From Kocuria turfanensis (GTDB lineage: Bacteria; Actinomycetota; Actinomycetes; Actinomycetales; Micrococcaceae), in the NCBI RefSeq assembly GCF_001580365.1, contig NZ_CP014480.1, positions 1,613,008-1,677,007 on the forward strand: DNA of 64,000 nt. Direction: 5' to 3'. A program made the position numbers and the translations under genes. Below, in pieces: positions 1 through 64,000 of this stretch (its first letter is position 1; the number at the start of each line of letters is the position of its first letter). The notes under the pieces were generated by a model that saw only the letters and a program-made list of their open reading frames with translations, was not told where the DNA came from and made no database searches.

Positions 1-2
1 CC

Positions 3-284
3 TACGAGGCCGCCTCGGCCAAGCACCCGGACGTGGTGTTCGCCAAGGTGGACACCGAGGCCGAGCAGCGGCTGTCCGCCGCCGCCGGCATCAGCTCCAT
101 CCCGACCCTGATGGCCTTCCGCGAGGGCGTGCTCGTCTTCTCCCAGTCCGGCGCGCTGCCGGCCGCCGGACTCGAGCAGGTCATCACCGCGGTGCGGGAC
201 CTGGACATGACCCAGGTCCGCGCCCAGCTCGCCGCCCAGCGGTCCGCCGCCGGGACCACCGGCCGGCAGTCCGCGCAGGCCTGA
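3..284 (+). CDS. Thioredoxin family protein, C-terminal part (5' end outside window)
   Basis: The reading frame is open from the first bases and ends at 284. The visible part matches the second half of a thioredoxin fold: a strand VVFAKVD, then SIPTLMAF with the conserved cis-Pro loop (IPT), then FREG and a final amphipathic helix. The redox CxxC motif should lie upstream of the window and cannot be checked. An Ala/Gln-rich tail of about 25 residues follows the fold. The role as a cytoplasmic disulfide reductase or related protein is family knowledge. Confidence 0.85.
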   Translation, partial: YEAASAKHPDVVFAKVDTEAEQRLSAAAGISSIPTLMAFREGVLVFSQSGALPAAGLEQVITAVRDLDMTQVRAQLAAQRSAAGTTGRQSAQA

Positions 285-320
285 GCCGGACCGCACCGCG
301 ACCGGACCGACCCGGACCGC

Positions 321-402
321 CATCCGGGCCGTCATCCGGGCCGTCATCCGGGCCGACCCCGACCGCCGTCCAGGCCGTCATCGGGGCCGTCATCCGGGCC
401 GG
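321..402. repeat. 12-bp tandem repeats, two clusters
   Basis: Three head-to-tail copies of CATCCGGGCCGT (321-355, last copy one base short) and two more (379-402, one with CATCGGGG). They fill much of the 198-bp gap between the thioredoxin gene and the MBL-rhodanese gene. No long spacer structure is present, so this is not CRISPR. Function unknown. Confidence 0.75.
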
Positions 403-482
403 CACCCATACCGAGGCCGCGGCCCGCGCCGATACCGTGGAGGTGTCGGGGCCCGCGCCGCACGACACCAGGAGGAACCACC

Positions 483-1835
483 ATGGACATCACCGTCATC
501 GACACCCCCCAGCTCGGCGACCGCAGCTACCTCGTGCACGACGGCACGGTCGCTCTCGTGGTCGACGCCCAGCGCGACATCGACCGCGTCGAGGCCGAGG
601 CCGAGAAGGCCGGGGTGCGGGTCACCCACGTGGCCGAGACGCACATCCACAACGACTACATCACCGGCGGCTACGTCTACGCCCGGAAGCACGGAGCCGC
701 CTACCTCGTGAACGCCGCCGACGACGTCTCCTTCGAGCGCACCCCGATCACCGACGGCGAGACCGTCCGGGTCGGGGAGATGACTGTCAAGGCCGTGGCC
801 ACCCCCGGGCACACCCACCACCACCTCTCCTTCGTGGTGGAGCACGGGGACGAGCAGGCCGTGTTCTCCGGCGGCAGCGTCCTCTACGGCTCCGTGGGCC
901 GCACGGACCTGCTCGGCCGGGAGCACATGGTGGGCCTCACCCACGACCAGTACGCCTCGGCCCGGCGCCTGGCGCAGGAGGCCGAGGCCAAGGCCGCCCT
1001 GTACCCGACCCACGGTTTCGGCTCCTTCTGCTCCTCCGGGCCGGCCACCGGGGCCTCCGGGTCCACGATGGGCGAGCAGCTCGAGACGAACCACGTGTAC
1101 ACCGATCCCGACGAGGAGCACTTCGTCACGGAGCTGATCGCCAACCTCACCGCGTACCCGAACTACTACGTGCACATGGGCCCCGCCAACGCCGCCGGAC
1201 CGTCCGCCCCCGACCTGTCCGTGCCGGAGTCCCTGGCGCCGGAGGAGCTCCGGGCGCGCCTGGAGGCCGGCGAGTGGGTCGTGGACCTGCGCCACCGCGT
1301 GGCGTACTCCGCCGGCCACCTCAAAGGCACGATCAGCTTCGAGTACGGCGACGGCTCCAGCTTCACCACCTTCCTGGGCTGGGTGTTCCCCTACGACCGG
1401 CAGCTGACCCTGGTGGGCTCCCGCGAGGACGTCGAGGACGCGATCCGCGACCTGTCCCGGATCGGCATCGACTCCCCCGACGCGGCGCTGGGCGAGGACC
1501 CGCGGCAGCTCGCCCCCGGGGCGACCGTGTCCTCCTACCCGCGGGTGGGCTGGAAGGACGTGCTCGCCGACCGCCCGGCCGACGAGCCGATCCTGGACGT
1601 GCGCCGCGCGGACGAGTACGAGGACTCGCACATCCCGGGCGCGGTCAACATCCCGCTGCACGAGCTGCTGACACGCATGGACGAGCTGCCCGCGGGGAGG
1701 CTGTGGGTGCACTGCGGCTCCGGCTACCGCTCCGGGGTGGCCGCCTCCCTGCTGGAGCGCGCCGGCAGGGACGCCGTGCACATCGACGCGATGTTCGCCG
1801 AGGCCGAGGAGTCCGGCGTCCCGCTCGAGCGCTGA
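483..1835 (+). CDS. MBL-fold hydrolase fused to two rhodanese domains (persulfide dioxygenase-like)
   Basis: A 450-residue protein. Residues 1-240 form a metallo-beta-lactamase domain of the ETHE1/persulfide dioxygenase type, with metal ligands in ETHIHND (His54, His56, Asp58) and GHTHHH near residue 110. Two rhodanese modules follow. The first, from about residue 255, has no catalytic Cys. The second carries the active loop CGSGYRS near residue 410. Such fusions oxidise glutathione or low-molecular-weight persulfides and move sulfane sulfur; the exact thiol is not visible. The ATG has a strong AGGAGG about 8 bp upstream. A strong hairpin terminator follows, so it is probably monocistronic. 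Confidence 0.9.
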   Translation: MDITVIDTPQLGDRSYLVHDGTVALVVDAQRDIDRVEAEAEKAGVRVTHVAETHIHNDYITGGYVYARKHGAAYLVNAADDVSFERTPITDGETVRVGEMTVKAVATPGHTHHHLSFVVEHGDEQAVFSGGSVLYGSVGRTDLLGREHMVGLTHDQYASARRLAQEAEAKAALYPTHGFGSFCSSGPATGASGSTMGEQLETNHVYTDPDEEHFVTELIANLTAYPNYYVHMGPANAAGPSAPDLSVPESLAPEELRARLEAGEWVVDLRHRVAYSAGHLKGTISFEYGDGSSFTTFLGWVFPYDRQLTLVGSREDVEDAIRDLSRIGIDSPDAALGEDPRQLAPGATVSSYPRVGWKDVLADRPADEPILDVRRADEYEDSHIPGAVNIPLHELLTRMDELPAGRLWVHCGSGYRSGVAASLLERAGRDAVHIDAMFAEAEESGVPLER

Positions 1836-1877
1836 CCGGGCCGGGGACCGGGGGTGCGCGCCCGGTCCCCGGCCCGG
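1836..1877 (+). terminator. Intrinsic terminator after MBL-rhodanese gene
   Basis: A 17-bp perfect inverted repeat (1836-1852 and 1861-1877) with an 8-nt loop lies directly after the stop codon. There is no T tract, which is common in high-GC actinobacteria. Confidence 0.75.
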
Positions 1878-1906
1878 CCCACCGTCGCCGGTCATCCGCC
1901 GCCTGC

Positions 1907-1934
1907 ACTCCGCTGTCTGAACTCGGCTGTCTGA
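1907..1934. repeat. Imperfect 14-bp tandem duplication
   Basis: ACTCCGCTGTCTGA is followed immediately by ACTCGGCTGTCTGA (13 of 14 identical), in the gap before the nickel/cobalt transporter gene. It could be a slippage product; no function is evident. Confidence 0.6.
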
Positions 1935-2045
1935 ATCCGGACGCCTGTACTCGGCCGCCGGATCTCCGCAGCCTGCCTTCCAGCAGCGCCCCTCCGCCAC
2001 CGGGTCGAGCACCCCGACGCCCCACCGCCCCGTGAAAGGCCTCCC

Positions 2046-3128
2046 GTGAGCTCCACCCGCACCTCGCACCCGTTCCGCGCCGCCCGCCCGTCCCGCGCCG
2101 GGCGGCGGGCCGTGCCGGCGATCGGCGCCGCCGTCGTCCTCCTGCACCTCGTCGGCGGGGGCGCCCTGCTGGGCCTGACGGCGGGCTCCGAGCCCGGCGG
2201 GGACGGGCTGTTCGTGGGGCTCGCTCTGAGCGCCTACGCCCTCGGGGTCCGGCACGCGTTCGACGCCGACCACATCGCCGCGATCGACAACGCCACCCGG
2301 GTCCTCATGGCCCGTGGCCGGGAGTCCACGGCCACCGGCTTCTGGTTCGCGCTGGGCCACTCGTCGGTGGTCCTGCTGTCCGTGCTGCTGCTGGCGCTGG
2401 GCCTCGATATGTTCGCCGGCGGGCTCGCGGACGAGGGCTCCGCGCTGCGCCGGGCCGCGGGCCTCTGGGGCGGCACCGTCTCCGGGCTGTTCCTGCTCAC
2501 CGCGGGGTTCCTCAACCTGGCCGTGCTGCTGCGCCTGCGCCGCGCCCGCGGCTGGGCCCGGGCCGGCGCCCTGGACCCCGCGGAGCTGGACGCCCACCTC
2601 GACGGGCGCGGCGTGCTGCACCGCCTGCTGCACCCCGTGACCCGCGTGGTCGACCGGCCGGCGCGGATGTACCCGGTCGGCTTCCTCTTCGGGCTCGGCC
2701 TCGACACCGCCGCCTCGATCGGCCTGTTCGTCATGGCGGGCGGGCTCGCCCCGGACCTGCCGTGGTACGCCGTGCTGGTCCTGCCGGTGCTCTTCACCGC
2801 GGGCATGACCCTGTTCGACAGCGCCGACGGCATCCTCATGCACCGGGTCTACGGGTGGGCCGGCGTGGACCCCCACCGCAAGCTGGACTACAACCTCACG
2901 GTCACCACCGTCTCGGTCGCCATCGCCTTCGTCATCGGCGGCACCAGCCTGCTGTCCGTGCTCGCGGAGCTCCTGCAGCCGGCCGGCGGACCGCTGGCCG
3001 CGGTCACCGCCGTGGACCTGAACTTCCTCGGCGTCAGCGTGCTCGCCTTCTTCGTCCTCTCCTGGCTCGCGGCCCGCCTGGTGGAGCGGGTGCGGCGCGA
3101 CGGCGACCCGCTGCCCGTGCGAGGCTGA
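2046..3128 (+). CDS. NiCoT-family nickel/cobalt permease
   Basis: A 360-residue polytopic membrane protein. It shows the NiCoT signatures in order: RHAFDADHIAAIDN (the HX4DH metal motif in helix II), LGHSSVV, GFLFGLGLDTAAS and a GMTLFDSADG-like block. About eight hydrophobic segments are visible. These permeases import Ni2+ and/or Co2+ for enzymes such as urease or for B12; the metal cannot be told from sequence. The GTG start is chosen because the preceding bases are rich in G (AAAGGC) and the N-terminus matches relatives. The phosphoesterase gene begins 4 bp after its stop, suggesting co-transcription. Confidence 0.93.
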   Translation: MSSTRTSHPFRAARPSRAGRRAVPAIGAAVVLLHLVGGGALLGLTAGSEPGGDGLFVGLALSAYALGVRHAFDADHIAAIDNATRVLMARGRESTATGFWFALGHSSVVLLSVLLLALGLDMFAGGLADEGSALRRAAGLWGGTVSGLFLLTAGFLNLAVLLRLRRARGWARAGALDPAELDAHLDGRGVLHRLLHPVTRVVDRPARMYPVGFLFGLGLDTAASIGLFVMAGGLAPDLPWYAVLVLPVLFTAGMTLFDSADGILMHRVYGWAGVDPHRKLDYNLTVTTVSVAIAFVIGGTSLLSVLAELLQPAGGPLAAVTAVDLNFLGVSVLAFFVLSWLAARLVERVRRDGDPLPVRG

Positions 3129-3132
3129 GCGC

Positions 3133-3636
3133 ATGGTGAAACTCCTGCTGCTCGCCGACACGCACGTCCCCAAGCGGGCCCGCGACCTGCCGGAACCGGT
3201 GTGGCGGGCGGTCGACCAGGCCGACGTGGTCCTGCACGCGGGCGACTGGGTCGACCTCGCCACGTTCGAGCGGCTCCAGGAGCGGGCCGCGCGGCTGGTG
3301 GGGGTGTGGGGCAACAACGACGGCCCCGAGCTGCGCGAGCGGATGCCGGAGGTGGCCCGCGAGACGATCGGGGGCGTGCGCCTCGGCATGGTCCACGAGA
3401 CCGGGGCCGCGGCCGGGCGGGAGGCCCGCATGGACCGGACCCATCCCGGCCTCGACGTCCTGGTCTTCGGCCACAGCCACATCCCGTGGGACAGCACGAC
3501 CCCCCAGGGGCTGCGGCTGCTCAACCCCGGCTCCCCCACCGACCGGCGGCGGCAGCCGTACTGCACCTACGTCACGGCCGTCGCCGCCGGCGGCCGGCTC
3601 ACCGACGTGGAGCTCCTCCGTCTCCCCCGGCGCTGA
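3133..3636 (+). CDS. YfcE/MJ0936-type metallophosphoesterase
   Basis: A 167-residue single-domain calcineurin-like phosphoesterase. All metal-binding motifs are present: ADTH near the N-terminus, HAGDW, GNND and GHSHIP, followed by NPGSPT, typical of the YfcE/MJ0936 subgroup of small cytoplasmic phosphodiesterases. The physiological substrate is unknown. It starts 4 bp after the NiCoT permease gene, and its last 38 bases overlap the 3' end of the convergent membrane-protein gene. Confidence 0.9.
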   Translation: MVKLLLLADTHVPKRARDLPEPVWRAVDQADVVLHAGDWVDLATFERLQERAARLVGVWGNNDGPELRERMPEVARETIGGVRLGMVHETGAAAGREARMDRTHPGLDVLVFGHSHIPWDSTTPQGLRLLNPGSPTDRRRQPYCTYVTAVAAGGRLTDVELLRLPRR

Positions 3637-4198
3637 GCGCCCGCAGCCCGTAGTAGCGCCGGCCCACCACGGTCCCGTTGACCCGGATCACGGCCCACAC
3701 CAGCACCAGGAGCAGCGCCACGACCACGACGGGCGCCGGCACGAAGATCGCCCAGACCACCAGCGCCATGCCGGGCACGGCGAGCGCGATCGGCCAGGCG
3801 TACTGCACCATCTCCACCGCCATGTAGTCCTGCATCTCCCGCAGCACCGGGTCCTGCGGGATCGCGCCCCGGCGCACCGACATCCGCAGTCCCTTGCTCG
3901 CCCGGGCGCGGGCGTCCATCAGGTCGTTGCGGGGGGCGTCGTCGGCGCGGGTCAGGGACAGGACGATGCCGCTGAGCAGCAGGGCCGCGCCACCGGCCAT
4001 GAGCCCCCACTGCGCCGGGCCGAGCGGGCCGTCCGCACCGAGCAGCAGCGCCGCGGCGATGCCGCCCAGCAGGCCGACGACCAGGCTGAGCACCGCGGCC
4101 AGGACGATCCGCCGCGCCCAGATCGCATCGAGCTCCCCGAGCCGCGGGATCTGCACGTGCGGGTGGTCGGCTCCGCTGAGCCGGATCTCCTCGTCCAT
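3599..4198 (-). CDS. Four-helix integral membrane protein of unknown function
   Basis: A 199-residue protein. A charged N-terminus of about 25 residues is followed by hydrophobic helices around residues 30-55, 60-80, 135-160 and 160-180. A basic cytoplasmic stretch (RARASKGLRMSVRRG) lies between the two helix pairs. No known domain is recognised. The ATG at 4198 (MDEEIRLS) is preferred over much longer upstream extensions, which run through a terminator and lose coding character. It converges with the phosphoesterase gene. Confidence 0.7.
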   Translation of the reverse strand: MDEEIRLSGADHPHVQIPRLGELDAIWARRIVLAAVLSLVVGLLGGIAAALLLGADGPLGPAQWGLMAGGAALLLSGIVLSLTRADDAPRNDLMDARARASKGLRMSVRRGAIPQDPVLREMQDYMAVEMVQYAWPIALAVPGMALVVWAIFVPAPVVVVALLLVLVWAVIRVNGTVVGRRYYGLRALSAGGDGGAPRR

Positions 4199-4362
4199 GG
4201 CCGTACCGTCCTCTCGTCGTCGGTGGTCTCGGTTCGGACGCCTCCATTGTCCCGCGCCGGGGACTCCGGGGCCCGCCCCGGCACCGCCCGGAGTCCGGCC
4301 CGGCACGACCCCGGGCACCGACGCGGGGTCACCCCGGGCGCGCAACGCCACGGCCCCGGCGA

Positions 4363-4413
4363 CGACGCCACCCCCTGGTCCCGGCAGGCTGCCGGGACCA
4401 GGGGGTGGCGTCG
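4363..4413. terminator. Perfect 25-bp inverted repeat, probable terminator
   Basis: Positions 4363-4387 and 4389-4413 are exact reverse complements around a single G. This extremely stable hairpin lies just past the stop of the leftward DUF1540 gene and upstream of the leftward membrane-protein gene. Confidence 0.8.
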
Positions 4414-4425
4414 GGGCGGACGGGC

Positions 4426-4722
4426 TCAGGCCGCCTGGTAGGTGAGGCAGTCGGCCTCGTCCGCGCCGGCTCCGATCTTCACGTCGTGGGCGGTGCACAT
4501 CAGGTGGGAGTTGTGCACGCACTCGGCCCGCTGGCAGGCCCCGACCTCGGCGTGGATCGTGGGCAGACCGCCCTCCTTGCCCAGCGGGATGAAGGTGCCG
4601 CAGTGGGCGTGGCCGGAGGACCCGGTCACGGTGATGGCGTGGGCCGTGCACTCGTGGTCGTGGTTGTACGAGCACTGCCCCACGCTGCAGTCGGAGACGG
4701 GAACGAACTCGGTGGTGGCCAT
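4426..4722 (-). CDS. DUF1540 Cys-rich protein
   Basis: A 98-residue protein with two copies of a Cys/His-rich unit of the DUF1540 type: DCSVGQCSYNHDHECTAHAI with C.TF, and GACQRAECVHNSHLMCTAHDV followed by a Cys near the C-terminus. The pattern C-x4-C-x7-C-x-AH suggests metal binding. The function of this family is unknown; it is usually small and cytoplasmic. The ATG has an AGGAGG about 7 bp upstream (4730-4735). The perfect hairpin at 4363-4413 terminates it. Confidence 0.85.
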   Translation of the reverse strand: MATTEFVPVSDCSVGQCSYNHDHECTAHAITVTGSSGHAHCGTFIPLGKEGGLPTIHAEVGACQRAECVHNSHLMCTAHDVKIGAGADEADCLTYQAA

Positions 4723-4974
4723 GGCTGATCCTCCTGGGGATGTCCACGAGACCGGGCCGGTGGCGGCGGCCTCTTCGTCCTCCCAGGATGCGCCGCATCG
4801 GCGGCCCTGGATAGCACATCTTTTCGTGCCCGATTCCCGGCGGCCCGGGCCAGGTGCCCGCGCCGGGACGCCCGGGGCACAATGGCGGGGACCGCACCAT
4901 GGCGAGGGCACCGGGCCCGCGACGGAGGCCACGGGCGCAGAAGGCCCCCGCAGGGGGCGGAGGAGGACCGTCCC

Positions 4975-5757
4975 ATGCACGTCCTGACCGAACTGGGCGC
5001 GGCGCTGGCCGCCGGGTCGGTGGAGGTCGTCGACCTCACCACCCCGCTGACGCCGGAGACCCCGATCCTGCAGCTGCCCGCGCCCTTCGCCAACACCGTG
5101 GGCCTGTCCATGACCCCCGTGAGCGCCTTCGACGACGCCGGGCCGGGCTGGGCGTGGAACGACCTGCGGCTGGGCGAGCACGCCGGCACGCACCTGGACG
5201 CCCCCTCCCACTGGATCACGGGCCGGCACGGGAGGTCGGTGGACCGGATCGAGCCGGCCCGGCTCGTCGGGCCCGCCGCGGTGGTGGACTTCACCGCCGA
5301 GGCCGCGGCGGACGCCGACGCCCTGCTCGAGCTCGAGCACCTGGAGCGGTGGGAGGCCGAGCACGGACGGTTCCCGCAGAACTGCTGGGTGCTGCTGCGC
5401 ACCGGCTGGTCCGCGCGCGGGGAGGATCCCGCGCGGTTCCTCAACGCCGACGAGCACGGCCTGCACGCGCCGGGGCCCTCCGTGGCGGCCGCGCAGTGGC
5501 TGGCCGCGCACCCGCACGTGAGCGGGTTCGGGGTGGAGACCGTCGGCATCGACGCCGGCGTCGCGGGCGGCTTCGACCCGCCCTTCCCCGCCCACCACCA
5601 CCTGCTCGGCGCCGACAAGTACGGGCTGACGTCGCTGCGCGGCCTCGACCGGCTGCCGGTCCTCGGCGCCCAGCTGGTCGTGGCCCCGCTGCCGGTGGTG
5701 GGCGGCACCGGCAGCCCGGCCCGCGTGCTCGCCCTCGTCGAGCGGGCCGGGGCGTGA
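4975..5757 (+). CDS. Cyclase family protein (kynurenine formamidase-like metal hydrolase)
   Basis: A 260-residue protein of the PF04199 cyclase/formamidase family. The diagnostic metal motif GEHAGTHLDAPSHW is at about residues 64-77, and a second conserved region, GVETVGIDAG, near residue 185. The family hydrolyses N-formylkynurenine, isatin or related cyclic amides; the substrate here is unknown. An AGGAGG lies 8-9 bp before the ATG. Its stop overlaps the GTG start of the next gene (GTGA), so the hydrolase and the ThDP enzyme are translationally coupled and probably act in one catabolic pathway. Confidence 0.88.
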   Translation: MHVLTELGAALAAGSVEVVDLTTPLTPETPILQLPAPFANTVGLSMTPVSAFDDAGPGWAWNDLRLGEHAGTHLDAPSHWITGRHGRSVDRIEPARLVGPAAVVDFTAEAAADADALLELEHLERWEAEHGRFPQNCWVLLRTGWSARGEDPARFLNADEHGLHAPGPSVAAAQWLAAHPHVSGFGVETVGIDAGVAGGFDPPFPAHHHLLGADKYGLTSLRGLDRLPVLGAQLVVAPLPVVGGTGSPARVLALVERAGA

Positions 5758-7421
5758 CCGGCACCGTCGCCGAGCTCGTGGGCCGCACGCTCGCGCAGCT
5801 GGGGGCCGGCCACGTGTTCGGTGTGGTCGGCAGCGGCAACTTCCACCTGACCAACGCGCTGATCGCGGCGGGCGTGCCCTACACCGCGGCCCGGCACGAG
5901 GGCGGGGCCGCGACCATGGCCGACGCCTGGGCCCGCACCAGCGGGCGCGTCGCGGTGCTGACCACCCACCAGGGCTGCGGGCTGACCAACGCCGTGACCG
6001 GGATCGGGGAGGCCGCGAAGTCCCGCACGCCGCTGATCGTGCTCACCGCCGACGCCCAGGCCGCGGCCGTGCACTCGAACTTCCGGGTCGACCAGGACGG
6101 CCTGGCCCGGTCCGTGGGTGCGGTGGCCGAACGGGTGCACTCCCCCGCGAGCGCCGTGGCCGACGTCGTCCGGGCCTTCCGCCGCGCCCGCAACGACCGC
6201 CGCACCGTGGTGCTCAGCGTGCCCCTCGACGTCCAGGCCGCCGCCGCCACGGAGACCTCCGGGGCGCCCGGGGTCCCGCCCGCGCCGCGGGTGCGCCCGC
6301 ACGGCGACGACGCCGGCCGGCTCGCCGCGCTGCTGGCCGCCGCCCGGCGGCCGGTGTTCGTGGCCGGCCGCGGGGCGCGCGGGGCGCGGGCCGAGCTGGC
6401 CGCCCTGGCCGAGCGCAGGGGCGCGCTGCTGGCGACCTCCGCGGTCGCCAAGGGCCTGTTCGCCGGCGAGGAGTTCGACCTCGGCATCTCCGGCGGCTTC
6501 TCCACGCCGCTGGCCGCGGAGCTGATCGGCGCGGCCGACCTCGTGGTGGGCTGGGGCTGCGCCCTGAACATGTGGACCACCCGGCACGGGCGGCTCATCG
6601 GCCCGGAGGCCGCCGTGGTGCAGGTCGACCTCGAGGAGGCCGCGCTGGGCGCGCACCGGCCCGTGGACCGCCCGCTGGCGCTCGGGGTCGTGGGCGACTG
6701 CGCGCAGACCGCCCGCGACGTCCTGGCCGCGCTGGAGGGCGCGCCCACGGCGTCGTCCTGGCGCACCCCGGAGCTGGCGGCGCGGATCGCCCGGGAGGGG
6801 CGCTGGCAGGACGTGCCGTTCGAGGACCTCTCCACGGGCGAGCGGATCGACCCGCGGGTGCTCTCCCGCGAGCTGGACGCGCTGCTGCCCGCCGAGCGGG
6901 TCGTGGCGGTCGACAGCGGCAACTTCATGGGCTACCCCAGCCAGTACCTCTCCGTGCCGGACGAGCGCGGGTTCTGCTTCACCCAGGCCTTCCAGTCGGT
7001 GGGCCTGGGCCTGGCCACCGCGATCGGCGCGGCCCTGGCGCAGCCCCACCGGCTGCCCGTGCTGGGCACCGGGGACGGCGGCTTCCTCATGGGCGTCGCG
7101 GAGCTCGAGACGGCGGTGCGGCTGGGCCTGCCGCTGGTCTGCGTGGTCTACGACGACGCCGCCTACGGCGCCGAGGTGCACCACTTCGCCGGTCCGGGCG
7201 CCGACGCCGTCCCCCTGGACACCGTCGTGTTCCCCGACGTGGACATCGCCGCGGTCGGCCGCGGCTTCGGCGCCGAGGGCGTGGTGGTGCGCACGGTCGA
7301 GGACCTCGCCGCCGTGCGCGCCTGGGCGGACGGGCCCCGGGACCGCCCGCTGGTGGTCGACGCGAAGATCGCCTCCGACGGCGGGGCGTGGTGGCTGGCC
7401 GAGGCCTTCCGGGGCCACTGA
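5754..7421 (+). CDS. Thiamine-diphosphate-dependent enzyme, acetolactate-synthase-like
   Basis: A 555-residue protein with the three-domain layout of ThDP decarboxylases/carboligases. The N-terminal PYR domain holds the conserved catalytic Glu in RHEGGAATMADAWAR. A central domain follows. The C-terminal PP domain has GDGGF and then DDAAYG about 27 residues later, where Asp replaces the usual Asn of the GDG-N motif. That substitution is seen in some relatives. It is not a clear IlvB because no small-subunit gene is near. The GTG start overlaps the cyclase stop, implying joint function. Substrate unknown; a 2-keto acid or cyclic diketone is possible. Confidence 0.85.
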   Translation: MTGTVAELVGRTLAQLGAGHVFGVVGSGNFHLTNALIAAGVPYTAARHEGGAATMADAWARTSGRVAVLTTHQGCGLTNAVTGIGEAAKSRTPLIVLTADAQAAAVHSNFRVDQDGLARSVGAVAERVHSPASAVADVVRAFRRARNDRRTVVLSVPLDVQAAAATETSGAPGVPPAPRVRPHGDDAGRLAALLAAARRPVFVAGRGARGARAELAALAERRGALLATSAVAKGLFAGEEFDLGISGGFSTPLAAELIGAADLVVGWGCALNMWTTRHGRLIGPEAAVVQVDLEEAALGAHRPVDRPLALGVVGDCAQTARDVLAALEGAPTASSWRTPELAARIAREGRWQDVPFEDLSTGERIDPRVLSRELDALLPAERVVAVDSGNFMGYPSQYLSVPDERGFCFTQAFQSVGLGLATAIGAALAQPHRLPVLGTGDGGFLMGVAELETAVRLGLPLVCVVYDDAAYGAEVHHFAGPGADAVPLDTVVFPDVDIAAVGRGFGAEGVVVRTVEDLAAVRAWADGPRDRPLVVDAKIASDGGAWWLAEAFRGH

Positions 7422-7426
7422 GCCCA

Positions 7427-7455
7427 CCGGGGGCCGCGCCGGGCGCGGCCCCCGG
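7427..7455. terminator. Bidirectional terminator between convergent genes
   Basis: A 14-bp perfect stem (7427-7440 and 7442-7455) with a minimal loop fills the gap between the ThDP enzyme gene and the convergent CNNM/CBS gene. Confidence 0.8.
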
Positions 7456-8790
7456 TCAGGACGGCCCGCCGGCCGGCGCGCCGCCCGGCAGCCGGGTGAT
7501 CCGGACCCGCTCCACCCGGCTGCGGTCCACGGCCAGGACCTCGAGGCGGTACCCGTCCACCTGCACGGCGTCGCCCGGGCGCGCCACCCGGCCCAGGCGG
7601 TCCATGACGAACCCGCCCACGGTCTCGTAGTGCCCCTCCGGGATGGTGAGGCCCGTCTCCTCCGGCACCTCCTGGATGATGAGCCCGCCGTCGACCAGCA
7701 CGGCCTCGCCCGAGCGCAGCACCGTGTCCTCGTGCTCCCGCAGCCCGGCGTCGAACTCGTCGTAGATCTCGCCCACGAGCTCCTCGACGAGGTCCTCCAG
7801 GGTCACGATGCCCGCGGTGCCGCCGTACTCGTCGACCACGAGACCGATGTGCTGCCCGTTCTTGCGCATGGCCTGGAGGGTGCGCAGCACGTGGTTGGTC
7901 TCAGGCAGGAAGGGGATGGGCCGCACCACGTCCCGCAGGGTGCGGGGCGGGGCCTCGATCACGCCGTCGCCGTCGGCGTCGGCCTGCACGAGGTCGCGGA
8001 TGTGCACGAAGCCGAGCACGTCGTCCACGGTGGCGCCCGTGACCGGGTAGCGGGAGTGCGGCAGGGCCAGCGCCGTGCGGTACGCCTCGGTGATGGACAG
8101 GGTGCCGTCGAGGAACTGCACGTCGGGGCGGGGCCGCATCACCTCGGCCAGGCGCCGCTCCCCGGCCTCGAAGACGTCCGTGAGGATCGACCGGGAGACG
8201 GGCCCGATGCCGCGGGTGTCCACCACCAGCTCACGGATCTCCTCCGCCGAGACCTCCTCCGTGACGGCGTGCGGGTCCCCGCCGACCAGCCGCACCACGA
8301 GGTTGGTGGAGGCCGAGAGCAGCCAGATGACCGGGCGCATGAGCTTGGCGAACAGGTTCAGCGGCGGGGCCAGCAGCTGGGTGAAGCCCACCGAGCGCTG
8401 CATGGCCAGGCGCTTGGGCACGAGCTCCCCGAAGACCAGGGACAGGTAGGCGATCACCAGGGTCATCCCGATCAGCGCCGCCGTCCGCGCGGCGGACTGC
8501 GAGAGCCCGGCCCGCTCGATCAGCGGGGCGAGGTCCGGGGCGATGGTGGAGGCGCCGTAGGCCGAGGAGAAGAACCCGGCCACCGTCACGCCGATCTGCA
8601 CCGCCGAGAGGAACAGGTTGGGGTCGCGCACGAGCGCCGCGGTCCGGGCGCCCTTGCGCCCGGACCGCTCGATCCGGCGGATCTGGCTCTCGCGCAGGCT
8701 CACGATCGCCATCTCGGTGCCGGCGAAGACACCCCCGATCACCACGAACAGCAGGACCAGCAGCAGGTTGACCAGGGTGTCGGAGTCCAT
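7456..8790 (-). CDS. CNNM/CBS-domain membrane protein (HlyC/CorC family)
   Basis: A 444-residue protein. The N-terminal DUF21/CNNM transmembrane domain (residues 1-190, starting with a strongly hydrophobic helix and EMAIVSLRES) is followed by a CBS pair (about 210-330, with RYPVTG and GTAGIVTLEDLVEELVGEI) and a C-terminal CorC/HlyC domain (about 350-435). The family is linked to Mg2+ or Co2+ efflux and ion homeostasis; older names call it hemolysin without evidence here. ATG at 8790 is preferred over GTG at 8799. Confidence 0.9.
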   Translation of the reverse strand: MDSDTLVNLLLVLLFVVIGGVFAGTEMAIVSLRESQIRRIERSGRKGARTAALVRDPNLFLSAVQIGVTVAGFFSSAYGASTIAPDLAPLIERAGLSQSAARTAALIGMTLVIAYLSLVFGELVPKRLAMQRSVGFTQLLAPPLNLFAKLMRPVIWLLSASTNLVVRLVGGDPHAVTEEVSAEEIRELVVDTRGIGPVSRSILTDVFEAGERRLAEVMRPRPDVQFLDGTLSITEAYRTALALPHSRYPVTGATVDDVLGFVHIRDLVQADADGDGVIEAPPRTLRDVVRPIPFLPETNHVLRTLQAMRKNGQHIGLVVDEYGGTAGIVTLEDLVEELVGEIYDEFDAGLREHEDTVLRSGEAVLVDGGLIIQEVPEETGLTIPEGHYETVGGFVMDRLGRVARPGDAVQVDGYRLEVLAVDRSRVERVRITRLPGGAPAGGPS

Positions 8791-8920
8791 GCCGCCCACG
8801 GTACCGGCCGGCCGCGGGACGCCAGGAGATCACCGGCGCTTCACTCCGCGTCGGCCGCGCCGTCACCCGGCCCGGCTGGACTGGAGGGGCACCGTCCCCC
8901 GAACTCGAAGGAGCACCCCC

Positions 8921-10138
8921 GTGTCCGTTCCCCTCGTTCCCGTCCTGCGCGCCGTGACCGCCGGAGCCCTCAGCGCGGCGACCGTGCTGACCGTCGCGGC
9001 ACCGGCCGTCGCGGCCCCCGCCGACGCCGAGCGCCCCCTCGTGATCGGCCACCGCGGCGCGGCCGGCACCGCCCCCGAGAACACGGTCTCCGCGTTCAAG
9101 GACGCCCGCGCCGCCGGCGTGGACTACCTCGAGATCGACGTGCAGCTCAGCGCCGACGGCGTGCCGTTCCTCTTCCACGACGACACCCCGGCGCGCACCA
9201 CGAACGTGGCGGAGGTCTTCCCGGGCCGGGAGAACGACCCCGTCACCTCCTTCACCTGGGCGGAGCTGCAGCAGCTCGACGCCGGGTCGTACTTCGGCCC
9301 GCGGTTCGCCGGCGAGCGGATCCCCCACCTCGACGACGCCGCGAAGGTCGCCACGGTCAACACCGGGGTCTACATCGAGATCAAGTCGCCGCGGAACTCC
9401 CCGGGCATCGAACAGGTCGTCGCCGACGCCCTGGCGCAGGACAAGGACTGGTCGAAGCTGCTGGAGGCCGGCAAGGTCACCGTGATCGGCTTCGACGAGG
9501 CCTCCAACCGCACCTTCGCCGGCCTCGCCCCCGAGGTCCCCCTCCAGCAGCTGACCGGGTCCGTGCCCGACGCGGCCACGATCGAGCGCTGGGCGGGTTT
9601 CGTGGACTCGGTCGGCACCAACTACCGCGCACTTGACGCGGAGGACGTCGCGCGCGTCGACGCCGCCGGCCTGGACCTGGGCGTGTACACCGTCAACTCC
9701 CCGGAGGCCGTCCGGCACGTGCTCGACCTCGGGGTGGACATGGTCACCGGCGACTTCCCGATCCAGACCGACCGCCTCCTCGACGGCCTGGACCCGTACC
9801 CGGGCGACCACGGCGTGGAGATCTCCGGCGCCGTCAACGACGTGCCCGGCGACGACGTCCAGTACGGGACCGGCGAGCACGTGCTGCTCGCCAACACGGG
9901 CCCCCGCACCGTCGACGTGAGCGGCTGGATCCTGCGCGACGCGGCGAACAACGTCCTGACCGTGGGCGCCGGCTACGAGCTGGCCCCGGGCGAGCAGCTG
10001 CGGGTGTACACCGGCCCGGGCACCGACACCGACGAGGCCTCCTACAACGGCGGATCCTCCTCCGTGCTCAACAACGGCGGCGACTCCGTGGCCCTGTGGA
10101 CCGACGAGGACCGGCTGCAGGACGTCTTCGCGAACTGA
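8921..10138 (+). CDS. Secreted glycerophosphodiester phosphodiesterase with lamin-tail domain
   Basis: A 405-residue protein. A Sec signal peptide (residues 1-31, ending AVAAPA) leads into a GDPD domain: GHRGAAGTAPENT, EIDVQLSADGVPFLFHDD and EIKSP carry the catalytic His pair and the metal-binding Glu/Asp residues. GVYTVNSPEAVRHVLDLGVDMVTGDFP closes the barrel in relatives. After residue 305 a lamin-tail (LTD) beta-domain follows, with HVLLANTGPRTVDVSGW and NNGGDSVALW. GDPDs release alcohols from glycerophosphodiesters; outside the cell this could salvage phosphate or act on teichoic acid. GTG start with GAAGGAG 7 bp upstream. Confidence 0.93.
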   Translation: MSVPLVPVLRAVTAGALSAATVLTVAAPAVAAPADAERPLVIGHRGAAGTAPENTVSAFKDARAAGVDYLEIDVQLSADGVPFLFHDDTPARTTNVAEVFPGRENDPVTSFTWAELQQLDAGSYFGPRFAGERIPHLDDAAKVATVNTGVYIEIKSPRNSPGIEQVVADALAQDKDWSKLLEAGKVTVIGFDEASNRTFAGLAPEVPLQQLTGSVPDAATIERWAGFVDSVGTNYRALDAEDVARVDAAGLDLGVYTVNSPEAVRHVLDLGVDMVTGDFPIQTDRLLDGLDPYPGDHGVEISGAVNDVPGDDVQYGTGEHVLLANTGPRTVDVSGWILRDAANNVLTVGAGYELAPGEQLRVYTGPGTDTDEASYNGGSSSVLNNGGDSVALWTDEDRLQDVFAN

Positions 10139-10253
10139 GCCGTCCCCGGCCCGGGACCGTTCCTGACCGCGGGTCTTCCCCGGACGGCGGGCGCGCACTA
10201 CGGTGGAGCGCACGCTGTCGAGGAGGACCCGCGGAAAGGCAGGGACGCCGTTC

Positions 10254-11126
10254 ATGGACCCGGTCATCGAGATCGCCGACGACGACCTCTACGGGCTGAT
10301 CGACGCCCTCACGCACAGCGACTGGCAGCCCTCCCGCGGGCAGTTCCGGATCAACGTGGTCTACCGCGGGCACGCGCTGGCCGACCACGACCTGCACACC
10401 AGCCTGTACCGGCTCCGGGGCGGGTCCAGCGACCGGATCGAGTCCCACATCCTGCGCAACTTCCGCAAGTACGCCGCCCGGGACACCTCGCCGGGGGACT
10501 CCGACTGGAACTGGCTGTCCGTGGCCCAGCACCACGGGCTGCCCACCCGCCTGCTGGACTGGACGAACTCCCCCTACGTGGCGCTGCACTTCGCCACCGC
10601 GGACCCCCGCTGCTACGACGCCCCGGGCGCCGTGTGGTGCGTCGACTACGCCGCGGCCCACGAGCTCCTCCCCGCCGAGCTGCGCCGCGAGATCCACGCG
10701 CACGAGGCGGGCCTGTTCACCACCGGCATGCTCGGCCGGATCGCCTACACCCTCGAGGACTTCGACCGGTGCGTCAGCGGCGGCGCGCAGGCCGCTCCCC
10801 TGTTCTTCGAGCCGCCCTCCCTGGACGAGCGGATCGTCAACCAGTCGGCCGTCTTCTCGGCGATGCCCGGGGCGACCGCCTCCCTGCACGACTGGCTGGG
10901 CGAGCACCCGGAGCTCTACCGCAAGGTGATCATCCCGGCGGGGCTCAAGTGGCGGATCCGCGACCACCTGGACCAGGCCAACGTGACGGAACGGGTGCTC
11001 TTCCCCGGCCTCGACGGGCTCTCCCGGTGGCTGCGGCGCTACTACGGGCCGCGACCGGAGATGTCCCGCGTCGAGGGTCCGGCCGCGCCGGGGATGACCG
11101 AGGGCCCGCAGGCCCCGGTCGGCTGA
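10254..11126 (+). CDS. FRG-domain protein
   Basis: A 290-residue cytoplasmic protein. The FRG domain covers about residues 30-230, with the hallmark YRGHA and WLSVAQHHGLPTRLLDWT followed by PYVALHFA. Named after its Phe-Arg-Gly-like motif, the domain is found in bacteria and phages, sometimes with toxin or phage-defence genes; its biochemical activity is not established. ATG at 10254 is preferred, with AGGCAGG upstream. An in-frame GTG at 10203 would add 17 residues. It stands alone here, next to a small zinc-ribbon gene on the other strand. Confidence 0.85.
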   Translation: MDPVIEIADDDLYGLIDALTHSDWQPSRGQFRINVVYRGHALADHDLHTSLYRLRGGSSDRIESHILRNFRKYAARDTSPGDSDWNWLSVAQHHGLPTRLLDWTNSPYVALHFATADPRCYDAPGAVWCVDYAAAHELLPAELRREIHAHEAGLFTTGMLGRIAYTLEDFDRCVSGGAQAAPLFFEPPSLDERIVNQSAVFSAMPGATASLHDWLGEHPELYRKVIIPAGLKWRIRDHLDQANVTERVLFPGLDGLSRWLRRYYGPRPEMSRVEGPAAPGMTEGPQAPVG

Positions 11127-11136
11127 ACCCGCCGGT

Positions 11137-11349
11137 TCACCAGAGGTGGCGGCAGGCCCCGTTCTGGCAGGAGAACCCGGGGGCGCGCCCGTCGGGCAGC
11201 ATCATCGACGGCGACGCCAGTTCGACGTCGCGCGCGGTGTCCCAGTCGTCGGGCATGATCTGGACATAGACGAGCTCGAAGCCCGTGGCGCCGCAGCGGG
11301 GGCACGGCGCGGTGGTGCCGCGCAGGCCGTCGGACGGGGTGGTGCTCAT
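11137..11349 (-). CDS. Small zinc-ribbon protein
   Basis: A 70-residue protein with one Cys pair PCPRCG near residue 16 and a second set FSCQNGACRHLW at the C-terminus (C-x4-C), fitting a compact zinc ribbon. No family is recognised. The ATG at 11349 (MSTTPSDG) is chosen; upstream codons have no good ribosome-binding site. It converges with the FRG gene with a 10-bp gap. Confidence 0.7.
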   Translation of the reverse strand: MSTTPSDGLRGTTAPCPRCGATGFELVYVQIMPDDWDTARDVELASPSMMLPDGRAPGFSCQNGACRHLW

Positions 11350-11428
11350 GGCGGGTCTCCCGGGGAGAACAGGCACCGGGCGCTCCGGGGCCGGTGGGCC
11401 CAGTCTAGAGGCCCCGGCCGGGGCGGCC

Positions 11429-12586
11429 TCAGCCGCAGGAGACGGTGAAGACCCGGGCGTCCCCGGACAGCTCCACGGCGGTGGGGGCGCCCCGGTGGAG
11501 CAGCGACTCCCCGCCGCCCAGCGTCCACTCGGCCTCCGGGGCGCGCACGACCGCGCGGTCCCCGACGGCGAGGAGCACGGCGGTCCCGCGCAGATCGAAC
11601 GGCACGCTGCGGCCCGGCACGAGCTCGTGGGCGACCAGGGCCAGCCGCTCGTCCCACAGGGGGTAGACGCGCGCGCCGTGCTCGTCGGCCGCGGGTTCGA
11701 CCACCTCGGGGTCGGACTGCACCTCGGCCAGCACCGCGAGCAGCTCGGGCACGTCCACGTGCTTGCCGGTCAGCCCGGCCCGCAGGACGTTGTCCGAGGA
11801 GCTCATCACCTCGACGGCCGTTCCGCAGAGGTACGCGTGGACCTGTCCCGCCGGGGTGTGCAGCGCCTGGCCGGGGGCCAAGTGCACGTGCTGCATGCAC
11901 ACGGCCACCAGCAGGCCGCGGTCGTCCGGGTGCCGGTCGTGCACGTAGCGGACCAGCGCGGCCACCGGGTCCTGCGGGCCGGCGGCGCGGGCCGCGGCGA
12001 CGGTCGCCGCCACGGCGTCCGCGGCGGCGGCGTCGTCGAGGGTGAGCACCCGGGGCAGCACGGGGCGCCGGCCGTCGGCGGCCGCGCGCAGCCAGTCCAG
12101 GCCGAGCCGGTCGGCCGTGGCCCGCAGCCGCTCCGCCGGCTGCACGCCGGTGAGCAGCTCCACGTCCGTGAGCGCCACCACGGTCTCGGGCTTGGCCGAG
12201 CGGTCCTTGTAGTTGCGCCGCGGGTCGTCCCGGGGGATCCCCGCCCGCTGCTCGCGCTCGTAGCCCTCCTCCGCCTGCTCCGGGGAGGGATGGACCTGGA
12301 TGGACAGGGGGGCGTCGATGGCCAGGATCTTCAGCAGATAGGGCAGCTCGCCGCCGCGCGCCGACGCGGGCAGGAAGCCCTCGGGGTCCTCCCGCACGAG
12401 CCGGTCCAGCGGCCGCTCGCCGCCGTCGAGCAGGACCGTCGACGGCGCGGAGGGGTGCGCCCCCACCCACAGCTCGGCCTCGGGCTCGGGGCTCGGCACG
12501 GGCTCGCCCCGCAGCCGGGCCAGCACCTCGCGCGAGCCCCAGGCATAGTGCTGGACCGGATTGCGCATGCGGAGGATCTCACCCAT
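11429..12586 (-). CDS. manA: Mannose-6-phosphate isomerase, class I
   Basis: About 385 residues of the type I phosphomannose isomerase family. It begins with RNPVQHYAWGS and shows AELWVGAHPSAPS, the zinc-site segment SIQVHPSPEQAEEGY, DRSAKPETVVAL and LHTPAGQVHAYL, which carry the metal ligands (Gln/His/Glu/His). It interconverts fructose-6-P and mannose-6-P. The divergent phosphohexomutase gene 75 bp away makes mannose-1-P, so the pair supplies GDP-mannose for glycans. Several in-frame starts exist (12610, 12595, 12586, 12568); 12586 is a compromise. Confidence 0.92.
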   Translation of the reverse strand: MGEILRMRNPVQHYAWGSREVLARLRGEPVPSPEPEAELWVGAHPSAPSTVLLDGGERPLDRLVREDPEGFLPASARGGELPYLLKILAIDAPLSIQVHPSPEQAEEGYEREQRAGIPRDDPRRNYKDRSAKPETVVALTDVELLTGVQPAERLRATADRLGLDWLRAAADGRRPVLPRVLTLDDAAAADAVAATVAAARAAGPQDPVAALVRYVHDRHPDDRGLLVAVCMQHVHLAPGQALHTPAGQVHAYLCGTAVEVMSSSDNVLRAGLTGKHVDVPELLAVLAEVQSDPEVVEPAADEHGARVYPLWDERLALVAHELVPGRSVPFDLRGTAVLLAVGDRAVVRAPEAEWTLGGGESLLHRGAPTAVELSGDARVFTVSCG

Positions 12587-12646
12587 GCCCGTCATCCAAT
12601 CACAGACCACCCGCCGGTCCGGCGGCGACCCGGGGCGGTCGTGGCC

Positions 12647-12652
12647 TAAGAT
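12647..12652 (+). promoter_or_regulatory. -10 element of a probably leaderless phosphohexomutase promoter
   Basis: TAAGAT ends 8 bases before the GTG start codon at 12661, placing transcription start at or next to the start codon. No Shine-Dalgarno sequence fits in the gap. No clear -35 is seen. Confidence 0.55.
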
Positions 12653-12660
12653 CGGCGCTT

Positions 12661-14061
12661 GTGACTATCGATCTCTCAGCTTCGTTCAAGGCCTACGACG
12701 TCCGCGGCATCGTGGGCGAGTCCATCACCGCGGAGACCGTCCGGGCCACCGGCGCCGCGTTCGTGGACGTCCTGGACCTCGCCGGCCGGACGGTCCTGGT
12801 CGGAGGGGACATGCGCCCCTCCTCCCCCGAGTTCATGGACGCCTTCGCCGAGGGCGCGCTCCGCCGCGGCGCGGACGTGCTGAAGATCGGGCTGATCTCC
12901 ACCGACGAGCTGTACTACGCCTCCGGCACCCTCGACGCCGCCGGGGTCACCTTCACGGCGAGTCACAACCCCGCCGAGTACAACGGCATGAAGATGTCGA
13001 AGGCCGGGGCCGTGCCGGTCTCCTCCGAGACCGGGCTCTACGACATCCGCGACCTGGCGCAGCGCTACCTCGACGAGGGCCGGATCCCGGCCGCCCCGGC
13101 TCCCGGCACCGTGACCGAGCGGGACGTCCTGGCCGGCTACGCGGAGTACCTGCGCTCCCTGGTGGACCTCTCCGGGGCACGCCCGCTCAAGGTGGTGGTC
13201 GACGCCGGCAACGGCATGGCCGGACTGACCACCCCCGCCGTGCTGGGCGACGCGGTCCTGCCGGCCCTGCCCCTGGAGATCGTGCCCCTGTACTTCGAGC
13301 TGGACGGCACGTTCCCCAACCACCCCGCCAACCCGCTGGAGCCGGAGAACCTCGTGGACCTCCAGCGCGCCGTGCAGGAGCACGGGGCGGACCTGGGCAT
13401 CGCCTTCGACGGCGACGCCGACCGCTGCTTCGTGGTCGACGAGCGGGGCGGGACGGTCTCCCCGTCCGCCGTCACCGCGCTCGTGGCCGAGCGGGAGATC
13501 GAGCGGGCCCGGGCGGAGGGCGTCGAGACGCCGGTGATCATCCACAACCTCATCACCTCCCGGGCCGTTCCCGAGCTGGTCACCGCCCGCGGCGGCCGGC
13601 CGGTGCGCACCCGGGTGGGCCATTCGTTCATCAAGGCCGTGATGGCGCAGGAGTCCGCGGTGTTCGGCGGGGAGCACTCCGCCCACTACTACTTCCGCGA
13701 CTTCTTCAACGCGGACACCGGGATGCTCGCCGCGATGCACCTGCTGGCGGCGCTGGGCGAGCAGGAGCGCCCGCTGAGCGAGCTGATGCACCAGTACGAC
13801 CCGTACGCGGCCTCGGGCGAGGTCAACTCCACGGTCGAGGACAAGGAGGGCGCCGTGCGCCGCGTCGTGGACGCCCTCGCCGGCCGGGACGTGGTGGTGG
13901 AGACCCTGGACGGGACGACGCTCAGCTGCCCGGACGAGGGCTGGTGGTTCAACCTGCGCCCCTCCAACACGGAACCGTTCCTGCGCCTCAACGTCGAGGC
14001 GAAGGACGCCGAGACCATGGAGCGGGTCCGGGACCGGGTGCTGGAGCTCGTGCGCTCCTGA
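12661..14061 (+). CDS. manB: Phosphomannomutase/phosphoglucomutase
   Basis: A 466-residue alpha-D-phosphohexomutase. It has all four family motifs: the phosphoserine loop TASHNPAEYNGMK (residues 99-111), the Mg-binding loop FDGDADRC (about 250-257), the sugar-recognition loop GEHSAHYYFRD and the phosphate-binding loop RPSNTEPFLRLN near the C-terminus. It converts mannose-6-P to mannose-1-P and/or the glucose equivalents. Divergent manA supports the mannose role. The start appears leaderless, with TAAGAT 8 bp upstream of GTG. Confidence 0.94.
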   Translation: MTIDLSASFKAYDVRGIVGESITAETVRATGAAFVDVLDLAGRTVLVGGDMRPSSPEFMDAFAEGALRRGADVLKIGLISTDELYYASGTLDAAGVTFTASHNPAEYNGMKMSKAGAVPVSSETGLYDIRDLAQRYLDEGRIPAAPAPGTVTERDVLAGYAEYLRSLVDLSGARPLKVVVDAGNGMAGLTTPAVLGDAVLPALPLEIVPLYFELDGTFPNHPANPLEPENLVDLQRAVQEHGADLGIAFDGDADRCFVVDERGGTVSPSAVTALVAEREIERARAEGVETPVIIHNLITSRAVPELVTARGGRPVRTRVGHSFIKAVMAQESAVFGGEHSAHYYFRDFFNADTGMLAAMHLLAALGEQERPLSELMHQYDPYAASGEVNSTVEDKEGAVRRVVDALAGRDVVVETLDGTTLSCPDEGWWFNLRPSNTEPFLRLNVEAKDAETMERVRDRVLELVRS

Positions 14062-14171
14062 GCCCGGCGGTCGCCCGGTCCCCGTCAGCCGTCCGGGCCC
14101 GGCAGGCCCGCCAGGGATCGGCGGCCGACCTCCACCCGGCCGGCCGCTCGGGACCGGCAGCACGTCCGGGA

Positions 14172-14226
14172 CCGGCAGCACGGAGCCCCGTGGGACGCAC
14201 CGTCCCGCGGGGCTCCGTGCTGCCGG
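14172..14226. terminator. Bidirectional terminator
   Basis: A 19-bp near-perfect stem (14172-14190 with 14208-14226) and 17-nt loop lie between the convergent phosphohexomutase and flavohemoglobin genes. Confidence 0.75.
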
Positions 14227-14233
14227 GGCGGGC

Positions 14234-15421
14234 TCAGGCCACGGCGGCCTCGCGGGCGTCGTCGTGCAGCATCCACTGGTCCGGGCCGAGGATCTCGTAG
14301 GCGATGCTGCGCCCGGGCACGCCCTGGGCGACCGCGGCGGAGCGGGCGGCCCGCATGAACGGCAGCGGACCGCACAGCACCACCTGGGCGCCGGCGGGGA
14401 TCCGCACCTCGCCCAGGTCCATGAACCCGTCGTGGTCGCCCTGCCCGGGGGTCTCCATCCACGTCTCCAGGCGCGCACCGGGCAGCTCGGCCACGAGCAG
14501 CTCGTGCAGCTCCCGCAGCGGCCAGGTCGCGGCCGAGCGGTCCGCGTGCAGCACGAGGACCTCCCGCGGCGACTCCTGGCGGGCGAGCCGGTCCAGGAAC
14601 GCCAGCATGGGCGTGACGCCGATGCCGGCGGAGGCCAGCACCAGGGGCCCGTCCCCCTCCGGGAGCACCACGTCGCCGTAGGGGTTGGAGACCTGCAGGA
14701 CGTCGCCCACCCGGACGTCGTGGTGCAGCACCGGGGTGACCTCGCCGCGCTCGTCGAGGCGTACGGCGATGCGCCGGGTCCCCTCGGGCCCGGGCACCAG
14801 GGTGAACTGACGGGGCTGGTGCACCCCGTCGGGCATCCGGACCTGGACGGTCACGTACTGTCCGGCCACGGCGGGAGTCATGGGAGTGCCGTCGGCGGGC
14901 TCCAGGGTGAGGGCGACCGTGCCGACCCCGGCCTGCTCCTTCGCGGCGACCCGGAACGGGGCGAGGACCGCGTCGTTGGCCTGGGATCCGTAGAGCCCCG
15001 CCTCGATCCTGATCATGGCGTCGGCCATCAGCCAGTACACCTCGTCCCAGGCGGCCACGACCTCGGGGGTCGCGGCGTCACCGAGGTCCCGGGCGATCGC
15101 GCCGAACAGGTGCTCGTGCACGATCGGGTAGTGCTCCGGCTGCACGCCCAGGGAGGCGTGCTTGTGCGCCACGCGGGAGAGCAGCTCGTCCGGGTAGCCC
15201 TCCGGGTGGGACAGCAGCCAGGACGCGAACATCGCGATGGAGCCCGCGAGCGCCTGCGGCTGGCTCCCGTTCCTCTGGTTCGCCCGGCTGAACATGCCGT
15301 CCAGCAGCTCGGGGCGCGCCGCGAACATGGAGCGGTAGAACTCGGGGGTGATGAACGGGATGCGCTCGGCGATCACGCCGATGGTCTGCTCGATGACGGG
15401 GCGGGACTTCTCGGACAGCAT
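14234..15421 (-). CDS. hmp: Flavohemoglobin, nitric oxide dioxygenase
   Basis: A 395-residue protein: globin domain (residues 1-140, with the proximal-His segment VAHKHASLGV and a distal FxxxF/Q region), FAD-binding ferredoxin-reductase domain (about 150-255, RQFTLV in place of RxYSL) and NAD-binding domain (about 260-380, SAGIGVTPMLAFL and LCGPLPFM). It oxidises NO to nitrate with O2 and NAD(P)H. ATG at 15421 has AGGAGG at 6-bp spacing, so the GTG at 15451 is rejected. It lies 57 bp downstream of nsrR in the same direction, with a candidate NsrR operator between them. Confidence 0.95.
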   Translation of the reverse strand: MLSEKSRPVIEQTIGVIAERIPFITPEFYRSMFAARPELLDGMFSRANQRNGSQPQALAGSIAMFASWLLSHPEGYPDELLSRVAHKHASLGVQPEHYPIVHEHLFGAIARDLGDAATPEVVAAWDEVYWLMADAMIRIEAGLYGSQANDAVLAPFRVAAKEQAGVGTVALTLEPADGTPMTPAVAGQYVTVQVRMPDGVHQPRQFTLVPGPEGTRRIAVRLDERGEVTPVLHHDVRVGDVLQVSNPYGDVVLPEGDGPLVLASAGIGVTPMLAFLDRLARQESPREVLVLHADRSAATWPLRELHELLVAELPGARLETWMETPGQGDHDGFMDLGEVRIPAGAQVVLCGPLPFMRAARSAAVAQGVPGRSIAYEILGPDQWMLHDDAREAAVA

Positions 15422-15456
15422 CGTTGCCTCCTGGGTGCCGGTATCTGACACCCCGA

Positions 15457-15479
15457 AACTAGCATTTGAGTTGCTTTAT
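15457..15479 (-). promoter_or_regulatory. Candidate NsrR operator upstream of hmp
   Basis: An 11-1-11 site whose left half, AACTAGCATTT, matches the remembered NsrR consensus half AAGATGCATTT at 8 of 11 positions; the right half matches less well (6 of 11). It is the only A/T-rich stretch here and touches the nsrR stop codon. Confidence 0.5.
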
Positions 15480-15970
15480 TAAGGAATCGGTGCCGCCGGG
15501 GCCGTGAGCCGGCTGTCCGGCTCCCCCGGGGGCCGCATCCCGATGGACAGCAGCACCGGGCCCACCTGCCGCTCGCTCACGAGGTCGCGCACCCGCACGT
15601 CGTCGAGCGCCCGGTAGAAGGCCTCCCGGGCGTCCGCGAGGGCCCGGCGCAGCCGGCACTCGTGGTCCAGGGGGCAGTGCCCGTCCGGGGCCTCGCACGC
15701 GACCATCGCGGAACCGGCCTCGAGCTCGCGCAGCAGCGTGCCCACGCCGGCGTCCAGCCCGGCGGCGGTGATGGACACCCCGCCGGTGCGCCCGCGGCTC
15801 GAGGCGAGCAGACCGAGCCCGCTCAGCCGGCCCACCGTCTTGGTCACGTGGTGGTAGGGCGCGCCGACCCCCTCGGCGATGGCACGGGTGGTGAGCCTCT
15901 CGTCCTCGGGGGCGCCGCCGGTCAGCAGCAGGACCCGCAGGGCGATGTCGGAGAATGCTGTCAGCCGCAC
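15479..15970 (-). CDS. nsrR: NsrR-type Rrf2 family nitric-oxide-sensing repressor
   Basis: A 163-residue Rrf2 protein. The N-terminal winged helix has RAIAEGVGAPYHHVTKTVGRL as recognition region. Three Cys in ACEAPDGHCPLDHEC (C-x6-C-x5-C) and Asp at position 8 (MRLTAFSD) match the ligand set known for the actinobacterial [4Fe-4S] NsrR, where Asp8 is the fourth ligand. NO attack on the cluster releases DNA. The neighbouring hmp gene, 57 bp downstream and co-directional, is the expected target. GTG start. Confidence 0.9.
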   Translation of the reverse strand: MRLTAFSDIALRVLLLTGGAPEDERLTTRAIAEGVGAPYHHVTKTVGRLSGLGLLASSRGRTGGVSITAAGLDAGVGTLLRELEAGSAMVACEAPDGHCPLDHECRLRRALADAREAFYRALDDVRVRDLVSERQVGPVLLSIGMRPPGEPDSRLTAPAAPIP

Positions 15971-16054
15971 GGCCGGACCCTCCCGTTCCTCATGGCGGCT
16001 CCTTCCCGGATCCCGGCGCTCCCGGCCGTCCGCGGGAGCTCCCCCATTCTCCCA

Positions 16055-16099
16055 CGCACGACGGAGGGGCCCCCGGTGCGGGGACCCCTCCGTCGTGCG
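16055..16099 (-). terminator. Terminator of pckG
   Basis: A roughly 19-bp stem (16055-16073 with 16081-16099) with a 7-nt loop, 34 bp beyond the leftward pckG stop codon. Confidence 0.8.
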
Positions 16100-16132
16100 A
16101 GAGCCCGGGCAGCGCCGCCCGGGCCGTCCGGC

Positions 16133-17998
16133 TCAGGCCTGGTGCAGACGGTCCTCCAGGCCGGCGCGCTGCTCGAGGATCGACTCGGGCACGTGGCCCA
16201 GCCGGTGGAACCACTCGTCGATGCTGGGCAGCTCCGCCTTCCACTCCTCGACGTCGACCTTCAGGGCGGCCTCGAGGTCCTCGGGGGCCAGCTCCAGGCC
16301 GGTCAGGTCCAGGTCCTCCGGGGTGGGCACGGTCCCGATCGGGGTGTCCTGCCCGCCGGCGGTGCCGTCGAGGCGCTCCGCGATCCACTTGACCACCCGG
16401 GAGTTCTCGCCGAAGCCCGGCCAGGCGAACCCGCCGGTCGAGGTGCGGCGGAACCAGTTGACGTAGAAGACCTTCGGCATGTTCTCCTCGCCCACGCGCT
16501 CGCCGATCTCGACCCAGTGGGCGAGGTAGTCGTTGGCGTTGTAGCCGATGAAGGGAAGCATGGCCATCGGATCGCGGCGCACCACGCCGACGGCGCCCTT
16601 GGCGGCGGCCGTGGTCTCCGAGGACAGCGTGGCGCCCTGGAAGACGCCGTGCTCCCAGCCGAAGGACTGCGAGACCAGCGGCACGGTGGTCTTGCGGCGC
16701 CCGCCGAAGACGATCGCGGACAGCGGCACGCCCTCGGGGTCGTCGTACTCGGGGGCCAGGATGTCGACCTGCTTGATCGGGGTGCAGAACCGGGAGTTCG
16801 GGTGCGCAGCCGGACGCCCGGACTCCGGGGTCCACTCGCGGCCCTTCCAGTCGGTCAGGTGCTCGGGGACCTCCTCGGTCATGCCCTCCCACCAGACGCC
16901 GCCGTCGTCGGTGAGCGCCACGTTCGTGAAGATCGTGTTGCCCCGGGCGATGGCGCGCATGGCGTTGGGGTTCGTGGGCCACCCGGTGCCCGGGGCCACG
17001 CCGAAGAGGCCGGCCTCCGGGTTGGTCACGCGGGCCTGGCCGTCCTTGCCGAAGCGGATCCAGGCGATGTCGTCGCCGACCATCTCCGCCTTCCAGCCCT
17101 CGATCGTGGGCTCGAGCATCGCGAAGTTGGTCTTGCCGCACGCGGAGGGGAAGGCCGCGGAGATGAACCGGCTCTCCCCCTGCGGGTTCGTGACCTTGAG
17201 GATGAGCATGTGCTCGGCCAGCCAGCCCTCGTCGTGGGCGATGGCCGAGGCGATCCGCAGGGCGTAGCACTTCTTGCCCAGCAGGGCGTTGCCCCCGTAG
17301 CCGGAGCCGAAGGACCAGATGGAGCGGTCCTCGGGGAAGTGCACGATGTACTTGGCCGGGTTGCAGGGCCACGGCACGTCCTCCTCGCCCGGGGCCAGCG
17401 GGGCGCCCAGGGAGTGCAGGCACTCGACGAAGAAGCCGTTCTGCGCGGTCATCTTCTCGAGCACGGGGGTGCCGATGGTCGCCATGATGCGCATCGAGCA
17501 CACCACGTAGGCGGAGTCGGTGATCTCCACGCCGTAGCTGGGCCGGGCGGCGTCGAGGTGGCCCATGACGAAGGGGATGACGTACATGGTCCGCCCGCGC
17601 ATGGCACCGCGGAAGCGCTTGCGCAGCGCCGCCTTCATCACCTCCGGGTCCTCCCAGTTGTTGGTGGGACCCGCGCCCTTCTCGGTCTTGGTGCAGATGA
17701 AGGTGCGCTCCTCGACGCGGGCGACGTCGTCCGGGTCGGAGAAGGCGGCGAAGGAGTTGGGGAACTTCTGCTCGTCCAGGCGCACGAAGGTGCCGGCGTC
17801 CACGAGCTCGTCGGTGAGCCGCTTCCACTCCTCCTCCGAGCCGTCGACCCAGTGGATGCTGTCCGGCTGGGTCAGCTCCGCCGTCTCGCGCACCCAGTCG
17901 AGAAGGTGCGCGTGGGTGGTGGGCGCGTTGTCCAGCGCGCTCGTCACAGCCTCGTTCAGCCCGGTGGTCTCCGTCGTTGCAGTGGGGTTGTCAGCCAT
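16133..17998 (-). CDS. pckG: Phosphoenolpyruvate carboxykinase (GTP)
   Basis: A 621-residue GTP-dependent PEPCK, the usual length. Key motifs: [10 protein letters not shown] and SMRIMATIG (substrate site), [13 protein letters not shown], and the kinase P-loop with reactive Cys [15 protein letters not shown] (about residues 275-290). It converts oxaloacetate plus GTP to PEP, CO2 and GDP in gluconeogenesis. Start ATG at 17998 is preferred over 18004 because GAGGAG then sits at 8-bp spacing. Followed by a strong terminator; the tRNA-Arg gene is upstream on the other strand. Confidence 0.97.
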
Positions 17999-18285
17999 TG
18001 ACATGTCTCCTCATTGAGGCCGTCAGCCGACCGCCCGGGGCTCTCGTGGTGGTGCTCGCCGTCGAACACACGACCCGGTCGCACCGGGCCCACAGTGAGC
18101 GGCAGGGAGATGGGCGGCCGGTCTCTACTGTGATGTGGGCTCATCCTATCGCCCGGGCGGGGGCCGCCCCAGCAGGGTTACGTGCGCGGCGGTCCGGGGA
18201 CCGGGGCGGCCGGCGATTTGGCGCTCCTGCGGCCCGCATGTAGAGTTGTACCCGGCTTGGACGGCGGTGACGCCGGGAAGCCGAT

Positions 18286-18358
18286 GCGCCTGTAGCTCAA
18301 CGGATAGAGCATCTGACTACGGATCAGAAGGTTGGGGGTTCGAATCCCTTCGGGCGCA
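18286..18358 (+). tRNA. tRNA-Arg(ACG)
   Basis: A 73-nt cloverleaf. Acceptor GCGCCTG pairs with CGGGCGC, the D arm is GCTC...GAGC, the anticodon stem TCTGA/TCAGA encloses CTACGGA (anticodon ACG), and the T arm GGGGG TTCGAAT CCC follows. CCA is not encoded. Its 3' 34 bases are the attachment site of the downstream element. Confidence 0.96.
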
Positions 18359-18359
18359 C
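18325..18359 (+). repeat. attL core (35-bp direct repeat)
   Basis: Identical over 35 bp to 33618-33652. It runs from the 3' anticodon stem through the T arm and acceptor end of tRNA-Arg, so integration leaves the tRNA intact. Identity breaks on both sides at the two sites. Confidence 0.95.
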
Positions 18360-18364
18360 AGAGG

Positions 18365-18404
18365 ACAGGCCCCTCACTAGTAGAAATACGAGTGAGGGGC
18401 CTGT
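18365..18404. terminator. Terminator at left end of element
   Basis: A 14-bp perfect stem (18365-18378, 18391-18404) with a 12-nt loop, followed by TTTC. It ends the tRNA transcript and could also stop leftward transcription from the integrase gene. Confidence 0.8.
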
Positions 18405-18429
18405 TTCATGTTAACCGGAACAAGATACG

Positions 18430-18454
18430 CCCACGTTTACCCCACGTTTTCGTC
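18430..18454 (+). promoter_or_regulatory. Candidate integrase arm-type site, left
   Basis: A 25-bp block containing two CCACGTTT units in tandem, just past the integrase stop codon and 71 bp inside attL. It matches 33481-33505 at 22 of 25 bases in the same orientation. Confidence 0.6.
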
Positions 18455-18460
18455 TGGAAC

Positions 18461-19627
18461 CTATCCCCCGAGAGCTTCCAGTGCAGCCGAAACGTCCGGC
18501 GCCACACTGGCCCTCTCCACATAAACACGCCCTGTGATTGCCGGGGACGAGTGCCCCAGTAGAGCCGCCGCGTCGTGGACCGTGGATGACCGTTCCACCA
18601 GGGTCGCCACCGTCTTCCGCAACGCGTGCAGGTTCACCCAGTCCAGGCCGTCCAGGTGCTTCGATGCCCGCGCCGCCCGCCACTGCCGCTGGACGTTGTT
18701 CGTCCACCGCAGCGTGCCTGTACTGCTGGGGAAGACGAGGTCGCCGTCGTTGGGCCATTCCTCAACCGATCGGGCCAGCAACGCATCTGCCACAAAGCCC
18801 GGCACGGTCACCACGCGGAAGCTGCTCGACGTCTTCGGCACCCCCTGCCGCATCACCCCGCCGGCGAGTTGCACCACGGTTCCGTTGATCGTGATCCTGA
18901 CCGGGGTGGCCCCCAGGTCAATGTCGGACCACCGCAACGCCAGCACTTCCCCGATACGGGCGCCGGTCCCCAGCATCACGTCGATGATCGCTGGGAGGTC
19001 CTTTGGGCGGGGGTGGCCTACCTGGTCGGGGTCGCTCACGTAGGCCCGCACCCCGGCACGCAGTCGGTGGACTTCCTCGATCGTCAAAGCCCTAGGTTCG
19101 GCCTTCTCCCCCGCGGGGAGCCTGGCCCCGGTCACCGGGTTCACGGCCACCGCACCGCGTTGAACGGCGAGCGAGAAAGCCCCCAGGAGCACCACACGGG
19201 CGTGCTTAGCCTGCCCTGGCCTGGTGGCCGCCTCCTTCCCCAGGAAGGTGTGCAGGCGATCCGTGGTGGCCTCCCACAACTCCACACCGCCGAGCCCGGG
19301 CACCACGATGTTCTCAGCGACCGCCTTATACCGGGCGAGGGTCTGAGGGCGTCGCCTCCCGGACTGCTCCACGTCGACCAGCCATACGGCGAGGAGGTCC
19401 CGGACAAGGGTGGTGGACGTGATCGTGTTTCCCGCCCCGGCCCCGCGTTCCTTCAACCGCTGCTCCAGGGCCCGTTTCGCGGCGGACTGTGAGGTGCCAG
19501 TGGCCTCTATCTGACGGGTAGTGCCCGTGGCGTCCCGGTAGCGGGCACGGGCCCTCACCTTCCGGTGGCCGAGCTGTGTGTAGGCGACTTCCCCGAGCTC
19601 ACCGATCCCTAATCTAGGACGCGCCAT
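18461..19627 (-). CDS. int: Tyrosine recombinase integrase of the element
   Basis: A 388-residue tyrosine recombinase. The N-terminal arm-binding region (1-65) contains the AP2/integrase-type segment YRDATGTTRQIEATG. A SAM-like core-binding domain (65-165) and a catalytic domain follow: GTGARIGEVLALRWSDID has the first Arg, LHALRKTVATLVE the HxxR, and LGHSSPAITGRVYV the nucleophile Tyr. It should integrate the element at tRNA-Arg. Its start overlaps the end of the upstream repressor gene by 14 bp, so both are co-transcribed. Confidence 0.95.
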   Translation of the reverse strand: MARPRLGIGELGEVAYTQLGHRKVRARARYRDATGTTRQIEATGTSQSAAKRALEQRLKERGAGAGNTITSTTLVRDLLAVWLVDVEQSGRRRPQTLARYKAVAENIVVPGLGGVELWEATTDRLHTFLGKEAATRPGQAKHARVVLLGAFSLAVQRGAVAVNPVTGARLPAGEKAEPRALTIEEVHRLRAGVRAYVSDPDQVGHPRPKDLPAIIDVMLGTGARIGEVLALRWSDIDLGATPVRITINGTVVQLAGGVMRQGVPKTSSSFRVVTVPGFVADALLARSVEEWPNDGDLVFPSSTGTLRWTNNVQRQWRAARASKHLDGLDWVNLHALRKTVATLVERSSTVHDAAALLGHSSPAITGRVYVERASVAPDVSAALEALGG

Positions 19628-20126
19628 CGCCGTTCCCTACCTCATAGCGCCAGGGCAGGTCCGCCACATCCCCCTGATCGATGTCCCCTGCTTCCCAGTC
19701 GGCGACGAACTGGATCCTACGGTTTAAGTCACTGGAGACGTCTGCAAGCGCCAAGCCGTACCCCTCCATCTTGAGGTCTGTCAGCTGCTCCCGAGTGAGC
19801 CCGGGTATCTGCAATCGCTCTAGAAGGGCTACGCGCACAGGCTGGTCTCCACCAAGGTCCACTTCCTGCACGTCATACCCGGGGTCCAGGAGATCCGCAA
19901 TCGTCATGCCGGTCCCTATGGCTATCGCGACAAGGTCGCTGATCCCAAAAGCCCTTTTGCCGGCCTCGGCTTGGTGCACAGCTTGACGGGACCACGCTCG
20001 CCCAGCGCTCCCAATCCGGCGGCCCAGCTCAGCTTGGCTGATGTTCTCCTGTTCGCGGTACTTGGTGAGGTTCCAACCCACGATCTGCTCCAACGTGGCG
20101 CGGTTTGGACGGAGCTTTTCCGGCAT
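19614..20126 (-). CDS. Xre-family HTH repressor
   Basis: A 170-residue protein. The N-terminal helix-turn-helix (residues 15-75) contains SQAELGRRIG and the recognition helix SRQAVHQAEAGKRAF. The C-terminal half (about 85-170) has no recognised domain. Its position as the first leftward gene, divergent from the AlpA-like gene and directly upstream of int, matches the master repressor of temperate phages and phage-inducible islands. A palindrome and promoter-like hexamers lie in the 121-bp divergent gap. Confidence 0.85.
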   Translation of the reverse strand: MPEKLRPNRATLEQIVGWNLTKYREQENISQAELGRRIGSAGRAWSRQAVHQAEAGKRAFGISDLVAIAIGTGMTIADLLDPGYDVQEVDLGGDQPVRVALLERLQIPGLTREQLTDLKMEGYGLALADVSSDLNRRIQFVADWEAGDIDQGDVADLPWRYEVGNGDGAS

Positions 20127-20172
20127 CGTATCCCTTCCTGTTGTGTCGTCTCAGAATGACATGAACGCACAC

Positions 20173-20183
20173 TGTTGACAACA
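20173..20183. promoter_or_regulatory. Palindromic operator over divergent promoters
   Basis: TGTTGACAACA is a 5-1-5 inverted repeat in the gap between the repressor and the AlpA-like gene. It contains TTGACA (20175-20180) as a rightward -35, and TTGTCA on the other strand with CATTCT 17 bp away as a leftward promoter. It is a likely repressor target. Confidence 0.5.
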
Positions 20184-20247
20184 TAGGCGAGACAGTGCAA
20201 GCTAAATCCGACAAGAGCAAGTCACTACGTCGCATCAGGAGCAACAA

Positions 20248-20451
20248 ATGCCTGACCATCACCTGACCCCCAACCCGAACCGGCTACTCGGCATGGCTGA
20301 TCTCGCCGACTACCTCGGAGTTCCCCTGCAAACCGTCCGACGCTGGCGAGTCACCGGATACGGACCTACGGGATTCACCGTCGGCCGGCACGTGAAGTAC
20401 CGCCCGGCCGACGTTGAGAAATGGCTTGACTCTCAGGTCAACGCAGCCTGA
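20248..20451 (+). CDS. AlpA/MerR-like excisionase-type DNA-binding protein
   Basis: A 67-residue single helix-turn-helix of the HTH_17 type: MADLADYLGVPLQTVRRWR followed by the wing TVGRHVKYRPADVEKWL. Such proteins act as recombination directionality factors or as activators of early genes. It is the first rightward gene, divergent from the repressor. AGGAG lies 8 bp before the ATG. Confidence 0.85.
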   Translation: MPDHHLTPNPNRLLGMADLADYLGVPLQTVRRWRVTGYGPTGFTVGRHVKYRPADVEKWLDSQVNAA

Positions 20452-20498
20452 CTGACTCACCCCTCCCCCCACCCCCAAAAAAAGAGACAGGACCCCCC

Positions 20499-20750
20499 AT
20501 GTCCACCACCCAGCACACCCCCACCACCACCGCCCCCACCAATGTCCACGTTGACCGCAGCGGCCCTTTTGACTTCGACGGGCTCCAGTGGGCCGACACC
20601 AACTGCGAGCCCATCGCGGAGTGGAACCGCGACAGCTGGGACCTTTTCGTCTTCGGGGAGGACCTTCCGATCATGCTGGGCGGGCACTCCGACATGACCG
20701 ATCAGGAAGTTCAGGACCTGGCCCGCGAGGCGCTGAACGACGCAGCCTGA
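20499..20750 (+). CDS. Small element protein with a PIAxW...LGG...MTD module
   Basis: An 83-residue protein. A Thr/Pro-rich tail of about 15 residues precedes a compact acidic domain. Residues 36-80 match the C-terminal half of the next gene product: PIAxW, a Trp/Leu strand, PIxLGG, then MTDxEVxDxA. No known family is recognised. The shared module suggests an ancestral duplication and a fold that may bind a phage or host partner. Confidence 0.7.
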   Translation: MSTTQHTPTTTAPTNVHVDRSGPFDFDGLQWADTNCEPIAEWNRDSWDLFVFGEDLPIMLGGHSDMTDQEVQDLAREALNDAA

Positions 20751-20846
20751 CCCTGCCTCCCACTACCCACAAAAGAACCCATCAACATCAGCGCGACTCC
20801 ACCAACTGGTGACACCCGCCGGGGCCGCGCACCCACAGGAGGAACC

Positions 20847-21275
20847 ATGAACATCGCCACCGACGACCTGACCCGGGAAGCTCGCCTCCGACGGGCCGCC
20901 AAACGACAGGGACTCACCCTCCATAAGGCACGCACCCGCACCCCCGAGCACCCCGCGTGGGGCACCTACGGGCTCTACGACGGGCACCTGAACTATCTGG
21001 TTGCCGGGAACCCCAACACCGGCTTTGGTCTGTCCCTGGAGGACGTGGAAACGGCCCTGCACGACGGCGACCAGATCCACGTTGACCGCACCACCGATGG
21101 TGAGGGCCTCACGTTCGACGACACGCACGACCAGCCCATCGCCAAGTGGGTCGGCCCGTGGTGGTACCTGTACCTCCCGTGGGATGAGGACCCCATCACG
21201 CTGGGCGGCGTCCGCAACATGACTGATGATGAGGTCCGCGACATGGCCCACCAGAAGCTCGGGTGGTCGAAGTGA
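20847..21275 (+). CDS. Unknown two-domain element protein
   Basis: A 142-residue protein. The N-terminal part (residues 8-70, LRRAAKRQGLTLHKARTR then YGLYD and GFGLSLEDVE) resembles a short unit common in actinobacterial plasmid and phage proteins. The C-terminal part (85-140) is homologous to the 83-residue upstream protein. AGGAGG is 6 bp before the ATG. Its stop overlaps the GTG start of the following gene. Confidence 0.75.
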   Translation: MNIATDDLTREARLRRAAKRQGLTLHKARTRTPEHPAWGTYGLYDGHLNYLVAGNPNTGFGLSLEDVETALHDGDQIHVDRTTDGEGLTFDDTHDQPIAKWVGPWWYLYLPWDEDPITLGGVRNMTDDEVRDMAHQKLGWSK

Positions 21276-21754
21276 ACATCAGGTCGTTCTCCGGAACCCA
21301 CGCTTACCAGGACAACTGCGTTCGGAACTCGGTCTTCGACGCGTGGTTCGAGCACCTCGGTGCTGACGCCTTCGTTGAGCGCCTAGCGGCACAGGTCGCC
21401 GGCACCACCACGGCCGCCCTCGAGCGCGGCAACTGCCCGCGTTGCCTGGACCCGCTGCCGACCGAGCACCCCGGAGCAGGCTCCCGGATCACCCGGTGTC
21501 GATGCATCCCCGTCTGTTCTCAATGTGGAAGGGACGAGGGGTGGCAGGCATGGAGGTTCCAAGGCATCAGTCGCCTTGACCAGTGGCCGGTATCCAAGGG
21601 TGCGATCACCAGGCGGGAGAACATTGTCGCCCGCGAAGTGAGCCCAGTCGTCGGCCTGGTGGTCGGTGACGGGGTCCTCACCGAGCAGGGCGTGGGCACC
21701 CTCGATCTGACACCCCGGTCGGGCGGTTGGGCTGAATTGGGAGTGGACATGTGA
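21272..21754 (+). CDS. Cys-rich element protein with zinc-finger-like region
   Basis: A 160-residue protein. Cysteines cluster in the middle: NCPRCLD, then TRCRCIPVCSQCG, giving a CxxC...CxC...CxxC pattern consistent with zinc binding. The N- and C-terminal thirds are not recognised. GTG at 21272 overlaps the preceding stop codon (GTGA); a GTG at 21263 is also in frame. Confidence 0.65.
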   Translation: MNIRSFSGTHAYQDNCVRNSVFDAWFEHLGADAFVERLAAQVAGTTTAALERGNCPRCLDPLPTEHPGAGSRITRCRCIPVCSQCGRDEGWQAWRFQGISRLDQWPVSKGAITRRENIVAREVSPVVGLVVGDGVLTEQGVGTLDLTPRSGGWAELGVDM

Positions 21755-22107
21755 AGCGCATGCAGGCTGCGAAGGAGTGACTGGAACCCTCCCGATTGTG
21801 GCCCCTGCTACCTGCGTGGTGGTGGGGGCCGCTCTCCAGCAGTACGCCGAATGACCCTTGCATCGCTTCATAACACGTAACACTGAAAGTTTTTTCGGCA
21901 CGCCGCTACCTCGAACTAGCTTCCATAAGCAGGCATATGCATCCAAAAGAGGGTCAATTGTTCCTAATGCAGGCGATCGCAGGAACCGCGGAATTCCGCG
22001 CTCACTGGCCTATCTGGCGGCTGATCACCCAACAAGTGGGATGGGTCCGGGATACTGGAGATGTGCACGAGGAAAGCCCTCAATGCCTTTGAAACTGGGA
22101 GACCAAA
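21755..22107. other. A/T-rich non-coding region upstream of the replication operon
   Basis: No convincing gene in 353 bp. A G/C-rich hairpin-like segment (about 21798-21832) follows the previous gene. Then comes the most A/T-rich stretch of the element, including AAAGTTTTTTC near 21890 and three scattered GCAGGC hexamers (near 21763, 21933 and 21968). It could hold a promoter or replication origin for the RepA-like operon that follows; neither is proven. Confidence 0.4.
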
Positions 22108-22335
22108 GTGGTACAAGACGCCACCGCCAGACAGGCCCACTCCGCGCTCGGGGTTGCTACCCGCCTTCATGGGGCGCATTCCCCCGAAGCGTTCGCCGCC
22201 CGCCGCGCCTACCGCACCATCCGCCTCGCCATACAGATCGGCGCCGTACGGGACGAGATCAACGGGTTCAACGCCGACGAACGCGGCATCCTCCTTACCG
22301 CCATCGACGGTCACGAGGAGATCCCTAATGAGTAG
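22108..22335 (+). CDS. Small helical element protein
   Basis: A 75-residue, mostly alpha-helical protein rich in Ala and Arg (AARRAYRTIRLAIQIG), with no recognised domain. GTG start. Its end overlaps the next gene by 8 bp, beginning a run of seven genes that overlap by 4-8 bp up to 25253. Confidence 0.65.
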   Translation: MVQDATARQAHSALGVATRLHGAHSPEAFAARRAYRTIRLAIQIGAVRDEINGFNADERGILLTAIDGHEEIPNE

Positions 22336-22831
22336 ATCCCCCCAGGACATGAAAACGGCCCCGGTGCACGTCGCCAAACAGAACACCGGAGCCGCAGCCC
22401 CAGCCGCTACCAACGAACAGGGACACGTGAACTCTACGACCCATTCTACCGCCGAATACACCCCCATGGGGCGTGCACCCGGTCATGAGATGACCCCGGA
22501 GGCCGTCGAGGACATTGCTATCCGGCGGATCTTCGACGGTGATCCGTTGGCGCTTGCCTGCCACCGTCTCGGCCTCGAATCCCGGGCCCAGCCACAGCCC
22601 ATGCGCCTTCACCCCGAAGACGTGGACCTCATAGCCCAACAGGTCGTGGTGCTGCTGTCCCTGGGACAGGAGTCCGTTCAAACTGCTCGGGCTGCCCAGA
22701 AAGGCGCCGGCCGTTACACCGGGACTGCCCTCGGCGACCGCGCCAATACCGACCGCACCAACGACCCGTACCCGACCCACACGGCACAGGAGCTGAACGA
22801 GATCGAGACCACGCGGGGTGCAGCGGCATGA
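22328..22831 (+). CDS. Unknown element protein upstream of RepA-like ATPase
   Basis: A 167-residue protein. The first 60 residues are polar and low-complexity. Residues 65-140 look folded and helical (TPEAVEDIAIRRIFDGDPLALACHRLG and DVDLIAQQVVVLLSLGQ). No family is recognised. The ATG overlaps the previous gene by 8 bp; its stop overlaps the ATG of the ATPase gene by 4 bp, so the two products are likely made together. The upstream open frame to 22061 is rejected because it reads through the previous gene. Confidence 0.65.
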   Translation: MSRSPQDMKTAPVHVAKQNTGAAAPAATNEQGHVNSTTHSTAEYTPMGRAPGHEMTPEAVEDIAIRRIFDGDPLALACHRLGLESRAQPQPMRLHPEDVDLIAQQVVVLLSLGQESVQTARAAQKGAGRYTGTALGDRANTDRTNDPYPTHTAQELNEIETTRGAAA

Positions 22832-23988
22832 GCGATTTCAACGAGGCCACGATCCCCGACCCGCTTGACCTGGCGTTCTCCGCCAGGTGGCTCACGGCCC
22901 AGGACTTCCCTGCTGTTGAGTACGTTGTCCCGGGAATCATCCCCGAGGGGCTGACCTTGCTCACGGCCGCGCCGAAGATTGGTAAGTCGTGGCTGGTCCT
23001 AGGGCTTGGAGTGGCAGCCGCTACCGGGGGATACGCATTCGGCAGCATTCCAGTGGGTCGACGCCCGGTGCTTTACCTCGCCCTCGAGGATGGCCAGCGG
23101 CGCCTTCAGTCCCGCCTGCGCACGATCGGTGTGGATGACGGGCCGCCCGACCTGACCTTCATGACGACCGTTCCCGCTGGGCCCATCGCCACTATCGAGG
23201 CGTTCCTGGAGCGCCACGGTGAGCGGAACCCCTTGATCGTCCTTGACACCCTGGGGAAGGTGCGGCCCGTCAACGGCGGCAACGACCAGTATCAGCGCGA
23301 CTACCAGCAGATGTCCGTGCTCAAGGAACTCGTGGACGCCAAACCAGGGTCTTCCCTCATCATCGTCCATCACACCAAGAAGGCAGAGACCACGGACTTC
23401 CTTGACAGCGTCTCGGGCACTCAGGGCCTCGCCGGCGCCGCTGATTCGATCCTCGTTCTCCGCCGGTCCCGCCACGAACAGGACGCCACGCTGAACGTCA
23501 CCAGCCGTGACGCCGCGGAGGGCGAGTACGCAGTCCGGTTCGACTCGACCACCGGGACATGGGCGCTCGATGGGACGACTCTGGTTGACGCCGCACAGCG
23601 GGTGGAGGAACGCCGATCCACCGAAGGCGTCGGGGATGAGATGGCTGAACTCGTCAGGGTCGTCAACCGTCATCCCGACGGCATTAGGCGGAAGGACCTG
23701 GAGGCCCTGGTGCACATGGAGCCCGGGAGCCTTGGTGTCTACCTACGCCGGGCTACAGAGGCCGGGCGAATCACCAACCCGAGAAGGGGCATCTACGCCC
23801 CTGTCACAACCGTTACAAGTGTCACGATCCCCGGGGATCCATCCACCAATGTGACAGATGTAGCAGATGTAACAACAGATATTTGGGGCTCCGAGCCTCA
23901 CTCAGCCTGCGTACACGGCCTCGCCGACGGCGACTGCTTCCAGTGCATGTCCGAGGATCTGCTTCGACAGGCGGGTGACGCCGCATGA
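22828..23988 (+). CDS. RepA-like AAA ATPase (replicative helicase family) with C-terminal winged helix
   Basis: A 386-residue protein. The RecA-fold ATPase core (about 25-230) has Walker A APKIGKSW, Walker B LIVLDTL and the sensor segment IIVHHTKK, as in RepA/AAA_25 hexameric helicases of plasmids and phages. A probable winged helix (about 265-320) follows, then a tail with Cys residues (CVHGLADGDCFQC). It probably unwinds or loads at the element's own origin. No primase gene is obvious nearby. Both ends overlap neighbours by ATGA. Confidence 0.85.
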   Translation: MSDFNEATIPDPLDLAFSARWLTAQDFPAVEYVVPGIIPEGLTLLTAAPKIGKSWLVLGLGVAAATGGYAFGSIPVGRRPVLYLALEDGQRRLQSRLRTIGVDDGPPDLTFMTTVPAGPIATIEAFLERHGERNPLIVLDTLGKVRPVNGGNDQYQRDYQQMSVLKELVDAKPGSSLIIVHHTKKAETTDFLDSVSGTQGLAGAADSILVLRRSRHEQDATLNVTSRDAAEGEYAVRFDSTTGTWALDGTTLVDAAQRVEERRSTEGVGDEMAELVRVVNRHPDGIRRKDLEALVHMEPGSLGVYLRRATEAGRITNPRRGIYAPVTTVTSVTIPGDPSTNVTDVADVTTDIWGSEPHSACVHGLADGDCFQCMSEDLLRQAGDAA

Positions 23989-24137
23989 ACCCGCTGAAGG
24001 CTTACAAGCGGGTGCCCGACAACGACGGGCACCTCATCCCGATCACCGGCCGGTGGTGCCCCGCCTGCCGTTACCCCCTACACCCCGCATTGGCGGAGCC
24101 CATCCACCCCTGCTGCGGACACCAGGGGAACCGATGA
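23985..24137 (+). CDS. 50-residue zinc-ribbon-like protein
   Basis: A very small gene read directly from the bases: ATG overlaps the ATPase stop (ATGA) and its own stop overlaps the next ATG. The product contains RWCPACRYPLHP and HPCCGHQ, a CxxC plus CC pattern that could bind one zinc. Function unknown. Confidence 0.65.
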   Translation: MNPLKAYKRVPDNDGHLIPITGRWCPACRYPLHPALAEPIHPCCGHQGNR

Positions 24138-24421
24138 AGCGCACCGGACTCCCCGATCCCGTGGAACTGGCCGAAGCGATCGACGCACTCGGGCGATCCA
24201 CCGGGTACCCGTTGTGGGGAAGCCGCCTTGCCCTCACCCAAGGCAACGTCGCGGTGGCCTACCGCGGCTACCTGGAGCACCGCCGGCTGGTCAACGCCCG
24301 CATCATCCCTCGGATCGACGCAGCCACCAGTGATGTCTTCGACGGACTTGACCCCACCGAACTGCTCCGCCGACAAGCGGCACTCCCCACTCGCGCCGAC
24401 ACGAAAGGCCCCCGCCGATGA
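24134..24421 (+). CDS. Small element protein, unknown
   Basis: A 95-residue helical protein (PVELAEAIDALGRSTGYPLWGSRLA...) without recognised domain. The ATG at 24134 overlaps the previous stop by 4 bp, so the longer open frame upstream is not used. Its stop overlaps the ATG of the next, strongly basic, small gene. Confidence 0.65.
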   Translation: MKRTGLPDPVELAEAIDALGRSTGYPLWGSRLALTQGNVAVAYRGYLEHRRLVNARIIPRIDAATSDVFDGLDPTELLRRQAALPTRADTKGPRR

Positions 24422-24546
24422 GCCACAAGACCCTTGACCCCCGACGAGCCGACGACTGGCCCACGCGCCGCCGCAAGGCCCGGAAACGGGCGCACAAGCC
24501 CTGCCAGGACACCAAGCGGGACACCAGGAGAGGACGAGACCGGTGA
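24418..24546 (+). CDS. 42-residue highly basic protein
   Basis: ATG overlaps the previous stop and its own stop overlaps the GTG of the next gene. About 40 percent of residues are Arg or Lys (for example TRRRKARKRAHK), so it should bind nucleic acid or acidic protein. No family is recognised. Supported mainly by the unbroken chain of overlapping starts. Confidence 0.55.
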   Translation: MSHKTLDPRRADDWPTRRRKARKRAHKPCQDTKRDTRRGRDR

Positions 24547-25253
24547 GCCGACGCGAGGACATCCTCGCCACCGAAGCCCGGGTCCTAGAACTCCGCGCCC
24601 AGGGCAAAACGGTGGAAGAGATCGCAGCAGACCCGTCCGTCAGCATCACTACGTCGTCCGGCGTCTCCAAAGCCCTACGGCGGGCACTGGAGAAGGACCG
24701 ATCAGTGGCCGTAGGCGCCTATCGCAGTTACGCGTGGCAGGAGCTGGACGAGATCAACCGGCAGACCGTCGCAATCCTCGAATCCCCCACCGCCTCTGAT
24801 GGAGACAGGCTCAGAGCACTGGACCTCCGTCGGCGGGTACTAACCGACCGCGGGGAGCTCATCGGCTACGGGAAAGCCCTGGAACGTGCCCACGCAGCTG
24901 CTGAGGCCGAGATCTCAGAGATGCCCGATGCTGGCCCAGGGTTCCTCAACGTCGTGTCGCTAGACGGCGCCCCCACCGAGGTGCTCCCCCGCGAGTTCGA
25001 AGCCGTGGGCGTGATCCCGCCGGACACCGTGCTCATCCTCGTGGACCCAGACTGGCAGCTCCATCCGGCAGGCATCGGGGTGTTCAGCCGGGGTGGGAAG
25101 CTGAAGCGGGGCAACACCTTGCTCCGCTGCGAACCCGAAGAGCTAGACCCGTTCCTCGAGTGGCGCCGGATGCAAAGGGACGAGCGGCACGCACAGGCAC
25201 GTGCGGCACGAGGGCTGCCCTGTGCGGACACTGATTCGATTGTCGCCCCGTAG
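24543..25253 (+). CDS. HTH protein with terminase-small-subunit-like features
   Basis: A 236-residue protein. The N-terminus has a homeodomain-like helix-turn-helix (residues 8-55, RVLELRAQGKTVEEIAADP). A helical segment follows (60-120, YAWQELDEINRQTVAIL... then LRALDLRRRVLTDRGELIGY) that resembles the oligomerisation region of phage small terminases. The C-terminal 110 residues are unknown. A small terminase would let a satellite redirect helper packaging, but a transcription regulator is equally possible. Last gene of the early operon; a strong terminator follows. Confidence 0.6.
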   Translation: MSRREDILATEARVLELRAQGKTVEEIAADPSVSITTSSGVSKALRRALEKDRSVAVGAYRSYAWQELDEINRQTVAILESPTASDGDRLRALDLRRRVLTDRGELIGYGKALERAHAAAEAEISEMPDAGPGFLNVVSLDGAPTEVLPREFEAVGVIPPDTVLILVDPDWQLHPAGIGVFSRGGKLKRGNTLLRCEPEELDPFLEWRRMQRDERHAQARAARGLPCADTDSIVAP

Positions 25254-25270
25254 CCCTACGAGTACCCATA

Positions 25271-25306
25271 ACGGCCCCCGATGAAGTTTCCGTCATCGGG
25301 GGCCGT
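25271..25306 (+). terminator. Terminator of the early operon
   Basis: A 14-bp perfect stem (25271-25284, 25293-25306) with an 8-nt loop, followed by TTCGCATTTT. Confidence 0.9.
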
Positions 25307-25388
25307 TTCGCATTTTGTGACCATAGTTCGTCCGAGATGGCCCATAGGCTGAGCGCACCATCGACCACTCACCCCCAGGAGGGCACCG

Positions 25389-26309
25389 ATGAACACCCAG
25401 CAGGTCATGAATGAACTCGCTAGACACGAAGACCCTGAGCGCCTAGTGAGAATCCTGGACTCATGTGGTGGACGATCAACGACGAAGGACCTCGCCTCCG
25501 AAATGGGGGAACACCCGGCCTACATCGCCGAAATAACGCGATACCTCGTCGAACTCGGCTTGGTGGAGCCAGATGAAAGTTTGGCAGGTGATGAGGTGAG
25601 CCTGACGGGTTACGGGCGCTCCGTGGTGGCGAAGATTGAACAGTCTTTCGCTGCTGGCGGGCGTCGCAGGGAGGTGATCCGTCGTGGCGTGCTTGAAGCC
25701 GCGAGCAACAAGCGGAAGGTAGCTTCTACCGATCTTGCTGATCATTGGAACGGCCCGCCGCTCGAACCCTCACCGGACCACGACGAGATCGTTGAGGCGA
25801 TTAGATTCCTCTTGGACGCACGCCTAATAACGGCAACCAGAGTGTGGGGAGGCGCCTTTTCCAGCTTCGGCATCGAGCCCGCGGGTCAAGATGCTCTGGA
25901 CCAGCGTCGCCGGCTCGTCACCCCCGAGTCTTCTTCGACTTTCAATGACTACCGGGACCAGTCGAACAACCTTACTCAGTACGGCGGGAACATAGGCGCA
26001 GTAGGGATGGGAAATCGAAACACCATCACAGGAACCGTGACTCTCGGCCCCCATGAAGTGGAGCGGGTCCGAGCGGATCTTAAGACGGCCTTGGAACTAG
26101 TCCGCGACGTGCCTGAGATCGATCAGCAGATCGTCACCGAGGCGATCGAGGACGCGCTCGAGGAAGTCGAGAAGGACGAGCCGAAGCCGCGCATGATTCG
26201 GCGGTGTGTAGATGAAGGGTTGAAGGCACTGTCGGCCTCGGCAGGCACCGCCGCTGGTGGAACCATCATTGGTCTGCTGCAGGGAATCTTGGGGATTGTC
26301 CAGCCATAG
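25389..26309 (+). CDS. Winged-helix protein with Abi-like C-terminal module (cargo gene)
   Basis: A 306-residue protein. The N-terminal third has two winged-helix-like segments (residues 20-65 and 95-160). A Gly/Asn-rich linker (YGGNIGAVGMGNRNTITGTV, about 195-215) precedes a helical C-terminus (VERVRADLKTALELV to EKDEPKPRMIRRCVDEG) ending in a small Gly/Ile hydrophobic segment. The linker-plus-helix layout resembles modules found in AbiTii-like and other bacterial conflict proteins. Transcribed alone between two strong terminators, with AGGAGG about 5 bp before ATG. Codon use is less GC-biased than in its neighbours. Confidence 0.6.
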   Translation: MNTQQVMNELARHEDPERLVRILDSCGGRSTTKDLASEMGEHPAYIAEITRYLVELGLVEPDESLAGDEVSLTGYGRSVVAKIEQSFAAGGRRREVIRRGVLEAASNKRKVASTDLADHWNGPPLEPSPDHDEIVEAIRFLLDARLITATRVWGGAFSSFGIEPAGQDALDQRRRLVTPESSSTFNDYRDQSNNLTQYGGNIGAVGMGNRNTITGTVTLGPHEVERVRADLKTALELVRDVPEIDQQIVTEAIEDALEEVEKDEPKPRMIRRCVDEGLKALSASAGTAAGGTIIGLLQGILGIVQP

Positions 26310-26333
26310 GACCTCGTTGCTTCCAACTTCCAT

Positions 26334-26367
26334 AAACGCCCCCGCCCTCTTGCTGGCGGGGGCGTTT
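26334..26367 (+). terminator. Terminator of the Abi-like cargo gene
   Basis: A 13-bp perfect stem (26334-26346, 26355-26367) with an 8-nt loop, ending in TTT. Confidence 0.9.
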
Positions 26368-26625
26368 GCGTGTCCCGCAGTGTCTCACAACAGTCGATGT
26401 AGACAACACAAGGCCCCCGAGATGGAAATACATAGTTGCGATACACCTCCACCTGCGGCTTTGTTCCGAATCGAAGGTGTCTCTTCAGGTGTCTCTCAAG
26501 CTGAGCGTTGCGCGACAGATAAAGGTCCCTCCTGATCCCCACCCCTCGCTGTAGGTCGTGAAACAATTAGGTACTAGAGGGGTTGATCTGATATAAGCCC
26601 CGACCGACTATCAGGAGAACCCCCC
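26368..26625. other. Non-coding region before the late-looking operon
   Basis: No gene seen. It is A/T-richer than the host, with no convincing ORF on either strand. GATATAA at about 26588-26594 may be a rightward -10, and TCAGGAGAA just before 26626 is the ribosome-binding site of the next gene. Confidence 0.45.
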
Positions 26626-26874
26626 ATGGGAGCCAAAACCAAGCCCTTCGATTGGAGCGCGACCCCGGCATCATGGGCCGAAATCGGGCAGCGCACGCTC
26701 TTCGAGATTTACGCCCTGCTGGGCAAGAATCACGCCGGGGCCGGTGCTGCTGAGGCCACCGCCGAGGAAATCACCCACGCTGTTGACCGCGCTATCCGTT
26801 CCGTGACTCCCCTGGACACCGTGCAGGCATGGGTGGCGGACAAGGCCGCTGACATCCCGGCGGTGACCCCGTGA
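26626..26874 (+). CDS. Small element protein, unknown
   Basis: An 82-residue protein with a Trp-containing N-terminus (KPFDWSATPASWAEIGQRTLFEIYALLG) and a helical C-terminal half. No family recognised. Strong AGGAG before the ATG. It opens a block of coupled genes leading to the tailspike; the next GTG overlaps its stop. Confidence 0.65.
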   Translation: MGAKTKPFDWSATPASWAEIGQRTLFEIYALLGKNHAGAGAAEATAEEITHAVDRAIRSVTPLDTVQAWVADKAADIPAVTP

Positions 26875-27260
26875 GCACCTTCAAGCCCCTCCCCGCCCAC
26901 CAGGCGCAGGCCCTAGGTCAGCTCGTGGCCGCGACGCTCGACGGTGTTGGTGACGTCGCGCTGTCCGAGGATGCTCCAAAGCCCCCGACCTGGGCTCAGC
27001 TCGCCAACCTCCGGGACGCCGCGTGCAAGACGCCCGCCCCCGTCGTGGCACTGTCCGCGCCCTCCCAACCGGCCGCGAAGCCGCAGACGGTGAAGCTCGT
27101 CAACGGCTCGTCCGTAGCGCAGCGCCGGGCCGCGGAGATCATCGCCCACGAGAAGATCCGGGACTTCGAAGCGAAGTACGGCGTCGGCGCGACCCTCGAG
27201 GAAGCCCGGGAGCAGGACGCCGCGAACGAGTACTTGGACCGGATGGGGCTGCGACCGTGA
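26871..27260 (+). CDS. Small element protein, unknown
   Basis: A 129-residue protein, Ala/Pro-rich in the middle. The C-terminus is a charged helix (AAEIIAHEKIRDFEAKYGVG, then EEAREQDAANEYLDRMG). No family recognised. Overlaps both neighbours by 4 bp (GTGA). Confidence 0.65.
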   Translation: MSTFKPLPAHQAQALGQLVAATLDGVGDVALSEDAPKPPTWAQLANLRDAACKTPAPVVALSAPSQPAAKPQTVKLVNGSSVAQRRAAEIIAHEKIRDFEAKYGVGATLEEAREQDAANEYLDRMGLRP

Positions 27261-27454
27261 CCGCCCCTCGTGAAACGACCACCGTCGGTGTCCGGTTTCC
27301 CGCCTCGCTGCTGTCCCGGGTGGACGAGCTCGCAGCCCACGCCGGACTGACCCGCTCCGGGGCCGTACTGCTGTCCGTCTCCGCCGGAATCGACCCCGTG
27401 GCCCGAGCCGTCGACGCCCACCCCGCCAACACTCCCCAGGAGACCCACCGATGA
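27257..27454 (+). CDS. Ribbon-helix-helix-like small protein
   Basis: A 65-residue protein. TTTVGVRFPASLLSRVDELA gives a beta-strand then helix, and LTRSGAVLLSVSAGI a second helix, the pattern of Arc/CopG DNA-binding proteins. It may regulate the late-looking block. GTG start overlaps the previous stop; its stop overlaps the next ATG. Confidence 0.65.
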   Translation: MTAPRETTTVGVRFPASLLSRVDELAAHAGLTRSGAVLLSVSAGIDPVARAVDAHPANTPQETHR

Positions 27455-28080
27455 ACCTGACCACCATCTCCCCCGACGACACCCTGGCCGAGGCCCGCGA
27501 GCGCCTCACCGAAGCCACTGCTGCCCACCAGGCCGCCCGGGAAGCGTCCGACGCAGCCCGCGCCACCCTGGCCGCATTCGAGGCCGCCGCCGACCGTGGC
27601 GAGGAAGTGGACACCGCTACCTTCACCACGGCGAAGGCTGACCTGTCTCTCAAGTCCCGGCGTACCGCGGCGCTTTCCGCTCAGATTGCCGAGGCTCAGG
27701 AGGCCGTGGATCAGGCGCAGGAAGCCGTCTACGCCGCCCGCCTGACCGACATGGCCGCCACTCTTCCGTCACTGGACAAGCCCCGCCAGAAGGCCGTCAA
27801 GGCGTTCGAGGACTACCTTGCCGCTGTCCGCGCCCAGGACGACGCCGTGCGAGAGCTCTACGCCGAGGCGAAGGGTCTCCCGGACTTCCCCCACGGCAAG
27901 CCCGGCCAGGAGAAGGCGACCGGATGGCCGGCCTACGCCACCTCCTACCAGGGCCAGTGGAAGATCGAAGGCCGCCTCGGGCACGTCCTGATCGACGGCA
28001 AACCCATCAAGCGCCCCGACCTCACCCGTGAGGCTGAGCGCCTTGCAGAAGAACTGGTCCGGCAGGCCCGCACCCGCTAG
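27451..28080 (+). CDS. Coiled-coil element protein
   Basis: A 209-residue protein. Residues 10-115 are an Ala/Glu-rich heptad region predicted to form a long coiled coil (for example EARERLTEATAAHQAAREA and QIAEAQEAVDQAQEAVYAAR). The C-terminal 80 residues are mixed, with several aromatic residues. It could be structural or scaffold-like, given the nearby tailspike, but no family is recognised. ATG overlaps the upstream stop. Confidence 0.65.
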   Translation: MNLTTISPDDTLAEARERLTEATAAHQAAREASDAARATLAAFEAAADRGEEVDTATFTTAKADLSLKSRRTAALSAQIAEAQEAVDQAQEAVYAARLTDMAATLPSLDKPRQKAVKAFEDYLAAVRAQDDAVRELYAEAKGLPDFPHGKPGQEKATGWPAYATSYQGQWKIEGRLGHVLIDGKPIKRPDLTREAERLAEELVRQARTR

Positions 28081-28225
28081 ACCCCACAGACTGCGCCTTC
28101 CTCCTGCTTGGTGGTAGCGGAGGGCGCCACCGCCCCGTCCGTCGCCTGGAAACCGGCGGGCGGGGCACCCATCAAAACCGCTGACGGAGGACAGGCCCGA
28201 GGCACCCACTAACCAGGAGAACCCC

Positions 28226-28441
28226 GTGTCTGCTTCCACAACCGCCCGCCTCGGGTACGCCGTGCTCGGCACCATGCGCCTAGGCGACGACAGCCCGCCC
28301 CGCCTCGAGGACGCCCAGGCGATGCTCCAGGAGACCACCAACGCCCTCGTCCAGGCCATCCGCACCTGCGCCGCCCTTGCCGATAAGGTCGCCAACGCTC
28401 AGGCGATGGTGGACGCTGCCAAGTCGGAAGGTGCCCTCTGA
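28226..28441 (+). CDS. Small protein upstream of the tailspike
   Basis: A 71-residue protein. Its start (TARLGYAVLGTMRLG) resembles the N-terminal repeats of small actinophage tail proteins, and the rest is helical. The last base of its stop is the first base of the tailspike ATG (TGATG), so the two are translationally coupled. AGGAG lies upstream of the GTG start. Confidence 0.6.
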   Translation: MSASTTARLGYAVLGTMRLGDDSPPRLEDAQAMLQETTNALVQAIRTCAALADKVANAQAMVDAAKSEGAL

Positions 28442-29607
28442 TGGCGTACACGCCCCTCTACCCGGATCTGCCCCTCAAGTCGATCCTTACCCCGGACCAC
28501 CTCGCCCACATCGAGAATGGCATCGTCGGGGTGTCCACCGAGGCCCGCACATACGTCGATGACGTCGCTGTGCAGATCCAGGCCGGCCAGGTCACTGACG
28601 CGGCATTCGACTCCGCCGTGGACCGTGCCGCCGCTGACGGCCGCCTCGTCGTCGAAGGCGGGGGCATCGCCCAGGACCTCACCATCACCGAAGCCCAGGA
28701 GGGCGTGTACCGGATCGCGGACGGCACGGGCGAGATTCTGGGCCTGACCGAGGGTAAGAAACTGCCCGCGGCAGCGAAGACGGACTTGGCGTCGGACCTC
28801 ACGAACACCGCCACCGTGGTCGGCAAAGCCCTGTCCGATGGGTACGCCCCCGCCCTGGTGAACGGCAACGTGCCGGCGCGACGCGGCGAGTTCGCCCTGT
28901 CCCCGCTGAACTACGGGGCCGTCGGGGACGGTGTCACCAGCGACCAGGCGGCGCTGACCGCGACCCTCACGGCCGCCGCGGCCGGGGCCGTGATCGATCT
29001 CGGTGGGCGCACCTACAACGTCGGATCCGGGCTCACCATCGGGAAGAAAATCACTCTCCGCAACGGTAGCCTCACCGCAGTCGACGCACGGGTGGCTCTC
29101 CTGAATGCCGCCGGCATCCGCCTCGAAAACGTCCGAGTCTCCCGCTCCGGCACGGCGCGTTCCGGCTCATTCGATAGCGCCTTCACCGTCAACGCCGAAG
29201 AGGCACAGCTGGTGGCCGTCGTGGCCACGACTACGGTCGGGGACGCCTTGCACCTGGCGAACGGCACCTGCAACGGCACCGTCGTCGAAGGCGGCAGCTA
29301 CTCAACCTCAGACCCCAACGAGGCCTACGGCATCCAGCTCCGCTCCGGCGGGACGCACAACTACGACATCCGCATCTCCCGGGCTCGCATCCGGAACACT
29401 GGATACGGCACCGGCATCGGGCTCTACAACTGCTCTCGGTGCACCGTGGAGCACTGCGATGTCCGTGGCATCCGCAGATCCCCGTGGTTCACAGTCACCG
29501 GGTGGACCCTCGTCTCTGGTACGACCTACCGGGCGCTGGACCGCACCGATACGAACTCGAACGCGGTTTACGTGAACGGCGCCGAGTATCGAAAAAACTC
29601 CGATTGA
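28441..29607 (+). CDS. Phage tailspike/minor tail protein, truncated by IS insertion
   Basis: 388 residues remain. The N-terminus (LKSILTPDHLAHIENGI, residues 11-27) is a tail-attachment segment common in actinophage minor tail proteins. From about residue 150, LNYGAVGDGVTSDQAAL and DLGGRTYNVGSGLTIGKK start a right-handed beta-helix of the pectate-lyase-3 type used to bind or cut surface polysaccharide. The frame ends at the TGA of the IS inverted repeat, so the C-terminus is lost. No other tail gene is recognised, so the product would have to join another phage's virion. Confidence 0.75.
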   Translation: MAYTPLYPDLPLKSILTPDHLAHIENGIVGVSTEARTYVDDVAVQIQAGQVTDAAFDSAVDRAAADGRLVVEGGGIAQDLTITEAQEGVYRIADGTGEILGLTEGKKLPAAAKTDLASDLTNTATVVGKALSDGYAPALVNGNVPARRGEFALSPLNYGAVGDGVTSDQAALTATLTAAAAGAVIDLGGRTYNVGSGLTIGKKITLRNGSLTAVDARVALLNAAGIRLENVRVSRSGTARSGSFDSAFTVNAEEAQLVAVVATTTVGDALHLANGTCNGTVVEGGSYSTSDPNEAYGIQLRSGGTHNYDIRISRARIRNTGYGTGIGLYNCSRCTVEHCDVRGIRRSPWFTVTGWTLVSGTTYRALDRTDTNSNAVYVNGAEYRKNSD

Positions 29608-29631
29608 ACCGTCACGGCTTCTCTGCCGTCT

Positions 29632-30579
29632 TTATACGGGCTGCGCCGCCGGCTGGGGCGCAGTGATCTGATCGTAGTGGGCGGCCTCGAACTCGGCAGG
29701 CGGGACGTTGCCGAGGCTGGAGTGCAGCCTGCGGGTGTTGTACCAGTCCACCCAGGCCAGCGTGGAGTACTCGACGTCGCTGACAGTTTTCAGTGGTGCC
29801 TTCACGAACGGGCCCGGGCGGATGCACTCGGTCTTGTAGAGGCCGATGATCGACTCCATGAGGCAGTTGTCGTAGGCGTCCCCGACCGAACCGATCGACG
29901 GGGCCATCCCCTCCAGGGCCAGATGCTCGGTGAAGCGCAGCGCCGTGTACTGGGACCCGGCGTCGTGGTGATGGATCAGCCCCTCCGGCAGCACCAGGCC
30001 CTGACGGGTGCGGTCCCACCGGCCCATTCGCAGGCAGGTGAGCACCAGATCCGTCGTGCGGGTGGTGGCGGCGTTCCAGGACACGATGCGCTGGGCGAAG
30101 ACATCGACGATGAAGGCGACGTAGACGAATCCGGCCCAGGTGCGCACGTAGGTGAAGTCGGCGACCCACACGGTGTTCGGGGCCGCGGCGGTGAAGTTGC
30201 GGTTGAGCAGATCCGACGCCCGCGTCCCATCCTTGGCCGGGATCGTGGTGCGCACCCGCCGGCCTCGGACCACCCCGGCCAGCCCGAGGGAGCGCATCAG
30301 TCGATCCACCGTGCAGTGGGCCACCGCCAGCCCACACCGGCGCAGGTAGGCGGTCATCTTCCGCCGGCCGTAGAGGCCCTCCGGGGTGCCCACGGTGGCC
30401 AGCAGCACATCCATGACGATCGCGTCGCTGACCGTGCGCGCGGCAGGCTGCCGACCGGGTTGCTTCCAGGAGCGGTAGGTTCTCGCGGCGATCGGCACGC
30501 CCTGCTCGCGCAGGGCCGCGCAGATCGACTCGACCGCGTAGCCTTCGGACCTCATCTGGTCGATGAACCCGGCGATCAA
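29632..30579 (-). CDS. IS3-family transposase OrfB (DDE integrase)
   Basis: A 315-residue rve-type catalytic subunit. HTH_21-like region (YGRRKMTAYLRRCGL), then VADFTYVRTW (first Asp), HHHDAGSQYTA (second Asp) and DNCLMESIIGLYKTE (Glu) form the DDE triad. The C-terminus WVDWYNTRRLHSSLGNVPPAEFE is typical. The start TTG overlaps the orfA stop (TTGA). In IS3 elements a frameshifted OrfAB fusion is the active transposase. Confidence 0.93.
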   Translation of the reverse strand: MIAGFIDQMRSEGYAVESICAALREQGVPIAARTYRSWKQPGRQPAARTVSDAIVMDVLLATVGTPEGLYGRRKMTAYLRRCGLAVAHCTVDRLMRSLGLAGVVRGRRVRTTIPAKDGTRASDLLNRNFTAAAPNTVWVADFTYVRTWAGFVYVAFIVDVFAQRIVSWNAATTRTTDLVLTCLRMGRWDRTRQGLVLPEGLIHHHDAGSQYTALRFTEHLALEGMAPSIGSVGDAYDNCLMESIIGLYKTECIRPGPFVKAPLKTVSDVEYSTLAWVDWYNTRRLHSSLGNVPPAEFEAAHYDQITAPQPAAQPV

Positions 30580-30887
30580 CGATTGCGGGGGTCGAGCTCC
30601 CCCGCGAAGAAAATCGAGGCCTTGCGCAGGATCTCGTTGGCCTCGCGCAACCGTTTGTTCTCGGCCTTGAGCCGCTTGATCTCTTCGGCCTCGGCCGTGG
30701 TGACTCCATCCCGGTCCCCGGAGTCGATCTCGGCCTGACGGACCCAGTTGCGCAGCGTCTCCCGCCCCAGATCCAGCTGCTGACCGATCTGCTGACAGGC
30801 CACCGTCAGCGACGGATAGTCCTGCTGGTGCTCGCGCACCATGCGCACCGCTCGGGCCTTGAACTCGGCGTCGTACTTCTTGGGCAT
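30576..30887 (-). CDS. IS3-family transposase OrfA
   Basis: About 103 residues. The N-terminal helix-turn-helix (KKYDAEFKARAVRMV... LGRETLRNWVRQAE) is followed by a leucine-zipper-like helix (EIKRLKAENKRLREANEILRKA). It binds the IS ends. ATG at 30887 (MPKKYD) is preferred; an ATG at 30902 is also in frame. A TTTTC run near the end is a possible slippage point for OrfAB production. Confidence 0.9.
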   Translation of the reverse strand: MPKKYDAEFKARAVRMVREHQQDYPSLTVACQQIGQQLDLGRETLRNWVRQAEIDSGDRDGVTTAEAEEIKRLKAENKRLREANEILRKASIFFAGELDPRNR

Positions 30888-31007
30888 GTCCTCATCCTTC
30901 ATCGAAAGGAAGCGGCATCAAACCCGTGACGGTTCAAGGCGCTTTCCGTGCGCCTAGACCTATCTGCGTTCGTCGATCTAGGTGTTATCCCAAAACTGAC
31001 CCCTGCC

Positions 31008-31439
31008 TCAGGCAGGATCCTGAACCCACCAGCATGCCATGGCGATTTCGTTGGCTACGGTCTTCCAATGCTTGCGGTTCTTTTCAGGTTGAGGGGGACG
31101 TACCTCAGCATGCGAGCACCGCAAATCTTCGTCCTTCTCATATGGGTCATCCGCCAGCAAGACCCCCGCGTTTGCCTGTCGTGGAGTAGCAACATGGAAC
31201 CCGACAGAGCCGTACCGGTCGGGGTCATAGAGCGTGATAGGCAAACGACTTCGCCCTTGCAACACAGAGTCAAGGTGAGTAGACATACCCTCCTGCGCCT
31301 CACGGCGGAACGCTGCCGGATTAGGCGTATACCTACCGGTCAAAGGATCCCAGGTGCGAAAATCAGGTTTCTTGGGTATGCGCCGGTAGAGCGTATCTTC
31401 ATCCGATACCGTGTGGTGGTTAAATTCCCACTCGGTCAT
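31008..31439 (-). CDS. Third gene of attR-proximal cassette, unknown
   Basis: A 143-residue protein. Conserved-looking stretches include LYRRIPKKPD, FRTWDPLTGRYTPNPAAFRR and a C-terminal WKTVANEIAMACWWVQDPA. It may be an effector or toxin-like partner, but no domain is recognised. Its ATG overlaps the stop of the preceding gene by 4 bp. The IS right end lies 71 bp beyond its stop. Confidence 0.7.
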   Translation of the reverse strand: MTEWEFNHHTVSDEDTLYRRIPKKPDFRTWDPLTGRYTPNPAAFRREAQEGMSTHLDSVLQGRSRLPITLYDPDRYGSVGFHVATPRQANAGVLLADDPYEKDEDLRCSHAEVRPPQPEKNRKHWKTVANEIAMACWWVQDPA

Positions 31440-31957
31440 GCGTGCAGGTACGCCACACGCCAGTGTGGATTCGCATGGTTCGCGACCTCAGCCATCTGCG
31501 CGAGTACCATCGCAGCCGTAATGTTGAGTTCGGCGCATGGCTCATCGATGGTTATGGCAGTGCCCCCCTGACGCTTGGCCCACAGATAAATGGGACCGGT
31601 TTCGTCGACGTCAACTTGCAACGCGAGGGCACCCGTCACCCAGTGGAGCACAGCCACTCCATCATCATCAGGGACGATTGATGGGAAGGTCGTGCGCTCG
31701 TCACACGTGTCACGCAAGAAGTCGAGAACTTGCGACTTAGTCCTCCGGCTCAAGCCAAGCGGCCCCAGAACGTCACGGCCAAGCTTTGACATCTTGTTGC
31801 GAACATCGTCAATAACCGGAAGGGGAGGCTGGACAGGCCTCCATGTGAACTCACACGGCTGCACGTGTTCAATGAACGTGTGGGGTCGTTCAACTGGTCG
31901 CGAACCAGCGCTATGCCAGCCGGCCACGGCGAACGGGGCAGAAGCTGTAAGGCTCAT
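31436..31957 (-). CDS. Second gene of attR-proximal cassette, unknown
   Basis: A 173-residue protein. The N-terminal 60 residues are polar. The middle (RNKMSKLGRDVLGPLGLSRR) and the beta-rich FPSIVPDDDGVAVLHWVTGALALQ... LQVDVDETGPIYLWAK look folded. No family is recognised. ATG overlaps the TIGR04255-like stop by 4 bp and its own stop overlaps the third gene's ATG, so the three proteins are produced together. Codon use is less GC-biased than the host. Confidence 0.7.
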   Translation of the reverse strand: MSLTASAPFAVAGWHSAGSRPVERPHTFIEHVQPCEFTWRPVQPPLPVIDDVRNKMSKLGRDVLGPLGLSRRTKSQVLDFLRDTCDERTTFPSIVPDDDGVAVLHWVTGALALQVDVDETGPIYLWAKRQGGTAITIDEPCAELNITAAMVLAQMAEVANHANPHWRVAYLHA

Positions 31958-32724
31958 GACGTCTTCCCCCACTGTCGATGCATCTCTTCACTTGTGTGTA
32001 TGAGGAATTGTGCCACTAGTTCCTCGTGAACTTCCTGCAAAGCGTCGAACGCGTTGCCGTGTTGCAAGTCCACGCCCCGACTCAGACGTAGGGCTAGCAG
32101 CGGGTCCCCATCCTGGTTCGAATCGACCATGACCAGTGAGCTGTATGGGCTCTCCTCGCTTGCCTCTCGTTGCAACCGCACTCCCACGTACTGCTCAGCG
32201 CGTTCCACCTCAGGTGGCGCCATATTCCAGCCGGTGAGGATTCCGACAGCTAGCTCTCCCGCAGTTACAGACGCGATCTCATTGACGTAGTAACACTCCA
32301 CGGCTTGGATCTGGAGCCCGATCTGGTGCTTTGCCAGAGTGTCTGAGAAGTCACTGAACGATGTACGCATTCCTGCAAGGAGCTCTTCAAACCCGGGGTA
32401 CGAAGGGTTGCCCGCGTCATGGAAGCTCCACGTGACCTCAAAACGATCGCCCTGAAAGGACAGAGCTCGGTCCGACCCTTGATAAGTGGTGTATGGCATC
32501 GGCCATGCCTCAGAGTGACTGAGGAAGGACACTGGGCCAGCATCCTCACGACCAGGTAGCGGCGGCCGCTCCGTCACCACGGGATAGTCATGCCCCCATC
32601 GCTGGCTTAATGGTGCGACAGCATGAGGCCCCACCGGCGCGTCGGACGAGAAGTGCAAGGTCAGGGTCACCTGTCGTATGGGAGGTTGCTTGAACTGGAG
32701 ACCCGTCGCTGCGTCGATCGTCAT
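31954..32724 (-). CDS. TIGR04255-like protein, first gene of attR-proximal cassette
   Basis: About 256 residues. PPIRQVTLTLHF, YPVVTERPPLP, and the later LSFQGDRFEVTW followed by YPGFEELLAGM match, from memory, the layout of the sporadically distributed TIGR04255 family (about 250 residues, function unknown, often in variable regions). The ATG at 32724 (MTIDAATG) starts just before the family-like N-terminus; earlier in-frame starts up to 32811 are less likely. It leads a leftward three-gene unit with 4-bp overlaps. Confidence 0.65.
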   Translation of the reverse strand: MTIDAATGLQFKQPPIRQVTLTLHFSSDAPVGPHAVAPLSQRWGHDYPVVTERPPLPGREDAGPVSFLSHSEAWPMPYTTYQGSDRALSFQGDRFEVTWSFHDAGNPSYPGFEELLAGMRTSFSDFSDTLAKHQIGLQIQAVECYYVNEIASVTAGELAVGILTGWNMAPPEVERAEQYVGVRLQREASEESPYSSLVMVDSNQDGDPLLALRLSRGVDLQHGNAFDALQEVHEELVAQFLIHTSEEMHRQWGKTS

Positions 32725-32807
32725 AGCCTCATCGTAAGGGTTGCACGCCCCACCCCCGGGCATCCGCTCCGCCCCCATTTGTGGGAGTGGCGAGCCTGGA
32801 CTTTGCG

Positions 32808-33041
32808 TCACCGCTTACCCCGCTTGTCGGCGCCGCCCCGCGGGTCGTAGATGTTCTGATCGGCCCACTTGTCCAACCAGTCGGAGCGGACACGCCAGTG
32901 ATGGGAACGTCCTTCGCCGACCTTGATGGCCGGCAGGTCGCCTCTGGCGAGATACCGGCGGACCGTTTCCGGGTGTAGGGACAGGATCTCGGCTACCTGC
33001 TGCAACGAGTAGTACTGCCTCTGTGGGACGGGGTCGGGCAC
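32808..33041 (-). CDS. Excisionase-like HTH protein, copy A
   Basis: A 77-residue HTH_17 (MerR/AlpA-like) protein: YYSLQQVAEILSLHPETVRR then the wing AIKVGEGRSHHWRVRSDWLDKW and a basic tail. It is clearly paralogous to the neighbouring upstream gene (33088-33330), with near-identical C-terminal halves. Near attR, it is a candidate recombination directionality factor or local regulator. Confidence 0.8.
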   Translation of the reverse strand: MPDPVPQRQYYSLQQVAEILSLHPETVRRYLARGDLPAIKVGEGRSHHWRVRSDWLDKWADQNIYDPRGGADKRGKR

Positions 33042-33087
33042 GGGTGCTTCCTCTCAAGAACCGCAACGACGAGTACGTGGACAACGG

Positions 33088-33330
33088 TCAGCGCCGCCTT
33101 CGGTTACTTCGCTTGTCCGCGCCGCCTCGAGGGTCGTAGAGGTTGTCTCTGGCCCACTTGTCCAACCAGTCGGAGCGGACCCGCCATTCGTGGTTCCCCG
33201 GTCCTCCAACTTTGATTGCAGGGATCTCCCCTATGGCGAAGTACCGGGCCACCGTCTTGGGGTGGAGGGATAAGAGATCCGCCACTTGTTGCAGGGTGAA
33301 GAACAGCTTGGCTGAGGCCGGCATTGGCAT
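33088..33330 (-). CDS. Excisionase-like HTH protein, copy B
   Basis: An 80-residue paralogue of the adjacent gene: FFTLQQVADLLSLHPKTVAR, AIKVGGPGNHEWRVRSDWLDKW and a longer Arg-rich tail. The DNA of the two genes is also similar, so the duplication is fairly recent. ATG at 33330 has GAAGGAG 7 bp upstream, which rejects the longer frame to 33462. Confidence 0.8.
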   Translation of the reverse strand: MPMPASAKLFFTLQQVADLLSLHPKTVARYFAIGEIPAIKVGGPGNHEWRVRSDWLDKWARDNLYDPRGGADKRSNRRRR

Positions 33331-33480
33331 GGGGGCTCCTTCAGGGGCGGTCAGTGAGACTGCCTGCGGATCTGTCGCGTTGACGGCAGTCTGCAACGAT
33401 CTGCCCGCTCGGTGCCACCGCACGTCTCTCGATAAGAGGTAAGGAGCGCGGCGACACCCCATATCGGGGCTCCCGTCTCC

Positions 33481-33505
33481 CCCACGCTTACCTCACGTTT
33501 TCGAC
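33481..33505 (+). promoter_or_regulatory. Candidate integrase arm-type site, right
   Basis: Matches 18430-18454 at 22 of 25 bases in the same orientation; it lies 112 bp inside attR. In the circular form the two would flank the attP core. The stretch 33331-33712 otherwise holds attR and a terminator but no gene. Confidence 0.6.
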
Positions 33506-33617
33506 GGCTCCCCGCGGAATCGGATGGAACGTCGAGAGCGGGCGGCCCGTGCTACTTCCGCGACATCACGCGGGACATGGCACCCGGCGACACCCGTCGG
33601 ATTCCTCGACGCCAGTA

Positions 33618-33652
33618 CAGAAGGTTGGGGGTTCGAATCCCTTCGGGCGCAC
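33618..33652 (+). repeat. attR core (35-bp direct repeat)
   Basis: Exact copy of the tRNA-Arg 3' end (18325-18359) without the 5' part of a tRNA. It marks the right end of the element. Confidence 0.95.
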
Positions 33653-33657
33653 CACTG

Positions 33658-33693
33658 ACGGAGGCCTCGGACCGCACGGTCCGGGGCCTCCGT
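33658..33693. terminator. Original tRNA-Arg terminator displaced by the element
   Basis: A 16-bp stem with one G-T pair (33658-33673, 33678-33693) and a 4-nt loop, 5 bp after attR. It also serves the leftward FAD monooxygenase gene. Confidence 0.8.
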
Positions 33694-33712
33694 CGTGCGC
33701 TCCCGCCAGGTC

Positions 33713-34885
33713 TCACCCAGCGGCGAGTGCGCGCACGTCCCCGCGGGCCCGTCCCACCAGCCCCCGCGTCACCGCCCGGTCCAGACCCGGCAGGCCCGCC
33801 AGCCGCAGCATCAGCCGCCGGGCACGCACCCGGGACCGGGAGGCGGGGAGGAACCAGGCGGCACCGTCCCGGGCCGCGCGCTGCTTCTCGGCCACGACCG
33901 GCCGCCACACCCGCTCCCACCCGGCCAGCGCTTCCTCCACGGAGGCCGCGCGCGCCAGTCGCTCGGCGAGCAGCCACGCCCCGGCGACCCCGATCGAGGC
34001 GCCCTGCCCGCCGAGCAGCGACACGGCCTGCGCCGCGTCCCCGAGCAGGACCACCCTCCCCCGGCTCCAGCGCGGGACCTCCACCTGGAGCACCTCGTCG
34101 TAGTAGACGTCCTCCGGGCAGGCCTGCAGCACGCGCGGCACGAGCCAGCCGAACGAGGAGTGCGCCCGCCACAGGGCCGTGCGCGGATCGGCCGGCAGCG
34201 CGGGGTCGTCCACCCGGTGCACGGCGAAGGCCGCCACGCGCCCGTCCCGCAGCCCGTAGAGGCCCACCGTGCGATCGGTGTCGTCGGTGAGGCAGACCCG
34301 GCCGCCCACGTCCCGGCGCACCTCGGGGTCGTCGAGGAGGAACGCCGCCGTGTGGCAGCCCAGGAACCGGCGGAAGCGCTCCTCGGGGCCGAGCGCGGCC
34401 CGGCGGACGGCGGAGTGGACGCCGTCCGCGCCGACGACGAGGTCGGCGTCGAGCAGCGTCCCGTCGTCGAGCACCACGCCCGCCCCGCCGGGCCGGGCCA
34501 CGACGTCCACGACGGCACGGCCGAAGCGCAGCGCCGCCACCGGGTCGGCGTGCTCGCGGAGCACGCGCTCGAGGTCGGGGCGCAGGACGCTGGTGAGCCG
34601 CCCGTCGAGGGCGTGCGCGAACCGGGCGTACGGCAGTCCTGCCCGCTCACGGCCGCGCCCGTCGACGTAGCTGAGCCGGGACACGGCGTAGCCGGCCTCC
34701 CGGATCGCCCCGAGGACGCCCATGGCCTCGGCCGCGTCCCAGCCGGGGCCGAAGAAGTCCATCATGTAGCCCTGCGCCCGGGGCCCCGGGGCCCGCTCGA
34801 GCACCTCGACGTCCCAGCCCTGCCGGCCCAGGCACCCGGCCAGGGCCAGACCCGCGATGCCGGCTCCGCAGACGACGGCGCGCAC
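33713..34885 (-). CDS. FAD-dependent monooxygenase (PF01494)
   Basis: A 390-residue flavoprotein of the PHBH group. The FAD Rossmann motif GAGIAGLALAGCLGRQG opens the protein. GADGVHSAVRR (DG motif, about 155-165) and VVLLGDAAQAVSLLGGQG (GD motif, about 280-297) follow. It hydroxylates an aromatic or polyketide-like substrate using NAD(P)H; the substrate is unknown. It lies 12 bp downstream of the SixA-like gene in the same direction. Confidence 0.9.
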   Translation of the reverse strand: MRAVVCGAGIAGLALAGCLGRQGWDVEVLERAPGPRAQGYMMDFFGPGWDAAEAMGVLGAIREAGYAVSRLSYVDGRGRERAGLPYARFAHALDGRLTSVLRPDLERVLREHADPVAALRFGRAVVDVVARPGGAGVVLDDGTLLDADLVVGADGVHSAVRRAALGPEERFRRFLGCHTAAFLLDDPEVRRDVGGRVCLTDDTDRTVGLYGLRDGRVAAFAVHRVDDPALPADPRTALWRAHSSFGWLVPRVLQACPEDVYYDEVLQVEVPRWSRGRVVLLGDAAQAVSLLGGQGASIGVAGAWLLAERLARAASVEEALAGWERVWRPVVAEKQRAARDGAAWFLPASRSRVRARRLMLRLAGLPGLDRAVTRGLVGRARGDVRALAAG

Positions 34886-34897
34886 GGTGGGCCCGCC

Positions 34898-35437
34898 TCA
34901 GGCCCGCCCGGCGGACGGTCGCGGCACCGTGAAGTCCACGAGACGCGCGTCGGCGCCGTCCAGCTCCGCCCAGGAGCCGGGGACCTCGAGGACCGCGAGC
35001 CCGGACGTGGGGCAGCCGTCGGCGAGGGCCATCACGGCGTCGTAGTCGGAGTCCGGGGTGGCCAGACGCAGGGCGGCGTCCCGCAGGCCGGGCAGGTGGC
35101 CGATGAGCAGGAGGGACTCCACGGTGTCCGGCACGTGGTTGACGGCCGCGATGATCCGGGCGTCCGGCGCCGCGTAGAGCGACTCGTCCAGCCGGGCGGT
35201 CGGGGCGAGGTCGCCCAGGACGCTGCACACCCAGGTGCAGGTCTGCCGGGCGCGCAGCGCGCTCGAGCACAGGATCATGTCCGGGACGTGGCCCTGCGCC
35301 AGCAGCCAGCGGCCCGCCGCGGCGGCGTCCCGCGCCCCGCTCCGGTGCAGCGGGCGGTCGTGGTCGGTCACGCCCCACGGGTGCTCCGCCTCCGCGTGGC
35401 GCATGAGGACGAGCTTCTTGCGGTCGTGGCGGGTCAT
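34898..35437 (-). CDS. SixA-like histidine phosphatase
   Basis: A 179-residue protein of the histidine phosphatase superfamily: LVLMRHAEAEH with the catalytic RHA/E near residue 12, CSSALRARQT in the middle and LLIGHLPGL with the second His near 110. SixA enzymes dephosphorylate phosphohistidine proteins. Substrate here unknown. First of two genes reading left with the FAD monooxygenase. Confidence 0.88.
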   Translation of the reverse strand: MTRHDRKKLVLMRHAEAEHPWGVTDHDRPLHRSGARDAAAAGRWLLAQGHVPDMILCSSALRARQTCTWVCSVLGDLAPTARLDESLYAAPDARIIAAVNHVPDTVESLLLIGHLPGLRDAALRLATPDSDYDAVMALADGCPTSGLAVLEVPGSWAELDGADARLVDFTVPRPSAGRA

Positions 35438-35473
35438 CGGTTCATGATGCCACGTGCCCGACCGGCGTGGGAC

Positions 35474-35512
35474 GGCCCCGGCACTCCCGCACCGCGGGAA
35501 GGAGCCGGGGCC
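35474..35512 (-). terminator. Terminator of wHTH regulator gene
   Basis: Nested inverted repeats: GGCCCCGGC (35474-35482) with GCCGGGGCC (35504-35512), enclosing TCCCGC/GCGGGA. They sit 19 bp past the leftward stop codon. Confidence 0.75.
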
Positions 35513-35531
35513 TGCACGGGCCGGACAGGGA

Positions 35532-36356
35532 TCAGATGGAGTACTCGGGGGCCGCCCACACGACGACCTCGGGGTGCTCGTAGAAGCGGTAGCCCTGACC
35601 GCGGACGGTGCGCACGGTGTTGGCGAGCCGGCCGAGCTTGGAGCGCAGGCGCCGGATGTGCACGTCGATGGTGCGCTCGTTGGGCACCTCCTCCGAGTCC
35701 CGCCACAGGCTGTGCAGCAGCTCGTGGCGGCCCACGGTGCGGCTGCCGTTCTCCACGAGGTAGTTCAGCAGCTCGAACTCCTTGAAGGTGAGGTTGAGCA
35801 GTCCGCCGTCGAGGAAGACCTCGCGCCGGGAGAGGTCGATGAGCACCCCGGTGGACTGGTTGGTCTTGGTCTCGGGCGCCGGCGCCGGTGCCGCGGGAGC
35901 GGTCGGGCGCACCGCGCCCGAGGTCGGGTCGCCGAGGGCGTTGCGGACGACCTCCAGGTCGCTGCCGGTGGTGTTCGCCGGGGCCAGGGCCACGGCGGCG
36001 TAGGAGTCGGCCTCCGGGACCAGCTGCTGGGCGTAGGCCCGGATGCTCTGGACCATCTTGACCAGCGAGGTGCCGTTCGCCGCGGCGGTCTCCTCGTTGA
36101 GGCCCACGTAGATCACGAAGCCGCGGGCCTCGTTCTCCTGGACCTGCGGCCGCGGCGCCGCCTCCCGCTCCAGGCGCGTGGGCAGCGGCGGCTCTCCCGG
36201 TGCGGCCGGCATGGCCCCCAGCGTGCTGCGGAGGCTGCGGTAGTCGGCGGGAGCGCCCGGCACCCGATCGGGAGCCGTGGCCGGACGGCGGGCACCGCGG
36301 GCCTCGCTCGTGCGGGTGCGCTGAGAAATGTGCACGTATCCCGGTGTACCTGGCAT
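35532..36356 (-). CDS. OmpR/PhoB-type winged-helix regulator without receiver domain
   Basis: A 274-residue protein. The C-terminal 100 residues are a typical OmpR/PhoB effector domain (LTFKEFELLNYLVEN, then RTIDVHIRRLRSKLG and VRTVRGQGYRF). The N-terminus lacks a phosphoacceptor receiver domain. Instead there is a low-complexity start and a middle segment (about 78-125, ARGFVIYVGLNEETAAANGTS) of unknown fold. Residues after the wing end WAAPEYSI. The signal it reads is unknown. It is preceded by a 506-bp gap with palindromes that may be autoregulatory. Confidence 0.85.
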   Translation of the reverse strand: MPGTPGYVHISQRTRTSEARGARRPATAPDRVPGAPADYRSLRSTLGAMPAAPGEPPLPTRLEREAAPRPQVQENEARGFVIYVGLNEETAAANGTSLVKMVQSIRAYAQQLVPEADSYAAVALAPANTTGSDLEVVRNALGDPTSGAVRPTAPAAPAPAPETKTNQSTGVLIDLSRREVFLDGGLLNLTFKEFELLNYLVENGSRTVGRHELLHSLWRDSEEVPNERTIDVHIRRLRSKLGRLANTVRTVRGQGYRFYEHPEVVVWAAPEYSI

Positions 36357-36558
36357 CTGGTGCCCCTTGTCTCTGCGTCGTGCGATGGACGTCTCCCGCC
36401 CACCTGGGCCGCCCCGCCCCTCGGACCGACCCCACCACTCCCAGCTCCCGGATCACCGGCCTCGGACTTCTCGGGGATCGTCCCCGCGAAGCTGGCAGAT
36501 CCCTGACAGTGGCGTTGATCTCATGGTCCACCAGCCCTCGGGAACTGGCAAGTAATAA

Positions 36559-36585
36559 TCGTGACACTTTCTCACGATGTGAGAC
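36559..36585. promoter_or_regulatory. Overlapping palindromes in the 506-bp gap upstream of the wHTH gene
   Basis: TCGTGA-N7-TCACGA (36559-36577) overlaps TCTCAC-GAT-GTGAGA (36571-36585). The gap 36357-36862 has no gene. These repeats fall in its A/T-rich core, near a leftward TATTAC hexamer, and probably form an operator. Confidence 0.5.
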
Positions 36586-36797
36586 ACGAACGACAGCACT
36601 CCTGGCCGCGCACCAAAATGAACCCCCTTCACCTTCCCCCCGCGCCCACTGCCGGGGGCGAAACCCCGAAAAGTCGGGTCCATCAGGGGGCGCGACCCCC
36701 CTTGGGAGCCTCAGGCACAACGTGCCGAGATTGTCAAGATACGGAATGCGCTCACCAGCCCATCTCAGCATGCGGACAGATGCGTCCGGGGACGGCA

Positions 36798-36826
36798 GAG
36801 GCCCGTCGACCGGGTCGACGGGCCTC
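36798..36826 (-). terminator. Terminator of upp
   Basis: A 13-bp perfect stem (36798-36810, 36814-36826) with a 3-nt loop, 37 bp beyond the leftward upp stop. Confidence 0.85.
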
Positions 36827-36862
36827 CGTGGCGGCGGATCCGCGGGCTGTCAGGGGCAGGGC

Positions 36863-37498
36863 TCAGTCCACCACGCCGTAGAGGCGGTCACCGGCGTCAC
36901 CGAGCCCCGGGACGATGTACGCATTCTCGTCGAGCCGTTCGTCCCTCGCTGCCAGGACGATGCTCACCTCCGAGTCCCCCAGCTCCTCCTCCAGGGCGGC
37001 CAGGCCCTCGGGGGCCGCGAGCAGGCAGACGCACGTGATCTGCTCGGCACCGCGGCGGTAGAGGAACTTGATCGCCTCGCGCAGCGTGCCGCCCGTGGCC
37101 AGCATCGGGTCCAGGACGAAGACCTGGCGCCCGGTGAGGTCGTCGGGCAGGCGCTCGGCGTAGGTGATGATGTCGAGGGTGTCCTCGTTGCGGGCCATCC
37201 CGAGGAAGCCCACCTCGGCCGTGGGGACCAGGCGGGTCATGCCCTCGAGCATGCCCAGGCCGGCCCGCAGGATCGGCACCACGAGCGGGCGCGGCTTGGA
37301 CAGCCCGGTGCCGGTGGTCCGGGTGACCGGCGTGTCGATCTCCACCGGTTCCACGCGGACGCCCCGGGTGGCCTCGTACGCGAGCAGCGTCACGAGCTCC
37401 TCGACGAGCAGTCGGAACACCGGGGAGGTCGTGTTCTTGTCCCGGAGGACGGTCAGTTTGTGCGCCACCAGAGGGTGGTCGAGAACGGTCACTCGCAT
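36863..37498 (-). CDS. upp: Uracil phosphoribosyltransferase
   Basis: A 211-residue protein of standard UPRT length. [10 protein letters not shown], the PRPP-binding loop DPMLATGGT (about 130-138) and the C-terminal uracil-binding [15 protein letters not shown] are present. It converts uracil plus PRPP to UMP in salvage. It is divergent from tadA with about 100 bp between, and has its own terminator. Confidence 0.96.
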
Positions 37499-37601
37499 GG
37501 ACCAAAATTACCATCGGGGTTCTGCGGCCCCCGCCGGGCCCCACCCCGGCCCGCCGGCCCCGCCCGGAGGACGGCCGGGCGAGAACCAGGAGAGGACCAG
37601 G

Positions 37602-38123
37602 ATGGCACTGCCCCCGCGCACCCGGGACGAGGCCCGCGCCGAGGAGTGGATGCGGCTGGCCCTCGCGGAGGCCCGCGCCGCCCTGGAGACCCAGGACGTG
37701 CCGATCGGCGCCGTCGTCGTCGCCCCGGACGGGACGGTGCTCGGCCGCGGGCGCAACCGCCGGGAGGCCGACGGCGACCCCACCGCCCACGCGGAGGTCC
37801 TCGCCCTGCGGGAGGCGGCGCGCGCCCGGGGCACCTGGCGCCTCGACGACTGCACCCTCGTGGTGACCCTCGAGCCGTGCGCGATGTGCGCCGGGGCGGT
37901 CGTCCTGGCCCGCGTGCCCCGCGTGGTGCTGGGCGCGTGGGACGACAAGGCCGGGGCCGCGGGCTCCGTGCTCGACGTGCTGCGGGAGCGCCGGCTCAAC
38001 CACTGGGTGGAGGTCACCGGGGGCGTCCTGCAGGAGGAGTGCTCGCGCCTGCTCCTCGACTTCTTCGCCGGGCACCGGCGCGGCGGGCGCGACGACGCCG
38101 GGCCGGCGGGTTTTGGCGCTTGA
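37602..38123 (+). CDS. tadA: tRNA adenosine(34) deaminase
   Basis: A 173-residue cytidine-deaminase-fold enzyme. Zinc ligands and proton shuttle are in TAHAEV (His/Glu) and EPCAMCAGA (two Cys). The length and the FFAGHRR-like C-terminus fit TadA, which makes inosine at the wobble position of tRNA-Arg(ACG), a tRNA encoded at 18286 in this window. ATG follows AGGAGAGGACCAGG. Confidence 0.92.
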   Translation: MALPPRTRDEARAEEWMRLALAEARAALETQDVPIGAVVVAPDGTVLGRGRNRREADGDPTAHAEVLALREAARARGTWRLDDCTLVVTLEPCAMCAGAVVLARVPRVVLGAWDDKAGAAGSVLDVLRERRLNHWVEVTGGVLQEECSRLLLDFFAGHRRGGRDDAGPAGFGA

Positions 38124-38152
38124 GCACGCCAGCCGGTACAGTACTGCGAGCT

Positions 38153-38242
38153 GGTGACGTGTCCGAGCGGCCGAAGGTGCATCACTCGAAATGATGTTTG
38201 GTGTAAAAGCCAACGAGGGTTCAAATCCCTCCGTCACCGCCA
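38153..38242 (+). tRNA. tRNA-Ser(CGA)
   Basis: A class II tRNA of about 87 nt plus encoded CCA. Acceptor GGTGACG/CGTCACC, anticodon stem CATCA/TGATG with loop CTCGAAA (anticodon CGA), a long variable arm and T arm GGGTTCAAATCCC. A terminator follows at once. Confidence 0.95.
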
Positions 38243-38248
38243 GTCGAG

Positions 38249-38280
38249 AAGGGCCCCACTCCTCCGGGAGCGGGGCCCTT
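38249..38280 (+). terminator. Terminator after tRNA-Ser
   Basis: Stem AAGGGCCCC/GGGGCCCTT (38249-38257, 38272-38280) with an inner CTCC/GGAG pairing, then TT. Confidence 0.85.
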
Positions 38281-38450
38281 TCCCGTGCCCGGCCGGACCG
38301 CGCCGGCGCAGGGTTCCCGCCGGGCCCCTCCGGCTCGCCCGCCGTCCGCCGCGGCCGGGCCGCCTCCCGCGCCACCGGCCGGCCGGCACCGGCTACCGTG
38401 GTGCCGGTCACGGCCCGCCGCCCGGCGGGCGGGAAACAGAGAGGCGCAGC

Positions 38451-39284
38451 ATGACGACGTCGGCACAGGCAGTCGGACACCTGGGAACGGACGGGGAGGA
38501 GTACCCGGACGCCTACTTCGTGCGGCTGGACGCCACCCGCTTCCGCTCCACCCTGCACGCGCAGGGCGCCTGGAACGCGGCGGAGCAGCACATGGGCGCC
38601 GCCTCGGGGCTGCTCGCCCACGCGGTGGAGGTCAACCACCCCCGGGCGGACCTGCTGCCCTCGCGGTTCTCCTACGACATCCTCGGCTTCATCCCCGGCG
38701 GCGAGGTGGAGGTGACCACGCGCGTGGTCCGCCCCGGCCGCACGATCGAGCTGGTCGAGGCGACGATGAGCCAGGGGGGTCGCTCCTGCATCCGGCTCAG
38801 CGTGTGGCGGCTGGTCCGCGGCGGGACCGCCGCGGTCGCCGGGACGCACCGGGAGGCCCTGCCGCCCGTGGCCGGCGCCCTGCCCACGACGATGACGGGA
38901 CGGTGGCCCGGCGGGTACATCGCCTCGCTGGAGGGCCGCACCGTGCGCGAGCACCGGCCCGGCCGGGCCGCCATGTGGCTGCGCGCGCCGCACGCCGTCG
39001 TCGCCGGGGAGGAGGCCTCCGCCACGGCGCAGTTCCTCGCGGCGGTGGACGCCGCCAACGGCATCGCCGTGCGGGTCGGCCCGGACGAGCTGGCCTTCCC
39101 CAACGTGGACCTCGGCGTGCACCTGGTGCGGGAGCCCGTCTCGGCCTGGGTGGGGCTGGACACGCACGTCACCTTCGGTGCGACCGGGGTGGGCCTCACC
39201 GAGTCCGCGCTGCACGACGAGGCCGGCTACCTCGGCCAGGTGGCGCAGTCCCTGACCGTGCGGCCGCTGCCGATCACCGGCTGA
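38451..39284 (+). CDS. Thioesterase-family protein (hotdog fold)
   Basis: A 277-residue protein with the two-hotdog layout of TesB-like acyl-CoA thioesterases: GAASGLLAHAVE and LLPSRFSYDILGFIPGGEVEVTTRVV in the first half, and FPNVDLGVHLVREPVSAWVGLDTHV with GLTESALHDEAGYLG in the second. The catalytic Asp/Gln set is not verified. Substrate acyl-CoA unknown. ATG chosen with GAGAGG upstream. Confidence 0.82.
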   Translation: MTTSAQAVGHLGTDGEEYPDAYFVRLDATRFRSTLHAQGAWNAAEQHMGAASGLLAHAVEVNHPRADLLPSRFSYDILGFIPGGEVEVTTRVVRPGRTIELVEATMSQGGRSCIRLSVWRLVRGGTAAVAGTHREALPPVAGALPTTMTGRWPGGYIASLEGRTVREHRPGRAAMWLRAPHAVVAGEEASATAQFLAAVDAANGIAVRVGPDELAFPNVDLGVHLVREPVSAWVGLDTHVTFGATGVGLTESALHDEAGYLGQVAQSLTVRPLPITG

Positions 39285-39386
39285 GGCCCGCTCCCGTCCG
39301 GGACGCCCACCGCGCGACCGTACAATGGGCGGCGGGATTTCCGACGTCGAGACCAGGGGCCACCGCGCCCCGAGGAGGCCATCGAA

Positions 39387-39713
39387 GTGAGCAGCATCAA
39401 CATCACCGTGATCGACCGCGAGGGCAACCGCACCGAGGGCGTCGAGTGGAAGGACTTCGAGAGCCTCATGGAGGCCCTCACCCGCCACAAGTACCCGATC
39501 CTCGCCACCTGCGGCGGCAACGCGTCCTGCTCCACCTGCCACTCCTACCTGGACCAGGGCTCCTTCGCCAAGGCCAACGAGATCAACGACGAGGAGGAGG
39601 ACCTCCTCGACATGCTCGACGACACCCGGCACGACACCTCCCGGCTCAGCTGCCAGGTCGAGTGGTCCGAGGACCTCGACGGCGCCGAGGTCACCATCGC
39701 CCCCGAGTGGTGA
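39387..39713 (+). CDS. 2Fe-2S ferredoxin (adrenodoxin/ISC type)
   Basis: A 108-residue ferredoxin. Cluster ligands are in TCGGNASCSTCHSY (C-x5-C-x2-C) and LSCQVE. An acidic helix (DEEEDLLDML) is the usual partner-binding surface. It may serve a P450 or an oxygenase elsewhere, or the adjacent dehydrogenase; the partner is not shown by sequence. GTG start with GAGGAGG upstream. The dehydrogenase gene begins 85 bp downstream. Confidence 0.9.
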   Translation: MSSINITVIDREGNRTEGVEWKDFESLMEALTRHKYPILATCGGNASCSTCHSYLDQGSFAKANEINDEEEDLLDMLDDTRHDTSRLSCQVEWSEDLDGAEVTIAPEW

Positions 39714-39798
39714 CCCGCTCGTCCCCGCGGGGACGGCACCCCCGACTCTGACCAGCCCCCGGACGGACCGGCGTCGCCGGCGCGCAGGAAGTGGACCC

Positions 39799-42666
39799 AT
39801 GACCGAGATCCGTGACGACCTCACGACGCGTGCCGCCTACGTCTCCGACGCGTCGATCTACCGGCGGGTGCCGGCGGCGGTGGCCGAGCCGCGCAGCGTC
39901 GAGGAGGTCCGCGAGCTGCTGGCGCTCGCGCACGAGCGCGGCTGGCCGGTGGTCTCCCGCGGGGGCGGGACGTCGGTGGCGGGCAACGCGATCGGCGAGG
40001 GCCTGGTCATCGACACCTCCCGGCACTTCAACCGGATCCTGTCGATCGACTCCGAGGCGATGACCGCCACGATCCAGCCGGGGGTGATCTGCGACCAGCT
40101 GCGCGCGGCGGCCTCCGAGTTCGGCCTCACCTACGGGCCGGACCCCTCGACGCACTCGCGGGCCACGGTCGGCGGGATGGTCGCCAACAACGCCTGCGGC
40201 TCCCACTCCGTGGCCTGGGGCACGTCCGCGGACAACCTGGTGTCCCTGACGGTCATGCTCGCCGACGGCCGGGAGGTCCGGCTGCGCGCGGGCGGGACCT
40301 CCGAGCCGGGGATCGACCGGGCGCTGACCGCGATCCGGGACCGGCACCTGGCGATGCTGCGCACCGAGCTGGGCCAGTTCCCCCGCCAGGTCTCCGGGTA
40401 CGGGCTGCACTACCTGCTCGGGGAGAAGGGCTTCGACACCGCCAAGGCCTTCGCCGGGACGGAGGGCACCTGCGGGATCATCACCGAGCTCACCGTCCGG
40501 CTGGTGGCCAAGCCGGCCCACACCGCGCTGGCCGTGCTCGGCTTCGAGGACGCCTTCGAGGCGGCGACGGCGGCCCCGAAGCTGCGGGTGCCCGGGGTGT
40601 ACACGATCGAGGGCATGGGCTCGGACCTGCTCGACGCCCTGCGCACCCGCCCCGGGCAGGAGCACGCCGGCGGGGAGCTGCCCCGCGGCGGCGGCTGGCT
40701 CTACTGCGAGGTGGGCGCCGACACCCTGGAGGAGGCCGAGGCCCGGGCGCGGGAGCTGCCGGGACTGGTGCCCGAGAACGTCGTGGACTCCGTGATCGTC
40801 CCCGGCGCGGCGCAGGCCAAGGCCCTGTGGCGGATCCGCGAGGCCGGGGCGGGCATCGTGACCCGTCTGCCCGAGGGCGGGGAGGCCTGGCCGGGCTGGG
40901 AGGACTCCGCGGTTCCCCCGGCGCGGCTGGGCGAGTACCTGCGGGACCTCTACGACCTGCTGCACGAGCTCGGCCTCACCGGCATCCCCTTCGGGCACTT
41001 CGGGGAGGGCTGCGTGCACATCCGCATCTCCTTCGACTTCAGCACCGAGGCCGGGATGGCGACCTACCGCACGTTCATCGAGCGCGCCGCGGCGCTGGTC
41101 CACCGCTACGGCGGCTCGGTCTCCGGGGAGCACGGCGACGGCCGCGCCCGCTCCGAGCTGCTCTCGACCATCTACTCCCCCGAGGCCCTGGCCGCCTTCG
41201 CGGAGTTCAAGCGCGTCTTCGACCCGGACGGGTTCTTCAACCCCGGCGTGCTGGTGGACCCGGAGCCCATCGACCAGGGCATCCGCCCCGGCCCCGGCGC
41301 CCGGACGTTCGCGCTCACGCCCGTGCACGCGTTCTCCCGGGACGGCGGGTCGTTCTCCAGCGCCGTGAACCGCTGCGTGGGCGTGGGGTCCTGCCGCTCC
41401 GACGTGGGCGCCATGTGCCCGTCCTTCCAGGCCACCCACGACGAGGTGCACTCGACCCGGGGCCGCGCCCGGTCCCTGGCAGAGATGCTGCGCGGGGAGT
41501 CCATCACGGACGGCTGGAAGTCCAAGGAGACCCTCGAGGCCCTGGACCTGTGCCTGTCCTGCAAGGCGTGTGCCACCGAGTGCCCGGTCAACGTGGACAT
41601 GGCCACGTACAAGGCCGAGTTCCTGCACCACCACTACCGGCACGGCCTGCTCTCCTTCCTGGGCCGGAACCGGCGGCCCATGGCCCAGTTCACGATGGGC
41701 TGGATGCCGCTGCTGATGCGGATCGTGGAGAAGGTGCCCTTCTCCTTCCGGCTGATCAACCTGCTGGAGTCCAACCGGGCGGTCGAGGAGCTGACCAAGC
41801 GGCTGGGCGGGATCGAGCCGAAGCGGCGGATGATCTCCTTCGCCGACCAGCCCCTCACCCGCTGGTTCCGCGGCCGCCCCGCCCGGCGCCCCGGCGACGA
41901 CGTCGACGGCCGGCCCACCGTGGTGCTGTGGCCGGACACGTTCACGAACTTCGCCGCCGACGCCCCCGGCAAGGCCGCCGTGGAGGTGCTCGAGGCCATG
42001 GGCTACCGGGTGCTGCTGCCCATGGACAACGTCTGCTGCGGGCTCACCTGGCACTCCACCGGGCAGCTGGACATGACGCAGAAGGTGCTGCGCCAGACCC
42101 TCGACGTGATGGAGCCGCTGCTGGAGGCCGGGTACCCGATCATCGGCCTGGAGCCCTCCTGCACGGTCATGCTCCAGGACGAGATCACGGAGCTGCTCCC
42201 CGGCGACCCCCGGGCCCGGCGCGTCTCGGAGCTGACGACGACGATCGGCGCGTTCGCGGCCCTGCACCTGGCCGAGGGCGGCCCCTGGCCCTTCCGGGAG
42301 CTGGCCACCGAGGCGGGTCCGGCCGAGGCCGTGTGCCAGGTGCACTGCCACCAGAAGTCCATGCTCGGCTACGGCCCCGAGCTGGAGGTGCTGGCGAAGC
42401 TGGGCGTGGACACCGCCGTGGTCGGCGGCGGCTGCTGCGGGCTGGCGGGCAACTGGGGCTTCGAGCCCGGCCACTACGAGGTCTCGCAGACCCTCGGCGA
42501 GCGGGAGCTGTTCCCCGCGATCCGTGCCGCGGCCGACGGGACGATCGTGCTCGCCGACGGCTTCTCCTGCCGCACCCAGATCGCCCAGGGCACCGGCGCC
42601 GACGGCGTCCACCTGGCCGAGGTGATGCGCGCCGCGCTGCCCCCGGCTGAGGCCGGCGAGCGGTAG
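39799..42666 (+). CDS. FAD and Fe-S dehydrogenase fusion (D-lactate/glycolate oxidase type)
   Basis: A 955-residue single chain. FAD-binding PCMH domain with GGGTSVAGNAIGEG (about 54-67) and a FAD-oxidase C domain extend to about 480. A two-cluster 4Fe-4S module follows: CVGVGSCRSDVGAMCP (near 524) and CLSCKACATECP (near 585). Two CCG domains contain VCCGLTW (near 746) and GCCGLAGNWG (near 878). This GlcD-GlcF-like fusion oxidises D-lactate, glycolate or D-2-hydroxy acids and feeds the respiratory chain. It stands just after a ferredoxin gene. Confidence 0.92.
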   Translation: MTEIRDDLTTRAAYVSDASIYRRVPAAVAEPRSVEEVRELLALAHERGWPVVSRGGGTSVAGNAIGEGLVIDTSRHFNRILSIDSEAMTATIQPGVICDQLRAAASEFGLTYGPDPSTHSRATVGGMVANNACGSHSVAWGTSADNLVSLTVMLADGREVRLRAGGTSEPGIDRALTAIRDRHLAMLRTELGQFPRQVSGYGLHYLLGEKGFDTAKAFAGTEGTCGIITELTVRLVAKPAHTALAVLGFEDAFEAATAAPKLRVPGVYTIEGMGSDLLDALRTRPGQEHAGGELPRGGGWLYCEVGADTLEEAEARARELPGLVPENVVDSVIVPGAAQAKALWRIREAGAGIVTRLPEGGEAWPGWEDSAVPPARLGEYLRDLYDLLHELGLTGIPFGHFGEGCVHIRISFDFSTEAGMATYRTFIERAAALVHRYGGSVSGEHGDGRARSELLSTIYSPEALAAFAEFKRVFDPDGFFNPGVLVDPEPIDQGIRPGPGARTFALTPVHAFSRDGGSFSSAVNRCVGVGSCRSDVGAMCPSFQATHDEVHSTRGRARSLAEMLRGESITDGWKSKETLEALDLCLSCKACATECPVNVDMATYKAEFLHHHYRHGLLSFLGRNRRPMAQFTMGWMPLLMRIVEKVPFSFRLINLLESNRAVEELTKRLGGIEPKRRMISFADQPLTRWFRGRPARRPGDDVDGRPTVVLWPDTFTNFAADAPGKAAVEVLEAMGYRVLLPMDNVCCGLTWHSTGQLDMTQKVLRQTLDVMEPLLEAGYPIIGLEPSCTVMLQDEITELLPGDPRARRVSELTTTIGAFAALHLAEGGPWPFRELATEAGPAEAVCQVHCHQKSMLGYGPELEVLAKLGVDTAVVGGGCCGLAGNWGFEPGHYEVSQTLGERELFPAIRAAADGTIVLADGFSCRTQIAQGTGADGVHLAEVMRAALPPAEAGER

Positions 42667-42811
42667 CGCCCGCCCCGGACGCGGCCCCGGCCCCGGCGGC
42701 GGACGCGTCCGGCCGGGGTGTCGGTGGCCCTGCCTAGAATGAAGGCCCTGGGAGGGCCCCCTCCTCAAGGCGTGGTCCGCCACGACGTCCGCACGAGGAG
42801 GATATCCCCCC

Positions 42812-43652
42812 ATGTCTTCGCTCTCCCCCGTTGCCCGTCCGGTTCTGGGCGCTCTCGCCCTCGCCTCGGTCCTGGCGCTGACCGCCTGCGGCGGCGAGCA
42901 GCCGGAGCAGGCCGGCACCGCCGCCGTCCCGGGCACGGTCGGGAGCGCCTCCACGGCCCCGGCCGCGTCCGGCAGCGCACCCGCGGACGGCGCCGACGCG
43001 GCCCCGGCCGACGAGCCGACCGGCGAGCGGACCACCGCGGCGCCCGCCGCCCCGGAGGGCGGCCCCGCGGAGCCCGCCACCGAGCCCACCGGCGCGGCGG
43101 GGCCCGCCGGGGAGCCCGCGGGCGAGACCACCGAGGAGCCCACCGAGGAGATCCCTGAGGAGACCGCCGAGGAGACCGCCGGGGACGCGGGCGGGACCGC
43201 GGGCGGCGCCGCCGGCGAGCCCGCCCGGGGCGGTGCCGCCGCCGGTGCCCGCGCGGACTGGTGCGCGACCTCCGCGCTGGAGGTCTCCGCCGCACCGGCC
43301 GGGGGCGCCGCGGGGTCGGTCTGGGTGGACGTCACCGTGACCAACGCGGCCGCGGAGCCCTGCGTGCTCGCGGGCTACCCGGGGGTGTCCTTCGTGGACG
43401 CCGGCGGCACGGCACTCGGCGCCCCGGCGGTGCGGGACGCCGGTGTCCCCGGGACCGGCAGGGAGCTGGCGCCGGGCGAGTCCGCCACCGCCGCGCTGCG
43501 CATCAGCCAGGCCGCCGTCCACCCCGGGTGCGAGGCCCGGGAGGCCGCGGGGCTGCGCGTCTACCCGCCCGAGAACACCCGGTCCGTGGTGGTGCCCTTC
43601 CCCGCCGAGGCCTGCACCGGTCCCGGCATCCAGCAGCTCGAGATCCAGGGCT

Positions 43653-43663
<11 letters not shown>
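42812..43663 (+). CDS. DUF4232 lipoprotein
   Basis: A 283-residue secreted lipoprotein. The signal peptide ends in the lipobox LALTAC (Cys26). Residues 27-145 are a low-complexity Ala/Glu/Pro/Thr linker. The C-terminal DUF4232 domain (about 148-283) has WCATSALEV, VTNAAAEPCVLAGYPGVSFV and a final Cys. It probably acts at the outer face of the membrane; function unknown. AGGAGG lies upstream of ATG. The downstream helicase frame overlaps its end. Confidence 0.9.
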
Positions 43664-48764
<5,101 letters not shown>

Positions 48765-48791
48765 CCGCGGCGCCCGGGCGAGGAGGCCGCC

Positions 48792-49631
48792 GTGCCCGAA
48801 GGTGACACCGTCTACCGCCAGGCCGCGCTGCTGCGCCGTGCCCTGGCCGGTCAGGTCCTCACACGCAGCGACCTGCGCTTCCCCGCGATCGCCACCGCGG
48901 ACCTCTCTGGGCGCACCGTGACCGCGGTGGTCCCGCGCGGCAAGCACCTCCTGATCCGCGTGGACGGCGGCCCCGAGGCCCTGGTGCCGCTGACCCTGCA
49001 CTCCCACCTGCTCATGGAGGGGATGTGGCACGTCTATCCGCGCGGGGCCCGATGGCGGCGCCCCGGCTACCAGGCGCGCGCGGTCCTGGAGACCGCCGGG
49101 GCCCAGGCGGTGGGCTTCGACCTCGGGATGCTGGACCTCGTGGCCACGGCGGACGAGGACGAGCTCGTGGGCCATCTCGGCCCGGACCTGCTCGGTCCCG
49201 ACTGGGACCGGGCGGAGGCCCTGTCCCGGCTGGCCCGGCACCCGCGCCGGCCCGTGGCCGCCGCGCTGATGGACCAGCGCAACCTCGCCGGGATCGGCAA
49301 CGTCTACCGCAACGAGATCCTGTTCCTGCGGCGCCTGCACCCCTTCACCCCGGTGGCCGCCGTCGAGGACCTCGGGGCCGTGGTGGACCTCTCCCACCGG
49401 CTGCTGCACGCCAACCGGGACCGCTCCCAGCGCTCCACCGTGGGCGGGCCGGCCCGGCGCGGCGAGCAGTTCTGGGTCTACGGCCGCGGCCGGCAGCCCT
49501 GCCGCCGCTGCGGGGCCCCGATCCGGGAGGCCCGGATCGACGACGCCGAGCTGGCCCCCGGCGAGGCCCACCCCGGGCCCCTGCAGGACCGGGCGCTGTG
49601 GTTCTGCGAGCGCTGCCAGCCGGCCCCGTGA
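48792..49631 (+). CDS. nei: Fpg/Nei-family DNA glycosylase (Nei2-like)
   Basis: A 279-residue DNA glycosylase/AP lyase. MPEGDTVYRQA holds the catalytic Pro/Glu after Met removal, with the conserved Lys in PRGKHLL. DQRNLAGIGNVYRNEILF is the H2TH region and CRRCGAPI...WFCERCQ the zinc finger. Family members remove oxidised pyrimidines. The preceding lhr gene, 27 bp upstream, suggests a shared DNA-repair transcript. GTG start with GAGGAGG upstream. Confidence 0.93.
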   Translation: MPEGDTVYRQAALLRRALAGQVLTRSDLRFPAIATADLSGRTVTAVVPRGKHLLIRVDGGPEALVPLTLHSHLLMEGMWHVYPRGARWRRPGYQARAVLETAGAQAVGFDLGMLDLVATADEDELVGHLGPDLLGPDWDRAEALSRLARHPRRPVAAALMDQRNLAGIGNVYRNEILFLRRLHPFTPVAAVEDLGAVVDLSHRLLHANRDRSQRSTVGGPARRGEQFWVYGRGRQPCRRCGAPIREARIDDAELAPGEAHPGPLQDRALWFCERCQPAP

Positions 49632-49814
49632 CGGCGGGCGCCCGCGGGGTCTTATCCTGGGAGCGCCGCAGCCGCTGACCAGGACCAGGAGACGACCATC
49701 GACGCCACCACGCTCGACACCGCCTACTTCCCCGCGCCCGAGGACGGGCCCGACGGCGAGGAGTTCCGCAGCGCGTCCCGCGCCTCCGCCGCGGCGCTCG
49801 ACGAGCGCCCGGAC

Positions 49815-51290
49815 GTGGTCCGGTACAAGGGCCGCTTCGCCCTGCGCATCACCGACCAGACGCCCCACGACGTCATGGTGCAGAACCTGCTGTTCCTGCG
49901 CCGCGTCCTGGAGGACGCCGGGATCGACCACCTCCTGGTGCGGGGCAACGACGAGCGCCCCGTGGTCGCGGTGGACCTGCACGACCGTGCGCGGCTGCGC
50001 GAGGCCCTGGTGCAGGCGGCCGTCGGCGAGCCGTACTACGTCAAGCCCATGGACACCAAGAAGCAGACCTCCGAGCTGCTCGCGGACGGGGAGCTCACGC
50101 ACCGGCGCAACGCCCGCGTGTTCCGGCTCTACCGCCCGCACTACTCGAAGCGCTCGAAGCTGTACTACGGCGCGGCGACCGGCGTGCAGCTCGAGCTGTG
50201 GGAGTTCGGCGAGCAGGAGATCCGCCTGCCGGTGGAGAACTCCCTGACCCGCCGGACCGTCTCCCGCGCGGAGGCCGTGCGCGGCAGCGTGGAGCGCTTC
50301 GGCCTGCCGTGGCCGACCATCGAGAACATGTTCGCCGACCACGCCAGCGACATCGACTTCGAGATCGACATGGTCTTCTCGTGGGTGGACGGCTCCGACG
50401 CCGAGTACCGGCGGGTCCGGGCCTCCTACATGGAGGGCGCCGTGGTCGGGGAGGGCGACGACCACGAGGCCCGCTTCCGGCAGGTCGACGAGCTCAAGTA
50501 CGCCCTGCGCTCGGTGCACATGTTCGCCCCCTGGGTCCGCACCATCTACATCGCCACCGACTCCCGGCCCCCGGCCTGGCTGGCCGAGCACCCCCGGGTG
50601 CGCCTGGTGCGCAGCGAGGAGTTCTTCGCGGACACCTCGGTGCTGCCCGTCTACAACTCGCAGGCGGTCGAGGCGCAGCTGCACCGGATCGAGGGGCTCT
50701 CCGAGCACTTCCTCTACTCCAACGACGACATGTTCTTCGGCCGCCAGCTCGGGCCGGCCCTGTTCTTCTCCCCCGGCGGGGTGACGAAGTTCGTGGAGGC
50801 CAGCACCCGCATCGGCCTGGGCGAGGGGCACCCCGAGCGCTCGGGCTTCGAGAACGCGGCCCGGGTGAACCGGCGGCTGCTGTGGGAGCGCTTCGGCCGG
50901 ATCACCACCCGGCACCTGGAGCACTGCGCCGCCCCGCTGCGCCGCAGCGTGGTGGCCGAGATGGAGCGGGAGTTCCCCCGGGAGTTCCTCCGCACCGCCT
51001 CCAGCCGCTTCCGCGCCGCGGAGAACATCTCGGTGACCAACTCGCTGTACCACTACTACGCGCTGCTCACCGGCCGGGCCGTGACCCAGGACACCGCCCG
51101 CACCGAGTACGTGGACACCACCACCCGGGCGGGGCTGCAGCAGATGGACAGACTGCTCAGGCGGCGGAGCCTGGACATGTTCTGCCTCAACGACGGCAGC
51201 TTCCCGGAGGTGCCGGCGGCCGAGCGGGCCGAGCGGATGACGGAGTTCCTGGAGCGGTACTTCCCGATCCGGGCGCCCTGGGAGAAGTGA
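49815..51290 (+). CDS. Stealth-family sugar phosphotransferase
   Basis: At least 491 residues. It carries all four Stealth regions: CR1 EIDMVFSWVDGSDAEY, CR2 FRQVDELKYALRSVHMFAPW, CR3 with NSLYHYYALLTG and CR4 LDMFCLNDG. These enzymes add hexose-1-phosphate groups to capsule or wall polymers. GTG 49815 is the first standard start codon, but the in-frame coding signal reaches back to an ATC at 49698 with AGGAG 6 bp upstream, which would add 39 residues. That non-standard start is probably real. The nei gene ends 66 bp before that ATC. Confidence 0.9.
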   Translation: MVRYKGRFALRITDQTPHDVMVQNLLFLRRVLEDAGIDHLLVRGNDERPVVAVDLHDRARLREALVQAAVGEPYYVKPMDTKKQTSELLADGELTHRRNARVFRLYRPHYSKRSKLYYGAATGVQLELWEFGEQEIRLPVENSLTRRTVSRAEAVRGSVERFGLPWPTIENMFADHASDIDFEIDMVFSWVDGSDAEYRRVRASYMEGAVVGEGDDHEARFRQVDELKYALRSVHMFAPWVRTIYIATDSRPPAWLAEHPRVRLVRSEEFFADTSVLPVYNSQAVEAQLHRIEGLSEHFLYSNDDMFFGRQLGPALFFSPGGVTKFVEASTRIGLGEGHPERSGFENAARVNRRLLWERFGRITTRHLEHCAAPLRRSVVAEMEREFPREFLRTASSRFRAAENISVTNSLYHYYALLTGRAVTQDTARTEYVDTTTRAGLQQMDRLLRRRSLDMFCLNDGSFPEVPAAERAERMTEFLERYFPIRAPWEK

Positions 51291-51367
51291 CCGGGCCGGG
51301 CGCCGGGGTGGGCCGCCGGAGCCGATCGCGGTAGCCTCGGGGGCACCCGACCCGGAAGGACGTCACC

Positions 51368-51700
51368 GTGACCGACCACTACCACTCTCCGGACGACCTC
51401 AAGCGCCTGCCCGAGTTCAAGGAGCTCGCCCCGCAGGAGTTCCAGGCCTTCGCCGCCTTCGACGGCACGATCGGGCGGGAGGGCGGGGCCATCGACCAGC
51501 TCCACCGCGAGCTCATCGCGGTGGCCGTGGCCACCAGCTCCCAGTGCCCCTACTGTCTCGAGGTGCACGTGACCCAGGCCAAGAAGGCCGGGGCGTCGAA
51601 GGCCCAGATCGCCGAGGCGGTCATGGTCGCCGCCGGGCTGGGCGCCGGCGCCGCGGTCACCCACGGCACCATGGCCGTGCGGATCTTCGACGAGGCCTGA
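51368..51700 (+). CDS. AhpD-like carboxymuconolactone decarboxylase family protein
   Basis: A 110-residue all-helical protein of the CMD/AhpD family. The redox CxxC motif and nearby His are in SSQCPYCLEVHV (about 57-68), and EAVMVAAGLGAGAAV forms the typical last helices. Such proteins act as peroxidase partners or of unknown redox role. GTG start, preceded by GGAAGGA. Confidence 0.9.
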   Translation: MTDHYHSPDDLKRLPEFKELAPQEFQAFAAFDGTIGREGGAIDQLHRELIAVAVATSSQCPYCLEVHVTQAKKAGASKAQIAEAVMVAAGLGAGAAVTHGTMAVRIFDEA

Positions 51701-51822
51701 TCCCGGTCCTCCCGGGGCCGGGGGGACCGGTCCGGCCCCGCCGGGTCCGGCCCCGCCGCGCGGCGTGCGCCGGCCGGGCCGGTGGGTCCGGCCCGGCCGG
51801 GTCCACCGCGCGGGGCTGCGGC

Positions 51823-52926
51823 TCAGACCAGCAGCGGGGCCTTCCGCAGCGCCTCCTGCAGGGCGCCCAGGACGAGCGCCACGGAGCCGGCATGGGCGTT
51901 GGGGCCCATCAGCCCGATCCGCCAGACCGTGTCGGCGTACTCCTTGACGCCCGCGCCGATCTCCAGCGAGTAGTGCTCCAGCAGGTGGGCCCGGACCGCG
52001 GCGGAGTCGACCCCCTCGGGCACCTTCACGGTGGTCAGCTCCGGCAGCCGGTGGCCCTCGGCGGCGAACAGCTCCAGGCCCATCTCCTGCAGCCCGTCCT
52101 GCAGGGCGTCGCCCGCCGCCTGGTGGCGGGCCCACACGTTCTCCAGGCCCTCCGCGGAGATCCGGCGCAGCCCCGCGTCCAGGGAGGCGATCATGGCCGT
52201 GGGCGCGGTGTGGTGGTAGGTGCGGGCACGGCCCTGCGCCTCCCCCACGTAGCCGCCGAGCATGCCGAGGTCCAGGTACCAGGACCGGGGATGCCGCACC
52301 CGGCGCTCGAACGCGGCGTCCGAGATCGTGAACGGCGCCAGACCGGGGGCCACGCCCAGGCACTTCTGGGTGCCGGCGTAGCCGAGGTCCACCCCCCAGT
52401 CGTCCGCGCGCAGCTCGATCCCGCCGATGGACGTGACGGCGTCGACGAGCAGCAGGGCGTCGCCCTTGAGCTCCCCCAGCGCAGCGATGTCCGAGCGCAC
52501 GCCCGTGGAGGTCTCGGCGTGCACCGCGGCGATGATCTTCGGGGCGGGGTGCGCCTCGGCGACCTGCTGGGGGTCGATCGGCTGCCCGTACGGGAAGTCC
52601 ACCCGCACCACCTCGGCGCCGCACCGGGCCGCGACGTCGCACATCCGCTCCCCGAAGAGGCCGTTGACCGCCACGACGACGACGTCGCCCTCCTCGACGG
52701 TGTTGACGAAGGCGGCCTCCATGCCGGCCGAGCCGGTGGCGCTCAGCGGCAGGGTGCGCCGGTTGCGGGTGCCCCAGACCTCGCGCAGGCCGTCGCAGGC
52801 GCTGTCCATGATCTCCAGGAACGCGGGGTCGAGGTGCCCGAGCAGCGGATGGGCCAGCGCGGCCGTGGCCTCGGGATACGGGTTGGACGGGCCGGGACCG
52901 AACAGGTGTCGCTGGATCATGGGCAC
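51823..52926 (-). CDS. Class V aminotransferase, alanine-glyoxylate/serine type
   Basis: A 367-residue PLP enzyme. GSAGMEAAFVN (cofactor phosphate loop), VHAETSTGV, VDAVTSIGG and the Schiff-base Lys in AGTQKCLG (about 198) are typical of the alanine:glyoxylate, serine:pyruvate or 2-aminoethylphosphonate group; the amino donor is not resolved. GTG at 52926 has GAGGAG at 6-bp spacing. ATG 52920 is an alternative. No operon partner. Confidence 0.9.
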   Translation of the reverse strand: MPMIQRHLFGPGPSNPYPEATAALAHPLLGHLDPAFLEIMDSACDGLREVWGTRNRRTLPLSATGSAGMEAAFVNTVEEGDVVVVAVNGLFGERMCDVAARCGAEVVRVDFPYGQPIDPQQVAEAHPAPKIIAAVHAETSTGVRSDIAALGELKGDALLLVDAVTSIGGIELRADDWGVDLGYAGTQKCLGVAPGLAPFTISDAAFERRVRHPRSWYLDLGMLGGYVGEAQGRARTYHHTAPTAMIASLDAGLRRISAEGLENVWARHQAAGDALQDGLQEMGLELFAAEGHRLPELTTVKVPEGVDSAAVRAHLLEHYSLEIGAGVKEYADTVWRIGLMGPNAHAGSVALVLGALQEALRKAPLLV

Positions 52927-53243
52927 GGGGCGCTCCTCACACGGACGGGTCTTCGGGTCGGGAGCCAGCCTAGCCGGGACGCCCTCCGGCCCGGGGCCGG
53001 GTGACCGGTCCGGCGACGCCGTGCCGGCCGTGCCCGCGCGCGGTCCCCGGCGCCGCAGGGACGACTGTTGTGAAGCGGGACACTGCCCGGTAGCCTCTGG
53101 ACTGGCCCACGGCGGGTCCGGGCGACCGGGCTATCTACCAGGCAGAACTGCACCATCGATCACGCAGCGGCCGCCGTCGGCGCGTCTCCCGGTTCTGGCT
53201 CGGCGAGCTCCTCAGCGGCACCTGCCTCACCCGGGAGATCCGC

Positions 53244-53738
53244 ATGAGCACGAACGAGACCACTGTTCCGGCCGAGGCCCGGCAGTTCCTGCGCGAGGCC
53301 ATCGCGCTCGCGGTCGACAACGCCAAGGCCGACGGCGGGCCCTTCGGCGCCGTGGTCGTCACCGCCGACGGCCGCCGCTTCTCCGGCGTCAACCGTGTCA
53401 CCGCCGACAACGACCCGACCGCACACGCCGAGGTGGTCGCCATCCGCACCGCCTGCCGGGAGCTCGGCACGTTCGACCTCTCCGGGGCGACCCTCTACTC
53501 GAGCTGCGAGCCGTGCCCGCTGTGCGTCTCCGCGTCGCTGTGGTCCCGCCTGGACGCGGTCTGGTTCGCGGCCGACCGGCACGACGCCGCGGCCGGGGGC
53601 TTCGACGACGCCGAGTTCCACGAGTTCTTCGCCCGGCCGGTGGAGGAGCGCTCGCTGCCCGTGCGTCCGGTCGACCTGCAGGAGCGCACCGCGCCCTTCG
53701 AGGCGTGGGCGGCGAACACGACCCGCACCGCCTACTGA
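53244..53738 (+). CDS. Guanine deaminase-type nucleoside deaminase
   Basis: A 164-residue cytidine-deaminase-fold enzyme. TAHAEVVAIR and SSCEPCPLC are the zinc motif. DAVWFAADRHDAAAGGFDD and the C-terminal FEAWAANT..AY resemble GuaD of Bacillus, which deaminates guanine to xanthine. Another base specificity cannot be excluded. ATG follows CCGGGAGATCCGC. It differs from the tadA-type paralogue at 37602. Confidence 0.85.
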   Translation: MSTNETTVPAEARQFLREAIALAVDNAKADGGPFGAVVVTADGRRFSGVNRVTADNDPTAHAEVVAIRTACRELGTFDLSGATLYSSCEPCPLCVSASLWSRLDAVWFAADRHDAAAGGFDDAEFHEFFARPVEERSLPVRPVDLQERTAPFEAWAANTTRTAY

Positions 53739-53787
53739 GCGCCGCGCCACGGCACCGGCAGGGGCCCGCGCCGGACGCCGCCGGCCG

Positions 53788-54414
53788 TCAGGCTCCGGCA
53801 GCGGCCGGCGCGCCCGGCCGCTCGGCGGCGTCGGCGCCCCGGACGGCCCCGGGATCCTCGGGGCTCTCGAGGCTCTGGGGATCCCCCGCATCACCGGAAT
53901 CCTCGAGGGCCTCGACGATGTCGACAGTGCCGACGGCGTCGGCCATGGCGTGCAGGAAGGCGGTGACGGTGGCGGCCTGGTCCGGGTCCAGGGCCCGGGC
54001 GGTGGCCAGCATCCGCTCGTGCATCCTGCCCAGGGTGGTGCGCACCTCGCAGTCGGCCTCGGCGGTGGCCACGATCACCAGGGCGCGCCGGTCGGTGGGG
54101 TGCGGGCGGCGGGCGACGTGGCCGGTGCGGGTGAGCCGGTCCAGCAGGGTGGTGGTGGAGGCCGAGGAGATGCCCAGCCGGGCGGCGAGGTCGCGGGGGC
54201 TCATCGGGGTGCCGGCCCGGTGGGCCTCGAGCAGGTAGCGCAGGGCGAGGACGTCTTTCTCGCCCATGCCCATGGAGTCCTTGGTGCGCCGGCGCATGGC
54301 GGTCTCGGCGGCGCGGTAGGCGCGCAGGGCCTCGAGCACCTGCACCGGTCCGGGCCCGGCGGCGTCGTCGGTGCCGTACCAGTAGCCGGAGGAGGCAGGG
54401 GGGGGAGACGTCAT
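53788..54414 (-). CDS. MarR-family transcriptional regulator
   Basis: A 208-residue regulator. The winged helix (about 45-115) contains MSPRDLAARLGISSASTTTL and the wing RRPHPTDRRALVI. Flanking helices form the dimer interface. A low-complexity acidic tail of about 40 residues is unusual. It is divergent from a hypothetical gene; the gap contains a perfect tandem repeat likely to be its operator. ATG 54414 is preferred over 54423. Confidence 0.88.
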   Translation of the reverse strand: MTSPPPASSGYWYGTDDAAGPGPVQVLEALRAYRAAETAMRRRTKDSMGMGEKDVLALRYLLEAHRAGTPMSPRDLAARLGISSASTTTLLDRLTRTGHVARRPHPTDRRALVIVATAEADCEVRTTLGRMHERMLATARALDPDQAATVTAFLHAMADAVGTVDIVEALEDSGDAGDPQSLESPEDPGAVRGADAAERPGAPAAAGA

Positions 54415-54454
54415 GACGATCATCCTAGGTCACCGACAAGCGCGACCTTCGAGT

Positions 54455-54472
54455 AACTAGACAAACTAGACA
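54455..54472. promoter_or_regulatory. Tandem 9-bp repeat, likely MarR operator
   Basis: AACTAGACA occurs twice without a gap in the divergent intergenic region. Together the copies contain CTAG-ACAAA-CTAG. Confidence 0.55.
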
Positions 54473-54568
54473 CTATCGACTTGGATGATGTGGTGCGCGT
54501 CTCGCGGCCCGGCCCCGGGATCTGCGCACGACCGCAGGGAACGCAGGGAACGTGAGGAAGGTCGAGGT

Positions 54569-55285
54569 ATGAACCAGCAGGTGCAGCACCGGTCCACGCA
54601 GCAGAGGACGGATCCGGGAACCGGCCGGCCGGCCACCCCGCAGACGACGGGTCCCGTGCACTGCGGCCGTCCCATGCCGGTGCGCCCGCTCGACCTCGCC
54701 GACCTCGACGGCCACGCGAACCACGCCGCCGCCCAGGCCGCCGTCGACGGCCGCCGGCTGCACGCCTGCACCTGCGGCTTCCTGGTCGAGACCGAGGATC
54801 CCGCCGGGACGGGCGCCCCGCTCGTCGCCCGCGGGGACGAGCACCTGTTCCACCCCTTCTTCACTCGGCGGGTCCTGGCGGCGGCCGGGCGCGCCGAGAC
54901 GGCCGAGTGGACCCTCGACCAGCAGCTCGCGGAGGACGACGCCGCCCAGGGCCACGACGACGCCGCCCGGCACGTGTGGCTCCTGGAGGCCGGCGCCGAG
55001 ACCGCGCAGTGGGAGCTGGACCAGGCCGTCGACGCCCTGCACGCCGAGCTCCGCCTGGCCGCCCGCCACGGAGTGCCGCTCGCCGCGCTGTCAGCGGCCG
55101 CCTGCCTCGACGAGGAGTCCGTGGTCGCAGCACTCCGCCACGACCGGGCACCGGCCGTCCCTGCCGGCGGGGACCGCCGAGCGCCCCACGCGGCGGCGAG
55201 CACAGGAGTGACCGAACTCCGCACCCCGGGTCACCGCGCAGCGGCGGAGGGCCGGCGGGTCGACTCCTTCGCCGCCGCGGGCTGA
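54569..55285 (+). CDS. Hypothetical protein divergent from marR
   Basis: A 238-residue, Ala/Asp/His-rich cytoplasmic protein. The N-terminal part has VHCGRPMPVRPLD and HACTCGFLVET, a possible metal site with three Cys. The middle is helical (TAEWTLDQQLAEDD...). The C-terminus is disordered. No known family. Its position suggests regulation by the divergent MarR protein. ATG follows GGAAGGTCGAGG. Confidence 0.65.
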   Translation: MNQQVQHRSTQQRTDPGTGRPATPQTTGPVHCGRPMPVRPLDLADLDGHANHAAAQAAVDGRRLHACTCGFLVETEDPAGTGAPLVARGDEHLFHPFFTRRVLAAAGRAETAEWTLDQQLAEDDAAQGHDDAARHVWLLEAGAETAQWELDQAVDALHAELRLAARHGVPLAALSAAACLDEESVVAALRHDRAPAVPAGGDRRAPHAAASTGVTELRTPGHRAAAEGRRVDSFAAAG

Positions 55286-55396
55286 GCGGACCCCCTCCGC
55301 GCGGCAGCCTGCCGGCGATCCCCGTGCAGGTCGGCGCCGACACGTCTCCCCGTGTGAAGCGGCTTACAAAATGTCGATCATTCGTTTACATGTCAG

Positions 55397-55402
55397 TAAT
55401 CT
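55397..55402 (+). promoter_or_regulatory. Candidate promoter -10 in the gap before the CHRD gene
   Basis: TAATCT with TCGATC 17 bp upstream, in the most A/T-rich part of the 536-bp gene-free stretch 55286-55821. A start site near 55409 would give a short RNA ending at the terminator 55487-55528. Confidence 0.45.
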
Positions 55403-55408
55403 GATCTC

Positions 55409-55528
55409 GAGGAGCTCGGTCGGCGCACGGGTCCGATGTGCGATGCACGTGGGGGGACACCGGAGCGCAGCCGCCCGGCAGCTCGCCGTGCCGCCCCCGG
55501 TCCGATCCGCCGGGGGCGGCACGTTTTT
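55409..55528 (+). ncRNA. Candidate small RNA or leader ending at a strong terminator
   Basis: About 120 nt between a likely promoter and a textbook terminator, with several internal inverted repeats (GTGCGATGCAC near 55437-55447). No coding frame in it is convincing. It fits no riboswitch consensus I can recall. The rest of the gap to 55821 holds a second promoter-like hexamer, TAGACT (near 55765), for the CHRD gene. Confidence 0.4.
55487..55528 (+). terminator. Rho-independent terminator
   Basis: A 14-bp perfect stem (55487-55500, 55510-55523), 9-nt loop and TTTTT (55524-55528). One of the few terminators here with a T tract. Confidence 0.9.
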
Positions 55529-55821
55529 GGCGGCGCCGGCCCGGTCGGTCCCGGGGAACGAGCCGCGTGCCCTCGGCGTCGTGCTCATCGAGAGGACAGC
55601 ACCTCGACCGGGATCTTTGCCGCCCGCGCCGCAGCATCCACCGGGCACTCCGGAATCCCCCCTCGACCGGCCCGTCGGCCTGCCCACCGATCGGGAACCG
55701 ACTGCTGCATGACGCGTTCACCGTCGCATATGGCCGCCCCCTCGACGCGACCCGAATGATCAGTAGACTGTGCATTGCGTCACTTCCCAGCCCTGTCATT
55801 CCTGACCGAGAGGCCGATCCC

Positions 55822-56592
55822 ATGAAGAAGTCCGCTCTGCTCGCCGCGCCCGCCCTGGCGCTCGCGGCCGTGACCCTGCCCACCACCACTGCCACCGCCG
55901 CCGAAAGCTGGTCCTTCCAGGCCGAGCTCGCGCCGGTCAACAACAGCACCGCCGCCGGCCACGCCGTCGTCGACGTCACCGGCCAGGAGGCCACCGTGAC
56001 CGTGGAGGTCGCCGGGGCGCCCGCCCTCTTCCAGGGCGCGCCCTATCCGCACGCCCAGCACATCCACATCGGGGGCCAGGGGGTGTGCGCTCCGCCGAGC
56101 GCCGACGCCGACGGGGACGGCGCGGTCAGCTCCATGGAGGGCAAGCCCTGGACCGGCGGGATCGGCACCTCGCTCACCACCTCGGGGGACACGAGCCCGG
56201 CCTCCGCGGTGGCGGTCGACCGCTTCCCGGCCGGTGAGGCCTACACCTATCAGCGGACCTTCCCGGTCGACGGGGCCACGCTGGCCGCCCTGCAGAACGG
56301 CACCGCGGTGGTCAACGTCCACGGCGCGGACCCGGCGGCGCTCTCGGCCGCGGCGCAGGCGAAGGCGAACCCGATGGCCCCGGCCCTGCCGCTGGCCTCC
56401 GACATCCCGATCGCCTGCGGGGTGCTCGCACCCGCCCAGATGGCGGTGCCCGAGGGCCCGGCGGACACCGGCGTGGAGACGGCGGCGGCGGGCTCGGACG
56501 CCCGCGGCCTGGCCGGAGCGGCCGTGCTGGGGATGCTCGCCCTGGGCGGCGCCGCGGTGGGCCTGCGCCGCCGCGCGGCCGGCGGTCGCTGA
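55822..56592 (+). CDS. CHRD-domain surface protein with atypical sortase signal
   Basis: A 256-residue secreted protein. Signal peptide residues 1-27 end in TATAA. A CHRD domain (about 30-180) has VEVAGAPALFQGAPYPHAQHIHIGG, in which the His pair is conserved. The C-terminus shows PADTG (residues 213-217), a hydrophobic helix (LAGAAVLGMLALGGAAVG) and LRRR, the layout of a cell-wall sorting signal with PADTG in place of LPxTG. A sortase gene begins 14 bp downstream, so that enzyme probably anchors it. CHRD function is unknown. Confidence 0.88.
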   Translation: MKKSALLAAPALALAAVTLPTTTATAAESWSFQAELAPVNNSTAAGHAVVDVTGQEATVTVEVAGAPALFQGAPYPHAQHIHIGGQGVCAPPSADADGDGAVSSMEGKPWTGGIGTSLTTSGDTSPASAVAVDRFPAGEAYTYQRTFPVDGATLAALQNGTAVVNVHGADPAALSAAAQAKANPMAPALPLASDIPIACGVLAPAQMAVPEGPADTGVETAAAGSDARGLAGAAVLGMLALGGAAVGLRRRAAGGR

Positions 56593-56605
56593 CCCCGGAC
56601 ACCGC

Positions 56606-57445
56606 GTGCCCCGCCACCGCGCCGAGACCCGCCACCTCCGCACGGGGGTGGCGGGTCTCGCCGTGGTCCTGGGCCTGTGGTGCACCGGGGACAGCACCGC
56701 GCCCACGCCCCCGGCGACGGCGCAGCACCCCGTCGCCGGGCAAGCCGTCCCGCTCGCCGCCTCCGTCCCGCCGGAGGCGGCGAGCTCCAGCACCCCGGGA
56801 ACCGGCAGCCCGGCGCCCAGCACTGTGGAGCCCGGCGCGGCGGGCCCCAGCGCTGCGACGCCCTCGGGATCCGGTGCCCCGACCGCCGGCACTTCTGCAC
56901 CTCCGGCGCCCAGCGCAGCGGCACCCGGCGCCGCGGCACCGCGTGCCCCGGCACGCACCCTGGACCCGGAGGCCCGCCCGCGGGCGCTGCCCGCCTCGGC
57001 GCCGGTGCGCCTGACCATCGGCACTCTCGGGGTGGAGGACCGGCTCATGACGCTGGACCGGCGCCCCGACCGCACCCTGGAGGTCCCGCCGGAGCACCCC
57101 GGCGCCCCGGCCGGCTGGTACCGGCGCTCCCCCACACCGGGCGAGGTGGGCCCGGCCGTGCTGCTGGGGCACGTCAACGCCACCGGCGGCGGGGCGGGGG
57201 TCTTCGCGGACCTGCACCGGCTGGTCCCCGGGGACCGCATCGCCGTGGCCCGCGCGGACGGGTCCACGGCGGAGTTCACGGTGGATGCCGTCGAACGCCA
57301 CGCGAAGGACTCGTTCCCCACGCTGCGGGTCTACGGCAACACCGCCGGGCCGGAGCTGCGGCTGATCACCTGCGACGGCTACGATCCGGCGACGGGGACC
57401 TTCGACGAGAACCTGGTGGTCTACGCCTCCCTCGCCCGGGGCTGA
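56606..57445 (+). CDS. Class F-like sortase
   Basis: A 279-residue sortase. N-terminal membrane anchor (about 10-28), then a Pro/Ala/Ser-rich linker to residue 130, then the sortase beta-barrel: LLGHVN with the catalytic His, GVFADLHRLVPGDRI, and LITCDGYDPATGTFDENLVVYA with the catalytic Cys; the usual late Arg is Asn-flanked or replaced in this loop and should be checked. It follows the CHRD gene by 14 bp, an apparent dedicated substrate-enzyme pair. GTG start. Confidence 0.85.
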   Translation: MPRHRAETRHLRTGVAGLAVVLGLWCTGDSTAPTPPATAQHPVAGQAVPLAASVPPEAASSSTPGTGSPAPSTVEPGAAGPSAATPSGSGAPTAGTSAPPAPSAAAPGAAAPRAPARTLDPEARPRALPASAPVRLTIGTLGVEDRLMTLDRRPDRTLEVPPEHPGAPAGWYRRSPTPGEVGPAVLLGHVNATGGGAGVFADLHRLVPGDRIAVARADGSTAEFTVDAVERHAKDSFPTLRVYGNTAGPELRLITCDGYDPATGTFDENLVVYASLARG

Positions 57446-57464
57446 ACGGCCCGCCCCGAACGGC

Positions 57465-57520
57465 ACGGCGCCCCGCGCCGCGGTCCGTCGGGGAACGGGG
57501 GCCGCGGCGCGGGGCGCCGT
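57465..57520. terminator. Bidirectional terminator
   Basis: A 19-bp perfect stem (57465-57483, 57502-57520) with an 18-nt loop between the convergent sortase and putA genes. Confidence 0.85.
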
Positions 57521-57558
57521 CGCAGCAGCGCGCCGGATCAGCGCGCCGGGTCAGCTCG

Positions 57559-60500
57559 TCAGATCAGCTCGTCCGTGAGGTGGTTGGGCGTGCCGAACCG
57601 GTGGGCGGTGATGCTCACGGCCTGCTCGTGCAGGAACGGGAGCATCTCCACCCGGCCGGCCCCCGTGACGGGGTGGGCGTAGACGGCCACGTCGGGACGG
57701 GACCCGGTCGCGGCGATGAAGGCCGCGCGGTCCCCGCCGATGAGACGGACCCGCCCGCCGCCGAGCTCGGCGGCGCGAGCCAGCCAGGCGGCGTCGTCCT
57801 CGACCCGGACCGGCACGCCGCGGCCGGTGAGCACGGAGCGCACCGCCGCGGGCAGCTCGAGCGCCGAGGAGACGCTGAGCTCCGCGCCGGCGCGCAGGCC
57901 GGCGCCGACCACGCGGAGCAGATCGGCCAGGGGCTCCCCCTCGGACAGCCGCACCGTCACCGGCAGCGGCAGGTAGCGGAAGACGTTGCGCTCCGCGTAG
58001 AGCTGCGAGACGTCCCGGGCCACCCCGAACTCCTCGGCCCAGGCGGCCTCGTCACTGCGCAGCGCCTGCTCGAGGGTCCCGGCCTCCTGCTCCGTGACCC
58101 CGGCCCGGCCCGCACGGGCGGCGGCGAGCAGATCGGCCACGGCCGCGTCGGTCACGGGACGCCCGTCCCCGCGCAGCGGCGCCGGCTCCCACTCGCCCAG
58201 GCCCATGAGGTAGCTGGGGCCGCCGGCCTTGGTGCCCGGGCCCACCGCGGACTTCTTCCAGCCGCCGAAGGGCTGGCGCTGGACGATGGCCCCGGTGATC
58301 CCGCGGTTGACGTAGACGTTGCCGGCCTGGACGTGCTCCAGCCAGTAGCCGATCTCCTCCGGGTCCAGGGAGTGCAGCCCGCCGGTGAGGCCGTAGTCGA
58401 CCTCGTTCTGGATGGCCACGGCCTCCTCCAGGGTCTCGGCGGTCATCACCCCCAGCACCGGGCCGAAGTACTCGACCAGGTGGAACTCGGAGCCGCGCTG
58501 CACCCCGGTGCGCACGCCCGGGGACCACAGCTTGCCCGTGTCGTCCAGCTGCTGCGGCTCGATCAGCCAGGACTGCCCGTCCTCGAGGGTGGTCAGGGCC
58601 TGGAGCAGCTTGCCCTCGGCGGGCTCGGTGAGCGGACCCATCTGCGCGGCGGGGTTGGTCGGGTAGTCCACGGTGAGGGAGCTGACCGCGTCCACCAGCT
58701 GGTTGCGGAACCGCTTGGACTTCGCCACCGAGCCGACCAGGATCACCAGGGAGGCCGCCGAGCACTTCTGCCCGGCGTGGCCGAACGCGGAGTAGGCGAC
58801 GTCCTTGGCGGCGAGGTCGAAGTCGGCGCTGGGGGTGACGACGAGGGCGTTCTTGCCCGAGGTCTCGGCCAGCAGCGGCAGGTCGGAGCGGAAGGAACGG
58901 AACAGCTCCGCCGTCTCGTAGGCGCCGGTGAGGATGAGGCGGTCCACCGACGGGTGGGAGATCAGCTGGCGGCCGAGGGCACGCTCCTCGAGATCCACGA
59001 GGGCGAGCACGTCCCGGGGAATCCCGGAGGCGTCCAGGGCCTCCCAGATCGCCTCGGCCACCACGGCGCCGCAGCGCTTGGTCGGGCCGGCCGGCTTGAA
59101 CACCACCGGGGACCCGGCGGCCAGGGCGGCCAGGGCGGAGCCGGCCGGGATGGCCACGGGGAAGTTCCACGGCGGGGTCACCACGGTGAGCCGGGAGGGC
59201 AGGAAGGTCGCGCCGTCGACCTCGTCCAGCTCCCGGGCGCGCTCGGCGTAGTAGTGGGCGAAGTCGATGGCCTCGCTGATCTCCGGGTCCGCCTGGTCGA
59301 GGGTCTTGCCGGCCTCCGCGGCCGCGACCTCGAGCAGTTCCGCCCGGCGGGCCGCCAGGGCCTCCCCGGCCCGGTGGAGCACCTCGGCCCGCTGGGCGCC
59401 GGTCAGCGCGGCCCAGCCGCGGCCGGCCGCGAGGGCGGCGTCGATGACGCGGTCGAGCTGCTCCTCGGTCTGCAGCGCCGCGGCGGCGACGGTCGCCGTG
59501 CCGGCCGTTGACCCGGGAACGCGGTCGAGGATCGCCCGGCCCCAGTCCCGGTTGGCGGCCACGGCCGGGTCGGTGTCCGGGGTGTTGGCGAAGCCGTCGG
59601 TCGGCGCGGGCAGCTCGGGCAGCCGGCGGTCCTGGGTCCGGTGGGGCAGCGGCACGGTGTCGTCGAGCGCGGCCAGCGAGGCGAGGAAGCGGTTCTTCTC
59701 CCGCTCGAAGAGCTCCTCGTTCGCGGAGAGCTCGAAGACCGCGGACATGAAGTTCTCCTGGCTCGCGCCCTCCTCGAGCCGGCGGATCAGGTAGGCGATG
59801 GCCACGTCGAACTCGGCCGGGTGCACCACCGGGGTGTAGAGCAGCAGGGAGCCGACGTCGCGCTTGACGGCCTGAGCCTGGCCGGTGGCCATGCCCAGCA
59901 GCATCTCGAAGTCGATGGCCTCGGTGACCCCGCGCTCGGAGGCGAGCAGCCAGGCGAAGGCGATGTCGAAGAGGTTGTGCCCGGCCACGCCGATCCGGAC
60001 CGCGTCGGCGTGCTCCGGCTGCAGCGCGTAGTTGAGCACGCGCTTGTAGTGGGTGTCCGAGTCCTGCTTCGTCCCCCAGGTGGCCAGCGGCCAGTCGTGC
60101 AGGGAGGCCTCGACCTGCTCCATGGGCAGGTTCGCCCCCTTGACCACGCGGACCTTGACGCGCGCCCCGCCGGCCGCGCGGCGGGCCTGGGCCCACTCCT
60201 GGAGGCGGATCATCGCCTGCAGGGCGTCGGGCAGGTAGGTCTGCAGCACGATGCCGGCCTCGAGGTCCTGGAACTGGGGCTGGTCGAGGATCCGCGTGAA
60301 CACCGCCAGCGTCATGTCGAGGTCCTTGTACTCCTCCATGTCCAGGTTGATGAACTTCGGCGTGGAGAACGAGACGGCCCGGGCGTAGAGCGGGGTGAGC
60401 TTCTCGACGACCTCGGCCACGGCCTCGTCGAAGGCCCAGGCGGAGTGCGGGGCCACGGTGGAGGAGACCTTGATGGAGACGTAGTCCACGTCCGGGCGGG

Positions 60501-61065
60501 CCAGCAGGTCGTGGGTGCCCTGCAGCCGGCGGTCGGCCTCGCGCTCGCCGAGCACGGCCTCGCCGAGGAGGTTGACGTTGAGCCGGACGTCGTCCGTGCG
60601 GATCTTCGCGATCGACTTCCCGAGCTTGGCCTCGCTGGCGTCCACGATGAGGTGTCCGACCATCTCGCGCAACGCCTTGCGGGCGGCCGGGATCACGACC
60701 TGCGGGGCGACCGGGGCCAGGGCCCCGCCGGTGCGCACCGCGGTGCGCAGGTACCAGGGCAGGAAGCCCGGGACGCGGGGCGCGAGCCGGGCGAGGTTGC
60801 GGGCGGCGACCTTGATGTCCTCCGGGCGGATCACGCCGTCGACGAAGCCGACCGTGAAGTCCAGCCCGCTGGGATCCTTGAGCACCCCGGCCAGCTGCTC
60901 GCCCGAGGCGTCCTTGGGGAACTGCTCCGCCTCGGTGAGCCAGCGGCGCACCGTGGCCACGGCCTGCTCGGGCAGCGACGCCGGGATCGCGGCGTGGGGA
61001 AGGGTGCGTCCGCTCGACGGCTCCGCGGGGGTGTGCGCGGTCGCGGGGACGGGGATCGTCGTCAT
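57559..61065 (-). CDS. putA: Bifunctional proline dehydrogenase/glutamate-semialdehyde dehydrogenase
   Basis: A 1168-residue PutA. The proline dehydrogenase barrel (about 30-480) contains DVDYVSIKVSS, FINLDMEEYKDLD and VKVRVVKGANLP. The ALDH domain (about 530-990) has TPPWNFPVAIP, FKPAGPTKRCG, AETSGKNALVV (Glu) and GHAGQKCSAASL with the catalytic Cys. There is no N-terminal RHH domain, so it is not self-regulating. It turns proline into glutamate, feeding FADH2 and NADH. A divergent LysR gene 129 bp away is the probable regulator. Confidence 0.96.
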   Translation of the reverse strand: MTTIPVPATAHTPAEPSSGRTLPHAAIPASLPEQAVATVRRWLTEAEQFPKDASGEQLAGVLKDPSGLDFTVGFVDGVIRPEDIKVAARNLARLAPRVPGFLPWYLRTAVRTGGALAPVAPQVVIPAARKALREMVGHLIVDASEAKLGKSIAKIRTDDVRLNVNLLGEAVLGEREADRRLQGTHDLLARPDVDYVSIKVSSTVAPHSAWAFDEAVAEVVEKLTPLYARAVSFSTPKFINLDMEEYKDLDMTLAVFTRILDQPQFQDLEAGIVLQTYLPDALQAMIRLQEWAQARRAAGGARVKVRVVKGANLPMEQVEASLHDWPLATWGTKQDSDTHYKRVLNYALQPEHADAVRIGVAGHNLFDIAFAWLLASERGVTEAIDFEMLLGMATGQAQAVKRDVGSLLLYTPVVHPAEFDVAIAYLIRRLEEGASQENFMSAVFELSANEELFEREKNRFLASLAALDDTVPLPHRTQDRRLPELPAPTDGFANTPDTDPAVAANRDWGRAILDRVPGSTAGTATVAAAALQTEEQLDRVIDAALAAGRGWAALTGAQRAEVLHRAGEALAARRAELLEVAAAEAGKTLDQADPEISEAIDFAHYYAERARELDEVDGATFLPSRLTVVTPPWNFPVAIPAGSALAALAAGSPVVFKPAGPTKRCGAVVAEAIWEALDASGIPRDVLALVDLEERALGRQLISHPSVDRLILTGAYETAELFRSFRSDLPLLAETSGKNALVVTPSADFDLAAKDVAYSAFGHAGQKCSAASLVILVGSVAKSKRFRNQLVDAVSSLTVDYPTNPAAQMGPLTEPAEGKLLQALTTLEDGQSWLIEPQQLDDTGKLWSPGVRTGVQRGSEFHLVEYFGPVLGVMTAETLEEAVAIQNEVDYGLTGGLHSLDPEEIGYWLEHVQAGNVYVNRGITGAIVQRQPFGGWKKSAVGPGTKAGGPSYLMGLGEWEPAPLRGDGRPVTDAAVADLLAAARAGRAGVTEQEAGTLEQALRSDEAAWAEEFGVARDVSQLYAERNVFRYLPLPVTVRLSEGEPLADLLRVVGAGLRAGAELSVSSALELPAAVRSVLTGRGVPVRVEDDAAWLARAAELGGGRVRLIGGDRAAFIAATGSRPDVAVYAHPVTGAGRVEMLPFLHEQAVSITAHRFGTPNHLTDELI

Positions 61066-61154
61066 GGGTGGTACTCCCTGGTCTGCGTGGAAAGCACTGG
61101 TGCGTCCCTCACTATGCGCCTTCTTTCTGTTCGGATAAAGTGATGTTTTCCACG

Positions 61155-61165
61155 GATGATTCATC
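61155..61165. promoter_or_regulatory. Candidate LysR operator between putA and its regulator
   Basis: GATGATTCATC is a 5-1-5 inverted repeat with further GATGAT motifs just downstream, in the A/T-rich 129-bp divergent gap. Confidence 0.55.
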
Positions 61166-61194
61166 AGTGGATGTGATGATTGTGAGGTGCTCCC

Positions 61195-62103
61195 GTGCTC
61201 GACGTGCGCAAGCTGCGCCTGCTGCGCGAACTGGCGCTGCGCGGCACCCTGGCCGAGGTGGCGGCGGCCCTGAGCTACAGCCCCTCGGCGGTCTCCCAGC
61301 AGCTCTCCGCCCTGGAGAAGGAGGCCGGGGTGGAGCTGCTCTCCAAGGCCGGCCGGCGGGTGCAGCTGACCCCGCAGGCGGAGATCCTGGTGGCGCGCAC
61401 CGCCGAGCTGCTGGACGTCCTGGAGCGGGCCGAGTCGGACCTGGCGGCGTCGCTGAGCACGGTCACGGGCACGGTGCGGGTCGCCGTGTTCCAGTCGGCC
61501 GCCCTGGCGCTGCTGCCGGAGGTGCTGGGCACGATGCGCCGCGAGCACCCGGAGGTGCGGGTGGAGATGGTGCAGGCGGAGCCGGAGCGCGCCCTCTACG
61601 AGACCTGGACGCGCGAGTTCGACCTCGTGGTCGCGGAGCAGTACCCCAGCCACGCCGCCGCCCACCACCCCGATCTGGACCGGCGGCGGCTCATCACGGA
61701 TGCCATCCGCCTGGCCGTTCCCCCCGGGGCGGAGCACGCGTCCATCGCCTCGCTGCAGGACGCCGGCGGGATGCCGTGGGTCATGGAGCCCCGGGGAGCG
61801 GCGTCGAGGCACTGGGGCGAGCAGCTGTGCCGGCGGGCGGGGTTCGAGCCGGACGTCCGGTTCTCCACGGCGGACCTGCAGGCCCAGACCCGGCTCGTGG
61901 AGTCGGGCAACGCCGTGGCCCTCATGCCGGACCTCATGTGGGCGGGCGGCGACTCGCCCTGCCGGCTGGTCGACCTGCCCTCCGGGCCGCGGCGGACGGT
62001 GTTCACCTCGATCCGCGGCTCGAGCGTGCGGCGCCCGGCGATCCTGGCCCTCCGCGCGGCGCTCGAGGCGGTGGCCGCCGAGCTCGCCGCGCGGATGGAC
62101 TGA
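61195..62103 (+). CDS. LysR-family regulator, probably of putA
   Basis: A 302-residue LTTR. The N-terminal winged helix (1-65) has LAEVAAALSYSPSAVSQQLSALEKEAGVELL. The effector-binding domain (90-300) includes VRVAVFQSAALALLPEVL and LVESGNAVALMPDL. Divergent orientation to putA suggests control by proline or a product. GTG start. It converges with idi, with only 3 bp between stop codons. Confidence 0.88.
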   Translation: MLDVRKLRLLRELALRGTLAEVAAALSYSPSAVSQQLSALEKEAGVELLSKAGRRVQLTPQAEILVARTAELLDVLERAESDLAASLSTVTGTVRVAVFQSAALALLPEVLGTMRREHPEVRVEMVQAEPERALYETWTREFDLVVAEQYPSHAAAHHPDLDRRRLITDAIRLAVPPGAEHASIASLQDAGGMPWVMEPRGAASRHWGEQLCRRAGFEPDVRFSTADLQAQTRLVESGNAVALMPDLMWAGGDSPCRLVDLPSGPRRTVFTSIRGSSVRRPAILALRAALEAVAAELAARMD

Positions 62104-62106
62104 CGG

Positions 62107-62694
62107 TCAGGGGCGGGCGGCGGCCGGCCCGGTGAGCGCCCGGCGCAGCCGGCCGTCGGCGATCTGCTCCAGCAGCCACGGGCTGAGCAGGAACGGCGCG
62201 GCCTCGGCCGCGGCGAAGAGCTCCTCCGGGGTGATCCAGGCGACCTCCGCGACCTCCGCCGGCAGCGGCTGCGGCTGCCCGGCGGCGCGCGCCACGTAGA
62301 CGGGGCAGAACTCGTTCTCCACGATCCCGGAGGCGTCCACGGCCCGGTAGCGGAAGTCCGGCAGGACCTCCGTCACCCCGGTCACCGCGAAGCCCAGCTC
62401 CTGGCCCGCCCGCCGGGCGACGGCCTCCTCGAAGTCCTCGCCGGGAGCCGGGTGGCCGCAGAAGCTGTTGGTCCACACCCCGGGCCAGGTCTTCTTGGCC
62501 AGGGCCCGGCGGGTCAGCAGCAGCCGCCCGTCGTCGCCGAGGACGTAGCACGAGACCGCCAGGTGCAGCGGGGTGTCCGTGGTGTGCACCTCCGCCTTGG
62601 GCGCGGTGCCCACGGGACGGTGGGCGTCGTCGAGCAGGACGACCTCCTCGACGGCTCCGGGGACGGCTCCGGGGACGGCTTCGTGGCTGGCCAT
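62107..62694 (-). CDS. idi: Isopentenyl-diphosphate delta-isomerase, type I
   Basis: A 195-residue Nudix-fold IDI-1. TNSFCGHPAPGE carries the catalytic Cys and metal His, and NEFCPVYVA with a later Glu-rich loop completes the site. It interconverts IPP and DMAPP, needed for menaquinone and carotenoids. Near the N-terminus a 12-bp codon repeat encodes GAVP units. ATG 62694 is chosen; the longer frame upstream is non-coding. Confidence 0.93.
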   Translation of the reverse strand: MASHEAVPGAVPGAVEEVVLLDDAHRPVGTAPKAEVHTTDTPLHLAVSCYVLGDDGRLLLTRRALAKKTWPGVWTNSFCGHPAPGEDFEEAVARRAGQELGFAVTGVTEVLPDFRYRAVDASGIVENEFCPVYVARAAGQPQPLPAEVAEVAWITPEELFAAAEAAPFLLSPWLLEQIADGRLRRALTGPAAARP

Positions 62695-62813
62695 GGGTCT
62701 CGTTCCGGTCGGTGGCGGGAGGGTGTCCGCGCCCATTCTCCCAGGCCTGCGCGCAGGAGGCACGCGGGGCGGGGAGTGGACAAGGGCTCGCCCGGGGAGC
62801 ACGATCGGGAACC

Positions 62814-63749
62814 ATGCGACGACGTCGGCCCGCCCCCGCCCCTCTGCCCCTGCGGGACGGCGTGGACCCCGTCCGGGTCCGGCTGCCGGCGGAGGACGGG
62901 TGGAGCACGGTCCGGGGCTGGCTGCTGGACCGGTTCCCGGCCTCCGCCCCGGAGCTGGAGGAGCTCTTCGCGTCTGGGGGGATCGTCGACGACGCCGGGC
63001 GGTCCCTCGCCCACGACGCCCCGTACGTGCCCGGCGGGTCGGTCTGGTACCACCGGGCCCTGCCGGCCGAACCGGAGCTGCCCGGGGACCTGCCGGTGCT
63101 GTTCGAGGACGAGTGGCTGCTGGCCGTCGACAAGCCGCACGGTCTGCCCACCACTCCGCGCGGCGGGTTCGTGGCCCAGAGCGCGCTCGTGAAGCTGCGC
63201 CGCGCCCGCGGCGAGGACCGGCTCTCCCCGCTGCACCGGCTGGACCGCGGCACGGCCGGGGTGCTGCTGCTCTCCCGGGATCCCGCGACCCGCGGCCGGT
63301 TCCAGACCCTCTTCCAGGACCGGGCGGTGGCCAAGGAGTACGAGGCGGTCGCCGTGCACCGGCCCGGGCTCGGGCTGCCGCGCGTCGTGGAGTCCCGCAT
63401 CGTCAAGGACCGCACGTGCCTGCAGGCGCGGGAGGTGCCGGGACCGGCCAACGCGCGCACCGTCGTCGACCGGGCGGGCCCCCCGTTCTCGGACGCCGAG
63501 GGCGAGTGGGCGCGCTACCGGCTGCGGCCCGAGACCGGGCGCACCCACCAGATCCGGGTGCACCTGGCCGGGCTGGGCGTCCCGGTCCGGAACGACCCCC
63601 TCTACCCGCGGGTGCGGCCGGCCGGCAGCGAGGACCCCGCCCGGCCGCTGCAGCTGCTGGCCCGGCGGATCGGCCTGACCCACCCGATGACGGGGCGCCC
63701 GCTCGTGCTCGAGAGCCGGCGTGCCCTGCGCAGCGGGACCCCCGCGTGA
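62814..63749 (+). CDS. RluA-family pseudouridine synthase
   Basis: A 311-residue protein. The conserved LAVDKPHGLPTTP, then SPLHRLDRGTAGVLLLSR with the catalytic Asp (near 148), RYRLRPETGRTHQIRVHLAGLG and the final LLARRIGLTHPMTGRPL are typical of the RluA/RsuA-like group that modifies uridine in rRNA or tRNA. Target unknown. It is divergent from idi, and its stop overlaps the GTG start of the next gene. Confidence 0.92.
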   Translation: MRRRRPAPAPLPLRDGVDPVRVRLPAEDGWSTVRGWLLDRFPASAPELEELFASGGIVDDAGRSLAHDAPYVPGGSVWYHRALPAEPELPGDLPVLFEDEWLLAVDKPHGLPTTPRGGFVAQSALVKLRRARGEDRLSPLHRLDRGTAGVLLLSRDPATRGRFQTLFQDRAVAKEYEAVAVHRPGLGLPRVVESRIVKDRTCLQAREVPGPANARTVVDRAGPPFSDAEGEWARYRLRPETGRTHQIRVHLAGLGVPVRNDPLYPRVRPAGSEDPARPLQLLARRIGLTHPMTGRPLVLESRRALRSGTPA

Positions 63750-64000
63750 GCGCGCCGCGCACCGCGCCGGCGTCCGCCCGGGTGCCCGCCCCGGACGTGG
63801 CCCGCGGGCTGATGCTCTGGGTCATCGCCGTCGCCAACGTCACCGCGTGGATCTGGGCGCCCGGGCCCACGGACGGCCCGCGCGACCGGACCCTGGGCGC
63901 CGGGGCGGGCACGGCCGGGTGGACGGCGGACGACGTGGTCAACACCGCCATGTCCATGCTCGTGGACGGCCGCGGCTTCCCCCTGTTCTCCTTCCTGGTC
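63746..64000 (+). CDS. DUF418/YeiB-like membrane protein, N-terminal part
   Basis: Eighty-five residues are visible before the window ends. PAPDVARGLMLWVIAVANVTAWIWAPG is the first helix with the D-ARG motif, and VDGRGFPLFSFLV opens the next, as in the YeiB/DUF418 transporter-like family. GTG overlaps the preceding stop (GTGA). Confidence 0.85.
   Translation, partial: MSAPRTAPASARVPAPDVARGLMLWVIAVANVTAWIWAPGPTDGPRDRTLGAGAGTAGWTADDVVNTAMSMLVDGRGFPLFSFLV

What the first reader, a model, noticed from the sequence alone, without database searches (positions are those of the whole stretch)
18325..33652. Phage-satellite-like element in tRNA-Arg
Exact 35-bp att repeats, integrase plus repressor divergent from an AlpA/RepA-type operon, about 15 kb in size and accessory genes at the attR side match the plan of phage-inducible islands. 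Virion genes other than a tailspike are missing. Satellites are much less described in Micrococcaceae than in Firmicutes or Proteobacteria.
Basis: partly seen in the sequence, partly recalled or inferred. Interest (0 to 1): 0.8.

Follow-up and report, generated by a model that had tools for sequence, protein, structure and literature searches.

The report
Phage satellite carrying a tailspike
A 15-kb parasite of bacterial viruses sits in a tRNA gene of a Kocuria bacterium; it seems to have its own DNA-packaging selector and a (now broken) cell-recognition spike but no virus shell genes, and its relatives in related bacteria mix and match such virus parts.

Summary
Exact 35-bp repeats bound a 15.3-kb, lower-GC insert in tRNA-Arg(ACG); two related Kocuria genomes show the site without it. 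Inside are an integrase, a divergent HTH repressor, AlpA and an AAA_25 (RepA-like) ATPase. Two things were missed: a probable small-terminase (TerS) gene at 24543-25253, and an IS3-type insertion that truncates the tailspike at 388 aa (homologues 502-670 aa).

The satellite reading is supported. The ATPase marks a family of small actinobacterial elements: twelve repeat-bounded members, this one included, span 5.6-15.3 kb. Within the family one replication core is paired with different packaging modules: full head sets (TerL, portal, capsid), partial head sets, or TerS without head genes. In the last class, which includes this element, 8 of 10 members (5 of 7 lineages) also carry a tail gene: tailspike, GDSL tail protein or tape-measure protein. 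Three metagenomic tape-measure relatives look like complete 10-11 kb circles.

The host matched neither of two TerL models nor one capsid model, so a helper probably comes from outside. Induction and transfer are untested. Satellites are known in Mycobacterium and Streptomyces; I found no description of head-less satellites with their own tail gene in the papers searched. New variant of a known kind; this copy is probably damaged.

The parts
18286..18359 (+). tRNA-Arg(ACG), integration target; its 3' 35 bp (18325-18359) are attL
   Evidence: ARAGORN; repeat
18461..19627 (-). tyrosine integrase, 388 aa
   Evidence: PF00589 3e-15; phrog_1 9e-55
19614..20126 (-). HTH repressor, 170 aa, overlaps the integrase start
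   Evidence: PF01381 3.7e-7; phage repressor PHROGs
20248..20451 (+). AlpA/excisionase-type HTH_17 regulator, 67 aa, divergent from the repressor
   Evidence: PF12728 9e-11; phrog_66 7e-11
20499..20750 (+). small ORF, 83 aa, unknown (same BLAST cluster as the next ORF)
   Evidence: no family; cluster
20847..21275 (+). ORF, 142 aa, unknown
   Evidence: no Pfam family; only phrog_37977 at 0.046
21263..21754 (+). ORF, 163 aa, cysteine-containing, unknown
   Evidence: no family
22061..22831 (+). possible ORF, 256 aa as called mechanically (true start uncertain), unknown
   Evidence: ORF; no family
22828..23988 (+). AAA_25 (RepA-like) ATPase with C-terminal winged-helix-like segment, 386 aa; family-defining replication protein (function inferred)
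   Evidence: PF13481 1e-23, AbiEi_4 3e-4 (below its cut-off); relatives
24543..25253 (+). probable terminase small subunit (TerS), 236 aa
   Evidence: phrog_645 7e-9, 15 of 15 family members; the phrog_645 gene of Gordonia phage Zipp directly precedes TerL; model HTH + helical hairpin + beta part
25389..26309 (+). ORF, 306 aa, candidate defence gene (weak C-terminal match to PDC-M14B)
   Evidence: PADLOC 3e-6
26626..26874 (+). ORF, 82 aa, unknown
   Evidence: no Pfam match over cut-off, no PHROG
26871..27260 (+). ORF, 129 aa, unknown
   Evidence: no family
27451..28080 (+). ORF, 209 aa, helical by eye, unknown
   Evidence: no Pfam/PHROG; ORFs in a similar place in relatives show no detectable homology to it
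28441..29607 (+). tailspike, truncated at 388 aa by the IS: N-terminal domain plus pectate-lyase-like beta-helix
   Evidence: PF12218 1e-6, Beta_helix 5e-5; phrog_2234 7e-7; 9 homologues of 502-670 aa
29605..30936 (-). IS3-type insertion sequence, 1332 bp (orfB 29632-30579, orfA 30576-30902)
31008..31439 (-). accessory cassette gene 3, 143 aa
   Evidence: ORF; no family
31436..31972 (-). accessory cassette gene 2, 178 aa
   Evidence: no Pfam/PHROG family; PADLOC PDC-M32A at 0.016 only
31954..32811 (-). accessory cassette gene 1, TIGR04255 family, 285 aa
   Evidence: TIGR04255 33.6 bits, cut-off 30
32808..33041 (-). HTH_17 protein, 77 aa
   Evidence: PF12728 1e-12
33088..33462 (-). HTH_17 protein, 124 aa, tandem relative of the previous gene (70% DNA identity over 242 nt)
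   Evidence: PF12728 1e-9; repeat D1
33618..33652 (+). attR (35 bp)

Best explanation
A tRNA-integrated phage satellite of a PICI-like, TerS-type kind. Shown by sequence: a tyrosine integrase with att sites in tRNA-Arg and the site without insert in relatives; a repressor divergent from AlpA; an AAA_25 ATPase; a probable TerS; a tailspike gene and accessory genes; no capsid, portal or TerL gene found. Inferred: an incoming phage relieves the repressor; AlpA drives excision and early genes; the AAA_25 protein starts replication; the TerS steers the helper's large terminase onto satellite DNA, filling helper-made heads. In intact relatives the one tail gene (spike, GDSL tail protein or tape-measure protein) may be built into the helper's tail and so influence which cell the satellite enters (less certain, see novel case). 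In this copy the spike is cut by an IS, so at best it would travel with an unmodified helper tail.
For: Boundaries and empty site. Core genes. TerS: phrog_645 matched by 15 of 15 family members; phrog_645 is gene 1 of Gordonia phage Zipp and overlaps a gene that scores as TerL at 1e-76; Foldseek's four best PDB hits are three Sf6 TerS chains and phage protein phBC6A51, but at E 0.18-0.43 only. Family: ATPase relatives in 10 of 395 Micrococcaceae genomes at E<=1e-20 and 21 of 396 genomes of the order at E<=1e-40, own genome included in both; of 22 loci examined for boundaries 12 (this one included) have an accepted repeat, spanning 5.6-15.3 kb. Circle-like tape-measure members: L026 (10,178-bp period, 100%), L027 (10,977), L030 (10,239). 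The host matched none of PF03354, phrog_9 (TerL) and PF05065 (capsid).
Confidence: 0.78

Rival explanations
1. Decayed prophage: an ordinary temperate phage that lost its head, tail and lysis genes and kept integrase, regulators, a TerS and part of a tailspike.
For: Spike truncated by an IS; a tail gene is present; distant ATPase relatives occur in phage-sized IMG/VR contigs (L052-L056, L059); L033 (17.1 kb, 51%) and L074 (23.8 kb, 44%) are not resolved.
Against: Twelve repeat-bounded relatives are all 5.6-15.3 kb; circle-like 10-11 kb contigs; the integrase-AlpA-ATPase core is kept beside unrelated packaging modules; no DNA match to any phage record.
Confidence: 0.1
2. A genomic island or integrative plasmid-like element with no phage packaging, replicating by the AAA_25 protein and moving by other means; the TerS-like gene is just a regulator.
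For: ATPase relatives also sit in elements where no virion gene was found, for example G318 at 5.6 kb. TerS assignment is remote.
Against: No relaxase or FtsK/TraB domain in the Pfam scans of 21 window ORFs (the ORF 23975-24421 was not scanned); relatives carry packaging genes.
Confidence: 0.1
3. Satellite, but the lone tail gene is a weapon, not a part: the spike or tape-measure protein acts as a decoy that disturbs the helper's tail assembly.
For: Tail-assembly interference is known from a prophage (Tab, PMC10884400) and from prophages, PICIs and P4-like elements (Tai, PMC11364771); passages read.
Against: In the passages seen, Tab and Tai are inhibitors that act on tail components; nothing there says they are tail proteins. 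The relatives' tape-measure genes are 855-1106 aa with long matches to phage tape-measure families (weaker in G711b). A satellite without its own tail set needs working helper tails.
Confidence: 0.25
4. Satellite, but the tail gene is only passing cargo picked up from a helper by recombination, with no role.
For: Tail genes differ between close relatives (spike in window, GDSL protein in G005); the window's is broken; G018 and G656 show none.
Against: Tail genes are present in 8 of 10 TerS-positive head-less members, 5 of 7 if the near-identical L026, L028-L030 count as one, and open frames of 855-1106 aa persist.
Confidence: 0.25

Closest known systems
SaPI / classical PICI (Firmicutes, Proteobacteria)
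   Same: tRNA-type att (from knowledge of PICIs partly), tyrosine integrase, divergent repressor and AlpA-type regulator, replication gene, TerS-type packaging diversion, about 15 kb, accessory genes near an end
   Different: AAA_25 protein where PICIs have a Pri-Rep (recalled); TerS of a different family (phrog_645); a tailspike gene; no recognised capsid-size redirecting gene
Capsid-forming PICIs (Alqurainy 2023, known here only as cited in PMC10690885)
   Same: Relatives in this family (L025, L031, L035-L038, L040, L041, G469 and others) have TerL, portal and capsid hits, most with scaffold or protease and HNH hits, in about 10 kb
   Different: The window element has none of these head genes
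Mycobacterium candidate PICIs (PMC10654092, section 9 read)
   Same: Actinobacterial elements with Int-Y in tRNA genes or Int-S elsewhere, some with helicase, terminase and scaffold genes besides capsid
   Different: Those were defined by integrase plus major capsid gene; the window element has no capsid gene, so that search would miss it
Streptomyces satellites MulchRoom and MiniFlayer (PMC10690885, passages read)
   Same: Actinobacterial satellites; MulchRoom has an integrase; MiniFlayer carries a tail fiber gene
   Different: They encode TerS, TerL, portal and capsid and lack primase homologues; the window element has a replication-type ATPase and no head. None of the 24 phage records with a match to the ATPase is from Streptomyces

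Membership tests
PICI (SaPI-like satellite) | Site-specific integration with direct att repeats and integrase | tested here: met
PICI (SaPI-like satellite) | Divergent repressor and AlpA-type regulator before the replication operon | tested here: met
   Gene content and orientation; control itself not tested
PICI (SaPI-like satellite) | Own replication initiator (Pri-Rep type) | tested here: inconclusive
   An AAA_25 ATPase takes that place; its PHROG matches to primase-helicase families lie in the ATPase region, and no separate primase domain was listed for the scanned ORFs
PICI (SaPI-like satellite) | Packaging-diversion gene (TerS, Rpp, Cpm, Ppi) | tested here: met
   Probable TerS by remote homology and phage gene order; structure supportive but not significant
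PICI (SaPI-like satellite) | No own complete head and tail sets | tested here: met
   Of phage virion genes only a spike and a probable TerS found
PICI (SaPI-like satellite) | Induced and transferred by a helper phage | not testable with these tools
   needs culture
Capsid-forming PICI | Encodes TerL, portal, protease, major capsid protein | tested here: not met
   none in window; present in relatives
P4-like satellite | P4 alpha primase-helicase, Sid, Psu, delta | not tested
   No such family was listed in the Pfam/PHROG scans, but no P4-specific search was run
Prophage (decayed) | Collinear with a phage-sized relative | tested here: not met
   No DNA match in phages, none by tblastn for TerS or spike; bounded relatives 5.6-15.3 kb. 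Only the ATPase, TerS and spike were followed in other collections
Actinomycete integrative conjugative element (pSAM2 type) | TraB/FtsK-like translocase or relaxase | tested here: not met
   No such Pfam domain in 21 window ORFs scanned

The most novel reading that the evidence does not exclude
These elements are a family of tail-customising satellites: with no head genes of their own, they bring a TerS to claim the helper's DNA-packaging motor and one tail protein of their own (receptor-binding spike, GDSL tail protein or tape-measure protein) that is built into the helper's tail, so that the satellite and not the helper sets how its particle recognises or enters the next cell. The same replication core swaps between this plan and capsid-forming plans.
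Probability: 0.35. Interest if true: 0.8.

Novelty: new variant of a known kind. Interest (0 to 1): 0.6.

Why it matters
Satellites are usually seen as thieves of heads or of tails. This family shows one replication and integration core paired, even within one genus, with different strategies: bring a head set, bring part of one, or bring no head but a packaging selector and one tail protein. If the tail protein is used, satellites could steer where their particles go, independently of the helper. It also shows that satellite searches that require a capsid gene would overlook a class of satellites in Actinobacteria.
Full report
OBSERVATION. The 35-bp repeats at 18325-18359 and 33618-33652 are exact; a search of the 4.16-Mb genome with the attL region gave only these two matches over the repeat. 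The left copy is the 3' end of tRNA-Arg(ACG). GC falls from 0.747 in the window's flanks to 0.643 inside. The host is a Kocuria: the nearest ATPase relative in named genomes is K. dechangensis, and TerS homologues carry the names K. sediminis and K. rosea. In G014 left and right flanks meet within about 100 bp of the tRNA end (L153). In G006 the tRNA and the first 37 bases of right flank run on without an insert, after which the right flank no longer matches. So this is an insertion with defined ends.

GENES. Reading from attL: integrase and repressor on the minus strand, then AlpA and plus-strand genes including AAA_25. The 236-aa gene at 24543-25253 matches one PHROG, phrog_645, labelled 'Rnase E'. 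All 15 members of its alignment do so. In Gordonia phage Zipp the phrog_645 protein is gene 1 and overlaps gene 2, recorded as 'exonuclease' but scoring as large terminase at 1e-76. A gene directly before TerL is the usual place of TerS (recalled). The predicted model (mean pLDDT 73.5, pTM 0.40) has an HTH, two long helices and a C-terminal beta part; the four best PDB hits are three Sf6 TerS chains and phBC6A51, not significant by E-value (0.18-0.43). I call it probable TerS.

TAILSPIKE AND IS. The 28441-29607 gene has a distinct N-terminal part and a pectate-lyase-like beta-helix. Its stop codon is the first codon of a 1332-bp IS3-type element (29605-30936). Five other copies, 100% identical, lie elsewhere in the genome. 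Nine homologues are 502-670 aa long, so this copy is truncated. Eight share the C-terminal module without the window's N-terminus, while P0026 shares the N-terminal part with a different C-terminus: the spike is modular. P0026 and the TerS homologue P0009 are each listed with a longest contig of 17,344 bp, which suggests, without proving, that they lie on one contig.

ACCESSORY END. Next to attR are two tandem HTH_17 genes and a three-gene minus-strand cassette (TIGR04255, 178 aa, 143 aa). A Mycobacterium paragordonae plasmid has TIGR04255 (27% identity, 2e-9) followed by 180- and 142-aa genes in the same order, although genes 2 and 3 show no significant similarity.

FAMILY. The ATPase was found in 4 of 27 Kocuria genomes (own included), 10 of 395 of the family at E 1e-20, 21 of 396 of the order at 1e-40, and at 77 IMG/VR loci at E 1e-3, many of them distant. 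I looked for boundaries in 22 genome loci, the window's included; 12 have an accepted repeat, with spans 5630, 8908, 8992, 9053, 9076, 9627, 9984, 10334, 10568, 12541, 15191 and 15328 bp. Nine lie at tRNA genes. Three (G372, G737, G469) have a repeat that reads EFELYY or EFEMYF and then a stop, which I take from memory to be the end of glnA. By content the 12 are: full head set G469; part of a head set G001, G603, G719, G737; TerS and/or tail gene without head gene window, G005, G372, G656; none found by profile G318, G635, G721, although G635 has a neck-protein match.

CLASSES. With profiles built from members of this set I labelled 51 elements: 15 with TerL, portal and capsid; 14 with TerS and/or a tail gene but no head gene; 12 with part of a head set (several are short contigs); 10 with none found. 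G372 was placed in the second class by hand from its spike, and G711a, L027 and L032 by their tape-measure gene, so membership there is partly circular. By the stricter rule 'TerS hit, no TerL, portal or capsid hit' there are 10 (window, G005, G018, G656, G688, G711b, L026, L028-L030), of which 8 carry a tail gene: window spike, G005 GDSL tail protein, G688, G711b and L026 tape-measure proteins by PHROGs, L028-L030 by profile. L026 and L028-L030 are near relatives from two metagenomes; counted once, it is 5 of 7. None of the 15 full-head elements has a tape-measure hit, and 12 of 15 have no unassigned called gene of 250 aa or more. These profiles may miss distant genes, and gene calling was a simple script of mine.

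COMPLETENESS. L027 and L030 end in exact 127-bp overlaps (10,977 and 10,239 bp) and L026 repeats at 100% with a 10,178-bp period: they look like circles (or, for L026, an exact tandem) with integrase, ATPase and tape-measure protein, a TerS hit in L026 and L030 but not in L027, and no head gene hit. L028 and L029 hold diverged copies in tandem (80-91% identity).

EVOLUTION. On an ATPase tree of 50 rows the TerS/tail label needs 5 changes, at least 4 forced by well-supported branches; the four labels together need 20 (shuffled mean 27.5; none of 200 shuffles as low), so the labels are clustered but not single-origin. The window groups with G005 and G018, then G001, whose packaging genes differ: TerS(645)+spike, TerS(1496)+GDSL protein, TerS(1496), capsid. 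Replication core and packaging module are therefore exchanged.

MECHANISM. Inferred: helper arrival, derepression, AlpA-driven excision, AAA_25 replication, TerS-directed packaging into helper heads, exit with helper tails, in intact relatives possibly with the satellite's own tail protein. No resident helper is seen with the models used: PF03354, phrog_9 and PF05065 found nothing in the own genome.

PRIOR ART. PMC10654092 (section 9 read; other passages) describes candidate PICIs in Mycobacterium defined by integrase plus capsid. PMC10690885 (passages) describes Streptomyces satellites with own heads; one has a tail fiber thought to attach it to its helper. PMC10023795 (passages) suggests that actinobacterial elements under 15 kb may be satellites. 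PMC11389934 (passages) lists satellite families. Ten searches showed no paper whose title or abstract start describes head-less satellites with their own tail gene. Two of these listed only part of their hits (30 of 296, 12 of 115), I read passages of six papers only, and most subscription papers are not in the library.

VERDICT. A well-bounded phage satellite by sequence, probably damaged in this copy; a new variant of a known kind whose interest lies in the family it opens.

Noticed in passing
window 29605-30936: IS3-type element, six copies in the genome; the five others are 100% identical, and 2 of 5 of those have a 3-bp target duplication.
   Followed up: yes
window 31008-32811: Three-gene overlapping cassette led by a TIGR04255 protein; a Mycobacterium paragordonae plasmid (NZ_CP025547) has TIGR04255 plus two genes of similar sizes in the same order, next to a MobF relaxase gene. 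Possibly a mobile defence or addiction cassette.
   Followed up: partly
window 25389-26309: 306-aa protein whose C-terminal part weakly matches PADLOC candidate defence family PDC-M14B (3e-6).
   Followed up: no
window 32808-33462: Two tandem HTH_17 genes near attR; a second AlpA-type hit also lies near the far end of relatives L035 and L038.
   Followed up: no
L179:9189-10625: In satellite G719 the large terminase looks split into a 249-aa ATPase gene (phrog_7579, 2e-55) and a separate 228-aa gene (weak TerL match), with capsid and scaffold hits but no portal found.
   Followed up: partly
L150:7220-20000: Another Kocuria island at tRNA-Tyr (G015): integrase, an HTH gene and another ATPase by eye, a homologue of the window's TerS, then two very large proteins (1389 and over 900 aa) that look to me, from memory, like BREX/Pgl-type defence cargo.
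   Followed up: partly
L154:1-3136 (Gordonia phage Zipp): Genes recorded as 'Rnase E' and 'exonuclease' are probably the small and large terminase subunits.
   Followed up: yes
L029:1-19815: Metagenomic contig with two diverged satellite copies (80-91% identity) head to tail, suggesting tandem insertion at one site.
   Followed up: no
L102:9161-14785: Satellite G359 carries a GmrSD_C-domain protein (PF07510, 2e-6) and a repetitive protein that looks tail-fibre-like by eye but matched no PHROG.
   Followed up: no
L026:2445-3176, L032:7627-8424, L189:8715-9515 and others: An ORF of about 200-430 aa, helical by eye, lies downstream of the ATPase in many head-less members, mostly without detectable homology; a candidate fast-evolving capsid-size gene.
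   Followed up: partly
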